NCBI RefSeq assembly: GCF_963675165.1
Contig: NC_087387.1
Span: forward strand, 5,668,990-5,732,989
Direction of reading: 5' to 3'
Length of the DNA: 64,000 nucleotides
Origin: Halichondria panicea
Taxonomy: Eukaryota; Porifera; Demospongiae; Suberitida; Halichondriidae
Numbering within the stretch: position 1 is the stretch's first letter; the number at the start of each line of letters is the position of its first letter. Below, one piece after another: positions 1 to 64,000 of the stretch. Below the pieces are notes generated by a model that did no database searches, was not told where the DNA came from, and saw only the letters and a program-made list of their open reading frames with translations. Both the position numbers and the translations under genes were made by a program.

Positions 1-55
1 TTTTATGATTTCTGAAAATTGCTTTCAAATGATGTTTTTCAATCCAAAATTTCGT

Positions 56-285
56 CACGTTCCCCGTGAGTGGGTTCAATTCACCTGCAATAGTTTTACA
101 TTCCCGTGAGTGGGTTCAATTCACTGGCAATAGTTTTACATTCCCGTGAGTGGGTTCAATTCACTGGTAATATAGTTTTACGTTCCCGTGAGTGGGTTCA
201 ATTCACTGGTAATATAGTTTTACGTTCCTGTGAGTGGCCTTGGGTTCAATTCACCAGCAATAGTTTTACGTTCCCGTGAGTAAAT
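56..285. repeat. Minisatellite, about 40-46 bp unit, five-plus copies
   Basis: Five nearly identical units plus a partial sixth each begin TTCCCGTGAGTGGGTTCAAT and end in TAGTTTTAC. Units differ by a TA insertion (AATAG versus AATATAG) and one carries an extra CCTTG. Each unit contains GTGAG...TTCAC, able to form a short hairpin around TGGGTTCAA. There are no spacers and no coding sense. Confidence 0.9.
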
Positions 286-815
286 TCGCAAAATTCGCAA
301 ATACTTTATCTCTCGAATATCAACTTTGATGGTATCATTTGAAAGGTCTCTTTCTAAGCTTTCAGAAAACCATAACATTTTTTTGATTTTCGATCCACAG
401 AATTCAAGTGATGGCAGCTGAAAGATTCCCAAAATCATTGAACAATTTTGAGTTATAAAAAAGTGATTTCTTAGCAAATGAATACAAAAGGCTAAGTATA
501 TAATTATAATTATATAGCTGCATAGAATCATCTGTGATTGTGATATGCATGTGATGAGCTTAGTAATTACAAAATAAGATCATGATACTAGAATCACTAG
601 ATTGACTGTCCTATACTCTTTCTCTGGTTTCCATTTGTACTTGCTTACACGCTGTCGATTATTGTACATGTAATTAACTTTCCATTAAAGCTTTCGTGAT
701 CCACGGAGAATGACTTGAAGTTTTTTACAAGGACTGTGGAAATTATTAATGCCATGAATTAACACTTCTTGGCAACAGTCTGAGTGTATAAAGATCTAGT
801 AACGCATCTGATATA
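286..815. other. Non-coding spacer
   Basis: AT-rich sequence between the minisatellite and the first MITE. The only open frame is a short AT-rich minus-strand one with no recognisable motif. I see no gene here. Confidence 0.5.
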
Positions 816-1022
816 CCGTATTACTATATATTTTGCGGGTGAAAAACCTTTGCGAATGAGCCAAATCAGCAGAAAAGTTTACCCTTTGCGATCTAACTAT
901 TGCGTTCTGCCAAGGATCATGTGTATTTACCAGTAATAATTAATTTAGGTTTTGCAGATTTTATTGATCAACCCTGCAAAGTTTGCAATGTTTGATGCTC
1001 ACAAAACATTCTAGTAATACGG
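816..1022. mobile_element. MITE, CCGTATTACTA family, TA target duplication
   Basis: The ends are CCGTATTACTA and TAGTAATACGG, flanked by TA on both sides. The interior (GCGGGTGAAAAACC, TTTGCGAATGAGCC, TTGATCAACCCT) recurs at 62836-63014 and, inverted, at 54409-54559. TIRs plus a TA duplication suggest a non-autonomous Tc1/mariner-type element. No ORF is present. Confidence 0.8.
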
Positions 1023-1177
1023 TAGATTACTCTCAGCCAGCTGCAGGATACATTCGGTACATTCTGACATCCTCAAGTCATATTTGCTATATAAAGAGAA
1101 GTAACAAATAGCTATTGTATAACAGTGAAATAAAATGAAACGTTATAGTACTTACGACTGTTCTGCATGGTAAAGCA

Positions 1178-1274
1178 AGTCGGTCCCAGGCCGATTTTTT
1201 TTTAATAGAAGGAAGTTGAAAAATAAGGCGACCTAGCGTTCAATTGGAGACGGATCGGCCTGGGATCGAGGCTA
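1178..1274. mobile_element. TAGCCTCG-family MITE (97 bp) with 9-bp target duplication
   Basis: The right end reads CGGCCTGGGATCGAGGCTA. The left end is a slightly eroded inverted copy (AGTCGGTCCCAGGCCG). The element is flanked by direct copies of GGTAAAGCA at 1169-1177 and 1275-1283. It has no coding capacity. Confidence 0.88.
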
Positions 1275-1283
1275 GGTAAAGCA

Positions 1284-1811
1284 ATATTTAATCTTGCTTT
1301 ATTGTCTGTGTCTCTGCACTTACAGTTTAACAAAACAAGAGATGGCACTGCATGTATATTGTGTGAAATTGTGGCATGACTGGGCTAGCTAGTCGACACC
1401 ATGCACGGGATATGCTAGCGCACTGTAACGTTGGAACTGACTCAGCTCTATATATAATTATAGCCTTAGTCACAGCTTCATCTGTTGTTGGAGGTGCCTA
1501 ACGATTAATAGCAAGTGATGGCTCTAGCAGTGGAGGGTGTGGGACAATGGTAGTTCAGTAAGTGAGCCCCGCCCACTTATTGAACTGTGATGACTAAGCA
1601 TCACTAGACTAGTTTTCTCGAAGTTTTCTTGTTTAAAGCTGAGGATTACTCTTATTTAGCAGTAGTTTCAAGCCTTTTCAGGCTTGCTAAGCCTTTATTG
1701 GAGTTTAATAATCCAGCTCAAGAGCAGTAACCTTGAAAATCCGGGATATCTGAGGTGAATAACAGTTTCTTTTAGGGACAGGGGTGCTAGATCTAAATCT
1801 GGGACAGTCTA
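1284..1811. other. Non-coding spacer
   Basis: Unassigned AT-rich sequence between two MITEs. No ORF, structured repeat or gene relic was recognised. Confidence 0.4.
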
Positions 1812-1820
1812 GGCTAGTTT

Positions 1821-1881
1821 TAGCCTCGATCCCAGGCCGAGTTTTCGCTTTTATCGAAAACTCGGCCTGGGATCGAGGCTA
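1821..1881. mobile_element. TAGCCTCG-family palindromic MITE (61 bp), 9-bp target duplication
   Basis: An almost perfect palindrome opening TAGCCTCGATCCCAGGCCG, with arms meeting around TTTTCGCTTTTATCG. Direct copies of GGCTAGTTT lie at 1812-1820 and 1882-1890. This is the minimal form of the family: two TIRs and almost nothing between them. Confidence 0.93.
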
Positions 1882-2655
1882 GGCTAGTTTGGGACAGTTG
1901 GCAAAGGTTGATGCATGCACAGATTGATTGTAGATAGATCTAATACTTTTTTTAAATTGTGCTCATTTTCCTGTTCACAAAATTGACATGCTGAATTTTT
2001 TGTCCGCAAATGATACAGCAAATGAGTACGGAGGGGGGATATTTGTGGCAGATGATACTGACACCTGCAGTGCAGCTACTCGCACCATTTTTGCTGATTG
2101 CTTCTCTCAAACAATGACTTTAGATGTATCACTCAAGTACTTCAGTCGAAACTATTTCAACACATTCATGACAAACAACACAGCTACCCAGTCAAGAGCA
2201 GATATCTATGGAGGTCTGTTGGACAGGTGTACAGCAAATCAAAATGCTGAATATTACTGGACTACATAAAGAACACCATAAAGTCCTCCACCGGATTATC
2301 AATCTCCTCTAGACCTGTTCAAGTAATTGTTTGTAGTGATAACTATAATATTTCTACAAGAAAGGGATACACATTTAAAATCAGTGTTAAGGCTATTGAC
2401 CAAGTTGGAAATCCTTTGAATGCCACAATTCACAGTTCTGTTGTCAGTAAGAGTGGAGCTGGTCGTCTCAAAGAAGGACAGACAGAACTAGCCTCCTTCA
2501 CCGGCCTTCAAGCAAAAAGAAGGCCTGCTACTGACTGCTTGCGCATGCGAGAAATTATTGGATATATTTTCCTGTAAAATTCCCTATAATTAGAGATGTA
2601 AGACCGGAAGTAGTGCGTGGGCGTATTTTCGTACAGTAATTCAATGGTTAGCCTC

Positions 2656-2657
<2 letters not shown>

Positions 2658-2694
<37 letters not shown>

Positions 2695-2966
2695 CAGGGT
2701 TAATGTAATGAAAAAACTAAAGTCATGTAAAAGTTAAAACCATGTATTTATTCATTGAAGTTTAGTTCCGAGTTGGCCAGGTCCGCTGAGGGGTGATTCT
2801 GGGACCTGGCTGGCTGTCCACGACTGGAGCGGGATCCTCTGATGCACTGAATGGCAGAGCGTAGGAGAGAGAATGTAATTCTGCTCCTTAGCCAGGACAG
2901 TGTTCTACTGTAGCTTTCATTAGATTTGATTGCCAAGTTTGAGGCAAGCCTTTTGTGGCCTGGTTG
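2658..2966 (-). mobile_element. 5'-truncated retroposed insertion with poly(A) tail
   Basis: A 37-nt T run (2658-2694) opens the insert, so read on the minus strand it ends in poly(A), with AATAAA upstream (complement of 2742-2751). GCCTCGATT is present at both edges (2651-2659 and 2967-2975), the expected duplication of the host TIR. The minus-strand frame (2748 to about 2960) contains ALLR-type text (SWLRSRITFSLLRSA, CIRGSRS). From memory this resembles C-terminal peptides of invertebrate retroelement polyproteins. I read it as a short 3' fragment of a retroelement, with the exact family unsure. Confidence 0.7.
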
Positions 2967-3152
2967 GCCTCGATTCCAAGCCGCTGAGAAAGACGGCCTG
3001 GTATACATGCGCCAGAATTACCCAGAATCTGGGTAATCGTAAATTGCAGTATATTTATCAGTATTCTTATTCCGCATTAGTTTTTAAAACATTGATATCC
3101 GTTTCATTTATAATGATGTCATTGAAAAAAGAAATCTAGTCCAAGTTGTGTA

Positions 3153-3347
3153 ATGGCTGCTACCTTCTCTTCTGCTCTCGCGTACGTGTTATCCTGTGTT
3201 GGAAAACCAGGTCTAGTCTTGAAAGACAAGCAGCTGGAGGCGTTGAAGTGTCTGTACGCTGGTGTTTATGTGGGTACCGTACCGACCGGCTATGGCAAGT
3301 CCCAGAGCAAGTCCATCTGCTTTCCAGACACTCCCTTTCTTGATTGA
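3153..3347 (+). pseudogene. RecQ-like helicase N-terminal fragment, decayed copy
   Basis: This 64-codon frame opens MAATFSSALAY, then has a Q-motif-like stretch (LKDKQLEALKCL) and Walker A (PTGYGKS). It is followed by a small insertion (QSK) and a frameshift that ends it early. Motif Ia-like text (VMVISPLVSLSE) continues in another frame near 3390-3430. The same fragment in better condition is at 16001-16339. Real RecQ helicases are hundreds of residues long and need the DEAH box and C-terminal RecA lobe, all absent. This is cargo of a transposon. Confidence 0.75.
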
Positions 3348-4700
3348 TGTGAAGCTTGACAGGACCAGTGCACCTCTCTCTGAAAGAAGTGTTGTGATGG
3401 TGATTTCTCCTCTTGTTTCTCTGAGTGAAGCCATCTTCAAAGTGTTGGTGTGTCTGTTCGACGTTCAGTGCCATTCTCTCTGGAAGGAAGTATTGTTGTG
3501 ACATTTGGCGAAAATTGGTCACAGAGTAAGTACGTGGTATCTGGTCCGAGAACTGTGTGGCCTGAATGTGTTTACAATCCGAGGACTTGTGTGTATCCGA
3601 TCCGAGGGACTTGTTGCTTGAGTGTGTATTAATGGATAGTGCTTTCAATGGTAAATCTAGTGTGTAAATCAATAAGTAGTCCTCACATTATGTTACGTCA
3701 CAGCCACTGTACTTATCCACATTTATTTTTTACCCACAGGTTTAACTAAGATTAACTTGTCGCCTGAGTGTGTATCCGATCCGAGCCTCAAGTTAATGAA
3801 TAAATCTACAGAGCTGATGTTTTACTTAGCTGTCTCTGTCTACAGTATATACAGAGAGGTAGCCTCTCCTTTTTCTTCTTTATCACAATAAGATAAAATA
3901 CTGTTTTAACGTTCAATGAGATAAAATACGGTAAATAATAAATTAATTGTCCACCCACGCGCCAACAGTAAATACCAGGCCCACTATTCAAGGGGCTGGA
4001 GTCGAGGCTATTCAATGGTAAAAAACGGGACCAGAAAGTGAGTGAACAAGAAGGGCTTTCCGCAAGCCCTGGAAGAGTCTAGCAAACAACAGCTGTTCCC
4101 AGGGGTAAAAAATAGCGTAGAATTTGATTTTTATAACAGTTTTTTATGATTTTAGCATTTGATGTTTGTTTTGTGTGTGATTTTTTCTCAAAGGTGATCA
4201 TCATTTTGGCAACCAAACATGAAAATGAACAAAAACACAAGTGAGCATGTCTTTCATCTCTAACTCTCTCCAGATTATGCAAAAAGTTGCTACAATAAGC
4301 TTTTATTTCTTGCGGAATCACATATTGCATGGATAGATGGGTGGAGCTGAGAATAGAAATGCAGTAAAATCAAGCCAAGTGTACCAATAGCTGTATTTAT
4401 TTCTTAGAAGTTCTTAGAAGTTACTGAAAGTAATTATTGAAGCAATCTGAAAGCCTCTGTTGAAAAGAAACAAGAAAGATTGGAGAGAATTCCAGGGACA
4501 ACAATGTAATCTACCAAAACTATTAAATTGCAAGAACTGATTCAATTTGCACACAAAAATGACAAGAGTAATCTACTGTATTAATTAGAAGCTGTCAACA
4601 GAGTTGTATCATAGATTTCTTGCATGTTGCTATTGACAGCAATTTTGAATTTATTATTACATGTAGCTATTAGCCATACAAAGAACAAGTAGAGTAGAGA

Positions 4701-5309
4701 ATGAGTTCTACTAGACTAGGTGTAGGCTACTCAATGGACCTTAAACTTAATGTTGCCCCTGAAGGGTGGTTCTCTGATGAAGAAGGTCCTTTGACAGGTC
4801 CTTTGACAAAGAAACAAAAACTTCAACTTGAATCTCGATTTAAAACTGCCACTGAAGAAGACCTAGACAGCTACACAGAAAAACAAGCACCAAAAAACAC
4901 AAATTACTCTACTACTTGGGCTGTTCGCAACTTTTTAGACTGGATAAAGCAGCGGAATTTGCGTTTTCCAACTGTTCCAGTACCTGAAGCGCTCCTAACA
5001 TCTGGCACTGCCAAACAATTGGACCGTTTGTTGTCTTTTTATGTACTGGAAACCCGAAATAACAAAGGAAATCCTTATCCTCCAAAAACCCTTTACCAGC
5101 TACTGTGTGGGCTGCTTCGACACATGCGCGGAATAAACCCAACACCCCCAACTTCCTTGACAATACCAACCCCTCCTACAAGAAGATCCACCCACAAAAC
5201 GGAAACATCCAGCTCCTCCCCCAGTTTTGCAGCAAACAAGCCCAGCACACTTCCCAAGAAACGAGCGGCTCGTACTACTCTCACAAAGCGAAAGGGAAGA
5301 CACCTATAA
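4701..5309 (+). pseudogene. Crypton/KIAA1958-like recombinase N-terminal region, frameshifted
   Basis: The 202-residue frame starts with an acidic/Lys-rich leader. Residues about 70-150 (TTWAVRNFLDWIKQRN, LLSFYVLETRNNKGNPYPPK, LYQLLCGLLRHMRGIN) match my recollection of the N-terminal domain of KIAA1958/QRICH1/ZMYM-type proteins, which derive from Crypton tyrosine recombinases. After about position 5135 the family-like sequence jumps to the next frame (NTPNFLDNTNPSYKKIH, read from 5105), so a frameshift is present. The original frame runs on as low-complexity Ser/Thr/Pro. The catalytic tyrosine-recombinase domain is not found downstream, so this is a broken fragment inside the 5.1-kb element. 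Confidence 0.65.
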
Positions 5310-5674
5310 GCTATAATTTTTGCAGCAAACAAGCCCAGCAAACGAGCGGCTCCTATACTACTCTTGAAAAAAGCGAAAGGAACTTTAGGAAGAAGCCAAA
5401 GCTAGAATCCCAGCACTTCCATACATCCAGCTCCTCCCCCATGCTTAAGTCATGCTTAATAATTTTCTTTGTTTATTTTCCTTATCACACAATCATGTTA
5501 AATATTATTTAAACACGTGAAAAACATCCATTGTACATCTGTATTAACATTTTCCCTAACCACAGGGATCTGTATATGATTCCCAATCATTCCTATGTAA
5601 TAGCAGGTTCTGTATCACAGTTATAAACCATTGTATACCTTAGCAACCACATAGCAACGGGCAAGAAGAAAACA

Positions 5675-5785
5675 GTTATTGACCAATCACACAGTTTGTA
5701 TGGATATACAGTGCATTCAAACCTCGGGCAAAGCCCTCGGGCATCATGCACTGTATATTCCATACAAACCTTGTGATTAGTCTAT
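5675..5785. repeat. Foldback element
   Basis: Two inverted arms meet around CTCGGGCAAAGCCCTCGGGC. One arm reads ATTGACCAATCACA...GTATGGATATACAGTGCAT and the other is its imperfect complement ending TAGTCTATAAC. Similar central CTCGGGC text recurs in the foldback at 6777-6893. Confidence 0.75.
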
Positions 5786-6092
5786 AACTATAACTTATAG
5801 TTGTATGGCCTTAAATCTACATCACACTAAAAACGAATTATTTAGACCAAATGAAATTGACAGAAAAATTGCTTATAAAGATCAAGAAACAGATACAAGC
5901 GTAAGTTGGACATTGATGAGAGTTCTGAAACATGATACAATATACTGTACGAAAGAAAAGATAGCATGGTTACTTTAAATCCAAAAGAACTCTCTGAAGC
6001 AGGAGACATCATACTATTATAGGGACATCATAAAGATATACATTACAGAAACATTATAAACTTCATAATAGATATCAAATGGTTACAATGTT

Positions 6093-6234
6093 AACTCCTG
6101 AGTCCTGAGTGTCCATTTCATACTTTTTTAAAAGAGAATAGACCAAGCGGTTCAGCAGATATGAACTCCTGAGTCCTGAGTGTCCATTTCATACTTTTTT
6201 AAAAGAGAATAGACCAAGCGGTTCAGCAGATATG
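6093..6234. repeat. Exact 71-bp tandem duplication
   Basis: Two adjacent units (6093-6163 and 6164-6234), each starting AACTCCTGAGTCCTGAGTG and ending GCAGATATG, look identical base for base. This suggests a very recent duplication or an assembly artefact. Confidence 0.92.
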
Positions 6235-6776
6235 CTAACTTTAAGATCATTTCCGGTATTAGAAAATGCTTGTAGTAATACTGCAATCTGATAGGTCACT
6301 GAGAGGTCCATTATTTCACTTATGGACCTGAGGTCTTCTAAGTAGGTCTATTATACTGATTATGCCTACAGGCAAGATGATGTCAAGATTAACTTGTATG
6401 GAACATGGCAACATCACACAGTTTATGTTGAAGTCATAGTAATGATGATACAGTGCATCATTAAAAATTAATTTTTTTTAAAGTTTTGCGTTCTGCAGTG
6501 CCGCTTTGCAGCTTTTATCTCTCTCTTGCAGCTACAATAGCTAGTGCTCTAGTGCAGAGCTAACTACTATGACAATAGCAACTTTTTATTTGCAATGCGT
6601 GATTCTCAAGAAACAGAAACTGCCTTCATGCATCAATGTGAGTTTTTTTATGTAGACTAGCCAGAGCAAAGCTTTAATGTTGCTTGAGGCTTGTAGAAAC
6701 TCTTGGTTTCAGAGTCTTCTTTGTGTTAATATAGCCTAGCTTGCTTAGCACTATTCTAAACCAGTTATAGGCCTCG

Positions 6777-6893
6777 TCCAACGGTCACTATGGAGTTTTG
6801 AGACCCTCAGGCCCTTAGTAGCACCCTCGCTACGCTCGAGATGCTACAGCCTCGGGCCTTCAGGTCTCAAAACCCCATAGAGACCTTGGACTC
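6777..6893. repeat. Foldback element
   Basis: The left arm (TCCAACGGTCACTATGGAG, then TTTTGAGACC) pairs with a right arm ending GGTCTCAAAACCCCATAGAG. The centre holds CGCTACGCTCGAG. Similar in plan to 5675-5785 and probably the same class of non-autonomous foldback. Confidence 0.75.
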
Positions 6894-8683
6894 AGTCTAT
6901 AACTATTATTTAATAACAAATTTCATAAGTCCCATTAAAATGCAGTAAATTTTTGTACGAATTTTTCCCTGACTAGTGTTCTTCAAAACTCTGTATCTCT
7001 GCATTCGCTTGACCAAATCCAGTGCAGTAAAGTTTTTCTGGTTTGCCTAGAGTGTTCAAAAGAGATAGTAATACATAGGAGTTAGAAATAGCAAAAATGA
7101 AAATCGGTCTGACATCGCTACTATAATACTGAATAATACTGAATTTATCACGAAAATATCCTGACAAAGTATTGAAAGTCATACATAGAGCTATTATAGC
7201 TAGCTAGCTAGAGACAGAGCTGTAGGTTTGTTGTACAGCTATTTTCTTTCTGATAGAGTCAGTAGCAGTAGTAAAGTAGACTTTTCACCAAGTTAGTATT
7301 TGATGGGCGTGGCCTGTCCATATAGGCTCTTGTCAGCTTTCACTCTGTTCAGACGATTGTCATCCACACTGTTGCTGGCTGTGAGTCTTTTGTTAACATA
7401 GTAGGCTAAGGGTAGCTATCAGAATACTATCAGATGGGCTAGAAACCTTCAATGGAATCTTCTATCTACTTCCTTTAATCCACTTCCGTTTGTTGTGACG
7501 TCATTGTTTTACTGACCATAAACGTTGTTATCCGGATCCGCCAGATACCGGCGGAAGATTAGCGCATGCGCAAGCAGTCGATACCAGGCCCACTCTTCAA
7601 GGAAGTGCGGCCTGGGATCGAGGCTAAGACAGAACAGTAGAATTCTCACAAGACAGCTCTGCTCAAGTGAAACTCTATGCCGAGGGTCCATGCAACAATT
7701 TGGGAATTTCAGGAAAACTTGTTTATATTTCTTTTCAACTCTGCATATGTCCTATTGAACTCAAGCCAATTCAGTCCAAAATTGAGTGCAAGTGTGACTG
7801 TGATATAGACTTGCTACCATATCAGATAACAAATTGTTTTGAGGAAAATGTGACCATAACGCTGGAAAGTAACACCGTATGTTATATATACTACCAACAA
7901 AACAGGGTATGTTGTTAGCAACTGTACATTTGACTATTGTGTAGAAAGACCCATCAACATCAGTCTAAGCAGCCCTGACGAACAGTGTGCCTACAATCGA
8001 AGTGGTGTCTTGTGTGGAGAATGTAAACCAAGACTCAGTCTTATGTTAGCTACGTCAAGATGTACACTATGCTCTGATCTTTACCTTCTTCTACTAATAC
8101 CATTTGCACTGGCTGGTATATTGCTCGTTGCCTTAATTAATTGTTTTGCTTAACATGACTATAGCAACTGGAAAGTTTCATGGCCTCATTTTCTATGCCA
8201 ATATTCTAGCAGCCAACAGATCAATTGTCTTACCCAATACAAATAACAACTTTTTAACAGTTTTTGTATCATGGGTGAATCTTGACTTGGGTATCGAGAC
8301 ATGCTTTTACAATGGAATGAACTCTCAAGTAAAAGTACTCCTTCAACTTGTCTTTCCAGCTTACTTGTTTCTTCTAATGTTTCTTATTATTTTTGAGCAA
8401 ATACTTTAACCTATTTGCAAATCTCCTCTCCTGGGACAAGAACCCAGTTGCTGCCCTAAGCACACTCGTCCTACTCTCTTGTTCTAAACTTTTATTGTGT
8501 ATCATTGCTGCTCTACAATACAGGGTCTTGGAATATCTCGATGGTTCAACCAACACTGTTTGGTTGTACGACGGCAATGTGCAATACTTCACTCTCAAAC
8601 ACATCCCTCAATTTTTTGCTGCTATTGTAATCCTCATTGCCGATGGATTGTTCACTGTACTACTCTTTTTTGGACAATGGTTT

Positions 8684-9659
8684 TGAGATAACTTCAATAA
8701 TTCATTAAATCAGAACTCTGTTTCATAATAAACAACACAGGTATTTATACAAAAACGATAACTAAACTAGAACTAGTAAATATAGAACACAGACATTACA
8801 TCATAAGTACAGTAGACACAGTTTACCACTAACACCTAATATAGTCTATTCAAGTTATGCCTTGCAAGGGCATGAATGTTTAGCCTCCTTCGTAGCCTCT
8901 CCTTTTTCTGTTCTTTGTCACTGTAGTTCAATAAGATAAAATACGGGACGAATTGGAGGAACAAAGAAAGAAAGAAGGAAGAGACTAAGAAAAAGGAGAG
9001 CCTGCCTTGCTAAGTCGCGTGACGGTAGACGAGTGGTAGACGAGTGAAAATGAACGTGGGCAATCACTAGCTGGGCGGAGCCTGACAGAGCAAAAAGCTA
9101 CAGCATGCCTACGCATTGCATTGCAAACTCTAAATAAAAGCTGTTAGCATCGTAGATAGTAAGCCAGAATCAAGCGTGGAGACATCGTAGACGAGGGCTT
9201 ACCTAGTAAAGACTAAAGAGACTAAATATCTAAATTTAGCTCAGTTTTTTTTCCTGAGTTCAGAACAGACCCACTTGATTAGTAGATATAATTATTACAG
9301 CAGTATAGTCTACTCTACTCTAGTCTTTCATACTTCCTCTACTGACTAAAGGTCTCACGAAGGCTGACTCTACTGCACTGTACTGTACTGTTCATAACAG
9401 ATTATGTTCCTGGTAAATGCGCTCCAAGTACTGTGTGGGAGGACAGTTATTGAGGTTTTCTCTCGCCCACGCTCGTTAAAATTTGTCTTCGTCAGTAGGG
9501 GATCACGCGACTTAGCAAGGCAGGCTTTCCTTTTTCTTAGTTGCTTCCTTCTTTCTTTCTTTGTTCCTCCAATTTTCTCTTCTGTGACAAAGAACAGAAA
9601 AAGGAGAGGCTGCGAAGGAGGCTAATGAATGTTCAAGACATCACAGTAAGGATACCACA
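8684..9659. mobile_element. Solo LTR (about 223 bp) with a nested 744-bp TIR element
   Basis: The insert begins TGAGATAAC and ends ATACCACA (TG...CA), and is flanked by GGTTT at 8679-8683 and 9660-9664, a 5-bp duplication typical of LTR retrotransposons. Removing it restores the pmpL reading order (GGACAATGGTTTCCTCGC). After subtracting the nested element and its duplicated 9 bp, about 223 bp of LTR remain. No gag or pol sequence is present, so it is a recombined solo LTR. Confidence 0.8.
8881..9624. mobile_element. 744-bp long-TIR element of the TAGCCTCG class, 9-bp target duplication
   Basis: The ends are TAGCCTCCTTCGTAGCCTCT and its inverted counterpart (AGGAGGCTA), extending into TIRs of well over 100 bp that include the AAAGAAAGAAAGAAGGAAG tract and CTTAGCAAGGCAGGC. 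Direct copies of ATGAATGTT flank it (8872-8880, 9625-9633). The motif AACAGAAAAAGGAGAGGCT also occurs inside 15471-16536, which ties the subfamilies together. The ORFs crossing it are shadows. Confidence 0.88.
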
Positions 9660-9842
9660 GGTTTCCTCGCTGTTCAAAGGTTATGATATGGACCAAGAAC
9701 ACAAAGACTTAGTACATTGGCTTCATGGATACATACCATGCTCCATTCACTCCCAAGCATCGCTACTGGGTGGGACTGCTCCTCTTTGCTCTGATCCTCC
9801 ACAACCTATAGTAACTGCTACGGTTCCAGACACTTTTCTTAA

Positions 9843-10300
9843 CTAATGTATAAAAGGGGAACTATAGATCCTCCTCTCCTTTTTAATTTATGCTCAAACA
9901 GTGGAGGTACACATCTTTAATTCTGACTCTCTATAATAATAATAAAGTTTGTATCTAATTTTCCTAACTACGATTAAGTCAATTTGTCACTTCAATTGAG
10001 TGGTCCAGCTGCAACGTTAGTCTGTATACATAACAAATAACATTTGCTCTGGAATTATAATGTCTATATAGTAGCCTTGGAAACTGCATGGCAGGTCAAG
10101 TTTTTCTTCATTGTACAATGTAAATGTAAGTGCTAGGTCGACAATGTATGGGTATAAGGTGCATGTGTGACAAGGCTAAATGGATACAGCAATGTAAATG
10201 TCACAAACGATCAATTATAGCTTTGTACCTTAATTGTTTGCCACTGCTGCTGTGAAGTAGCTGTGAATAGTTACACAAGAGTCCCAATTTAGTTGAGCTA
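9843..10300 (-). pseudogene. Remnant 3' end of a pacifastin-like secreted gene
   Basis: The segment matches the DNA downstream of pmpL in blocks I and II (21820-22260 and 40310-40740). It includes the last-exon region (GCAACGTTAGTCT at about 9995) and the penultimate coding exon region (GCCACTGCTGCTGTGAAGTA at about 10235). Upstream exons are gone because homology stops near 10280. It shows that the pmpL pseudogene once had the same tail-to-tail neighbour as the two duplicated copies. Confidence 0.7.
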
Positions 10301-10514
10301 TTGAACATGAGCTCACAGGCAATCCCAGTATCTGCGAAGGCAGAGTGGCCTCGATTGAATCTGTCGATAGTCCCATGTGTAGCATCCCTCTCTCGGGAAG
10401 AAGCTATGTTCGATGCAATACAACATAATACTAATATTTAATTAAGCCGGAATTAAGAGTGGGTGATGACGAGTAAATTGTAACATCAGCGAACATATAA
10501 ACACATTCTTAATT

Positions 10515-10720
10515 TTATAACTTCTCACATGTACATAATTAAACCGCCCAGAATGAAAGTCCTGCTGTAGTCAGATTCCATACAGAATTGGTGCGACACG
10601 TTTTCAGTACTGAATGACTATGAACATGCACTTCGGTTTCGTTGGAAGTTTACACCACAAAATTCACATCAGATTTGGTTATTGATGGTGCCCACGATGT
10701 CTATACAATGTGGGGCTTCA
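10515..10720 (+). pseudogene. Relic of pmpL N-terminal region
   Basis: Degenerate matches to the pmpL segment at 17455-17660: ATAACTTCTCACATGTACAT, GTAGTCAGATTCCATA, GGTTTCGTTGGAAG and ATTGATGGTGCCCACGATGT. The reading frame is broken and repeat sequence is absent. A sister relic lies at 27730-27940 in block II, so it predates the segmental duplication. Confidence 0.78.
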
Positions 10721-11820
10721 CACATAAGCTTCCAAGCTTCCGACAGCAGACAGCTGGACCCTTATCTCTTGGTTACCATGGGAAACCACGTGCAGGGGAA
10801 GTACTATGTCTACCCATAGATAATCTATGGTCTACCCCAAATTGAATAGGTCAGACAACAATAACAGATGGCCATGCCATGTGGTTATGTTGCTAAACTG
10901 GCTTTATATATATGATTTCCAACTCAGTCCCCGGCCCTAAATGCATGGGAATGTGGCAATTACTAATTAATGACACAAACCACAGATGCACAATTTGAAC
11001 AGTTCCAAGAATAGATTAATTGTCTCAAAACAGCAGTGAATCAGAAGAGCTAGTGCAGCATCCGTTTTAGAGTTGAAAGATCTATAATAAAAATTATCTA
11101 TATAGGGTATCATATGCAATGTCGTACTACATATAAGCCTTTATGAAATTAAGCAGCACAATCATAAGGCAACTTATTATCATCATACATTCACTGCAGG
11201 GGAAGTACTATAATGTCTTTGAGTATACCTCAATTTAATATAGGTAATGCAGACAACAGTACAGATGGCCATGTGGTTATGTTGTTGAACTGGCTCTATA
11301 TGATTTCCAAATTCCCCTAAATTCATGGGAATGTGGCAATCACTAATTAATACACTAGACAGTTCCTAGAATAGTACATGACTGTAGTCTTTGCAAAGCA
11401 GAACAGCAGTGAATCAGAAAAGAGCTAGTGCAGCATCAATTTACAGTGAGTTGAAAGATAATCACTGCAATCTAATGTCTTTCTATCATAATTAATATAA
11501 ATAGTATGATCAGTGGACCAAAGTCAACTTGAATTTAGCATGGTACCACGGAATCTGGTACATAAGAAATTAACTTTTGGCTATCAGCTTTTGGTCAGTG
11601 CAATGAATTAAAGTGGCCAAGTTAATTAGGACCAGAGGAGGTTGGTTCCCACGATTAATTAAGATTCACGTGAGCTTATGTTTTCTATGTAAAACTCCAG
11701 AGGAGGTCCGACAGGTGAGGTGCAGCGCAATTAGCCTCTGATTGCACTCAGCAAAAACATACGACGTGGGCGGATAATTATTACTCAATCAAAGGTTAAT
11801 TGCTTGAGCTGCACCGCGCC

Positions 11821-11866
11821 TAGCCTCGATTCCAGGCCGCTTTTAATCGGCCTGGAATCGAGGCTA
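11821..11866. mobile_element. 46-bp TAGCCTCG-family MITE, 9-bp target duplication
   Basis: The smallest family member: TAGCCTCGATTCCAGGCCG joined to its inverted copy through TTTTAAT. CACCGCGCC flanks it at 11812-11820 and 11867-11875. The equivalent insertion is present in block II (29660-29705). Confidence 0.93.
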
Positions 11867-11998
11867 CACCGCGCCTGTAGAATAGTTTAACGCTATGATT
11901 GCTATACTGCTACATCAAGACAGGAGTCAAAGAAACGAAAGAAGTGCAGCAACAACTCAAAGTTTGTGGTTTCTGGCTCATTGTTTTTAGTACGACTA

Positions 11999-12204
11999 CC
12001 GTATAGCGGGTATATTTCGAGGGTATAAATTTTCGCGGGCCTTTAGAAAGGTTTTCGCGGATCTAATTTTCGTGCAATAGCGCCTTTTTTGCAGCATGCA
12101 TGCATGGAATATTAAATTCGCGGTTATAAATGTTCGCGGTTATTGCTTAATCCGCGAAAACCACGAACATTTATATATACCCTCGAAATATACCCTCTAT
12201 ACGG
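11999..12204. mobile_element. MITE with CCGTATAG termini, TA duplication, block I only
   Basis: The ends are CCGTATAGCGGGTATATTTC and its inverted counterpart (CCCTCTATACGG), flanked by TA. The interior has TTTCGCGG motifs. Block II lacks it: near 29935-29945 the sequence reads TACGACTACGCTACTCAC with no insert, so it entered block I after duplication or was precisely lost from block II. Confidence 0.83.
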
Positions 12205-12582
12205 TATATGCTACTCACTTTCTAGTGTCACTGGGCATTTTTTTAGCATCATTTACTACTAGTATAGAGAGCTACAATCATTTGCCGTATATATGTTAGC
12301 TTAGCTAGAATAGCCACTTTTCTCTGTAATTTTTCACCGTTCATAAAACATTCTTCCGTAAAACATTATGAGTCATGACCAACCTCCTCTGATTTAGGAC
12401 AGTGATTATAGAACCTGGTGACCTTATATGCTCGATTAGAGGCCGCTCTTGTATAAAGGCCGCTCTCAAATAGTAGCCTCCTTTGCGCGAAATGTAACAT
12501 TTAGTAGCCACTCTCAAATAGTATAGCCTCAGTTAACTTTGACTCTAGCATTTTTCTGCACGTGGCAGCCAAAAAATGATGT

Positions 12583-12737
12583 ATAGGATATACCACACCT
12601 ATATAAGAGGAGAATATGCACCCATATATCCTCCGGTACCGTGGTTACTCTGAGGTGTAGCCGAGGGGTATGTAACCATGGTAGAGGAGGATATATGGGG
12701 TACATATTCTCTGATCGAGTAGGTGTGGCATATCTGA
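12583..12737. repeat. Foldback element, also in block II
   Basis: Inverted arms: ATACCACACCTATATAAGAG at the left and TAGGTGTGGCATATCTGAC at the right, with CATATATCCTCC / GGAGGATATATGG inside and a GGTAC/GTAACC centre. The counterpart at 30310-30455 has a shortened core. Confidence 0.75.
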
Positions 12738-12740
12738 CTT

Positions 12741-13110
12741 ATACCACGTGACCGCAGCATTATAAACGGAACCTCACCCTAGCAACAATTCAATCTACGA
12801 TGCAGAGACTATATGCCGGATTTTACAGTCGTTAAAGAGCTAGTAGAGCAACACGTCGACTCCTACAGATGCTCAGAAGCTTCCATGGTCCAAGCGTTGA
12901 CCATTCGACGTCCCTCACTGGAGTTGCAAGCTCTTCTTGGATAAAATGTATCTCAAACCACACCCACGGACTCATGGGAGGCTTAGCCATCTTGTTGGAG
13001 AGCAGCTTCCGTGCCTCTGCCATCGCTTTGAGTCTTGGTATAGTCAAGCATGGCTCCTTTCTCTTTGTTTACTTTCTTAAGCAAAAGAAAGAAAATTAAA
13101 TAAAACTTGA
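12741..13110. other. Conserved block with CACGTG, no assigned gene
   Basis: This stretch and its twin near 30456-30800 are well preserved. Both contain a CCACGTGACC E-box and a short plus-strand frame beginning MPDFTVVKELVEQHVDSYRC, ending after about 45 codons. Because the blocks are recent duplicates, preservation says little about selection. It could be a first exon or promoter of a lost gene. I do not recognise a product. Confidence 0.3.
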
Positions 13111-13255
13111 AAACGGTGCATGCCTGGGGCTGTATGATATTTTTCTATATATCCTACACAGCTGTTGACCAATGAGATCAATAATTAGTGGTGACGTAAG
13201 TGTGGTATAATACTACATCAGCTATAGGTATATGTACGTAGCTACTAGGTACAGT

Positions 13256-14731
13256 CAGTGACGTAGCCAGGGTGTGGCAAAGGGGGCAAATGCCCCCCGG
13301 CCAGGGGCGTAGCTACCATTGTTTCCTGGTTGCCCAGAAACCCCCCCAGGAGCTGCTGAGAAAATTGGGCAGGGCTCCCTATAATTGAATCATGCAGCCC
13401 TGCCCATCTTTTCACACGTGGCTGCAAATCAATAATCAGAGCACCACCGTGAAGCGTTTCACTTTGGCTTTGTCTCAGCTAGTTAGTCTCAGCTAGCTAG
13501 CTACCTCAAACAAAGAAGACCAAGACTTAAGTTCTAGATCTAGTATCAATCCTGAATGCTCCAGTATTCTCAGACTCAGCTCTAAGCACAACTTTATTCA
13601 GGAAGTGTACAAGTTTAGAACAATCTCAGCCACATGAAACCTCTCAGGTAAATGACATTTAATTGTTGCTCAGCTAGACTAGCAATACACAATTGGCACC
13701 TGCATGCCTATAGTATGTTACGTCTATAGCTAGCTAGCTTCTCACAAACATGTAAAAAAGTCATGAACAATAGTCAATAAGCAGTAGGTGTGCCCCAATC
13801 AAGAGGGTGTGGTACCGGAAGTGGGCGTGACCAAAAATTTCGCGGCGCTATCGCGCCGCAGATTTTTCTAAAGAAACCCCCTGTCTCAAAAATCTGGCTA
13901 CGCCCCTGCCCCCTTTTTCTGGATCTCTACTGCTCTGCTCAAGTTATTGTGTCTGATTATCTTGCTGAGCACTCCCTTTCTTCGGAATCTTGCTCCAGTT
14001 AGCTAGCTAGTAGGCAAGCAAAACGATTTAGTCTCTAAACTGTGAGCTATTCTGGTCTAAATCTATAGACGTAGACAATTCTTGTTCTTTGCTAAACCAA
14101 AGATAAAGTAAGGAAAGGGATTGGCAACGGTCGAAAAAATGTGACTATCCGTGATGCGCTACGTCATCAACTTTTTTCATCTTTTATAGCCTCCATTTAT
14201 AGCTAAAAGTAAAAAAACATGCTTAAGAAAATCAAAATCAAGAATTTATGCAACCTAGTTGATCAACAGAGACACAACATAACAAGATATGTAGGTAAAA
14301 CATCATAGGCTTACAGCAGTGCTTCTTAAAAGGGTCACAAACTAATATAACACTTTCTCGTCTTTTACAGCCTCCATTTTAGCATTTTTGGTTATAAATG
14401 TAAAAAACATACAAAAGAGATTAACTAAAAGTAATATTACTTCGTTTCGCGGGCGTTGTGCCGGGAAATAATGCGCATCAAGGATGGTTGAGAGGAAATC
14501 AATATGAAATCAATGTGAAATGATCACGTGAGTTACTCCCGTTGCCAATCCCTCTATTACTCTATCTCTGGCTAAACGTACTAGCTTCTTCTATGCATCA
14601 GGCCACACCCAACTAATAGAGAAGTCAATTATGACGTCATAATTAAGAGGCGTGGCTTCCAGTCAAAATTTCGGCACTGCGCGGCTAATAAGTTTTGCCC
14701 CCTCTTCCAAAAAATCGTGGCTACGCTCCTG
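13256..14731. mobile_element. hAT-like non-autonomous element (CAGTGACGTAGCCAGG ends)
   Basis: The left end reads CAGTGACGTAGCCAGG and the right end, inverted, CAGGAGCGTAGCCACG. Short CAGNGNCGTAGCC TIRs are familiar from hAT-type elements. The counterpart at 30959-32020 shows the insertion predates the duplication. I could not find an exact 8-bp target duplication. No transposase ORF is present. A second related element (13302-13908) is nested in this copy. Confidence 0.65.
13302..13908. mobile_element. Nested hAT-like element, block I only
   Basis: The ends are CAGGGGCGTAGCTACC and its inverted form GGCTACGCCCCTG. Block II at about 30990-31010 continues straight through the equivalent position (GGGCAAATTCCCCCCC), an empty site. 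The target is C-rich, so the duplication is not readable. No protein was recognised. Confidence 0.75.
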
Positions 14732-15470
14732 TACAGGTAGCAGCTTGTTAGTGCTTCACAAAGACTTTCTCATGGCAGAGATCAAGTTTTTATGCAGGTG
14801 AAAAGAACTTTGAAGACAAACTAAAGGTTGTTGAATTAGCTAGAGCTATTAATAAATGCCTTGAACAGGCCTCTCACTGGATTGTAGCCTCAAAATAAAA
14901 CATTTAGTAGCCGCGGCTCCTGATCAAATAACGGTATTTGAAATTAGCATTTGGCTATCAGCTCAGCTTTCAGCTAGCTACATCAGCTTTTGGCCTGATG
15001 GAGTGGACATGGTACATGTACTAGATATAGAATAAGATTGTTGTTAAGATCTACGCTTACAAGTATATACTAGGCGAGTGGAGCACGAGCATAAAACAGT
15101 ATACTTGTATAATTATAGTTTACAGCTTCTTGCAGCTACCAACAGCTATCTCTAGTATAGAGCTAACTATACTAAGCAGAATAGCAACCTTCTACGAATA
15201 GATTTTGCTATTCCTGATTCTGGAGATTGCAATAGCCTTCAATATGTACTGGTAAGCAAAACTAACCTCAGTTGTAGATCCTAGTCTGTGGAATTTGTTA
15301 GCATAGTTATTCCTTTGATCTCTGTGCAAAAAACTACAAAATTATATGCCGATCAATCTAGGCCAGCTCAGTTAGTCTCGCGGACCCTGAAAGAGGGTCT
15401 GGCCATTTTCACTGTACAGAGTTGTGTTGACCTCGCCAAAATATCGTAGTGCTCTAAGTGACTGATAAGT

Positions 15471-16536
15471 TAGCCTCGACTCCAGCCCCTTGAATAGTGG
15501 GCCTGGTATTTACTGTTGGCGCGTGGGTGGACGATTAATTTATTATTTACCGTATTTTATCTCATTGAACGTTTAACAGTATTTTATTTTATTGAACGAT
15601 TGTGATAAAGAACAGAAAAAGGAGAGGCTACCTCTCTGTATATACTGTAGACAGAGACAGCTAAGTAAAACCTCAGCTCTGTAGGCTCGGATCGGATCAT
15701 ACACACTCAGTCGACAAGTCAATCTCATAAAAAATTAGTTAAACCTGTGGGTAAAAAATAAATGTGGATAAGTACAGTGGCTGCGACGTAACATAATGTG
15801 AGGACTACTTATTGATTTACACAATAGATTTACCATTGAAAGCACTATCCATTAATACACACTCAAGCAACAAGTCCCTCAGATCGGATATGGATACACA
15901 CTCAGGCGACAAGTCCCTCGGATTGTAAACACATTCAGGCAACACATTTCTCGGATCAGATACCACGTACTTATACTCTGTGACCAATTTTCGGCAAATG
16001 TCACAACAATGCTTCCTTCCAGAGAGAATGGCACTGAATGTCAACCAGACACACCAACACTTTGAAGATGGCTTCACTCAGAGAAACAAGAGGAGAAATC
16101 ACCATCACAACACTTCTTTTAGAGAGAGGTGCACTGGTCCTGTCAAGCTTCACATCAATCAAGAAAGGGAGAGTGTCTGGAAAGCAGATGGACTTGCCAT
16201 AGCCGGTCGGTACGGTACCCACATAAACACCAGCGTACAGACACTTCAACGCCTCCAGCTGCTTGTCTTTCAAGACTAGACCTGGTTTTCCAACACAGGA
16301 TAACGCGTACGCGAGAGCAGAAGAGAAGGTAGCAGCCATTACAACTTGGACTAGATTTCTTTTTTCAATGACATCATTATAAATGAAACGGATATCAATG
16401 TTTTACAACTAAATGCGGAATAAGAATACTGATAAATATACTACAATTTACGATTACCAAGATTCTTGGTAATTCTGGCGCATGCGTAAACAGTGTTTAC
16501 CAGGCCGCCTTTCCCTGCGGCCTGGAATCGAGGCTA
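15471..16536 (-). mobile_element. Helicase-fragment-bearing TAGCCTCG element, 9-bp target duplication
   Basis: The ends are TAGCCTCGACTCCAGCCCC and (inverted) TAGCCTCGATTCCAGGCCG, with CTGATAAGT at 15462-15470 and 16537-16545. Block II has the empty site near 34785-34795, where GTGACTGATAAGTACGTTG is uninterrupted. Subterminal GCGCATGCG matches the 5.1-kb element. It carries the RecQ-like fragment at 16001-16339. Together with 2649-4010 it defines a mid-size subfamily of about 1.05 kb. Confidence 0.92.
16001..16339 (-). pseudogene. RecQ-like helicase N-terminal fragment carried by a transposon
   Basis: A 112-residue open frame, the best-preserved copy of the fragment. Residues about 22-36 (LVLKDKQLEALKCL) resemble the Q motif. 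PTGYGKSICF near residue 45 is a Walker A (motif I). VVMVISPLVSLSE near residue 75 matches motif Ia of RecQ-type SF2 helicases. There is no DEAH motif, second RecA lobe, zinc-binding or HRDC region, so no helicase activity is expected. The frame ends a little past motif Ia, as one captured exon of a host gene would. The alternative is the relic of an element-encoded helicase. The frame being open suggests recent capture or some constraint. Confidence 0.7.
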
Positions 16537-16924
16537 CTGATAAGTACGTTGTGAAACTGCATAGCTGCAGGGCTAGCTAAAATAGATTTGGCAAATCTAA
16601 TTATGTGGTTTCACACATCCGTCCTCCACCCACTAACCACTTATCAATGTAAACATGCAGCCACTTGACTGCTGCACAAGTAGCTCATGTGTAATTTTCC
16701 AGACGATATAATATATCGGCTGGTCCACGAAAGTAAGTTCAGTAACAATATTGGTTCTAGAGCGGATATATACAATAATTATAATAGTATCTATAATTAT
16801 GATATGACTGTTTTTTAATCTGCAATAATTATATACCATAGATCAATTAAGTTTTATACGTTTTACAGGATTATAATTATAGCTGCTCCTGGTATATAGC
16901 TGCATATACATATCACCTAAATAC

Positions 16925-16934
16925 TATATAAAAG
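16925..16934 (+). promoter_or_regulatory. Candidate TATA box upstream of intact pmpL gene
   Basis: TATATAAAAG lies about 285 bp before the pmpL start codon. The surrounding stretch (about 16875-17100) is absent upstream of the block II copy, so if this is the promoter the two genes differ in their proximal control region. Confidence 0.3.
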
Positions 16935-17218
16935 CTTGCTGAATAGAACCTCTTGCACAGACTGTCAGTACTCACTTCACTTTGGTCCAGGTAGCTGCAT
17001 GAGCTATAATAACCAAATAATGCACCAGATTTCCTAAATTCCACTTTGGTCCACTGTATACTGACTAAAAGCTGATAGCTGAAAACTAAGCTGATAGAGC
17101 CATAGCTAATTTCAGATTCTGTAATCCAATTACATACTGCTATTAATTTAGCCTTTCTGGAATTAAAACACAATCATTAACATGCAACAATCATCATCCT
17201 CATACATGCACCTCAGAT

Positions 17219-20200
17219 ATGCTGCCTAGAAATATTCTCAGCTGGTTAGTGCTGCTCTTGTCCCTAGCTACTGTTACCAGGAGTGAGCACTATCACATTG
17301 TGCCAGTGGATTCAATTGATTTGTGTCATGATTATCGAAATGGAACTTGTTTTACTCTCGAGCAGCTTGTTCAAACAGACATGTTATCTGGTGGAGACAA
17401 TCTCACCTTGAGCTTTCTACCTGGAGATCATGTGTTAACTGAGCAGCTATTGATTCATAACTTCTCACATGTGCATATTACCGGCCGGAACACAAGTACA
17501 ACTGTAGTCAGATTTCATAGCAATGGTGAGATACGTTTTGTTAGTACTACTGAATTATATATTGAACGCTTGGGTTTTGTTGGAGTGAAGGTTGGGCCGC
17601 CACAAGACTCATATCAAGGTTGGATCATTGATGGTGCCCACGATGTCTATATCAATGACTGTTACTTTATAAACTTTGAATTACTCAATCCGGCAGAGAC
17701 CCTACCAGTAGTGAAGATTACTAATACTCACGCTGCAACAATTGAGAGCACTCTCTTTATGAACAACACTGGTCAGGCACTGCAAGTTGAGGCTGATGAT
17801 GTGTACATAACAAATAGCGAGTTCACTAGAAACGATGGAGGTGCAGTTTACATTGAATCAAACAACAAGATTTCTAGTACTCAAACTGCAAAAATTGAGA
17901 GCACTCTCTTTATGAACAACACTGGTCGGGCACTGCAAGTTGAAGCTGATGATGTGTACATAACAAATAGCAAGTTCACTAGAAATGATGGAGGTGCAGT
18001 TTACATTGAATCAAACAACACACTGTTAAAAAACACAGAGTTCAACTGTAATAATAACAACGGAGGAGCAGTAAAAGTGGTATCTGGTACTGTAGTGATC
18101 ACTTGGTGTAATTTCACAAATAACGATGGAGGAGCAATTTTCGTTGACTTTGGCAGTAATGTGATCATCTCAGCCAGTAGGCTGACAAACAATACAGCTG
18201 TCTATGGTGGAGCGATTTGTGTTTACTCAGGCAGTGTGTATATCTCAAACAGCACACTGATAAACAACAGTGCTAGTAGTGGTGGAGCAATTTATTCCTC
18301 AGGCAGTGTGTCCATCTTAAACAGCATACTGACAAATAACAAAGCTGAAATGGATGGTGGAGCCATTACATTTTCTACAGATATTGTGTCAGGGGGAAGC
18401 AATGTGTCCATCTCCGACAGTGAGCTGACATACAACAGAGCTACCCGTGATGGTGGAGCAATTTATGTTTGGTTAAGTAGTAATGTGATCATCTCAGACA
18501 GTACGCTGACAAACAACAGAGCTAATAATACAATTTACGTAATGCAAACAGCCTCCTTGACCATCAACAACACTAACATTACTAATAACAATGTCACGAG
18601 AAGTTTAAGCATTTTGAAGTCTAATGTGAAATTCACTGGATTAAATATTGTCAGCAATAACAATGGCCCTGTCTATGCTTTCAGTAGTCGAGTTGAGTTT
18701 AATGGCCCTACAACACTTAGTAACAATTGTGGTGTGTTTGGTGGAGCTCTTAGCATTATCCAGAGTCAAATGTACATTAACATGGAAGGAGTGATCATCA
18801 CCAACAACACAGCTACTTACGGAGGAGGGATATTTCTGAGAGAGAGTACACTCTTTGTAAATGAGTCACTAAAGATCTATCACAACACAGCACAGGATGG
18901 TGGAGGAATTTATGCCTTTTCAAGTATAATTGAATTTCAATCTGTGCTGGTTCCAGATGGCGAGCTACTTCCTCCACAAAGTGAGATTAATGGCAACATT
19001 GCTGATAATGGTGGAGGTATTTATGCAGTATCTACAACCATTAAACTTACTCGATCACACGTGAACATCAACTCAAACACAGCAAATGCTAAAGGCGGTG
19101 GAGTGTATCTACAACAAAATTCGAAATTGTACGTATTTAAAGAACACCTTGAGTCTCTGTCCGATGTTCAATGGTATTATGTCAAGTTAATGATTAACAA
19201 GAATTCGGCTCAGCACGGAGGAGGGATATTTGTGGCAGATGACACTGACACCTGCAGAGTAGGGGACACACCTACTCGCACCATTTTTGCTGACTGCTTT
19301 TTTCAAACAATTAATTCGTATGTATCAGGCAAGAACTTGGATCGAAACTATTTCAATACATTCATAAACAATATAGCTACCCAGTCAGGAGCAGACATCT
19401 ACGGAGGTCTGTTGGACAGGTGTACAGCAAGTCAAAATGCTGAATATGACAATTCTATAAATGCATTGGACTACATAAAGAACACCATAAAGTCCTCCAC
19501 CGAACTATCAATCTCCTCTAGGCCTGTTCAAGTACGTTTTTGCAGTGATGACTACATTTCTACAAGAAAGGGACGAACGTTTAAAATCAGTGTTATGGCT
19601 GTTGACCAAGTTGGAAATCCAATGAATGCCACAATTCACAGTTCTGTTGTCAGTAAGAGTAGACACGATCGCTTCAAAGCAGGACAGGCAGAACATGAAG
19701 TGGGCCGTCAGTGCACAGAATTAGAGTACACCGTATTCTCACAAGACAACTCCGCTCAGGTGGAACTCTATGCCGAGGGTCCATGCAACAATTTGGGAAT
19801 TTCAAGAAAACTCATCAATATTTCTTTTCAACTCTGCACATGCCCTAGTGGACTTAAGCCAATTCAGTCCGATATTGAGTGCAAGTGTGACTGTGATCCA
19901 GACTTGCAACAATATCAGATAACTGATTGTTTTGAGGAAAATGATACCATACAGCTGGAAAGAAACAACAAATGGATAAATACCACCAACGAAACAGGGT
20001 ATGTTGTTAGTAACTGTGTATTTGACTATTGTGTAGAAAAACCAATCAACATCAGTCTAAACAGCCCTGATGAACAGTGTGCCCACAGTCGAAGTGGCGT
20101 CTTGTGTGGAGAATGTGAACCAGGACTCAGTCTTGTGTTGGCTACGTCAAGATGTAAAGAATGCTCTGATCTTTACCTTCTTCTACTAATACCATTTGCG

Positions 20201-21577
20201 CTGGCTGGTATATTGCTAGTTGTTTTAATTGTTTTGCTCAATATGACTATAGCAACTGGAAAGATTCATGGCCTCATTTTCTATGCCAACATACTAGCAG
20301 CTAATAGATCAATTGTCTTACCAAATACAAATAACAAATTTTTAACCGTTTTTGTATCATGGGTGAATCTTGACTTGGGTATCGAGACATGCTTTTACGA
20401 TGGAATGAACTCTCAAGGAAAAGTACTCCTTCAACTTGTCTTCCCAGCTTACTTGTTTCTTCTAATGTTTCTTATTATCATTTTGAGCAAGTACTTTAAC
20501 CTATTTGCAAATCTCCTCTCCTGGAACAAGAACCCAGTTGCTGCCCTGAGCACACTCGTCCTACTCTCTTATTCCAAACTTTTACGGTTTATTATTGCTG
20601 CACTACAAAACAGGGTTTTGGATTATCCTGACAGTTCAACCAAGACTGTTTGGTTGTACGATGGCAATGTGCAATACTTAACTACCGAACAACACATTCC
20701 TCAATTTGTTGCTGCTATTGTAATCCTCACAGCTGGTGTATTGTTCACTCTACTGCTCTTTTTAGGACAATGGTTTCCTCGCTGTTCAAAGGTTATGATA
20801 TGGACCAAGAACACAAAGTACATTGGCTTCATGGACACATACCATGCTCCATTCACTCCCAAGCATCGCTACTGGGTGGGACTGCTCCTCTTTGCTCTGA
20901 TTATCCACAATCTAGTAGTTGCCGTGGCTCCAGACGCTTTTCTTCCCGTGCTATCATCTGGGGTTCTATCAGTTGGACTGATTTTCTGGAAACTATTGAA
21001 TAATCGTTTGTACAAAAGTAAGTTCTGTGATTACCTCGAAAGTCTCTATCTACTCAATGTTGCTATTCTTGCATTTGGCACTTCTTATGTCAAAGATACA
21101 AAGAAAGATCTGTCAGCACTAGCCAACACCTCAATAGCGTTATCTTTCATTTTATTTGTGATAACATTCTGCTACCATTTTTACCAATTCGTACTCAAGA
21201 GGAGCACTGCATGGCTGAAGATAGAGGACATCCTAAGGAATTTTGGAGCTGGTGTTGCAGACAGACGCGCTAACAATAATCAAAATTTGTATCATCCGAT
21301 AGTCAATGAAAATGATGGCGAAGACGATTATGAACAAAGAGACCCAGTGGACCCACCTTACACAGATGGAGCAGTGGAAGAAGCTGACCCTGATCGCTAC
21401 ATCACTCCTCCCATCATCAGACCAGCCACGAGGCCGGACCAGCTGAGACTACCCTACTTAGATGAACTGTCCCCCCTCATCACAGAGGACTACAGACCAG
21501 TCCCTCCCCCTACAAGAGTCAATCGTCGTCCTGTTGTTACGCACACAGAAATCGGCCCCATACGCAATGAAGTGTGA
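17219..21577 (+). CDS. pmpL: secreted beta-helix repeat ectodomain with multi-pass membrane domain (intact)
   Basis: Single-exon 1452-residue protein. Residues 1-22 are a signal peptide (hydrophobic SWLVLLLSLATVT, cleavage near RSEHYH). A short globular N-domain follows. Residues about 170-700 hold many repeats of roughly 24 residues of the type GGAI-x-V-x-SGS-V-x-IS-x-S-x-LTNN-x-A, the signature of right-handed beta-helices like chlamydial Pmp proteins. A Cys-rich collar follows (near 873 and CGECEPGLSLVLATSRCKEC near 965). From about 985 to 1325 there are about eight hydrophobic segments, then a 127-residue acidic and proline-rich tail (ITPPIIRP, PPPTR). I expect a plasma-membrane protein with a long extracellular adhesive or recognition rod. 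The ligand and activity of the membrane domain are unknown. The start is set by the signal peptide and agrees with the block II copy. Residues about 167-268 contain an in-frame internal duplication. Confidence 0.93.
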   Translation: MLPRNILSWLVLLLSLATVTRSEHYHIVPVDSIDLCHDYRNGTCFTLEQLVQTDMLSGGDNLTLSFLPGDHVLTEQLLIHNFSHVHITGRNTSTTVVRFHSNGEIRFVSTTELYIERLGFVGVKVGPPQDSYQGWIIDGAHDVYINDCYFINFELLNPAETLPVVKITNTHAATIESTLFMNNTGQALQVEADDVYITNSEFTRNDGGAVYIESNNKISSTQTAKIESTLFMNNTGRALQVEADDVYITNSKFTRNDGGAVYIESNNTLLKNTEFNCNNNNGGAVKVVSGTVVITWCNFTNNDGGAIFVDFGSNVIISASRLTNNTAVYGGAICVYSGSVYISNSTLINNSASSGGAIYSSGSVSILNSILTNNKAEMDGGAITFSTDIVSGGSNVSISDSELTYNRATRDGGAIYVWLSSNVIISDSTLTNNRANNTIYVMQTASLTINNTNITNNNVTRSLSILKSNVKFTGLNIVSNNNGPVYAFSSRVEFNGPTTLSNNCGVFGGALSIIQSQMYINMEGVIITNNTATYGGGIFLRESTLFVNESLKIYHNTAQDGGGIYAFSSIIEFQSVLVPDGELLPPQSEINGNIADNGGGIYAVSTTIKLTRSHVNINSNTANAKGGGVYLQQNSKLYVFKEHLESLSDVQWYYVKLMINKNSAQHGGGIFVADDTDTCRVGDTPTRTIFADCFFQTINSYVSGKNLDRNYFNTFINNIATQSGADIYGGLLDRCTASQNAEYDNSINALDYIKNTIKSSTELSISSRPVQVRFCSDDYISTRKGRTFKISVMAVDQVGNPMNATIHSSVVSKSRHDRFKAGQAEHEVGRQCTELEYTVFSQDNSAQVELYAEGPCNNLGISRKLINISFQLCTCPSGLKPIQSDIECKCDCDPDLQQYQITDCFEENDTIQLERNNKWINTTNETGYVVSNCVFDYCVEKPINISLNSPDEQCAHSRSGVLCGECEPGLSLVLATSRCKECSDLYLLLLIPFALAGILLVVLIVLLNMTIATGKIHGLIFYANILAANRSIVLPNTNNKFLTVFVSWVNLDLGIETCFYDGMNSQGKVLLQLVFPAYLFLLMFLIIILSKYFNLFANLLSWNKNPVAALSTLVLLSYSKLLRFIIAALQNRVLDYPDSSTKTVWLYDGNVQYLTTEQHIPQFVAAIVILTAGVLFTLLLFLGQWFPRCSKVMIWTKNTKYIGFMDTYHAPFTPKHRYWVGLLLFALIIHNLVVAVAPDAFLPVLSSGVLSVGLIFWKLLNNRLYKSKFCDYLESLYLLNVAILAFGTSYVKDTKKDLSALANTSIALSFILFVITFCYHFYQFVLKRSTAWLKIEDILRNFGAGVADRRANNNQNLYHPIVNENDGEDDYEQRDPVDPPYTDGAVEEADPDRYITPPIIRPATRPDQLRLPYLDELSPLITEDYRPVPPPTRVNRRPVVTHTEIGPIRNEV
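17717..18022 (+). repeat. In-frame 153-bp tandem duplication within pmpL
   Basis: 17717-17869 and 17870-18022 repeat each other (IESTLFMNNTGxALQVEADD then VYITNS, FTRNDGGAVYIESNN in both). The block II gene has this segment once. 153 is a multiple of three, so it adds 51 residues to the beta-helix without breaking the frame. Confidence 0.9.
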
Positions 21578-22575
21578 ACTGTACGTACGTCTTACTTAGC
21601 TTTGTATGGTATACCCTAAACTTGTTTATAAAATTGCATGTCGTTTTCCTTGTTTTATGTTAAACTTTCATTAGACATTTTAGTCATAGGATTGTGTCCA
21701 GGACCTTTCATTTCTATTATGCGTATTAGTTCTCAGAGACATTCAAGACGTGAATACTAAATTGATGTGATATCGCTATAATCATTATTATTACAAAACA
21801 AAAGACAAAACAGGTCAATAACTAATGTATAAAGAGGAATAACTATAGATCTCCCTCTCCTCTCTAATCTATAATTATGCTCAAACCATGGCCAGAGGAG
21901 GTACACATCTTTCAAACGCTCTATGCAAGTTTGTAGTATTTTATCTAGTAACTATATGATTCAAGTCCATTTGTGACTTCAATTGAGTGGTCCGGCCGCC
22001 GCAACGTTAGTCTAAATAATATGCATAACATTAGCTCTGGAATTATAACCATAGTATAGCCTCGGAAACAAGCATATCAAGTTTTACAGTGATAGGAGGT
22101 CGACCGACAATAATAATAAGGGTATATATGTAGAGTGTGTGACAAAGCTAAATGCATGGATTCAGTAATGTCAAAAACACGTACGACCAGATAATAGAAT
22201 TACATTCATACCTTGTTCTTCCACTGCTGCTATCTCTTGTGAAGTAGCTGTGAATATTTTACACAAAATAATCCATGTTTAATAATTATATGCTCTATAC
22301 TTAAGACAACTTACAGCAGGCCGTCCTGGTACATTCTGCAGATGCACCTGTACGAGTTTTACGACATGTGCTGCACAAAATAGAAGTGTATACAACTAGT
22401 ATTCTATCCTCCTGCATAATTTTGTTCACTGTACCATATATTGCAACGATCTTTGAACAGTTCTCCAATCTTGTAACTAACACCATTTAGGAGACATGAA
22501 TCTGATACTGGAAAATAATGTGATATATAAACTTATCACAGATTAATTAGTAGAATATCTGACACATGCATGTGC

Positions 22576-22639
22576 TAGTCTCGAATACCCGCCTCAACCT
22601 AAAAGCTTGATTTTAGGTTGAGGCGGGTATTCGAGATTA
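22576..22639. mobile_element. TAGTCTCG-family foldback MITE (64 bp) in an intron, 9-bp target duplication
   Basis: The left arm TAGTCTCGAATACCCGCC and its inverted right arm (GGCGGGTATTCGAGATTA) surround AAGCTTG. TGCATGTGC flanks both sides (22567-22575, 22640-22648). The block II equivalent near 41042-41055 has a single copy and no insert, a clean empty site. Same architecture as 50344-50406. Confidence 0.95.
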
Positions 22640-22741
22640 TGCATGTGCATGGCAACTGTATAGTTACTTACAGCATAACCCCTTGAAGCACTCTGCGTAC
22701 CCACCACGGCATATGCTGTATAAAGTGTACATTTATAATAC

Positions 22742-22944
22742 CTTAAGGTGACATATTTTCGCGTGTATTAATTTCTGCTATTTCTGCGAATGAGAGTAAA
22801 ATCGCAAAAATTAGTACTCGCAAATAATGGCCGCCCTCTTGTTTAATGTATCCAGATTGACAATTTCGCAAAAAATTATACCGCAAAATGTACAAAACTG
22901 TAAAAACGCAAACAAATCTACCTGTGAAAATATGTCACCTTAAG
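22742..22944. mobile_element. CTTAAGGTGACATA-family MITE, block I only
   Basis: TIRs CTTAAGGTGACATATTTTC / GAAAATATGTCACCTTAAG. The interior (TTCTGCGAATGAGAG, TCGCAAAAAT) is shared with a decayed relative near 59282-59480. It is absent from the same intron in block II. Confidence 0.85.
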
Positions 22945-24222
22945 ATAATTGTTTCACACATGAGCATGCACTGTACCATATTTCGCATCCGTCTTTGTAA
23001 AGGTCTCCAGGATTGTAACGCTTACCATTTGCAACACATTCTTTAGCTGCTTGGAAAATAACGCTACAGTAAACTATCACAGAATAGGACAAAAAGTAGA
23101 TAATTATAGCTATACTTGCATTCATTTGCATGGGTGATAGATATAGCTCTATAATTATACTTACGGCAGATTGTCTTGGTGCAAGATGGATTCCCTCCCT
23201 CAAGACATATGCTGCAATACATTACAATAATTATTATCTTTCACACCGAGTGACACTGTTATACCATTTATTGCATTCATCCTTGAAATAGTCTCCAACC
23301 TTAAGTCTTGTAAGTCACGCCATTTACAACACATTCCTTTTCAGCTGGTTGAAAGATAATGCAAAGATAAAGTATCTCTGATTCGCAATATGTAACTATA
23401 CTTACGACAGGAAGTCTTGATGCAAGTTATGGCCCCACCCTCAACACACGTGCTGTTCATAATAAAAGTATATAAATGTACTATACAATAATTAGTTTCT
23501 ATACCATTAATTTTTTGCAACGGCCTTCCATATTGTCTTCGAAACTTTCGCCAATTTTGTAAGTCACACCATTTTGTTGACATACATCATCTTCAGCTGC
23601 TTGAAAACAATGAAACTGTAAACTATTCCGTGCATGCAGATTCACAATAAAAGCTCGACATAATTACAGATTATGACAGATATTATGAATTATTACTACT
23701 TTACCTACAGCACGTCAACTTTGTGCAGACTGCAACCCCATTCTCCACACACGTGCTGCTCGTGATAAAAGTGTACATTTAAAATACAACAGTAAACGGT
23801 CTCTCACACTGTACCATGAATTGCATCGGTCTTTAAATTCCTGTCCCACCTTGTAAAGCACACCATTTACGATACATGGTTCTAGAACTGAAAAAAGCAT
23901 AATTTTTTAGAGAGTGTATAGAAGTATAAACAGTGCTACAATAATTACAAGTGAGCTAATAAATACATATACATACATACATTCAATGATTATTACATCG
24001 TCCTGGCTATGAACCTATATCCCCCCCACCGTGTATATTGAGCAACAACATGCAATTGAGTGATGATTGAGACACTTCTTACTTTCATCCCATTGCGCAG
24101 ACACCATGGCTGCCATAGCGATGACAGTAAATAGTAGAATTAAATTCTTCATCTTCGTTTTAGCTTCAGTTCAGAAAGTTTTGCGAGGTAACCTGGACTA
24201 TGCGTATTGTAGAGTGATTGCA

Positions 24223-24234
24223 GCTTATATAGCC
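24223..24234 (-). promoter_or_regulatory. TATA-box region of the block I pacifastin-like gene
   Basis: On the minus strand this reads GGCTATATAAGC, about 70 bp before the start codon. The same element, with a downstream GTTACC..CGCAAAAC-like box, precedes the genes starting at 42417 and 54766. Confidence 0.55.
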
Positions 24235-24239
24235 AGTTG

Positions 24240-26140
24240 TACACAATATATGGAATGTTTCATCCATCACATTGCCTTGGTAACAGAGTGGAGGTATCGA
24301 TATTTCTCATTACCTTTGATCCCAATTCCCAGACACCATCGCCATATGCACCTGTGAATTTAAACGTTCTGTTAATCCTTTTTTTGGAACTTAACTGAAA
24401 CCATAATTATGCATGAGACTTCTAGTTAAGTAACATTGCAGCTATAATTATAATAGAAGGATTGGTCGCCTAGCAACACAGTGGACCCTAGCTGGAGCAT
24501 GGAGTTAGTGGAGAGCTACCGTATATTGAGGGTCATTGTCAATATTTCATAGATTTTGCGGATTAAAAAAAACACGCAAAATGCAAAAATGCATGTTTAA
24601 TGGGCTAAAAAAGATATCCTGTAAAAATAGCAACCTTCGAAGATTACCCGCTATAATTATATGGTAGCTATAGCGAATATAGACATGGTATATCGGTATG
24701 CATGTAGTCATTGCATGTGCATGTGTGCTGTAATTATGCAACCTTTGTTTTTCTATTCACTATAATACATGTACATTGTATATATAGGGTGTTATATTAT
24801 AACTAACAGGCCACCATGAAGGATAGTGTCAAGCACTGCACGCACAGCTGCTCAGACAAGGGGACATGATACACTCGACCACACACCAAGCCAATCATTG
24901 ATCTAAGCATTCCGTGGATATTTTAAAAGGTTTTATCATTCAAAGGCAATCTCAAGTTACACAGCTATACACAGAGTGCACGTAGCATATAATAATGATA
25001 GACTTTTTAGAAGACTGCTATAGATACCACACATGCAGATGCATGTGGTTGAAACATTTAGCAATACATTTGATCCTAAGTGCTGTATACTTCTCACGTG
25101 TTGCAACAACTCTCCCATTGAAGGAACCAGATTTCAATTGACTGCCATGCAAGGTCAGCATCTGCAATCAGTAACTTGCTCTGCAGAGGAGGCAGTAACC
25201 CTCTATAGTAACACAATGAGTCGGGTACAGGGGAGGGTAGCAATAATACGATTAATCCGCCACCGTCAACCATATAGCGTCTCTCCACCTGACACAGGAC
25301 TATCACATGTAACACACCACTTCTCTGTCGTCGTTTACCTATTATTATAGTGGTTCATTTCAATTGGCTCAAATCATGCCCGGCACATATTCATCTCTTG
25401 CATGCAGCTATAGTAACTCAATCTATCGGCATTCCCACCTCTCCATGCAGGTATACCAATCTTAACAGATGATGATTTGATTACCCCCTGCATACATGCT
25501 TCATGATATCCACGTCACACTCTCAACCCTCCACAACCACACACACCCATTAAAGTCCTGGACGGATTTCTTATCTGCATGAGGGGAGGAGCTGTGTAAT
25601 GAAGGCACTATTAACTCACCCAAGAATTAGTTAAGATTCTATATGAATTTTTGTCGATCTTAGAGACTAACAATGTTGTTGTGTTTTGTAAAACCATGCT
25701 TGTTGTAATACAAAACGTCAATTTGTCTGCACATCGACCTCGATTATCGTACCAGCTAAACTTATGCTATACACCAAAACTCCGGCCCTGTATATAATGA
25801 TATGAAAACTCAAATGCTAGCGTAATTATTGACATTGGCCTATATAGCGTGACGAGGACATAGTCAAGCAATGCCAGAAAAGAACAAAGCATTTAAATGA
25901 AGCATGTGCATGTGCATGTTTGAATCATAAACTGCTTCTGATTGGTTGCGTACAATTTTATAGGAAATACAAATAGTAGCCTATAATTATTTTATACACC
26001 TTAATTATTTTGTATATAGATCATGGGGACAAAGCATGTTATTGAAAGCAGAAACGGCTGTATACATATTAATATGCCAACGTTTATCGGTATCGCTTGT
26101 CACATGCATAAAATCAAATTTAGGAAGCAAGTCAATTCCT
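24240..26140. other. Intergenic spacer duplicated in block II
   Basis: AT-rich sequence matching about 42500-44590, with scattered TAATTATA palindromes and small indels. The open frames here (for example around 25033-25350) are not matched by plausible codons in the twin. I see no gene. Confidence 0.5.
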
Positions 26141-26146
26141 TTCATA

Positions 26147-26318
26147 CCGTATAGTGCGAAATTTTGAGGGGCTTAATTTTCACTGTTCGTGGGTTGGTAA
26201 TCCTACACGAAAATTATGCTATAACCGTGCAAGGATTAAAGGCGTGGCCTTGAAATGTTTACAAAATGCTTTTAGAGGCCATTCCACGAAACTTAAATGC
26301 CTCGAACATTTCGCGCTA
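26147..26318. mobile_element. MITE with CCGTATAGTGCGAAATTTT terminus
   Basis: The left end CCGTATAGTGCGAAATTTT and right end CATTTCGCGCTA are imperfect inverted repeats flanked by TA. The same element is at 44594-44765, so it predates the duplication. The ORF crossing it is accidental. Confidence 0.65.
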
Positions 26319-26540
26319 TACAAATATTACTTAGACACAGACCATCTTCAGTTAGTCAAGCTTACAACCTATACACAATTGCAATATTGCATGCATGAAG
26401 TAAATTGCTCATTGTGCATGGAAACCGTTACTAATAGTTATCACATAAATACATTCCCTTTAGCTGCTGCCATCTCATTCAGAATAACTGTATAACTATT
26501 TGCCTGTTTAAATCATTAACATACACTCAACATACTGTTA

Positions 26541-26698
26541 CCCCAGCAGCCCATCTTGGAACAAGCTGCCCTGCCACCCTCATGACACCATCCTGGTACA
26601 AGCTGCCCTGCCACCCTCATGACACCATCCTGGTAGGTACAAGCTGTCCTGCCACACTCATGACACCATCCTGGCACAAGCTGCCCTGCCACCCTCAG
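26541..26698. repeat. 37-bp minisatellite derived from a pacifastin-like exon, block I (about 4 units)
   Basis: Units containing CTGCCCTGCCACCCTCATG and CCATCCTGGTACAAG. On the minus strand each unit reads as the second-half exon of a pacifastin-like domain (C-HEGGRAACTKM). In this block the source exon is gone and the array abuts pmpL debris at 26699. Confidence 0.88.
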
Positions 26699-26892
26699 TG
26701 GAGAATGTAAAGAAGAACTCAGTCTTATGTTAGCTACGTCAAGATGTACACAATGCTCTGATCTTTACATTCTTCTACTAATACCATTTGCGCTGGCTGG
26801 TATATTGCTAGTTGCTTTAATTGTTTTGCTAAACATTACTATAGCAACTGGAAAGATTCATGGCCTCATTTTCTATGCCAATATACTAGCAA
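26699..26892 (+). pseudogene. pmpL fragment: collar and first membrane segment
   Basis: Starts inside the collar (GGAGAATGTAAAGAAG, matching SGVLCGEC...), continues through LATSRCTQCSDLYILLL, the first membrane segment and the TIATGKIHGLIFYANILA loop, then stops abruptly at an unrelated sequence. The frame is open, but neither a start nor the rest of the gene is present. Confidence 0.85.
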
Positions 26893-27284
26893 AGAGAAAA
26901 ATCTTGACTGTTATAGTCAGGTATGCAGGGCTGTTGTTTGATTCCTAACGAGACACAGACGTACCAATCGAGATCCACACGATAGACTATAGAGATTTGC
27001 GGTACTATAAGACTATGCTTTGCTTTGCTTGTATAGTGGTAGCAGTTTTACCTTATAAGGTAATATTATAGCCTGCTGTACACATAATTATAACCACATA
27101 ATTAAAAAGCACGATTTTCTTGATAAAGTTAAATTGCATGGGTACAAAAAAACGATGTGTGGTTTCATGCAAAGTGTGTGAATATTGTGGCAAGTGAAAA
27201 CCACACATCAGTACATGTATATATGAGCTATAGTGTCCGTGCACTGCAGCAGTTCAGACAAAGGAGTACGAAATATAGAAAGAC

Positions 27285-27360
27285 CTAGACCTGTTATCTG
27301 GTGGAAAAAATCTCACCTTATATACATCTACCTAGATTATGTGCTAACTGAGCAGTCTAC
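27285..27360 (+). pseudogene. Short pmpL N-terminal relic
   Basis: CCTGTTATCTGGTGGA and ATGTGCTAACTGAGCAG match the pmpL segment at 35399-35465. About 75 bp, degenerate, with unrelated DNA on both sides. Confidence 0.65.
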
Positions 27361-27729
27361 ACAAATCCGCCAAAAATTAATTAGTGTCCTAAAATCAGAT
27401 AACAATCTGAAAACGCTAAACTTACTACCCGTAATCAAAAAACAATTCCAACTCAGAGCTGAGACTACTACAAACTAGTCAACAAGTCAGTTAAAGTTTA
27501 CTTTCAAAAGAGATAAGAGCATAACAGCAACTGACATTTTTTAGATCAAAAACTAAGAGCAGAGACCCTAGGTGGAGTTTCAGTACAAAGATGAGGCCCA
27601 AACCACAATTCAAAGAGTGGAAAAGAACTCGGACTATGATGCAATACAACATACTACTAATTAAGCCGGAATTAAGAGTGGATGAACATCAGCAAACATA
27701 ATTATAAACACAGTTATTGATTTCATAAC

Positions 27730-27940
27730 TTCTCACATGTACATACAACCGACCAGAACGAAAGTCCTGCTGTAGTCAGATTCCATACAGAATACAGAAT
27801 TGGTGTGACACGTTTCTGAATGATTATCAGTAAACATGCACTTGGGTTTCGTTGGAAGTTTGCACCACAAAATTCACATCAAGATTTGATTATTGATGGT
27901 GCCCATGGTGTCTATACAATGTGGGGCTTCATGTTTTTAC
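27730..27940 (+). pseudogene. Relic of pmpL N-terminal region, block II twin
   Basis: Matches the block I relic at 10515-10720 and the same part of the intact gene (CATAACTTCTCACATGTACA, TTGATTATTGATGGTGCCCA). Frame broken. Confidence 0.78.
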
Positions 27941-28446
27941 ACATAAGCTTCCAACATAATACTTCACTGGACCCTTATCTCTTGGTTACCATGGGAAACC
28001 ACGTGCAGGGGCAGTACTATGCCTACCCATAGATAATCTATGGTCTACCTCAAATTGAATAGGTCAGACAACAATAACAGATGGCCATGCCATGTGGTTA
28101 TGTTGCTTAACTGATTTCCAACTCAGTCCCCTAAATGCATGGGAATGTGGCGATCACTAAACCACAGATGCACAACTGACTTGAACAGTTCCAAGAATAG
28201 ATTAATTGTCTCAAAACAGCAGTGAATCAGAAGAGCTAGTGCAGCATCCATTTTAGAGTTGAAAGATCTATAATATCTATATAGGGTATTATATGCAATG
28301 TCTTACTATACATTCATAATCATACATTCACTGCAGGGAATTACTATAATGTCTTTGAGTATACCCCAATATTTAATCAGTATAGGTCAGACAACAATAA
28401 CAGATGGCCATGCCATGTGGTTATGTTGTTGAACTGGCTTTATATG

Positions 28447-29105
28447 CAGTGGTTTTCCATACCTTTGCAGGCTATACTCCAAGAGCACTGCAACCACAAT
28501 GTAGTGAATAGCCGCTAAATGTTCCAGGTGTCTCATATTTTGTCTGACTGAAGTGATGGTAGCTCTGATGGTAGCTCAGCTAACTTGTTGCTTGGTTCAT
28601 TGTGACAAAATGATATGAGCTAAAACTTGTATGTATAGCTATAGGGAGCGGAGGGCCTATATTTACTAGGCTCAAAATTGGATATTTCCGAAAGCAGCTT
28701 GTTGACCTCAAGCATTATAATTATAGAAGGAGTGTTGTGAAAGTATAGTAGTAACCCCTTGAGTTGTGTGAAAAAGCCAGTATTTTACCCATCATTGATT
28801 TTTTGTGATGTGTGGGTGGACTAAAATAACACAGACAGGTAATATAATTATTTGGCGAGTGAGCTATTAGAATTTGGCGATTTTTAATTTGACGTCTTAG
28901 GCTACTACAGCAATTAGGTCCACTAATTTGGCAGTTTTGAAAGTGCCAAATGAAAACCAGTTACAGTTTGCATTTTGCAGGCCATAGCAAGTAATTTTGT
29001 TGGCCTGTTACTAACAATCATAACAGAAGCCAACCTATATTTATTTACTACATTGTGGTTGCAGTGCTCTTGCAGTATAGCCTGCAAAGGTAAGGAAAAC
29101 CACTG
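28447..29105. mobile_element. 659-bp element with about 60-bp TIRs, block II only
   Basis: The left TIR starts CAGTGGTTTTCCATACCTTT and the right TIR is its inverted near-copy (GGAAAACCACTG). TATATG occurs on both sides (28441-28446, 29106-29111). Block I at about 11293 reads CTCTATATGATTTCC with no insert. No ORF of note. Confidence 0.88.
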
Positions 29106-29659
29106 TATATGATTTCCAAATTCCCCTAAGTGCATGGGAAATGTGGCAATCACTAATTAAGACACTAGACAGTTCCTAGAATAGTACATGACTGTAGTCT
29201 TTGCAAAGCAGAACAGCAGTGAATCAGAAGAGCTAGTGCAGCATCCATTTACAGTGAGTTGAAAGTAATCATTGCAATCTAATGTCTTACTATAATTATA
29301 TAATGATCATTGGACCAAAGTCAACTTGAATTTAGCATGGTGGTACCACAGAATCTGGTACATAAGAAATTAACTTTTGGCTATCAGCTCAGCTTTCAGC
29401 TATGTCAGCTTTTGGTCAGTACAGTGAATCAAAATGGCTAAGTTAATTAAGACCAGATCGAGGAGGTTGCAATTGGTTCCCACGATTAATTAAGATTCAC
29501 GTGAGCTTATGTTTTCTATGTAAAACTCCAGAAGAGGTCCGACAGGCGAGGTGCATCAAGCAATTAGCCTCTGATTGCACTCAGCAAAAACATATATATA
29601 TGATGTGGGCGGATAATTATTGCTCAATCAAAGGCTAATTGCTTGAGCTGCACCGCGCC

Positions 29660-29705
29660 TAGCCTCGATTCCAGGCCGCTTTTAATTGGCCTGGAATTGA
29701 GGCTA
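29660..29705. mobile_element. 46-bp TAGCCTCG-family MITE, block II twin of 11821-11866
   Basis: Same element and same CACCGCGCC duplications (29651-29659, 29706-29714), with two C-to-T type changes since the duplication. Confidence 0.92.
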
Positions 29706-30309
29706 CACCGCGCCTGTCGTACTACCTCCTCTGGTAAAACTCCAAATCGCTGAGTCAGCACTTTTTATCTACTTCCATTCTAGCTCGTTTATCTCTCTTG
29801 TATAACATTTCCTGTTAGTTTATGAGTTGTAGTAGTTTAACGCTATGATTGCTATACCTGCTACATCAAGACAGGAGCCAAAGAAGTGCAGCAACAACTC
29901 AATGTTTGTGGTTTCTGGCTCATTGCTTCTAGTACGACTACGCTACTCACTTTCTAGTGTCACTGAGCATTTTTAGCATCATTTACTACTTAGAGAGCTA
30001 CAATCATCTGCAGTATGTTAGCTTTGCTATAGAATAGCCACTTTTCTCCGTAAGTTTCCGTATATTTTCACCGTGTACAAACATTCCTCCGTAAAACGTC
30101 ATGAGTCATGACCAACCTCCTCTGATTTAGGACAGTGATTATAGAACCTGGTGACTATATATGCTCGATTAGAGGCCGCTCTTGTATAAAGGCCGCTCTC
30201 AAATAGTAGCCTCCTTTGCTAGTGAAATGTAACATTTAGTAGCCGCTCTCAAATAGTAGCCTCAGTGAACTTTAACTCTAGCATTTTTCTGCACGTGGCA
30301 GCCAAAAAA

Positions 30310-30455
30310 TTATGTATAGGATATACCACACCTATATAAGAAGAATATGCACCTATATATACCGTGGTTACTCTGAGGCGTAGCCGAGGGGTATGTAACC
30401 ATGGTAGAGGGTACATATTCTCCGAGTAGGTGTGGCATATCTTACTTATACCACG
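30310..30455. repeat. Foldback element, twin of 12583-12737
   Basis: Arms ATACCACACCTATATAAG and TAGGTGTGGCATATC. The core is partly deleted relative to block I. Confidence 0.7.
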
Positions 30456-30958
30456 TGACCGCAGCATTATAAACGGAACCTCCCCTAGCAACAATTCAAT
30501 CTACGATGCAGAGACTATGCCGGATTTTACAGTCGTTAAAGAGCTAGTAGAGCAACACGTCGACTCCTACAGATGCTCAGAAGCTTCCATGGTCCAAGCG
30601 TTGACCATTCGACGTCCCTCACTGGAGTTGCAAGCTCTTTTTGGATAAAATGTATCTCAAACCCCACCCACGGACTCATGGAGGCTTAGCCATCTTGTTG
30701 GAGACCAGCTTCCGTGCCTCTGCCGTCGCTTTGAGTCTTGGTATCGTCAAACATGGCTCCTTTCTCTTTGCTTACTTTCTTGAGCAAAAGAAAAAACATT
30801 AGAGAAAACTTGAAAACGGTGCATGCCTGGGGCTGTATGATATTTTTCTATATATCCTACACAGCTGTTGACCAATGAGATCAATAATTAGTGGTGACGT
30901 AAGTGTGGTATAATACTACATCAGCTATAGGTACATGTACGTAGGTACTAGGTACAGT

Positions 30959-32020
30959 CAGTGGCGTAGCCAGGGGGTGGCAAAGGGGGCAAATTCCCCC
31001 CCTTTTTCTGGGTCTCTACTGCTCTGCTCAAGTTATTGTATCTGATTATCTTGCTGAGCACTCCCTTTCTTCGGAATCTTGCTGCAGTTAGCTAGCTAGT
31101 ATAGGCAAGCAAAACAATTTACAGTGGAACCTCTGTTAACAACCACCTCCGAATAAAGGCCAATTGCTATATAACGGCCAGGCACCCAGGTTCAAAATGA
31201 ACAGTTTGTGTACAAAACAACCTCTCAACAAAGGCCACCTCTGTATAAAGGCCAAAACATTGTTCCCCAAAGGTGTCCGTTATAGAGGTGTTCCACTGTA
31301 GTCTCTAAACTGTGAGCTATTCTGGTCTAAATCTATAGACGTAGACAGTTCTTGTTCTTTGCTAAACCAGAGATAAAGTAAGGAAAGGGATTGGCAACGG
31401 TCGAAAAAATGTGACTATCCGTGATGCGCTACGTCATCGACTTTTTTTCATCTTTTGTAGCCTCCATTTATAGCTAAAAGTAAAAAAAAAACATGCTTAA
31501 GAAAACTGATCAAAATCAAGAATTTATGCAGCCTAGTAGTCAACGGAGACACAACAAAACAAGATGTGTAGGTAAAACATCATAGGCTTACTTACAGCAG
31601 TGCTTCTTAAAAGGGGCACAAACTAATATAACACTTTCTCGTCTTTTACAGCCTCCATTTTAGTATTTTTGGTTATAAATGTAAAAAACATACAAAAGAG
31701 ATTAACTAAAAGTAATATTACTTCGTTTCGCGGGCGTTGTGCCGGGAAATAATGTGCATCAAGGATGGTTGAGAGGAAATCAATATGAAATCAATGTGAA
31801 TGATCACGTGAGTTACTCCCGTTGCCAATCCCTCTATTACTCTATCTCTGGCTAAACGTACTAGCTTCTTCTATGCAAATAAAACATCAGGCCACACCTA
31901 ACTAATAGAGAAGTCAATTATGACGTCATAATTAAGAGGCGTGGCTTCCGGTCAAAATTTCGGCGCTGCGCAGCTGGTAAATTTTGCCCCCTCTTCCAAA
32001 AAATCCTGGCTACGCTCCTG
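30959..32020. mobile_element. hAT-like non-autonomous element, twin of 13256-14731
   Basis: The ends are CAGTGGCGTAGCCAGG and (inverted) CAGGAGCGTAGCCAGG. This copy lacks the nested 607-bp element but holds a pogo-like MITE at 31122-31298. Confidence 0.65.
31122..31298. mobile_element. 177-bp pogo/Tigger-like MITE, TA duplication, block II only
   Basis: Ends CAGTGGAACCTCTGTTAAC and AGAGGTGTTCCACTG, flanked by TA. Internal AAAGGCCA repeats. Block I at about 14019-14023 has the single TA empty site (CGATTTAGTCTC). CAGTGGAACCTCT-type ends are typical of pogo-like elements. Confidence 0.88.
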
Positions 32021-32605
32021 TACAGGTAGCAGCTTGTTAGTGCTTCACAAAGACTTTCTCATGGCAGAGATCAAGTTTTTATGCAGGTGAAAAGAACTTT
32101 TGATGACAAACTAAAGGTTGTTGAATTAGCTAGAGCTATTAATAAATGCCTTGAACAGGCCTCTCACTGGATTGTAGCCTCAAAATGAAACATTTAGTAG
32201 CCACGGCTCCTGATCAAATAACGGTATTTGAAATTAGCATTTGGCTATCAGCTCAGCTTTCAGCTAGCTACATCAGCTTTTTTGGCCTGATGGAGTGGAC
32301 ATGGTACATGTACTAGGTATAGAATAAGATTGTTGTTAAGATCTATACGCTTACAAGTATATACTAGGCGAGTGATGGAGCACGAACGTAAAACAGTATA
32401 TTTGTATAATTATAGTTTACAGCTTCTTGCAGCTACCAATAGCTATCTCTAGTATAAAGCTAACTACTAAGTAGAATAGCAACCTTCTACGAATAGATTT
32501 TGCTATTCCTGATTCTGGAGATTGCAATAGCCTTCAATGTACTGGTAAGCAAAACTAACCTCAGTTGTAGATCCTAGTCTGTGGAATTTGTTAGCATATA
32601 GTTAT

Positions 32606-34619
32606 ATGGGGTGCCATTTGTGTCAAAATTAATACAAATTGCACGTACATTATAAATGAATACATATATATATATAAATGCAGATGGTGCATATATGATA
32701 TGCAGGTGCCCCATATGTAAATGCAGCATGTGCATATAGCAAATGAAGTGTTTGCATATACAAATGCAGCACGTACATTTGTATATGTACCTGATATATA
32801 TAAATGCAGCAGTCGCATATAATAAATGCAGCAGTCCCATATAATATATGTAGCAGTCGCATATAATAAATGCAGCAGTCCCATATAATATATGTAGCAG
32901 TCGCATATAATATATGCAGCAGTCGCATATAATAAATGCAGCAGCCTCATATAATATATGTAGCAGTCGCATATATAAATGCAGCAGTAGCATATAATAA
33001 ATGCAGCAGTCCCATATAATATATGTAGCAGTCGCATATAATAAATGCAGCAGTCCCATATAATATATGTAGCAGTCGCATATAATATATGTAGCCTCGA
33101 TCCCAGGCTGAGTTTTCGCTTTTATAACGGTTAGGCGAACCAGTTGTTCGCCTAACCGTTATAAAAGCGAAAACTCGGCCTGGGATCGAGGCTAATAATA
33201 TATGCAGCAGTCGCATATAATAAATGCAGCAGCCTCATATAATATATGTAGCAGTCGCATATATAAATGCAGCAGTAGCATATAATAAATGTAGCAGTCG
33301 CATATAATATATGTAGCAGTCGCATATATAAATGCAGTCGCATATAATAATTATGTCTTGGTGCGCATGCGCATGCAAGTGAGGTATTACGGGTATACGG
33401 TAGTGTGTTTATGTGTCTTGTGTGTAGACTCGACTATAGCTGCTATACAGCTGCTCAAGGATCAATGAAGTGCAAGTAAGGGTTTCTATAGGCCTTCTAG
33501 TAATGTTTTCTTGGATTTAATTAGTGTATTTGCAATTTGTTCTCGAGTTATGCTAAGTGTTGCTTACTTGCAATGACATTGCAGCCTTTTGAGAAGAGTG
33601 TGTAGAAAAACTTGTCCATGCATGGTGACTGAGTATTGCTACTCTTAGACTATACTTATAGTAGTTAGCTCTGCACTATAGAACGCTATATATATATAGC
33701 TATTGATAGCTGCAAGAGTGAGAAGAGAGCTCTGCTGCAATTAGGCTCTATAGCCATTCATTTTATACTTGGACTTTGGCATCGATCCTAACAATCATGG
33801 ACGATCATTACCCACTCGTTGCATTTATTATTGGGACTGCATTTGCGACTGCTGCATTTATTATATGCGACTGCTACACGACTGCTACATATATTATATG
33901 GGACTGCTGCATTTATATATGCGACTGCTACATATATTATATGCGACTGCTACATATATTATATGGGACTGCTGCATTTATATATGCGACTGCTACATAT
34001 ATTATATGAGGCTACTGCATTTATTATATGCGACTGCTACATATATTATATGGGACTGCTGCATTTATATATGCGACTGCTGCATATATTATATGGGACT
34101 GCTGCATTTATTATATGACGCTGCTGCATTTATTATAATTATGCGACTGCTGCATTTATTATATGCAACTGCTGCATTTATTATATGCGACTGCTGCATT
34201 TATTATATGCAACTGCTGCATTTATTATATGCGACTGCTACACGACTGCTACATATATTATATGGGACTGCTGCATTTATATATGCGACTGCTACATTTA
34301 TTATATGCGACTGCTGCATTTATTATATGCAACTGCTGCATTTATTATATGCAACTGCTGCATTTATTATATGCGACTGCTACATATATGATATGCGACT
34401 GCTGCATTTATTATATGACACTGCTGCATTTATATATATCAGGTACATATACAAATGTATGTGCTGCATTTGTATATGCAACCACTTCATTTGCTATATG
34501 CACATGCTGCATTTACATATGGGGCACCTGCATATCATATGCACCATCTGCATTTATATATGTATTCATTTATGATGTACGTGCAATTTGTATTAATTTT
34601 GACACAAATGGCACCCCAT
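32606..34619. mobile_element. 2.0-kb TIR element with inverted arrays of a 21-22 bp repeat, block II only
   Basis: The TIRs start ATGGGGTGCCATTTGTGTC and extend at least 200 bp (imperfect). Inside each arm is a tandem array of about 21-22-bp units of the type ATATAATAAATGCAGCAGTC, running in opposite orientations, with a non-repetitive centre of about 450 bp (33360-33830). ATAGTTAT flanks the element (32598-32605, 34620-34627; up to 11 bp can be matched). Block I at 15295-15310 (TTAGCATAGTTATTCC) is the empty site. The long open frames in the arms (CIYYMRLLH-type) are artefacts of the repeat. The left arm is interrupted by the MITE at 33092-33194. Confidence 0.92.
33092..33194. mobile_element. 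103-bp TAGCCTCG-family MITE inside the 2.0-kb element
   Basis: The ends are TAGCCTCGATCCCAGGCTG and CGGCCTGGGATCGAGGCTA, with an extended palindrome (TTATAACGGTTAGGCGAAC and its complement). ATAATATATG flanks both sides (33082-33091, 33195-33204), a 10-bp match where 9 is usual; the repeat context makes one base ambiguous. Confidence 0.92.
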
Positions 34620-35238
34620 ATAGTTATTCCTTTGATCTCTGTGCAAAAAACTACAAAATTATATGCCGATCAATCGAGGCCAGCTTAGTTAGTCTCGCGG
34701 ACCCAGACCCTGAAGGAGATCTGGCCATTTTCACAGTACAGAGTTGTTTTGACCTCACCAAAATATCGTGGTGCTCTAAGTGACTGATAAGTACGTTGTG
34801 AAACCGCATAGCTGCAGGGCTAGCTAAAATAGATTTGGCAAATCTAATTATGTGGTTTCACACATCCGTCCTCCACCCACTAACCACTTATCAATGTAAA
34901 CATGCAGCCACTTGACTGCTGCACAAGTAGCTCATGCGTAATTTTTCAGACGATATAATATATCGGCTGGTCCACGAAAGTAAGTTCAGTAACAATATTG
35001 GTTCTAGAGCGGATATATACAATAATTATAATAGTATCTATAATTATGATATGACTGTTTTTTAATCTGCAATAATTATAATTATACCATAGGTTAATTA
35101 AGTTTTATACGTTTTATTCAGAGCTAATTCAGATTCTGTGATCCAATTATATACTGCTATTAATTTAGCCTTTCTGGAATTAAAGCACAATCATTAACAT
35201 GGCAACATTATCATCATCCTCATACATGCACCTCAGAT

Positions 35239-38200
35239 ATGCTGTCTAGAAATATTCTCAGCTGGTTTGTGCTGCTCCTGACCCTAGCTACTGTTACCAG
35301 GAGTGAGCACTATCACATTGTGCCAGTGGATTCAACCGACTTGTGTCATGATTATCGAAATGAAACTTGTTTTACTCTCGAGCAGCTTGTTCAAACAAAC
35401 CTGTTATCTGGTGGAGACAATCTCACCTTGAGCTTTCTACCTGGAGATCATGTGCTAACTGAGCAGTTATTGATTCGTAAATTCTCACATGTGCATATTA
35501 CCGGCCAGAACGACAGTACAACTATAGTCAGATTTCACAGCAATGGTACGATGCGTTTTGTTAGTACTACTGAATTATATATTGAACACTTGGGTTTCGT
35601 TGGAGCGAAAATTGGACTGCAAAACTCACATAAAAGTTGGATCATTGATGGTGCCCACGATGTCTATGTCAATGACTGCTACTTTATGAACTTTGTACTA
35701 CTCAATCCGGCGGAAACCCACATAGTTAAGATTTCTAATACTCAAGCTGCAACAATTGAGAGCACTCTCTTTATGAACAACACTGGTCAGGCACTGCACG
35801 TTGAGGCTGATGATGTGTACATAACAAATAGCGAGCTTACTAGAAACAATGGAGGTGCAGTTGACATTGAATCAAACAACACACTGATCAACAACACAGA
35901 GTTCAACTATAACAGTGCTGAGAGATTCAGTTCTTCGAGCGGAGGAGCAGTACAAGTGGGATCTGGAACTGTAGTGATCACTTGGTGTAACTTCACAAAT
36001 AACAACGCTTCTCAGTATGGTGGAGCAATATATGTTGACTCAGGCAGTGTGACCATCTCCAACTGTGAGCTGACAAACAACAGTGTTAACTTTGGTGGGG
36101 CGATTTATGTTCAGTCCGGTAGTGTGTCTATCATCAAAAGTGAGCTGACAAACAACAGAGCTCACAATAATGGTGGAGCAATTGGTGTTAACTTAGGCAG
36201 TAATGTGTCTATCTCCGACAGCACACTGACAAATAACAGAGCTGAAGTTTGTGGTGGAGTAATTCTGGTTGACTCAGGCAGTGTGTCTATCTCCAACAGC
36301 ACACTGACAAACAACCATGCTGACTCTGATGGTGGAGTGATTCGTGTTACCTCAGGCAATGTGTCCATCTCCAACAGCACACTGTCAAACAACAATGCTG
36401 GCGGTAATGGTGGTGGAGTGATTAATGTTTACTCAGGCAATGTGTCCATCTCCGACAGCACACTGACAAATAACAATGCTAACTATGGTAGTGGTGGAGC
36501 AATTAGTCTTAATTCAGAGAACACAGACTGCTTTGGTGGAGGGATTATTGTTGACTCAAGTGAATCTAGTGTGATCATCTCCGACAGCACACTGACAAAC
36601 AACAGAGCTAGTTATGGTGGAGCGATTGGTGTTTACTCAGGCAATAGTGTGATCATCTCAAACAGCACACTGACAAAAAATAGTGCTAACCAAGATGGTG
36701 GAGCGATTATTGTTGACTCAAGTAGTTTGAACATCTCCGACAGCATACTGACACATAACAGTGCTACTGACTCTGGTAGTGGTGGAGCAATTGATGTGGC
36801 CTCAGGCAGTGTGACCATCTTCGACAGCACACTGACAAGCAACAGAGTTAACAATAATGGTGGAGTAATTAATGTTTACTCAAGTAATGTGTCGATCTAC
36901 AACAGCACACTGACAAATAACAGAGCTAATAAGAGTGGAGTAATTGATGTTTCACAAACAGCCACCTTGATCATCAATAACACTAACATTACTAATAACA
37001 ATGCCATGGTCAGTTTATACATTTTACAGTCTAATGTGAAATTCACTGGATCGAATATTGTCAGCAATAACAATGGCCCTGTCTATGCTTTCAATAGTCG
37101 AGTTGATTTTAATGGACCTACAACACTCAGTAACAATCGCGGTGTGTTTGGTGGAGCTCTCAGCATTATTCAGAGTCAAATGTACATTAACACAGGAAGA
37201 GTGATCATCATCAACAACACAGCTACCTCTGGAGGAGGGATATTTCTGAGAGAGAGTACACTCTTTGTAAATAAGGAGTCTTCACTAAAGATCAATCAAA
37301 ACAAAGCACACAAGGATGGTGGAGGGATTTATGCATATTCAAGCAGACTTGAGTTCCAATCTGTGCTGATGCGTGGTCCATCTGGTGAGCTACTTCCACC
37401 ACATACACAATGTGAGATTGCTCACAACATTGCTGAAAATGGTGGAGGTATTAATGCAGTAGCTACAACCATTAAACTAGCATCTTCATATGTCAACATC
37501 GACTCAAACACCGCAAACACTAGTGGAGGTGGAGTGTATCTACAGCAAAATTCGAAACTGTACCTCTTTAAAGATCAATTTGAGCATCTTATTATAGCTT
37601 ATCAATCATATTATCAGTATTATGTCAAGTTAATGATTAACAACAACTTGGCTCAGTACGGTGGAGGGATATTTGTGGCAGATGATACAGAGAGTGGTGC
37701 CTGCAGAGGAGGGGCCAACAAAACTAAAAACAAAGCTACTCAAAACATTTTTGCGGATTGTTTCATTCAAACAATTTTGTTAAGTACTGAATCAGATGAT
37801 ACCCCCGACAATAGTAACTATTTCAACACATTCATGTAACAACACAGCTACCCAGTCAGGAGCAGACATCTACGGAGGTCTGTTGGACAGGTGTACAGCA
37901 AGTCAAAGTGCTGAATATCACATTTCTTCAAACGAATCTCCAATAGATTACATAAACAAAACAGTAAAATTCTCCTCGATCTCCTCTAGGCCTGTTCGAG
38001 TAAAGTTATGCCAAAGTGACAATATTTCCACAAAAAAGGGACACACATTTAAAATCAGTGTTATGGCTGTTGACCAAGTTGGAAATCCTTTGATTGACAC
38101 GATTCACAGTTCTGTTGTTAGTAAGAGTAGAATTAACCGTCTCAAAGAAGGACAGACAGAACAGGAAGTTGGTAATCAGTGCACAGAATTAGAGTACAAT

Positions 38201-40057
38201 GTATTCTCACAAGACAGCTCCGCTCAGGTGGAACTCTATGCTGATGGTCCATGCAACAATTTGGGAATTTCGAAAAAACTGATCAATATTTATTTTCTAA
38301 ACTGCACATGTCCTATTGGACTCAAGCCAATTCAGTCCGATATTGAGTGCAGGTGTGACTGTGATCCAGACTTGCAACAAGAATATCAGATAACAAATTG
38401 TTTTGAGGAAAATGGAGTCATAACGGTGGAAAGAAATAACAACACGTGGATACAAGTCAAAAATACCACCAATGAAACAGGGTATGTTGTTAGCAGCTGT
38501 ACACTTGACTATTGCGTACAAAAACCAGTCAATATCAGTCTAAGCAACAGTGACGAACAGTGTGCCCACAATCGAAGTGGTGTCTTGTGTGGAGAATGTG
38601 AACCAGGACTCAGTCTTGTGTTGGCTACGTCAAGATGTGAACGATGCTCTAATTTTTACCTTCTTTTTCTAATTCCATTTGCACTGGCAGGCATATTGCT
38701 AGTTGCTTTAATTCTTGTGCTCAACATCACTATAGCAACTGGAAAGATTCATGGCCTCATTTTCTATGCCAACATACTAGCAGCTAATAGATCAATTGTC
38801 TTACCAAATACAAATATTAACAATTTTTTGACAGTTTTCGTATCATGGGTGAATCTTGACTTGGGTATTGAGACATGCTTTTTCGGTGGAATGAAGTCTC
38901 AACCAAAAGTACTCCTTCAACTTGTTTTTCCAGCTTACTTGTTTCTTTTAATGTTTTTTATTATCATTTTGAGCAAGTACTTTGACTCATTTGCAAATCT
39001 TCTCTTGAACAGGAACCCAGTTGCTGCCCTAGGCACACTCGTCCTACTCTCTTATTCCAAACTTTTACGGTTTATCATTGCTGCACTGCAATACAGGGTC
39101 TTGGATTATCCTGACGGTTCAACCAACACTGTTTGGTTGTATGATGGCAATGTGCAATACTTCACTCCCAAACACATCCCTCGGTTTGTTGCTGCTGCCA
39201 TAATCCTCATTGCCGGTGGATTGTTCACTATACTGCTCTTTTTGGGGCAATGGCTTCCGCACTGTTCAATGCTTACGATATGGACCGAGAACACAAGGTA
39301 CATTGGCTTCATGGATACATACCATGCTCCATTCACTCCCAAGCATCGCTACTGGGTGGGACTGCTCCTCTTCGCTCTGATCCTCCACAACCTAGTAACT
39401 GCTACGGTTTCAGACACTTTTCTTCCCGTGCTAATGTCTGGGGTTCTATCAGTTGGACTGATTGTCTGGAAACTACTAAATAATCGTTTGTACAAAAGTA
39501 AGTTCTGTGATTCCCTCGAAACTCTCTATCTATTCAATGTTGCTATTCTTGCATTTGGCACCTCTTATGTCAAAGATACAAAGAAAGATCAGTCAGCACT
39601 AGCCAATACGTCGATGGTGCTATCATTCACTTTATTTGTAATTACATTCTGCTACCATTTTTACAAATTCGTACTCAAGAAGAGTAACACATGGCTGAAG
39701 ATAGAGGACATCCTAAGGAATTTAAGAGCTGGTGTTGCAGACAGACGAGCTAACAATAATCGAGAATTGTATCATCCAAGAGTCTATGAAAATGATGACG
39801 AAAACGATTATGAACAAAGAGACTCCGTGGACTTACCTTACACTGATGGAGCAATGGACGAAGCTGACCCTGATCGCTACATCACACCTCCCATCATCAG
39901 ACCAGCCACGAGGCCTGACCAGCTGAGACTACCCTACATGGATGAACTATCCCCCCTCATTACAGAGGACTACAGACCAGCCCCTCCCCCTACAAGAGTC
40001 AATCGTCGTCCTGTTGTTACGCACACAGAAATCAGCCCCATACGCAATGAAGTGTGA
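35239..40057 (+). pseudogene. pmpL, block II copy: complete but for one frameshift
   Basis: The first frame (35239-37839, 866 residues) has the signal peptide, N-domain and a longer set of GGAI/LTNN beta-helix repeats than the block I gene. It stops at TAA (37837-37839) where the pseudogene at 2160 has two more bases. The second frame (about 37840-40057) then runs uninterrupted through the collar (CGECEPGLSLVLATSRCERC), eight membrane segments and proline-rich tail to the same C-terminus. Without the frameshift the protein would be about 1,600 residues. Everything else looks conserved, so this is either a very recent null allele, a sequence error, or two separate products (a soluble beta-helix and an unexported membrane part). 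The last is least likely. I saw no splice sites that would bypass it. Confidence 0.88.
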
Positions 40058-40476
40058 ACTGTACGTACGTCTTACTTAGCTTTGTATGCATGGTATACCC
40101 TAAACTTGTTTATAAAATTGCATGTCGTTTTCCTTGTTTTGTGTTAAACTTCATTAGACATTTTAGTCATAGGATTGTGTCCAGGACCTTTCATTTCTAT
40201 TATGCGTATTAGTTCTCAGAGACATTCAAGACATGAATACTGAATTAATGTGATATCGCTATATAGTCTACAAAGCAAAAGATAAAACAGGACAAAACTC
40301 AATAACTAATTATAAAGAGGAATAACTATAGATCCCCCTCTCCTCTCCAATCTATATGCTCAAACCATGGCCAGAGGAGGTACACATCTTTCAGACTCTC
40401 TATGCAAGTTTGTAGTATTTTATCTAGTAACTATTTGATTCAAGTCCATTTATGATTGAGTGGTCCGGCCGCAACG

Positions 40477-42417
40477 TTAGTCTATATAATATGCATAACA
40501 TTAGCTCTGGAATTATAACAATAATTATAGTATAGCCTCGGAAACAAGCAGATCAAGTTTTACAGTGATAGGAGGTCGACCGACACAATGTATAAGGGTA
40601 TATATGTAGAGTGCATGTGTGACAAAGCTAAATGCATGGATTCAGCAATGTTAAAAACACGTACGACCAGATAATATAGCATTATACATTCGTACCTTGT
40701 TCTTCCACTGCTGCTATCTCTTGTGAAGTAGCTGTGAATAGTTTACACAAAATAATCCATGTTCATTATAATTATATGCTCTATACTTAAGACAACTTAC
40801 GGCAGGCCATCCTGGTACAGTCTGCAGATGCACCTGTACGAGTTTTACGACATGTGCTGCACAAAATAGAAGTGTATAATATACATATAGTATTCTATCC
40901 TCCTGCATATGTTCACTGTACCATATATTGCAACGATCTTTGAACAGTTCTCCAATCTTGTAACTAACACCATTTAGAAGACATGAATCTGATACTGGAA
41001 AATAATGTGCTATATAAACTTATCACAGTAGAATATCTGACACATGCATGTGCATGGCAACTGTATATAGTTACTTACAGCATAAACCCCTTGAAGCACT
41101 CTGCGTACCCACCACGGCATATGCTGTATAAAGTGTTCATCATTGTCTCACACATGAGCATGCACTGTACCATATTTCGCATCCGTCTTTGTAAAGGTCT
41201 CCAGGATTGTAACGCTTACCATTTGCAACACATTCTTTAGCTGCTTGGAAAATAACGCTATAGTAAACTATCACAGAATAGGACAAAAAGTAGATAATTA
41301 TAGCTACATGCATTCATTTGCATGGGTGATAGATATAGCTCTATAATTATACTTACGGCAGATTGTCTTGGTGCAAGATGGATTCCCTCCCTCAAGACAT
41401 ATGCTGCAATACATAATTATTATCTTTCACACCGAGTGACACTGTTATACCATTTATTGCATTCGTCCTTGAAATAGTCTCCAACCTTGTAAGTCACGCC
41501 ATTTACAACACATTCCTTTACAGCTGGTTGAAAAAGAATGCAAGGATAATTCGCAATATGTAACTATAATCATACTTACGACAGGAAGTCTTGATGCAAG
41601 TTATGGTCCCACCTTCAATACACGTGCTGTTCATAATAAATGTATATAAAATGTACTACATTTGTAGTTTCTGTTACAGTACCATTTTTTGCAACGGTCT
41701 TCCATATTGTCTTCGAAACTTTCTCCAATTTTGTAAGTCACACCATTTTGGTGACATACATCATCAGCTGCTTGAAAACAATGAACCGGTAAACTAAACT
41801 ATTCCATGCAGATTCACAATAAACTAAAAGCTCGACATAATTACATATAACGGATAATTTATTATGAGGCAATTTATTATACTTACAGCAGGTCAACTTG
41901 GTGCAGACTGCGACCCCATTCTCAACACATGTGCTGCTCGTGATAAAAGTATACATTTAAAGTAGCACAATAAAATATTAATAGTCTCTCACACTGTACC
42001 ATGAATTGCATCGGTCTTTAAATTCCTGTCCCACCTTGTAAAGCACACCATTTACGATACATGGTTCTAGAACTGAAAAAAGCATAATTTTTTAGAGAGT
42101 GTATAGAAGTATGAACAGTGCTACAAGAATTACAAGTGAGCTGTACATACATGCATACATACATCTAATGATTATTACATCGTCCTATTTAATGGCCCGG
42201 TCAGAAATTAGATTCCATGCATTGCATGGCAGCTAATTGCAAACATGCATGAATGCACACTGGCATGGCTATGAACCTATACCCCCCCTCCCACCGTGTA
42301 CATTTAGCAACAACATGCAATTGAGTGATGATCGAGACACTTCTTACTTTCATCCCATTGCGCAGACACCATGGCTGCCATAGCGATGACAGTAAATACT
42401 AGAATTAAATTCTTCAT
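40477..42417 (-). CDS. Five-domain pacifastin-like secreted inhibitor, block II copy
   Basis: Thirteen exons by hand: 42348-42417 (signal peptide, MKNLILVFTVIAMAAMVSA), then pairs 42000-42072/41887-41933, 41683-41767/41580-41626, 41451-41523/41357-41403, 41171-41240/41079-41123 and 40922-40994/40801-40856, then 40696-40731 (SQEIAAVEEQ) and a stop at 40477-40479. Each pair makes one domain C-x(about 16)-CN-x-C-x-C-x(2-3)-G-x(3-6)-C-T-x(3)-C, the pacifastin pattern of small canonical serine-protease inhibitors. A phase-2 intron always splits the CN-x-C cysteine codon. Exon 9 (41079-41123) has one extra A against block I and shifts frame after domain 4, so the fifth domain may be lost or this copy inactive. 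It faces pmpL tail-to-tail, about 420 bp apart. A VWC-type module is the main alternative reading. Confidence 0.72.
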
Positions 42418-42487
42418 CTTCGTTTTAGCTTCAGTTCAGTAAGTTTTGCGAGGTAACCTGGACTATGCGTATTGTAGAGTGATTGCA

Positions 42488-42499
42488 GCTTATATAGCC
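42488..42499 (-). promoter_or_regulatory. TATA-box region of the block II pacifastin-like gene
   Basis: The minus strand reads GGCTATATAAGC about 70 bp before the start codon, as in block I. Confidence 0.55.
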
Positions 42500-42509
42500 G
42501 GTTGTACAC

Positions 42510-44590
42510 AATATATGGAATGTTTCATCCATCACATTGCCTTGGTAACAGAGTGGAGGTATCGATATTTCACATTACCTTTGATCCCAATTCCCAGACA
42601 CCATCGCCATATGCACCTGTGAATTTAAACGTTCAGTTAATCTCCTTTTTTGGAACTTAACTGAAACCATAATTATGAGACTTCTATATAATATAGTTAA
42701 GTAACATTACAGCTATGTAATAGAAGGATTGGTCGTGGATTTTGCAGATAAAAAAAACACGCAAAATGCAAAAATGCATGTTTAATGCGCTAAAAAAGAT
42801 ATCCTGTAAAAAATAGCAACCTTCGAAAATTACCCGCTATAATTATATGGTATAGCTATAGTGAATATAGACGTGGTATATAGGTATACATGTAGTCACT
42901 GCACGTGTGCTGTAATTATGCAATCTTTGTTTTTTTTAATGGGCGAGTTGTACATGTACATTGTATAGGGTGTTATAATAATTATAACTAACAGGCCACC
43001 ATGAAGAGTGTCATGCACTGCAGGTGCTCAAACAATGGGACATGATACACTCGACTACACACCAGCCCAATTATTGATCTAAGCATTCCGTGGATATTTT
43101 AACAGGTTTTATCATTCAAAGTCAATCTCAAGTTACACAGCTGCTATTATGCAACCTTTGTTTTTCTATTCACTATAATACATGTACATTGTATATATAA
43201 GGGTGTTATATTATAACAAACAGGCCACCATGAAGGGTAGTGTCATGCACTGCAGCTGCTCAGACAATGGGACATGATACACTCGACCACACACCAAGCC
43301 AATCATTGATCTAAGCATATTTTAACATGAAGGTTTTATCATTCAAAGGCAATCTCAAGTTACACAGCTGCTCGATGATTTTTCGCTGGTAACACAGAGT
43401 TGCACGTAGCATGATAGCTATTATGCACACTTGTTGGAAGACTACTATAGATGCCACACATGCAGATGCATGTGGTTGAAACATTTAGCAATACATTTGA
43501 TCCTAAGTGCTGTATAGCTACTTCTCACGTGTTGCGACAACTCTCCCATTGAAGGAACAAGATTTCAATTGACTGCCATGCAAGGTCAGCATCTGCAATC
43601 AGTAACTTGCTCTGCAGAGGAGGCAGTAACCCTCTATAGTAACACAATGAGTCGGGTACATGCAGGGGAGGGTAGCAATAATACGATTAATCCGCCACCG
43701 TCAACTATATAGCGTCTCTCCACCTGACACAGGACTATCACATCCAACACACCACTTCTCGTCGTCGTTTGCCTATTATTTTAGTGGTTCATTTCAATCG
43801 GCTCAAATCATGCCCGGCACATAATTATTCATCTCTTGCATGCAGCTATAGTAACTCAATCTATTGGCATTCCCACCTCTCCATGCAGGTATACCAATCT
43901 TAACAGATGATGATTTGATTACCCCCTGCATACATGCTTCACGATATCCACGTCACACTCTCAACCCTCCACCCCCACACACACCCATTAAAGTCCTGGA
44001 TGGATTTCTCATCTGCATGAGGGGAGGAGCTGTGTAATATGAAGGCACTATTAACTCACCCAAGAATTAGTTAAGATGCTGCCAGAACATTCTATATGAA
44101 TTTTTGTCGATCTTAGAGACTAACAATGTTGTTGTGTTTTGTATAACCATGCTTGTTGTAATACAAAACGTCAATTTGTCTGCACATCGACCTCGAATCG
44201 TACCAGCTAAACTTATGCTATACACCAAAACTCCGGCCCTGTATATAATGATATGAAAACTCAAATGCTATAGCGTAATTATTGTACATTGGCTTATATA
44301 GCGTGACGAGGACATAGTCAATTATAAGCAATGCCAGAAAGGTGAAAGCATTTAAATGAAGCATGTGCATGTGCATGTTTGAATCATAAAGTGCTTCTGA
44401 TTGGTTGCGTACAATTTCATAGGAAGTACAAATAGTAGCCTATAATTATTCTATACACCTTATTTTGTATTAGATCATGAGGATGTTATTGAAAGCAGAA
44501 ACGGCTGTGTACATATTAATATGCCAATGTTTATCGGTCTCGCTTGTCACATGCATAAAATCAAATTTAGGAAGCAAGTCAATTCCTTTC
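42510..44590. other. Intergenic spacer, twin of 24240-26140
   Basis: No gene recognised. Includes the local duplication at 42915-43375 and many TAATTATA-type palindromes. Confidence 0.5.
42915..43375. repeat. Local tandem duplication, about 230-bp unit
   Basis: Two units, each running from ATTATGCAA-C/T-TTTGTTTTT through ACAGGCCACCATGAAG to CAAGTTACACAGCTGCT (about 42915-43145 and 43146-43375). Block I has this segment once (about 24733-24970). Confidence 0.85.
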
Positions 44591-44593
44591 ATA

Positions 44594-44765
44594 CCGTATA
44601 GTGCGAAATTTTGAGGGGCTTAATTTTCACTGTTCGTGGGTTAGTAATCCTACACGAAAATTATGCTATAACCGTGCAAGGATTAAAGGCGTGGCCTTGG
44701 AATGTTTACAAAATGCTTTTAGAGGCCATTCCACGAAACTTAAATGCCTCAAACATTTCGCGCTA
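44594..44765. mobile_element. MITE, twin of 26147-26318
   Basis: Same CCGTATAGTGCGAAATTTT start and CATTTCGCGCTA end. Confidence 0.65.
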
Positions 44766-45004
44766 TACAAATATTACTTAGACACAGACACTCTCCAGTT
44801 AGTCAAGCTTACAACCTATACACAATTGCAATATTGCATGCATGAATGTATATTAAATTGCTCGTTGTGGAAACCGTTACTATAATAATTATCACATAAA
44901 TACATTCCTATTATATACTTTAGCTGCTGCCATCTCATTTGGAACAACTGTATAACTATTTGCCTCATTAACATACACTCAACATATACTGTTACCCCAG
45001 CAGC

Positions 45005-45340
45005 CCATATTGGTACAAGCTGCCCTGCCACCCTCATGACACCATCTTGGTACAAGCTGCCCTGCCACCTTCATGACACCATCTTGGTACAAGCTGCCCT
45101 GCCACCCTCATGACACCATCTTGGTACAAGCTGCCCTGCCACCCTCATGACACCATCCTGGTACAAGCTGCCCTGCCACCCTCATGACACCATCTTGGTA
45201 CAAGCTGCCCTGCCACCCTCATGACACCATCTTGGTACAAGCTGCCCTGCCACCCTCATGACACCATCTTGGTACAAGCTGCCCTGCCACCCTCATGACA
45301 CCATCTTGGTACAAGCTTCCCTGCCACCCTCATGACACGT
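45005..45340. repeat. 37-bp minisatellite derived from a pacifastin-like exon, block II (about 9 units)
   Basis: Nine or so nearly identical 37-bp units contain CCACCCTCATGACACCATCT. On the minus strand the array is continuous with the second-half exon beginning at 45341 (C-x-C-HEGGREACTKM), so it grew out of that exon. 37 is not a multiple of three, so the coding sense is lost after the first unit. Confidence 0.92.
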
Positions 45341-48162
45341 GCTGCATGTATTAAAAGTAGCGTGCTACAATACATTGTCTCTCACACACCTCACTTGCAC
45401 ACTGTACCAGAAATTGCATCGGCCTTTGAAATGGTCTCCAACATTGTAAGTCACCCCATTTACGACGCATACATCTCCCTTAGCTGCTTGAAGATTAAAT
45501 GGAATGCATGATCATATAAAAAGTTAGACACAATAGAAGTAAGGAGAAATACAGAGTTCAGAGAAATAGTGTGGTGGCAATGATTAGGAAAAGCAAGAAC
45601 AAATTTTTCTCCCAATTGAATACCAAGGATAAAAAAGTATTCTGGAAGACTGTGAAAACCCTAAATGGGAGAACTTGTTCTATTCCTACCCTTGAAGAGA
45701 GTGGCACAACTATAGACCAAGCAACTTGCAAAGCTGAAGCTTTTAATAAATTCTTCCACTCTTGTTACAATCGTAACTGCCCTCCCTTACAGGCTAACAA
45801 CTCCATGGAGCAATTTGGCAACATGATCCCTTCTGGGTGTCCTGAAGAGTTACTGTGCACTGAAGAGGAAGTATTTAAAGACCTTACCAAACTTGTAATT
45901 GGAAAATCTATGGGTTGTGATGGCGTAGCTGCTAAGATGCTAAAGAGCACTGCTGCAAGTATTAGTGCCCCACTCACGTCTCTTTTCAATTCCTCTATCT
46001 CGACTGGATGTTTTCCGGCAGCCTGGAAGATGGCTAGAGTTGTTCCTGTACTGAAGGGAGGCAACCCCACTCATGTTAGTAACTATAGACCAATTTCGAT
46101 ACTTCCTACAATAAGCAAAATTTTAGAGAAACACGTTAAGTCTCTTTGTCAGGAACACCTGTGCGACCAGGCACCTATATCTCCAAGGCAGTGGGGCTTC
46201 ATGTCATCACGCTCATCTATCTCAGCCCTAATACAGGTGATAGAAGACTGGAGTAGAGCCCTGGATCAAGGTCAAGAAGTATGCGTAGTTTTCTTTGATA
46301 TCAAAAAGGCATTCGATACTGTCCCCCATGTCAATCTTCTGAAACATCTACAGTCACTTAATTTTAACAAATATTTACTAAACTGGGTGCATAGCTACTT
46401 ACTGGAGAGGAAACAGTTTGTGGGTATTGATGGCAGTAACTCAGACAGCTTACATGTTCTCTCAGGTGTGCCCCAAGGTTCGGTTTTGGGTCCACTATTG
46501 TTCATTACGTACATAAACCAAGTCACAGATGTTATTTCTCAAGACAGTAAGCTAAATATGTTTGCTGATGACATGGCCTTATACAGAGTTATCACATCTA
46601 CTAATGTGACTACGTGAATCTTCAAAAGGACATTTCTAAAGTCTCAAATTTTTTGAACACTAAATTATTAGAATTTAATCTTGGCAAGTGTAAGTTTATG
46701 TCCGTTTCTAAGAAAACATCGCGCTCATTGAAGGCTCCAACTCTACTTCTAAATGGTTATGTACTGCAGCAGGTTTCTAACTACAAGTATTTAGGAATTA
46801 CCATATCGGCTGACTTGAGCTGGCACACTCACATCAATACGATTTGTAATAAAACAAGGAAGTTGATAGGTCTCCTACATCGCAGGTTCTCTGAGAATTC
46901 TTCTCCAACAACACTGTTAAAGTTGTATACATCGTTCGTGAGACCACATCTGGAATACGCATCCTCTGTATGGAACCCATTTCACAAGTGTGAAATAAAC
47001 AATTTAGAAAAAGTCCAGAGATTTGCTATGAGAGTCTGTCTGAAGAAATGGAATTTGAAAAGTGAAGAATTACTCACCTTGACCAGGCTTCCTTCTCTGC
47101 AGCTGAGGCGCCTTGCTGCGGTGCTTTGCCACCTTTTCAAAATACTACACAATCTAACTGACTTCCCAAACAACCCAGCAACCAAGAGAAATATGACGTA
47201 CAGTAGTAGAACTGTTAACTGTTTTACTCTAGTCCCCTACCAATGTAGAACATCCTTTTACAAATTCTCATTTTTTCCGCATGCAATCACAATATGGAAT
47301 AGGCTGGTTAGCCACAAGGACTTTACTTTAGTAGACTGTACTAGTATAAGTTCATTTAAGTCTCATCTGTATTCACATCTAGTTGACATGTTGTAACTAT
47401 TAAAACGTATGTTATAGGACTCACTTCACCCTAGCTTTGTAGCTATTTGTGTATCCTTGCAATTAATTGCTAAATCTTTCATAAAAAAAAAAAAAGAATT
47501 AAAAGTGCTGTATAAGTACATGAGCTGCTAAATTTAGCAAGCCGTAATGTGTAATATTTACTTACCTGGGCACTGATTTTGTGGAGCACATTTATTCTTG
47601 TTCTCATCAATAACCTGTCCTACGCAGGACACTCACATTTTTGTGTGCATTGACGTGAACAAATAGTGATGGGGGTGGTGCAGGTAGCAGGGCAGGCCGA
47701 CGCTCAAGTCTTGAATATCTGGCCTTGGACAGGGCACCACTGCCCTGCATTAGTTGCATGGTGCATGTGAATACAGTATATAGTTTGGTTTTTCTATAAA
47801 CAATGTGTGGCCCCGTATGAAAGAAACTAATGGCATTCAAAAATTGCAGAAAAGTTAGCAGTATAAATAGTATCATGGCATTTCGATAGAGAGACACCTG
47901 CATGGAGTCGAAAACAAATAGGGCTCCCCATATATAGCTGCCACGTGTGAGCAGGCTCATGCAGTAAACAGCCAGACAGACAGACAGACAAACATAAAGT
48001 CTCGCGGCTACGTATGTGCCTCGGGTTATGAGCAACATGCTATTATTGCATGCATGCATGGGAAATAATTCACCTGTATTTTGGTGAGATTGAAAAATAG
48101 GTCCAGCAGGCGCTATGGCAGCTGGCTCCCATAGCAACGACGGCGAACAGAAGAAGCTTCAT
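45341..48162 (-). pseudogene. TIL plus pacifastin-like secreted protein gene, disrupted by a LINE and other lesions
   Basis: The signal exon starts at 48162 (MKLLLFAVVAMGASCHSA). A TIL-type exon lies at about 47575-47750 and aligns with the exon at 53701-53895, but has a Cys-to-stop change (AAGACTTGA) and a 2-nt insertion before its CECP motif region. A pacifastin first-half exon is at 45408-45483 (VCVVNGVTYNVGDHFKGRCN), and the second-half exon at 45341 dissolves into the 37-bp minisatellite. The LINE at about 45540-47495 sits between the TIL and pacifastin exons. Domain order matches the intact gene at 53366-54766. Not expected to be functional. Confidence 0.72.
45540..47495 (+). mobile_element. 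5'-truncated jockey/CR1-like non-LTR retrotransposon
   Basis: Two frames encode a reverse transcriptase. The first (45571-46617) has the palm motifs DGVAAKMLK, NYRPISILPTISKILE, VVFFDIKKAFDTV, SGVPQGSVLGPLLF and the catalytic FADD at about 46562. The second (46614-47396) has the thumb/C-terminal region (LGITISADLSWHTHI, RPHLEYASSVWNP). A one-base-type frameshift near 46605 separates them. No endonuclease domain precedes it, so the copy is 5'-truncated. A short 3' UTR ends in an A run at 47481-47493. The left boundary and target duplication were not resolved. The copy is inactive. Confidence 0.88.
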
Positions 48163-48169
48163 CTTTGTT

Positions 48170-49330
48170 GAGAGTTTTATTTAAAAGTTCTTGTGTTGCT
48201 ATAATATATATAGGTTCTGGAACATGTGTGATATAGCATATAGCCTACATGCAGTTGACGTAAACCATATTTTTGGGGTGAGACCCATGCATGCACAACT
48301 AAAATGGATGCAACATATCGTATTACATGTACCTGACCCTAAGTGCATGTATATAGCTACGGTCAAATTGTTGGAAGTTATAATAATTATGCCGGATTAA
48401 ATCATATAGCTTTCAACAATTTGCTATTATACCTGCACTATCAAAATTAATTCGACAGTATATAGCTAGCTATACCTGCACTTAGGATCATGCAGGTAGA
48501 TCAATATCATCCATATTTAACAGCTGTGAATATAGCTTCCTGTGATTACGATCACAGCTGAACGTTAAAGATGGATGAAACATATCGCATTACCTGATCC
48601 TAGGTGGAGGTAGCTACCATCAAATTGTTGAAAGCTAGCTTACTATAGGCCCACACATTGTACATGCATATCGCATTACCTGCATGATTCCAAGAATTAA
48701 CATGTACAAACTGTTCTTAATAGACCCCCACAAGATGAGGAAGCATATCACATTATACCTTTGATCCTATTATGTCATTTGAGAGGTAAAAGTATTTGCC
48801 AATTTGGCCGTACCATGGATTATAGCCCATGCATGTGTGTGTGTGTGTGGGGGGGAGGGGGGAGGGGGAGGGGTATAAGTGTATAGTAGTATAAGGTACT
48901 ACTCACACACATGCATGTGCATAGTCCATGAAATCATTGCGACACTATAAACCAAAAGCTGTAACTAGTAAGTGGGACAACTCGATTAGCTATTATCTGG
49001 ATCAAACAGAAGACCTAAAAGGCAGTAAGGTGATACCACCTGTGTATAAACTCAGGGCCGCATACACGAGATTTACCCTTTAACCCTAGTTTCATGCAGA
49101 ACTTCGGTGTACAAAAACTGTAGAAGTACTGTATAATAATATGGAACAAGATTGTGGCAAAAATTTAATGTGAATTTAGTGCTTGTGAAATTCCTTAGAA
49201 TTATTGAAGTGTGTCTTAATTAGTATGCTTTCATATTTACTATACTAAGTAGGGTACTACTTCATGGCTGATGCTACGTATACTTTTGTATCCTGGTAAT
49301 TGACGAATTGAACAACAACTATAGTAAAGT
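48170..49330. other. Intergenic spacer with GT/G-rich microsatellite
   Basis: Non-coding AT-rich DNA. Around 48835-48872 there is a GTGTGTG tract followed by a G/GGGA tract. Several near-repeats of ATCGCATTACCTG(A/C) occur. No gene seen. Confidence 0.5.
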
Positions 49331-49332
49331 AC

Positions 49333-50040
49333 CTCATATACAGTTTTTGCTGGTTTCGTCCAGTTATTGACACAGAGTCTTGAGAGACTTGTATAAAGTA
49401 TTTGTCTTCACCAACTGTAGCAATGCAATCATGCTGGTAACTCTGGTATCCCCAAGCAGATCTGAAAACAGAAACAAGTCGACCAACTTAACTTAATACC
49501 TTATCATGCTGTATACAAAAAAACACTCGAAATTCACTTTATAAAATTAAAATTATGCCAGGACAACATTCAGCATTGTAAAGAACTTTATTTACTCAGT
49601 CTACAAAAGATATACTAAATCAGGTATGCTACATAATTATACAATTATACAGTCACAGTTTCAAGTTAGTCCATTTGTGTCTTTCCAGTTCAATATAGAA
49701 GTCCGCAACATTATCCACTGGTGCAACACGGCAATATAAACAGGCAACAGATACCCCCCTGGTGAATCTTACCCACATCTGCACCTACTGCCACTGAATT
49801 CATGGAGTAAATATTATACATTTCTTAAATGAGAGACTCCACTATACATGCACGCATGCTAAATTAAGGTATTACAGTATTATATAAATGATAATTATAG
49901 AAATCTCGAAAGTAATGTTCACACGTACCTTGCTTGACTGCTATCTCTAATGCAGTCTTCAGCCCACCATTATTGACAGTAGGTGCAGCAGACACCATGG
50001 CTACCATGGCAATGATGCTCAACAAAATAAAGGTCTTCAT
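49333..50040 (-). CDS. Small secreted protein gene, product unrecognised (partial model)
   Basis: Exon 1 (49929-50040) encodes MKTFILLSIIAMVAMVSA then APTVNNGGLKTALEIAVKQ and ends in phase 1 at GTACG, like its neighbours. A compatible exon 2 is 49657-49717 (VDNVADFYIELERHKWTNLK, phase 1 to phase 2). Exon 3 is 49333-49461 (SAWGYQSYQHDCIATVGEDK, then YFIQVSQDSVSITGRNQQ), ending AG|GTACTTT. The mature part is not pacifastin- or TIL-like and has one Cys. The 3' end is not found. A decayed copy of exons 2-3 lies at 52920-53310. Exons 2 and 3 rest on phase agreement only. Confidence 0.5.
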
Positions 50041-50343
50041 CTTTGTATCCAAATACAGTTTCAAGGATATGATACTGACAACTTCAGAATCTATAGCTGT
50101 AAGTTGTTTTATTCCACACTATATATAATTATACATAATTATATGCATATACATGCGAAGTGTTGTAATCCCCGGCTATACCAGAGTCCTTGAACTGAAG
50201 CTGCATGCATGTTCATACCATGCAAGCTAGACCACAACAGAAGCCTGACTCATGTATAAATGGAATGGGGTGTTGCAAAACATGCCATTTGGACAACAAG
50301 TATAAGGCTTCTGTTTTGATACATACATTTACCAGATAATTAT

Positions 50344-50406
50344 TAGTCTCGAATACCCGCCTCAACCTAAATCAAGCTTTTAGGTTGAGGCGGGTATTCG
50401 AGACTA
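50344..50406. mobile_element. TAGTCTCG-family foldback MITE (63 bp), 9-bp target duplication
   Basis: Arms TAGTCTCGAATACCCGCC / GGCGGGTATTCGAGACTA. GATAATTAT flanks it at 50335-50343 and 50407-50415. Sister of 22576-22639 with the centre in the other orientation. Confidence 0.95.
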
Positions 50407-50858
50407 GATAATTATATGTACAAGGTAGATCATGCACTCAATCTATAGTGGGTGTGGAAGATTAGTTTCTCTATAGCCTATAATCAGCATGGCATTATTG
50501 AATCGTTGTCTAAAAGTGTTGTGTTATTTTGTAAATCATTCTTAATAAAATGTCCACTTGTCTATACATACACATGCAGCTGCGGAAAAGCAATGCTTGT
50601 CATGCTAAAATTCTGAATGAAATGAACTATAAACTAATAATTTATTGTGGTTGCATGGTATAGCTTAACAAGGACAAAAATCATACAACCAGTAACAGAG
50701 GAGCTATAAGAGCTAACACGCACGACTGCATGGTCTCTATAAAATACTAATTATGAGACTGAAATAAATTGAATTTGTAAAACTATTAGCTACAGTTCAT
50801 GTTCATTTGTGTCATTTCCAGTAAAAAAACACTCTTTCTCCAGGGTCCTGCCGCAACC

Positions 50859-51922
50859 TTAGCCTGTACATAATAATGCAGGCATTCATTGTCCTGACCA
50901 TGGTATGGAATTTGTATAATGATTATAGAGTCGATGTGTATAGTAGCCTCGTCGCCACGCCAATCAGGTTCCTCTCAAATGTACGCATGCATGCATGCAG
51001 TGCATGCTTGGTCGACCTAGCGTACAATTTAATTTATTGGCCTAGCATGACAAGGATATAGACAAAGTAAACAGTAATGCCAGAATGGAATAAAGCAGTT
51101 TGAGCCATGACTGTGTGTTTGAATCATGAACAGCTTCTGATTCGTTGCGTACAATATCATAGGACACATTTGCATACATTATATATATATATGTACACGT
51201 TGTTTACCTATTCTAAGTAATTGGTTGGTAGTGATCTCATTACCCTTCATCAGATAAGCACGGGCTTCCATTTCTGCAATATCTGCATACCAAAATTATG
51301 ACAATTAATATGAGTGACAGTTGTTTTATTGTTGTATAGCATCTTCCATTACCATGCACATGAATATTCTCACCTTGTATAATGGCTGCTATCTCTTGAT
51401 ATCCTCCTCCATGATGATGATGTACTCTTGAGACACACTTGTTCTGGCTCACACTCATATATTGTCCGGAGGGACACTGGCATCTTGGCACACACGACTT
51501 AACACCTGAACCAGTGAACAGTGCAAGTGCATGCATGAACTGCTCAGACTAGAATTTTCTTAAATAAACCTGAAGGGGAGACTCTAAATATTGTATATCC
51601 GCAGTATTACAATGCATAGTATGGCTTTCTAACATTTCCTATAGATTATGATTATTTAACAGTGTAAATCACCTAGAACAAGTCAGTGATTTTGTCCTTT
51701 TTAGCTCAAAATTAAATCACTCAGTGTTGCTTTCATTATAATGGAGGCCTATATATAATAGATCTAACTGCAATCATGCATGACTATTGCATGGGAAATG
51801 ACTCGCCCTAGCTTACCATGATGATGACTATGATGGCTGTGATGACCGTAATGGCCGTAAGATCCAGCAGACACCATGGCTGCCATAGCAATGACAATAA
51901 ACAGTAGGATAGAAGTATTCAT
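50859..51922 (-). CDS. His-rich, Cys-containing small secreted protein
   Basis: Exon 1 (51817-51922) encodes the signal peptide MNTSILLFIVIAMAAMVSA then GSYGHYGHHSHHSHHH, phase 1, donor GGTAAGC. Exon 2 (51374-51505) reads VKSCVPRCQCPSGQYMSVSQ, NKCVSRVHHHHGGGYQEIAAIIQ. The C-x(3)-C-x-CP-x-G-x(8)-C spacing is the last third of a TIL-like domain. A third exon at about 50863 would add one Gly and stop (TAA at 50859-50861). Total about 80 residues. The histidine clusters suggest metal binding (inference). Other neighbours share the EIAA-x-x-x-Q end and the final exon, so these genes differ mainly in the middle. TATATAAG lies upstream near 52017. Confidence 0.68.
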
Positions 51923-52919
51923 CTTTGTTGAGAACCAGGCCACAAGAGTTTTAACTAAAGGTTGCACTACAACTAATGCTATAGCCAAATTGATAATACA
52001 GGAATGTCAGTGACCATTATATAAGAACTGCATGGAACATTTCACATTGTCTTGGCAACAGAGTGCAGGTAGCTACTACCCACTTGTAATTGTGAAACTA
52101 TAGTACTTAGTACTATCGGCCCACACAACTGACAATCATATCGCATTACCTGATCAAATGTACTGAACTATAATGCTTAATAAATCCCCACAGGATAAGG
52201 AATCACATTACCTTTGATCAATAAGTGGAGTAGTATAAGCTATACTGCTCACACAGAATTCATTGCGACACCAAATGCAAACTAAAAAGTGGGACACTGT
52301 TACTCGATTAGTTATTAGCCTCGGCTTTCGAGGCTTTGAGGCTACATTTGGATCTTTTGCACCAAGCAGACCTCCTAGAAACACTATAGGGCATTTACTG
52401 TACATGTATATAATTATAGCTACCACCTATCTCTACTTTATGACGTAGGTATATAGGGTGCTATATATATAGGCCTTGGCAAATTATTTGCCTATTATTC
52501 TTTTTGCCAGTTTGGTGTATACCCATTATTTCATAAACATCAATGAAAAGACAATTCATGTATAGTGGTATTGATAGCAATACTTGAGGTAGCCTCGTTT
52601 TCGTATACGCATACAGTATTTTCAACTTCACAAAAAATTGGCCCAGAACTGAAGCTATACACCTGCATGAGGTAGCATTACAGAAAATGAAATATAATCC
52701 TCTAGTGCCGAAAGAAAAAATACTCCTCCATGCCTGCCTATATATAGCTACATTATAAGATGTGAATTATATGTCTATACCATGCAGACTCTGAAGGTCA
52801 AATTATGCTAATTTAGTGCCCTATATTATTCTAGCATAATAAATTTGCCAAGCCCTAGTGCTATAATAATTATAATACTCTTGTAACCTGGCAATTGACG
52901 AGTTGTTTATATAATAAAT

Positions 52920-53310
52920 TAAGTACCTCCTATATATATACTGTTATAGTGTTTGCGGTTTTGTGCAATCATTGGCCCCGGCGCGAAGTCTTGAGAGAGT
53001 TGTAGCACTTCTCTTCACCAACAGTATATAGCAATGCATGCTGCATGCATGGTAACTCTGGTATCCCCATGCAGATCTAAAAACAGAAACAAGTCGACCA
53101 ACTTAATTAACTTCTCATGCATGGCTGTACACAAAAAAACACTTGACATTCACTATAATTATATATCATGCAGAAAATAATTATTCTCACGACACTGTCT
53201 CAATCTACGAAAGGTATACTAAACTGGTATGCTACGTAACTTTATGTATAGTCACAGTTTCAAGTTAATTATAGTTCATTGTGTCTTTCCATTCTAGAAT
53301 TCCATTAACT
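52920..53310 (-). pseudogene. Decayed copy of exons 2-3 of the 49333-50040 gene
   Basis: CTGGTATCCCCATGCAGATC, ACAGAAACAAGTCGACCAAC and the TCTTTCCATTCTAG region match 49370-49480 and 49670-49690. Indels (a GCATG repeat expansion, missing bases) break the frame. Confidence 0.65.
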
Positions 53311-53365
53311 CTGTAGAGAAGCATGCATTTAAATCACATTATAATTATGTTGCATGAACTTACTA

Positions 53366-54766
53366 CTATCCACATTTTGTGACGCAAGTTACAGTCGCAC
53401 GCGAAACACAATCACTGCACATATCAAAAATAGTATATGGAGTATTATTGGTAAGCATATGCACTGTACCAAAAACTGCATCCCTGCATCCACCAGTCTC
53501 CAACATTGTGTTCTTGACCACGGTGGACACATACATCTTCAGCAGTATAGGTAAAAATAAAACGATAATTATACAGTAATTTATAATTATACATGCATGT
53601 GTATATCCCTGTGAACATGCAGTAATAATTAATAATATACGTGCAAATGCATGAATTTGAGTAAACTGTAAATAAAATTATTGCTTATTACTTAACGTAC
53701 CTGGGCACTGTTCAGGTAGGACACACTCATTCTTCTTCTTATCAATCACCTCTCCTACAGGACACTCACATTGTGCCACACATTGATGCAACGGGCAGCT
53801 GTTAAGGTACTTAATGGGAGTGTCGCAGGTATCAGGTTTGCAGGGTGACGGTGCCCACGCGCAATTCTTGTATATCTGACCTTTGACTCCGCACACTGCA
53901 TACAATAAACAGCCACGTATATGCATGAATGTTAATATACGGATATTAATAGCAATATTGCCGTTATGACTGTCTCAAAATAATGTGTATATCCACAAGA
54001 AATTAATTCAATGAGAGAAACTATCATACACCTGACTCGAAACTTACCGGAAAACTGAACCATGATAATCGAAGAAAAGTATTACCATGCAGACGTATAT
54101 ATATATATATAAATAACCGCAGAAGGGCAATTATTCTATATGAGGTATAACTGTCCTCCACCTGTACACTTGAAGACAGCGTTCTTACTAAACTGTGTCC
54201 TTCTTTTGCCGCTTTGCTATCCTCAGATCATCAAAATGAAGCTGCTAGGACGCCTTACAACACACTCACTACAGCCATAATACTAGTACCGCCATTTCCA
54301 TAGAGTTTACCATGGCACTAGCAAATTTCGCCATCAGCATAATTATATACACAGAACATTTTAACGTAATTATATAAACAGGCAGAAAAAACTACCTCAC
54401 ACCACCTACCGTATTACTAGAATGTTTTGCGAGCATCAAACATTTGCAAACTTTGCAAAAGGTTGACCAATTCGCAACAATAAAATCCGCAAAAACATAA
54501 ATTTGAATACACGCCATCCTTGCAAGGCTTTTCACTCACCTATACTATATATAATACGGTATATACATGCCCCGGCCTCGGGTTAAAGTATAAATTATAT
54601 AATGGCACCATAATTATATTATTATAGATAATTATAATTACTATTATTGCATGGGAAATTATAATTTAACTTTACCTGCATAGATGTCAGCTTGAAAAGT
54701 AGCTATAGATTTAGCAGACACCATGGTTGCCATAGCAATGACGCTAAACAGTAGAATGATCTTCAT
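53366..54766 (-). CDS. Secreted TIL-domain plus pacifastin-like-domain protein (133 aa)
   Basis: Four exons sum to 402 nt with consistent phases. 54676-54766 encodes the signal peptide MKIILLFSVIAMATMVSA plus a short linker. 53701-53895 is a complete TIL domain with ten Cys, ending CECPVGEVIDKK...CVLPEQCPG. 53470-53536 is a pacifastin first half (DVCVHRGQEHNVGDWWMQGC). 53366-53414 is the second half (CDCVSRATVTCVTKCG, then TAG). The split TG|GTACAG...C codon is the same as in the five-domain genes. TIL and pacifastin domains are both canonical serine-protease inhibitors, so a two-headed secreted inhibitor is likely (inference). A CCGTATTACTA MITE lies in intron 1. The same domain order appears in the pseudogene at 45341-48162. 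Confidence 0.75.
54409..54559. mobile_element. CCGTATTACTA-family MITE in an intron, inverted orientation
   Basis: Ends CCGTATTACTAGAATG and ATAATACGG with flanking TA. Its left half is the complement of the right half of 816-1022. Confidence 0.75.
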
Positions 54767-54864
54767 CTTTTGTTGAGAATTCACAACAGACGGTTTTGCG
54801 GGGTAACTTGTTTCGCTCTTATAGCGATAGAAGCTTAGTATTGCATGCTTGAATAACCATAGCA

Positions 54865-54876
54865 GTTTATATAGCC
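54865..54876 (-). promoter_or_regulatory. TATA-box region of the TIL/pacifastin gene
   Basis: The minus strand reads GGCTATATAAAC about 100 bp before the start codon. Just downstream, GTTACCCCGCAAAACC (minus: complement of 54790-54810) parallels GTTACCTCGCAAAACT before the 24152 and 42417 genes. Confidence 0.5.
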
Positions 54877-55835
54877 TGTTGTACTCAATGTGGAATTCAC
54901 TAACAGCTTCACATTGCCTTGGTAACAGAGTGGGCTGTACTGCCACACACGACTGCTGATTAAGAAAAAATGCATGATATCTTTGATCGTGCGTGTGGCG
55001 TAGTTTTATCTGATCATGAAGGTTCTAGTTTTACCAATTATAAGTAACCTCGTTGCTGTTAGTGATAGCATGCAGCGTACGTATGCATGTAGCCTATTAT
55101 ACTGTATAATTTTTATAGCGGGTTATTCTAGGCACTATAAGGATTGCTCATAATTATGACAAACTAAATGTTTCGCGGATTTATTTTCGAGGTTATATAT
55201 AAGGGTTTAAATGACCACACCCCTATACGTACATGCAGTAGAGAGGTATTTCAATCTGAAGTATAAATTTTTGAGCTATATACGAGGTATAAGGTAAATC
55301 TTCGAAAACCTTAAAAAATGTTAATTGTGCCTCGAATAAGCTAACTGATAATCCAGTTTCTACGCTACGTCTTATAATTACAATTCATGCATGCAGACTC
55401 GTATACTATTGGTTGGAAGATGGGCAGGCTATTTGAGTGCAGCCTCTGATCAAGCATATACGCATGTAACAGGTTATTTTCGAGGCACTATATTTTCGTG
55501 GATTGCTCGTATTATTTCGAAGTTAGGATTCAAATGACCATGCACAACCCTATGGTAAAGGTTTCAATACCAGTTTTCGAGTCACTATAGGTTCGACGGC
55601 AATCCTCGAAAATCTCGAGCCATGTATATATAGTGCCTCGGCTATGCTTTTTCTCACCCATTTAATGTTATTCTCATAAAAAATCCGTCAACCCAAAAAT
55701 GCAACAAAATAATTATAAGACAAAATTAGATCTATACAGAGATAAACACCCTTCAGCATTTTCTGATAAAAACGTCTTATGCTAAACTTAATGTAATGAT
55801 CTTTAATAAAAATGGACATTGATGTCTATTATTAT
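54877..55835. other. Intergenic spacer with decayed MITE-like sequence
   Basis: Contains TTTCGCGG/TTTTCGAGG-type text (55130-55640) like the interiors of the CCGTATAG MITEs, but clear ends are not visible. No gene. Confidence 0.45.
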
Positions 55836-55839
55836 CCGA

Positions 55840-56362
55840 CTAGAAAAATATTTGCAATGTGAAAAATTGCTAGGATTGGCCAGGGGAACCACAAAAAAGC
55901 GTGGAAACAAGAAATCCGACGAGAGCATAACTCCAATCTGTTACAACGTCAATCACATGTACTGGTAGTTTTCCATGTTTTCCCGGCCAATATAATATAA
56001 ATACGCAATTTTTACTGGTATAGGTGATGACCAATCCTTTTATTATACATCCATTTTGGAATGTGCGGGCATATAATCATGATGATTTGTGATGAATTGA
56101 TGTTCCTAATACATGCAGTGTTGAGCACAGGTACACACAGTCCATCCATGCGTAGTAACATACTGGTGACCTGCATGGAATGATGTGGTGGATGGAAGCT
56201 GGTAGATGGATCTAGAACACAGTCTATATACTATGTATTGTACATGTTCATGACGTTGTAACGGATTGGAGTTATGCTCTTGTCGGATTTCTTGTTTCCA
56301 CGCTTTTTTGTGGTTCCCCTGGCCAATCCTAGCAATTTTTCACATTGCAAATGTTTTTCTAG
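55840..56362. mobile_element. 523-bp element with about 120-bp terminal inverted repeats
   Basis: The left arm starts CTAGAAAAATATTTGCAATG and runs through GCTAGGATTGGCCAGGGG and GCGTGGAAACAAGAAATCC. The right arm is its near-exact inverted copy ending at CATTGCAAATGTTTTTCTAG. The central 250 bp is unique. No target duplication was identified. The ORFs at 56266-56493 read the right arm and are not genes. Confidence 0.88.
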
Positions 56363-58000
56363 TAGGATTCCCTTTCTTTTTCAGTACAAGTGGAACGTCA
56401 AGAGGCAGTGCAGAAGTTCAAGAAGAGAAGACAGGACTAATCAGATATCTTCTCGAATATCTCTGGACTAATAATTATATAGGTAATGAGTAATAATTAT
56501 TGCTTGATATGTTGAATTTGTGAATCAGTATTAATTAAATGACAGCCATTTTAATTAAGAGCATAATATATAGCCAGCATATAGCATGCTTGTCAGAGAA
56601 AGGGAGCTAGAGCTGAACAGCTGTGTGAAGAAAAGCAACACCTCAGGCTCTGGAAAAGCCTGCACTCATCACCCAGTGATTTTAGGCGCAGCACGGTTTC
56701 TTAACCACGCCTATCTATTATTAATTTTGGCCACAACGCAATTGCTGAGTCATTAAAGATGGCGGAATTGTCTAGGTAAGAGAAAAATTGTCTAGGTAAG
56801 AGAAATAGAGACTGAGAGGTCATCTGCCTCTTGGAAGCAATCGCAAATCTGAAGAAGCGCTTTGTAATCCAGGTTGTAGTCGTTTGGAAACCCTGTGCAG
56901 AATGTCCTGGAGAGGGCTGTACTTGGAGTACTGAATGCTGGGCAAGAAACTTACTTACTCACTTACTCCACTCACTTACTTACTTAGTCAGTCAGACGAC
57001 GAGCGGTGAAACGTCGAGATAGTGCAATTTTTAAAATGACAATATTCATACATTTAAAATGTTCATGGATTATGAAATGAGAGATACAAAGAGAGAAAAG
57101 GCTAAATAAACTATCTGTCTAGCCAGTTTCTTGATGTGGCCTTTCCCTGCAGAGATAGAACAGTTTGAACTCGAGTCAAAATAAGTGAAATATTACTAAA
57201 CACGGGCAAACCCACTGCCAATCCTATGTAAAACCTACTGGTTTTACTAATGCTAAAATTGTATACATATATACTCCGAGTATAATATCAGGGCCTATAA
57301 TTTATATTATACATGCATGATACAATAAACATAATATAAGTGTCTGGAGTTGAGTTGATTTCACACACATAAAATATAGATGCAGGAAAACATACAGGTT
57401 GTATAATACACATATAAACATACGGAACATACGTCGGAATGATAAGGTCTATATATAGTCTTAGTCTAAGAGAGTCAACGATGAATTCCAGGTCATGTAA
57501 ATAAATATTGAGGATGCAAAAGATGTATGGTTAAAAATAAAGCCTGGTGATTTGTCATATAAAGTGATTTGTCATCACATAACTATATACACTGCACGTG
57601 AAAGCTAGTACAGAACCTTTGACAGTAAGACACACAATACAACAGAAATAACGGTATCAGATATGTGCAGCATCCCATCTGACTGGCACCTTCTATTGAT
57701 CCACCTACATCCATGGTTGAGGCTTCAGTGTTGTCTACAGTAGGTATAGATCTGTCATGCATATAATATTATAGCTATAACCAATTATTCTCATAGCATG
57801 CATGCAGAAGCACTGTGAATCACATAAGATTAAACTCTTTATTCCACCCATGCGTTAAAAGAACGTTGCATGCGTATAATAATATTGTACATGTATGTAT
57901 ACTATATAATTATGCTGGTTATAATTATAAGGTTGCATGCACACACTGATATACTATACCGTTGTTGTTGAGCTCTTCTCCGTTGTATGCAACAGTCTAT
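56363..58000. other. Intergenic spacer
   Basis: No gene recognised. Features: a 19-bp tandem duplication (TTGTCTAGGTAAGAGAAA) near 56768-56806 and an ACTT-rich microsatellite near 56951-56990. Confidence 0.45.
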
Positions 58001-58003
58001 ATA

Positions 58004-58719
58004 CAGTGCCTTCAGCTTTGAGAGTAAATTTAACCACAGAGTGAGTAGTTGTACTTAAATGTATCTCAAGATTGGAACATTTCTAAGAAATTGTGCTGAT
58101 ACCATTGTGTAGGTGAATAAATAAGCTACAACCTTATTTGAAAATATTTCCCCAAAAGTTGTTGTAGTGGGAAATCATTTTAGGTAAAAATGGGGGTGAT
58201 CGTAAAATATATGTGTAATATGAAATATCTCTGGAACTAAAGTATTGCTGGACAACTTTTTTGTATCAAAAGATCGAAAATTTATTAACAATTAATGTGC
58301 AAAAACAATTAGACCTTAGCCGACAAATTTGCTGAGTTCCATCGCTAAGCGAAAAGGCACCTAAAATATCCCATAATTGATATTAATCAGTATGTGTACT
58401 TATGTAAGCTATACGTAACCATGCATATGTTAGCTAAACTATTCAGGAATGTTGTGCCAAAGTTCCATACCTTAGCCGAAAACAATTGGTCTTTTCCATC
58501 GCTAAGCGATTGTCCACTATTGAAAAATGTTGGTGTTTTATAAACCACCACATACCCACCACCTTTGGTTGCCATGGAAATATTTTTGTATATGTTTTAG
58601 ATAATTTGTTCACCAACACAATGGTATCATCATATTTTCTTTAAAATGTTCCAATCTACATTTATGTATACTAACATGTACCAAATTGCGTTTATTTACT
58701 CTATAGACTAAAGGCACTG
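58004..58719. mobile_element. 716-bp element with CAGTGCCTT ends, TA duplication
   Basis: CAGTGCCTT at the left and AAGGCACTG at the right, with internal inverted similarity (GGAACATTT / AAATGTTCC; ATACCATTGTGTAGGTGAA / TTCACCAACACAATGGTAT). A second nested inverted pair surrounds CCTTAGCCGA / TCGCTAAGCG text. Flanked by TA. Tc1/mariner/pogo-like by its ends. No ORF of note. Confidence 0.75.
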
Positions 58720-58879
58720 TAATATAATTATAGCTTCCAGCTTTGCTTTGAACCTGCATGTGACTACCTATAAATTATGTGCAGTAGATTCTTGTTGAAA
58801 GTGATTTAAACTATGAACACAGAAGATTCGTAACAGTTGTGTATAACAAAGTGTTAAGTTCGTTTGTGTATACTGTTGT

Positions 58880-59260
58880 GTGATTCTAGTGGTTCGTGTT
58901 TCGATCCTTGTGATGCACATTTCCGTTGCATTAATTGCATGTACTACTATAATTATTATAGATACTTATTGCTTGTTGTGGTCAGACGTCAAAGCATTGC
59001 ACTACTGTTGTAAAAGTGCCTCACCCTGCGTGATATCAACAGGATGTGATCTGGACGATATTGATATTACCCAGGATGCCGATTGATTCAACCTAAAGCA
59101 CCACCCACCACCTATTAGCTTGCATTACTTTTACTGATAAGAAACTAGAGATAAGAAACTAGAGTGCAGCGAAGCCGGGTAAAATCATGCAATCTGATTG
59201 GTCCAAAAGGTAATCCTGATAATTACATCAGCAGTACAATAATTGTACCCATGCAGTAGC
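58880..59260. repeat. Local duplication, partner of 62290-62760
   Basis: Shared stretches include CTTGTTGTGGTCAGACGTCA, GCACTACTGTTGTAAAA, TGATATTACCCAGGAT and ATTGGTCCA..AAGGTAA. The frame in this copy (68 codons) is not preserved in the partner, so I do not call a gene. Confidence 0.7.
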
Positions 59261-59281
59261 AATAAAAAGTGAGTAGCTACT

Positions 59282-59500
59282 TTAAGGTGACATAACACAG
59301 GTAGATTTGTTTGTGATTTCACTGTTTAGCACATTACATTTTAATTCTTGCTCAAGTAATTGTGAAATTATCATAGCGTTTCTTATTACTCGCAAGTGGT
59401 TTCATCAATTATCTGCGAGAACAGATTTTTGCGATCTTACTCTCATTCGCAGAATAGCAGAAATTAATACTCTCGAAAATAAGGTAGCGTCATACTCGAA
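59282..59500. mobile_element. Decayed relative of the CTTAAGGTGACATA MITE
   Basis: Starts TTTAAGGTGACATAA and, inverted against 22742-22944, shares ACTCTCATTCGCAGAA and AGCAGAAATTAATAC. The right TIR is not clear. Confidence 0.55.
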
Positions 59501-59867
59501 GCAATATGAGCCAGAAACTTGGATTAAGTCCAACTTTAAGTGCCTGATGGTTGCTACACTTTCCGCCTAATTGGTTCCTTTGACTCTCTTCATATAATGT
59601 AGCAGGTATAATAGCAATGATAGGTTTAAAGCACTATATACTAAATTATTGCGGTTTAAGAATGTATTACAAGAGAGAAAACACGAGAAAAACAATAAAT
59701 GCTCAGGAATGCAACAAAAGTGCTGATTCAGCGGGTTAAAGCAAGGTTGAAGGCAAATTCGCGGCCAACACTGTTAGCATAGCATGTTTCACCGTGGTTT
59801 AAATTAATTTTGACCAACCTTCTCTGGGCCAGCTCAATGGTTTGCAATGCCGCACAAAGTTTCTATT

Positions 59868-59995
59868 CAGCCCCTCCCCCTACAAGAGTTAAACATCGTC
59901 CTGTTGTCACATGCACAAAAATTGGGCCCATATGCGCAATGAAGTGTGAACTGTCTTAGCTATAATTATGTATAATTATGGCATACCCTAAACTT
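59868..59995 (+). pseudogene. pmpL C-terminal tail and 3' flank fragment
   Basis: CAGCCCCTCCCCCTACAAGA, GTCCTGTTGTCAC, GCAATGAAGTGTGAACTG and GCATACCCTAAACTTG match the last 60 codons-to-3'-flank of the intact gene (21500-21630). It has small frame changes and no upstream coding sequence. Confidence 0.85.
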
Positions 59996-60549
59996 GTGTA
60001 GGTAATTTGCATTTGCAAACTCTTAATTTTTCCCCCCACATGCAATATCTATATGGCATGAACTGTACCACTCAAATTGCAGGAAAACACATCAACTTGG
60101 TCATTTAAGAAAACTCTCTGTTACTTACATTATAATTGTGCTATAGTCCTTAGTAATAATTATGTAAGTACACCTGACATGCATCTTCTTACTGGCCCTG
60201 TGTAAATTAAGATAATGCTATAATTATATCAATAGAATGATGTGCACGAGGATAATGCAATAATGCTCTCGGTTGAGTAATGCACGCGCATATAGTGAGA
60301 TATAACCTTCGTTAAATCTTCAAACCCCTGTCTGTGTTAATAATGCATGGTCAGCAATCAAATATTCAGTACAAAGGACACACTTAATCACTCAATTAAT
60401 GTCTGTAAGCTATCTCTCTAAAAATTAACACAAAGCAATCAAAATTGATATAAAAACACTAATAATTATTTCTTATGAATCAGATTCATTGTCCATACAA
60501 ACACATAGGAGTATACTACAATGTATAAGCTAATAAGACAGTACACACT

Positions 60550-61530
60550 TCATTGCGTATATCTGATTTCTGTGTGTGTAACAGGACGATGGTTGACTTT
60601 TGTAGGGGGAGGGGCTGGTCTGTAGTCCTCTGTGGTGACGGGAGCTAGTTCATCCATGTAGGATAGTCTCAGCTGGTCCGGCCTCGTGGCTGGTCTGATG
60701 ATGGGAGGAGTGATGTAACGATCAGGGTCAGCTTCTTCCACAGCTCCATCAGTGTAAGGTGGGTTCAAGGCGTCTCTTTGTTCATAGTCGTCTACTACTT
60801 CGAGTAATTCATCTTCATAATTTTCATTGGCTACCAGCTGATACATTTCTCGACCATTGTTGGCTCGTCTCTCTGCAGCACCAGCTCTTAAGTTCCTTAA
60901 GATGTCCTCTATCCTCAGCCATGTGTTACTCTTCTTGAGTACAAATTGGTAAAAATGATAGCAGAGTGTTATCACAAATAGAGTGAATGATATAGCCATC
61001 GATGTATTGGCTAGTGTTGACTGATTTTTCGTGGTATCTTTGACAGTGAAGGCGCCATTTGATAGAATAGCAACATTGAGCAGATAGAGAGTTTTGAGGG
61101 AACCACAGATTCTGAATGTATTTTTGTACCAATGAGTAGTTTCCATCCAATCAGTCCAACTGATAGAACCCCAGATGATAGAATATGGAATGACGTGTTT
61201 GAAGTCATGGAAACTACTAGATTATGGAGGATCAGAGCAAAGAGGAGCAGTCCCACCCAGTAGCGATGCTTGGGAGTGAATGGAGCATGGTATGTATCCA
61301 TGAAGCCAATGTATTTTGTGTTCTTGGTCCATTTCATAACTTTTTAAACCATTGTAAAAAGAGCAGTATAGTGAAAAACCACCCGCAATGAGGATTATGG
61401 CAGCAGCAACAAACCGAGAGATGTGTTTGGTAGTGAAGTATTGCACATTGCCATCATACAACCAAACAGTATTGGTTGAACCGTCAGGATAATCCAAGAC
61501 CCTATTTTGTAGTGCAGCAATGATAAACTT
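60550..61530 (-). pseudogene. pmpL C-terminal third, minus-strand pseudogene
   Basis: Read on the minus strand from about 61530: membrane segments 4-8 (IIAALQNRVLDYPDGST, YFTTKHISRFVAAAIILIAGG, HRYWVGLLLFALILHNLVV, ANTSMAISFTLFVITLCYHF) and the full acidic/proline tail (ADPDRYITPPIIRPATRPD) to a stop at 60550. At least three frame changes occur, between 61010 and 61380. 5' of 61530 the homology ends. It points toward the plus-strand tail fragment at 59868. Confidence 0.88.
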
Positions 61531-61534
61531 TAGG

Positions 61535-62285
61535 TGAAAGTCTGCACTGCGTAGGCATCCTGTGGCTTAATGTTGCCGAAACTGAATTCTGTTCATGAGA
61601 TAAAGCTTTCAAGCCATATAGATTCAGTCATTGTTGAGCTTCTTTGGACTTTACTATCCCAGCGCTTAGGAGCAGCAACGTATTAACCATGAAAATCCGG
61701 CGCAGGAAACAGGACATATATAGCCTCCAAATCCAGGAGTCCCTGTGTGGACAGTTGGCATTTATATATCCATGCATGCATGCCTTCTTTTTTATACGCC
61801 CTTGGTAATGAGTACTGAGATTTTATCTCCCTCCCTTATGCATTATCATCAGTTAGTGTAGCCCTGACAGTGAAACTGTGCTCCTTTTTGAAATTTTGTT
61901 TAGGAAACGTATATTATCAAATTTTCAATCCACTTACATGATTGTACAATTCATGCAATATGCATGCACGTCCCCTAATAATGTCTTCTATGTTGTCAGA
62001 CAACTGAACCCCTTCAAGTATAATTATAATAATAAAAGTGGCTAAAAAGCTACTAACAGAAGTAGTACAATTATTATGGTCAAATGCTAGCTCTCGGGTA
62101 CAGATCGACAAAATAATGGAACTGCATGTGTGGTAAATATAGCAAGGAAAAATGTCTTGAAGAAAGGTGTTAGTTCTGTTGTTGGCATTGTTGTTGGTGG
62201 TGTTTCATGACCTAGTTCACTGCCTGCATGTGCATGCAATTTATTAGTAGAATCCGGCCACCCTGACAAAATTATATCTCCGCCA
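61535..62285. other. Intergenic spacer
   Basis: No coding or repeat structure recognised. Confidence 0.4.
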
Positions 62286-62289
62286 AAGC

Positions 62290-62760
62290 TTGTGAATCAC
62301 ATTTTCTAGTGGTTTGAGAGATGCACATTTCACAGTATACTTGCTTGTTGTGGTCAGACGTCAAGTCAAAGCATTAATTAATTGCACTACTGTTGTAAAA
62401 ATGCCTTCGTGATATCAATAGGATGTGGTCTGGACGATATTAAGCCAATCGAGGTCCAGGTTGTTGAGGGACACCTAGAACGTAACTAAAATTATTCAAC
62501 CTTTTTACTTTCACTTATTTTGTAGCACAACTAATTCATCATTATAAATTATATAAAAGTCATGGTTTTAATTTATGTACTCAGTAATAATTAAAAAAAA
62601 AGTTTAGTGGAAAAAAAGAAGGTCTACATGGACTATAATTATTGATATTACCCAGGATACAGACGAAAGCATGCACCACCCATGCACCAGCCTATATATT
62701 CCGAGTATAAAATCCTGCAATCTCATTGGTCCATAAGGTAACCCTGAAATACACATGTAG
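62290..62760. repeat. Local duplication, partner of 58880-59260
   Basis: Same motifs as the partner, with about 150 bp of extra sequence (62470-62640) splitting the match. Confidence 0.65.
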
Positions 62761-62835
62761 CACAATGTTATTACGTCATGCTCTCGTGCACAAGTAATAA
62801 ACCTATACGTATGTGTACTGTATAGAATAAATTAT

Positions 62836-63014
62836 TATTACGTGGGTGAAAAACGTTTTAACTTTGCGAATGAGCCAAATCTTGACCCTTTGCGATTTAA
62901 CTATTGCGTTCTGGCAAGTAATAATTTAGGTTTGCGGATTTTATTGTTGCGAATTGATCAACCCTCGCAAAATTCGCAAATGTTTGATGCTCGCAAAACA
63001 TTCTAGTAATACGG
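62836..63014. mobile_element. CCGTATTACTA-family MITE, left end eroded
   Basis: The right end CATTCTAGTAATACGG, followed by TA, matches 816-1022. The interior (TTTGCGAATGAGCCAAAT, TTGATCAACCCT) is shared. The left terminus is degenerate. Confidence 0.75.
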
Positions 63015-63127
63015 TACAGTATACCTATATATGGATCAAGTATACTGTATCTCTAACTAGCTTAGTCTATAGCTTGCGGAAGCAAAACCCAATAATAGGG
63101 TTTGTAATTTCCGTACAAAGTGGCACT

Positions 63128-63345
63128 CTAAGTGGCTGATAGTGTTTGTAGTAAGTTATGAAACCATACATGCATGCAGCTGCACCGCTAGCTAAAATAG
63201 ATTTGTTATGTGGTTTCAAATTGATCCCGCATAACCACTAACCACTTATCAATGTAAACAGCCACTTAGACCGTATAGCCTCCTTCATGCACTGGCCTTC
63301 ACAAGACACTGCACAAGTAGCTCATGTGTAATTTTCCGAGATGAA
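63128..63345 (+). repeat. Orphan copy of pmpL upstream sequence
   Basis: GCTAGCTAAAATAGATTTG, CCACTAACCACTTATCAATG and CAAGTAGCTCATGTGTAATT match the DNA 500-700 bp upstream of both pmpL genes (16540-16710, 34790-34950). No pmpL coding start follows before the window ends. Confidence 0.8.
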
Positions 63346-64000
63346 ACAGCTGGCTTGTGAGACTATATGTCTATAGCTACAGCTATACTATATAGCTGAA
63401 TGCATGCTTAAGCCTCCCAAATCACTATTTTAACCTCAGTTTCTAACGCCAGTAGCTACTGCATTTAGCCACTTGTCCGTTGTCAAGGTGAACATGCAGG
63501 AAGAAACAGGCTTCAAAACTTCAGTCAAAACCATCAAAGCTTCTGTCTGAGAGGGGGGTGTAATTGAACCCAAAGAACTCCCTCTACATCTGCCACTGAC
63601 ACAGCGTGGGTTGATAATTAGTGTTCAAAATGCTAGAGCTGCACTGCGCCTGTCGTACCTCCTCTGGTGTGTGAATGTTAGGTTTCTTCTCTCACCACAC
63701 GGGTGTTTTTATTCTATGCTTTGGCCTGACAATGTGTGGACCTTAGGTTTCTTTCCTCACCACATGGTTTTGAGGTCCGACACGAGTGCCTCGATTATAG
63801 GCTAAAATTGAGTTAATGGGTGCATGGGCCTATTTATATAGCTATTATTTAGAAAATGCTTGTCACAAATGGTGCAATCTGATTGGTTACTTGGAGGTCC
63901 TCTATTTCTCATAGAGACCTCTCAGTCATTCAGAGGTCTTCTATGGAGGTCCATTATAAATTATGTTCACTACATGCATTTAACATTTTTTACATGATAC
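63346..64000. other. Gene-free end of window with a foldback near 63850-63960
   Basis: AGAAAATGCTTGT...GCAATCTGAT.GGT resembles 6263-6295, followed by inverted GGAGGTCCTCTAT / ATAGAGACCTC text, suggesting another foldback relic. No gene seen. Confidence 0.45.

What the first reader, a model, noticed from the sequence alone, without database searches (positions are those of the whole stretch)
1178..50406. Superfamily of TIR elements with 9-bp target duplications, 46 bp to 5.1 kb
Elements at 1178-1274, 1821-1881, 2489-7626, 2649-4010, 8881-9624, 11821-11866, 15471-16536, 29660-29705 and 33092-33194 all start TAGCCTC(G/C) and end in its inverse. Each has a readable direct flank: GGTAAAGCA, GGCTAGTTT, AGACAGAAC, TTCAATGGT, ATGAATGTT, CACCGCGCC (twice, duplicate copies), CTGATAAGT and ATAATATATG (10 bp). 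A sister form with TAGTCTCGAATACCCGCC ends (22576-22639, 50344-50406) also has 9-bp flanks. Nine bases is the usual Mutator duplication length. The minimal copies are almost pure TIR, which makes this a compact, unusually size-plastic family.
Basis: partly seen in the sequence, partly recalled or inferred. Interest (0 to 1): 0.8.

Follow-up and report, generated by a model that had tools for sequence, protein, structure and literature searches.

The report
AcademH-type jumping genes and their remnants
The repeats are a real and very numerous group of DNA transposons that copy 9 or 10 bases of their target, and they fit the helicase-carrying AcademH group rather than Mutator; the tiniest copies look like repeatedly formed deletion leftovers made of little more than the two ends.

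Summary
In detail: all 11 listed elements have exact direct flanks (ten 9-bp, one 10-bp). But 1178-1274 has a damaged left tip, and 2489-7626 and 2649-4010 contain nested insertions. The genome holds 3255 exact 19-bp ends and 231 sister ends. Of 81 elements checked, 51 have exact 9-bp, 5 exact 10-bp and 2 exact 8-bp flanks, 5 match 9 bp with one mismatch, 18 show none. An empty site confirms one insertion.

Mutator is not supported. Of 14 Pfam-scanned loci with DUF6589, 13 also gave a convergent RecQ-like helicase match and none a MULE domain in the ORFs scanned. Six of them are complete TIR elements of 5.3-6.4 kb with 9-bp duplications (four with TAGCCTC ends). Helicase plus 9/10-bp duplications is what Kojima reports for AcademH (PMC10045372, passage). 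That DUF6589 is the transposase is inferred.

Minimal copies are diverse (44-49 bp: 19 cores in 31 loci; sister 46-65 bp: 7 sequences in 8 loci), so most look like recurrent deletion products. In ten of eleven families tested the ends hold a hairpin whose arms differ between families and could supply the repeats for such deletions.

The parts
1178..1274 (.). 97-bp element, left tip damaged; TSD GGTAAAGCA
1821..1881 (.). 61-bp palindromic minimal element, 27-bp perfect arms; TSD GGCTAGTTT
2489..7626 (.). composite: ~0.6-kb non-autonomous element (2489-2583 and ~7137-7626) with nested repeats inside; TSD AGACAGAAC
2649..4010 (.). nested 1.05-kb helicase-fragment element plus ~310-bp insertion with a T run in its left tip; TSD TTCAATGGT; empty site in L074 and L086
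4616..5794 (+). unrelated nested repeat carrying an ORF with a weak (below cut-off) QRICH1 match (4698-5309); missing at the same point in the 34 other copies of the surrounding repeat that one search listed
8881..9624 (.). 744-bp element, TSD ATGAATGTT; ends like those of the 6.1-kb DUF6589/helicase element in L070
11821..11866 (.). 46-bp minimal element, TSD CACCGCGCC
15471..16536 (.). 1066-bp non-autonomous element, TSD CTGATAAGT; 39 other full or partial copies of 85-95% identity (40 candidates scored of 854)
16001..16402 (-). 133-aa ORF, N-terminal piece of a RecQ-like DEAD helicase (DEAD match slightly below Pfam's cut-off)
22576..22639 (.). 64-bp sister-family element, TSD TGCATGTGC
29660..29705 (.). 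46-bp element with the same flank as 11821-11866, probably duplicated with the host DNA
33092..33194 (.). 103-bp palindromic element of the 1083-bp family, 10-bp TSD ATAATATATG
50344..50406 (.). 63-bp sister-family element, TSD GATAATTAT; same sequence (reverse complement) as L091

Best explanation
These are AcademH-type cut-and-paste DNA transposons and their non-autonomous derivatives. Full elements of 5.3-6.4 kb carry two convergent genes: a DUF6589 protein, inferred to be the DDE-type transposase, and a RecQ-like superfamily-2 helicase. The transposase is inferred to pair the TAG...CTA tips and join them to target DNA with a 9-bp (sometimes 10-bp) stagger, giving the observed duplications. 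Non-autonomous copies (about 0.6, 0.7 and 1.07-1.09 kb) are inferred to be moved in trans. In ten of eleven families tested, the ends hold a hairpin that starts 9-12 nt after the tip; the hairpin arms of the two ends form short direct repeats, and deletion between them (for example during interrupted gap repair after excision) would leave 44-65-bp elements in place that are little more than two tips. Shown: ends, duplications, an empty site, the two genes inside TIR-bounded elements, diversity of minimal cores. Inferred: catalysis by DUF6589, trans-mobilisation, the deletion route.
For: Six complete elements with exact 9-bp TSD and DUF6589: L003, L004, L006, L007, L012 and L070; L004's TSD CATCATCAT is of low complexity. 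Pfam: DUF6589 plus DEAD and/or Helicase_C in 13 of 14 loci, convergent in all 13; over Pfam's cut-off in 12, below it in L070. RecQ_Zn_bind over cut-off in L003 and L010, below it in L069, L070, L072. Kojima 2023 (PMC10045372, passage): AcademH makes 9 or 10 bp TSDs, AcademX 3 or 4. PMC10799480 (passages) names DEAD and Helicase_C among the helicase domains of AcademH, KolobokH or Helitron. TSD table of 81: 51 exact 9, 5 exact 10, 2 exact 8, 5 one-mismatch 9, 18 none. The 1066-bp elements hold the helicase N-terminus; their window copy 2649-4010 matches both ends of L004 at 69 and 79%. Empty site. L006 family: 3 of 6 copies have their own exact 9-bp TSDs at different sites. Minimal elements: 19 cores in 31 loci; 7 of 30 cores equal a hairpin loop of long-element ends.
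Against: The link between DUF6589 and the Academ transposase was not shown by any tool: no paper held names DUF6589, the 2020 AcademH paper is not held, and a profile search of solved structures found nothing useful (best E 1.5). No full autonomous parent was found for the sister family or for the exact 1066-bp family; in L013, likely parent of the 1083/103/61-bp family, only one end was located. 18 of 81 examined show no TSD; two of these (L023, L065) have matching ends. L009 has DUF6589 and inverted ends but no recognisable TSD, and no helicase in the one ORF scanned. Identical minimal elements at different sites are also compatible with transposition of the minimal form.
Confidence: 0.86

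Rival explanations
1. Mutator-like elements (MULEs): 9-bp duplications made by a MULE transposase.
For: Nine-bp TSDs; MULE domains occur in this genome (31 matches).
Against: No MULE domain in the ORFs scanned from 14 DUF6589 loci; none of the 31 MULE places lies in the window or a fetched locus; the 10-bp cases (5 of 81) and the helicase partner fit AcademH.
Confidence: 0.03
2. A DUF6589-helicase superfamily distinct from Academ that happens to share TSD length and helicase.
For: DUF6589 was not linked to Academ by any tool; L009 has DUF6589 in a 1732-aa ORF in which no helicase domain was found.
Against: The combination of a helicase with 9/10-bp TSDs is what PMC10045372 gives for AcademH.
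Confidence: 0.1
3. The 44-65-bp elements are mobile units in their own right (micro-MITEs) rather than deletion products formed in place.
For: Identical 45-bp elements with core ATTAATG stand at three sites with different exact TSDs (L037, L045, L054); the 63-bp sister element is identical at window 50344 and L091 with different TSDs; only 3 long-element ends with 5-8-nt loops were found in the genome, none with loop ATTAATG (exact pattern).
Against: 19 cores in 31 loci and 7 sequences in 8 sister loci, against 93-96% identity over the full length of seven ~600-620-bp sister copies compared with L095; the ATTAATG core could arise repeatedly by joining left and right loops at a shared TTAA (inference); five ~100-bp copies have five different centres.
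Confidence: 0.25

Closest known systems
AcademH (Academ superfamily, Kojima 2020; seen here only through passages of PMC10045372 and PMC10799480)
   Same: Encodes a helicase beside a second large gene; 9- or 10-bp TSDs; TIRs (recalled).
   Different: Family-specific ends here (TAGCCTCG, TAGTCTCG, TAGTTGGG, TAGATGGG), subterminal hairpins, very many minimal copies; whether published AcademH ends share these could not be checked.
Mutator / MULE
   Same: Usual 9-bp TSD (recalled).
   Different: No MULE transposase domain in the ORFs scanned; helicase present.
AcademX
   Same: Same superfamily according to PMC10045372 (passage).
   Different: 3-4-bp TSDs there, mostly 9-10 bp here; no nuclease domain reported for the ORFs scanned.
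MITEs of other superfamilies (recalled)
   Same: Short, TIR-bounded, high copy number.
   Different: Down to 44 bp, with mostly different cores between loci.

Membership tests
AcademH | 9- or 10-bp target site duplications | tested here: met
   51 exact 9 and 5 exact 10 of 81; definition from a passage of PMC10045372
AcademH | Element encodes a superfamily-2 helicase | tested here: met
   DEAD and/or Helicase_C in 13 of 14 DUF6589 loci scanned, in L070 below cut-off; six of these are complete TIR elements
AcademH | Academ-type DDE transposase | tested here: inconclusive
   DUF6589 with GDN(V/I)(D/A)K in 5 of 6 N-half rows; D135, D141 and E209 are among eight invariant acidic positions of 7 C-half rows, the choice is mine; not linked to Academ by any source held; no useful PDB profile hit
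AcademH | Terminal inverted repeats bounding the gene-bearing copies (recalled) | tested here: met
   L003, L004, L006, L007, L012, L070
Mutator/MULE | MULE transposase domain (PF10551) | tested here: not met
   Absent from the scanned element ORFs; the 31 genome matches lie outside the fetched loci
Mutator/MULE | 9-bp TSD (recalled) | tested here: met
AcademX | 3-4-bp TSD | tested here: not met
KDZ (Zisupton and relatives) | 8-bp TSD and KDZ transposase domain (both recalled) | tested here: not met
   Only 2 of 81 have exact 8-bp flanks; Pfam scans gave DUF6589, no KDZ model

The most novel reading that the evidence does not exclude
The subterminal hairpin is a functional part of these ends: it is kept in ten of eleven families while its two arms change together, so the helicase may open the ends and the transposase may read folded single strands, a DDE-type transposon with IS608-like hairpin recognition. 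The same hairpins then generate 44-50-bp minimal elements that can still be moved.
Probability: 0.15. Interest if true: 0.7.

Novelty: new member of a known kind. Interest (0 to 1): 0.42.

Why it matters
It assigns a conspicuous repeat class of this genome (over 3000 exact ends) to a recently described transposon lineage. It gives several families with their gene-bearing elements, empty-site proof of the 9-bp duplication, and a testable idea of how minimal elements arise. A conserved end hairpin next to an element-encoded helicase makes the role of that helicase testable.

Tried and rejected
Mutator: tested by Pfam scans and a genome search, rejected.

Capture of a tyrosine-recombinase (Crypton-like) gene by the TIR element: the QRICH1 ORF in 2489-7626 and the QRICH1/DUF3504 gene in L004 are only 28% identical over 85 aa. 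The window one lies in a separate repeat that is missing at the same point in the 34 other copies of the surrounding repeat listed, so capture was rejected for the window; for L004 it stays open.

Snap-back synthesis as the source of minimal elements: the test on the asymmetric end of the 1066-bp family found neither product (0 and 0), so it did not decide. L052/L075 (74 bp, 10-bp TSD) at first looked like a snap-back product, but a nested insertion (TATTCAAGG) followed by deletion explains it as well.

Hairpin as a universal feature: rejected, because the L070/744-bp family has none. By folding energy only 12 of 24 ends reach z of -2.5 or lower; of the control stretches inside and beside the elements 6 of 168 do.

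L087 (6029 bp between sister ends) has no TSD and no ORF of 110 aa or more; dropped as a chance pair. PDB profile search: no relative (best E 1.5). One search opened a wrong paper, not used; one search was an empty test script.

Full report
WHAT IS IN THE WINDOW. The window is G000:C11:5668990-5732989 of an unnamed 131-Mb, 39-contig genome, inferred to be a eukaryote. All 11 elements exist. Ten have exact 9-bp and one an exact 10-bp direct flank. Corrections to the finding: 1178-1274 has lost its TAGCCTC left tip; 11821-11866 and 29660-29705 share one flank and are probably one insertion duplicated with the host DNA; 2649-4010 and 2489-7626 are not single elements.

NESTING. The 1362-bp element is a copy of the 1066-bp family (arms between 2967 and 4010 pair with 15471-16534) with an insertion starting with a T run in its tip, bounded by GCCTCGATT at 2651-2659 and 2968-2976; this looks like a reversed poly-A retroposon (inference). 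The 5138-bp element has end pieces 81-89% like a 903-bp element in L071. Its middle belongs to a repeat of which one search listed 34 other copies (40 candidates scored of 531). In all 34 the stretch corresponding to window 4616-5794 (with a weak QRICH1 ORF) is missing; L074 and L086 also lack 6262-6909 and 2649-4010. At the last point L074 reads TTCAATGGT once, and in L086 the two matching pieces overlap by 10 bases: an empty site for the 9-bp duplication.

GENOME-WIDE TEST. The 19-bp end occurs 1662 times forward and 1593 reverse, control 0; the sister end 122 and 109, control 0. Both calls list only about the first 100 places. I took all 23 consecutive forward/reverse pairs under 3 kb in the list (all on C1), all 17 sister pairs under 3 kb on C1 in the list, and 30 of the 31 minimal elements (the 31st is the window's own). 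Results, exact 9 / exact 10 / exact 8 / one-mismatch 9 / none. Pairs, 23: 10/4/0/3/6. Sister, 17: 16/0/1/0/0. Minimal with intact tips, 24: 13/0/1/2/8. Minimal with damaged tips, 6: 2/0/0/0/4. Window, 11: 10/1/0/0/0. Sum, 81: 51/5/2/5/18. Of the six pairs without a duplication L020, L025 and L066 join two different end types and L033 lies in a rearranged cluster; L023 and L065 have matching ends all the same. Of the eight intact minimal elements without one, L038, L039 and L041 are copies of one duplicated site with two mismatches (a fourth copy, L040, has one), L062 has two mismatches, and L052 has a 10-bp duplication once its true 74-bp extent is used. L044, counted as 9, lies in a CTAG repeat and is weak. 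Exchanging flanks between elements gave 8 matches of any kind in 4830 pairs, partly from L017/L018, which share a flank.

THE GENES. The 1066-bp family (39 other full or partial copies of 85-95%, 40 candidates scored of 854) carries the first 130-odd residues of a RecQ-like DEAD helicase. Following that protein and DUF6589 (92 matches, a lower bound) gave complete elements: L003 2977-8619 (TSD GTGTTTACC), L004 808-7160 (CATCATCAT, low complexity), L006 1269-6617 (TCTAGTGCT), L007 1044-6456 (GTACCGTAG, ends TAGTTGGG), L012 1345-6944 (CACTGAACA, ends TAGATGGG), and L070 1063-7204 (AGCAAAATT, ends like the window's 744-bp family). Pfam scans of chosen ORFs in 14 loci with DUF6589 (L003, L004, L006-L013, L069-L072) gave a helicase match in all but L009, where only the one 1732-aa ORF was scanned; it was convergent with DUF6589 in all 13, and below Pfam's cut-off only in L070. 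L073 was not scanned. Many matches contain stops or are split, in part perhaps by introns. The L006 family has six copies with equal DUF6589 scores; three have exact 9-bp TSDs of their own, two on C10 have flanks that suggest an inversion between them (inference), and in one the left end was not found at the expected place. The DUF6589 rows share GDN(V/I)(D/A)K in 5 of 6 N-half sequences. D135, D141 and E209 are invariant in 7 of 7 C-half sequences, as are D49, D114, E139, E167 and D269: candidates for a DDE site, not proof.

WHAT IT IS. Kojima 2023 (PMC10045372, passage read) states that AcademH makes 9 or 10 bp duplications and AcademX 3 or 4, and relates this to the helicase or nuclease they encode. 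PMC10799480 (passages) names DEAD and Helicase_C among the helicase domains of AcademH, KolobokH or Helitron. Both marks are met. The original AcademH paper is not held, and no paper held mentions DUF6589, so the transposase link is inferred. MULE domains exist in the genome (31) but not in the loci examined.

ENDS AND MINIMAL COPIES. In ten of eleven families tested a hairpin starts 9-12 nt after the tip (the script looked at starts of 9-14 only). Best 10-nt arm pairing within an end averages 8.5 in 14 ends (13 of 14 at 8 or more), against 6.9 between families (37 of 174 at 8 or more, 14 of them 9 or 10) and 6.3 in shuffles (158 of 2800 at 8 or more). The arms differ in sequence between families, so they seem to have changed together; the families are related, so this is not ten independent tests, and the L070/744-bp family has no hairpin. 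By folding energy 12 of 24 ends reach z of -2.5 or lower, against 6 of 168 control stretches. The two hairpins of one element give direct repeats such as CCAGGCCG; deletion between them yields a 44-50-bp element with one loop. Of 30 minimal elements, 7 have a core equal to a loop of long-element ends (only about 100 of 359 ends were listed). There are 19 cores in 31 loci and 7 sequences in 8 sister loci; five ~100-bp copies differ in their centres. In contrast, seven ~600-620-bp sister copies match L095 over their full length at 93-96%; three others match it in part. That is as expected of an amplified MITE. I therefore favour repeated formation in place, with movement of some minimal forms (core ATTAATG at three sites with different exact TSDs) not excluded; no long-element end with that loop was found by exact pattern.

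LIMITS. One genome, no relatives, no polymorphism data; pattern samples take exact ends only and so favour young copies; the sister family's autonomous partner was not found. Paper searches on such hairpins, minimal elements and Academ (listings only) showed no report of them in title or abstract start, which is weak evidence, as the key paper is not held and most of the listed papers were not opened.

Noticed in passing
window 2658-2967: Insertion of about 310 bp starting with a long T run inside the tip of the 2649-4010 element, bounded by GCCTCGATT: looks like a retroposon with its own target duplication.
   Followed up: partly
window 4616-5794: Repeat with a QRICH1-like ORF and inverted arms near its 3' end; five further copies of 97-99% over its first 1050 bases.
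   Followed up: partly
window 15373 and 34690: Two sites reading TAGTCTCGCGGACCC followed by a small hairpin, resembling further ends of this kind; no partner end with a 9-bp duplication showed up in the scan.
   Followed up: no
   Followed up: partly
L004 4099-5366: QRICH1/DUF3504 (tyrosine-recombinase-like) gene inside a DUF6589/helicase element; capture or nested insertion not decided.
   Followed up: partly
L009 2195-7390: 1732-aa ORF with DUF6589, no helicase domain found in it, inverted ends GCTGTGCAAAAA without a clear duplication: perhaps another lineage.
   Followed up: partly
window 11.7-16 kb and 29.5-33 kb; 17147-21577 and 35164-40057: Apparently duplicated host segments; the second pair holds long beta-helix / DUF7630 proteins.
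   Followed up: no
window 32800-34400: Array of CATATAATATATGCAGCAGTCG-like units.
   Followed up: no
ends L003 left, L004 right, L006, L008 right, window 15471: Hairpin stems share a pyrimidine-pyrimidine mismatch at stem position 5 (read by eye).
   Followed up: no
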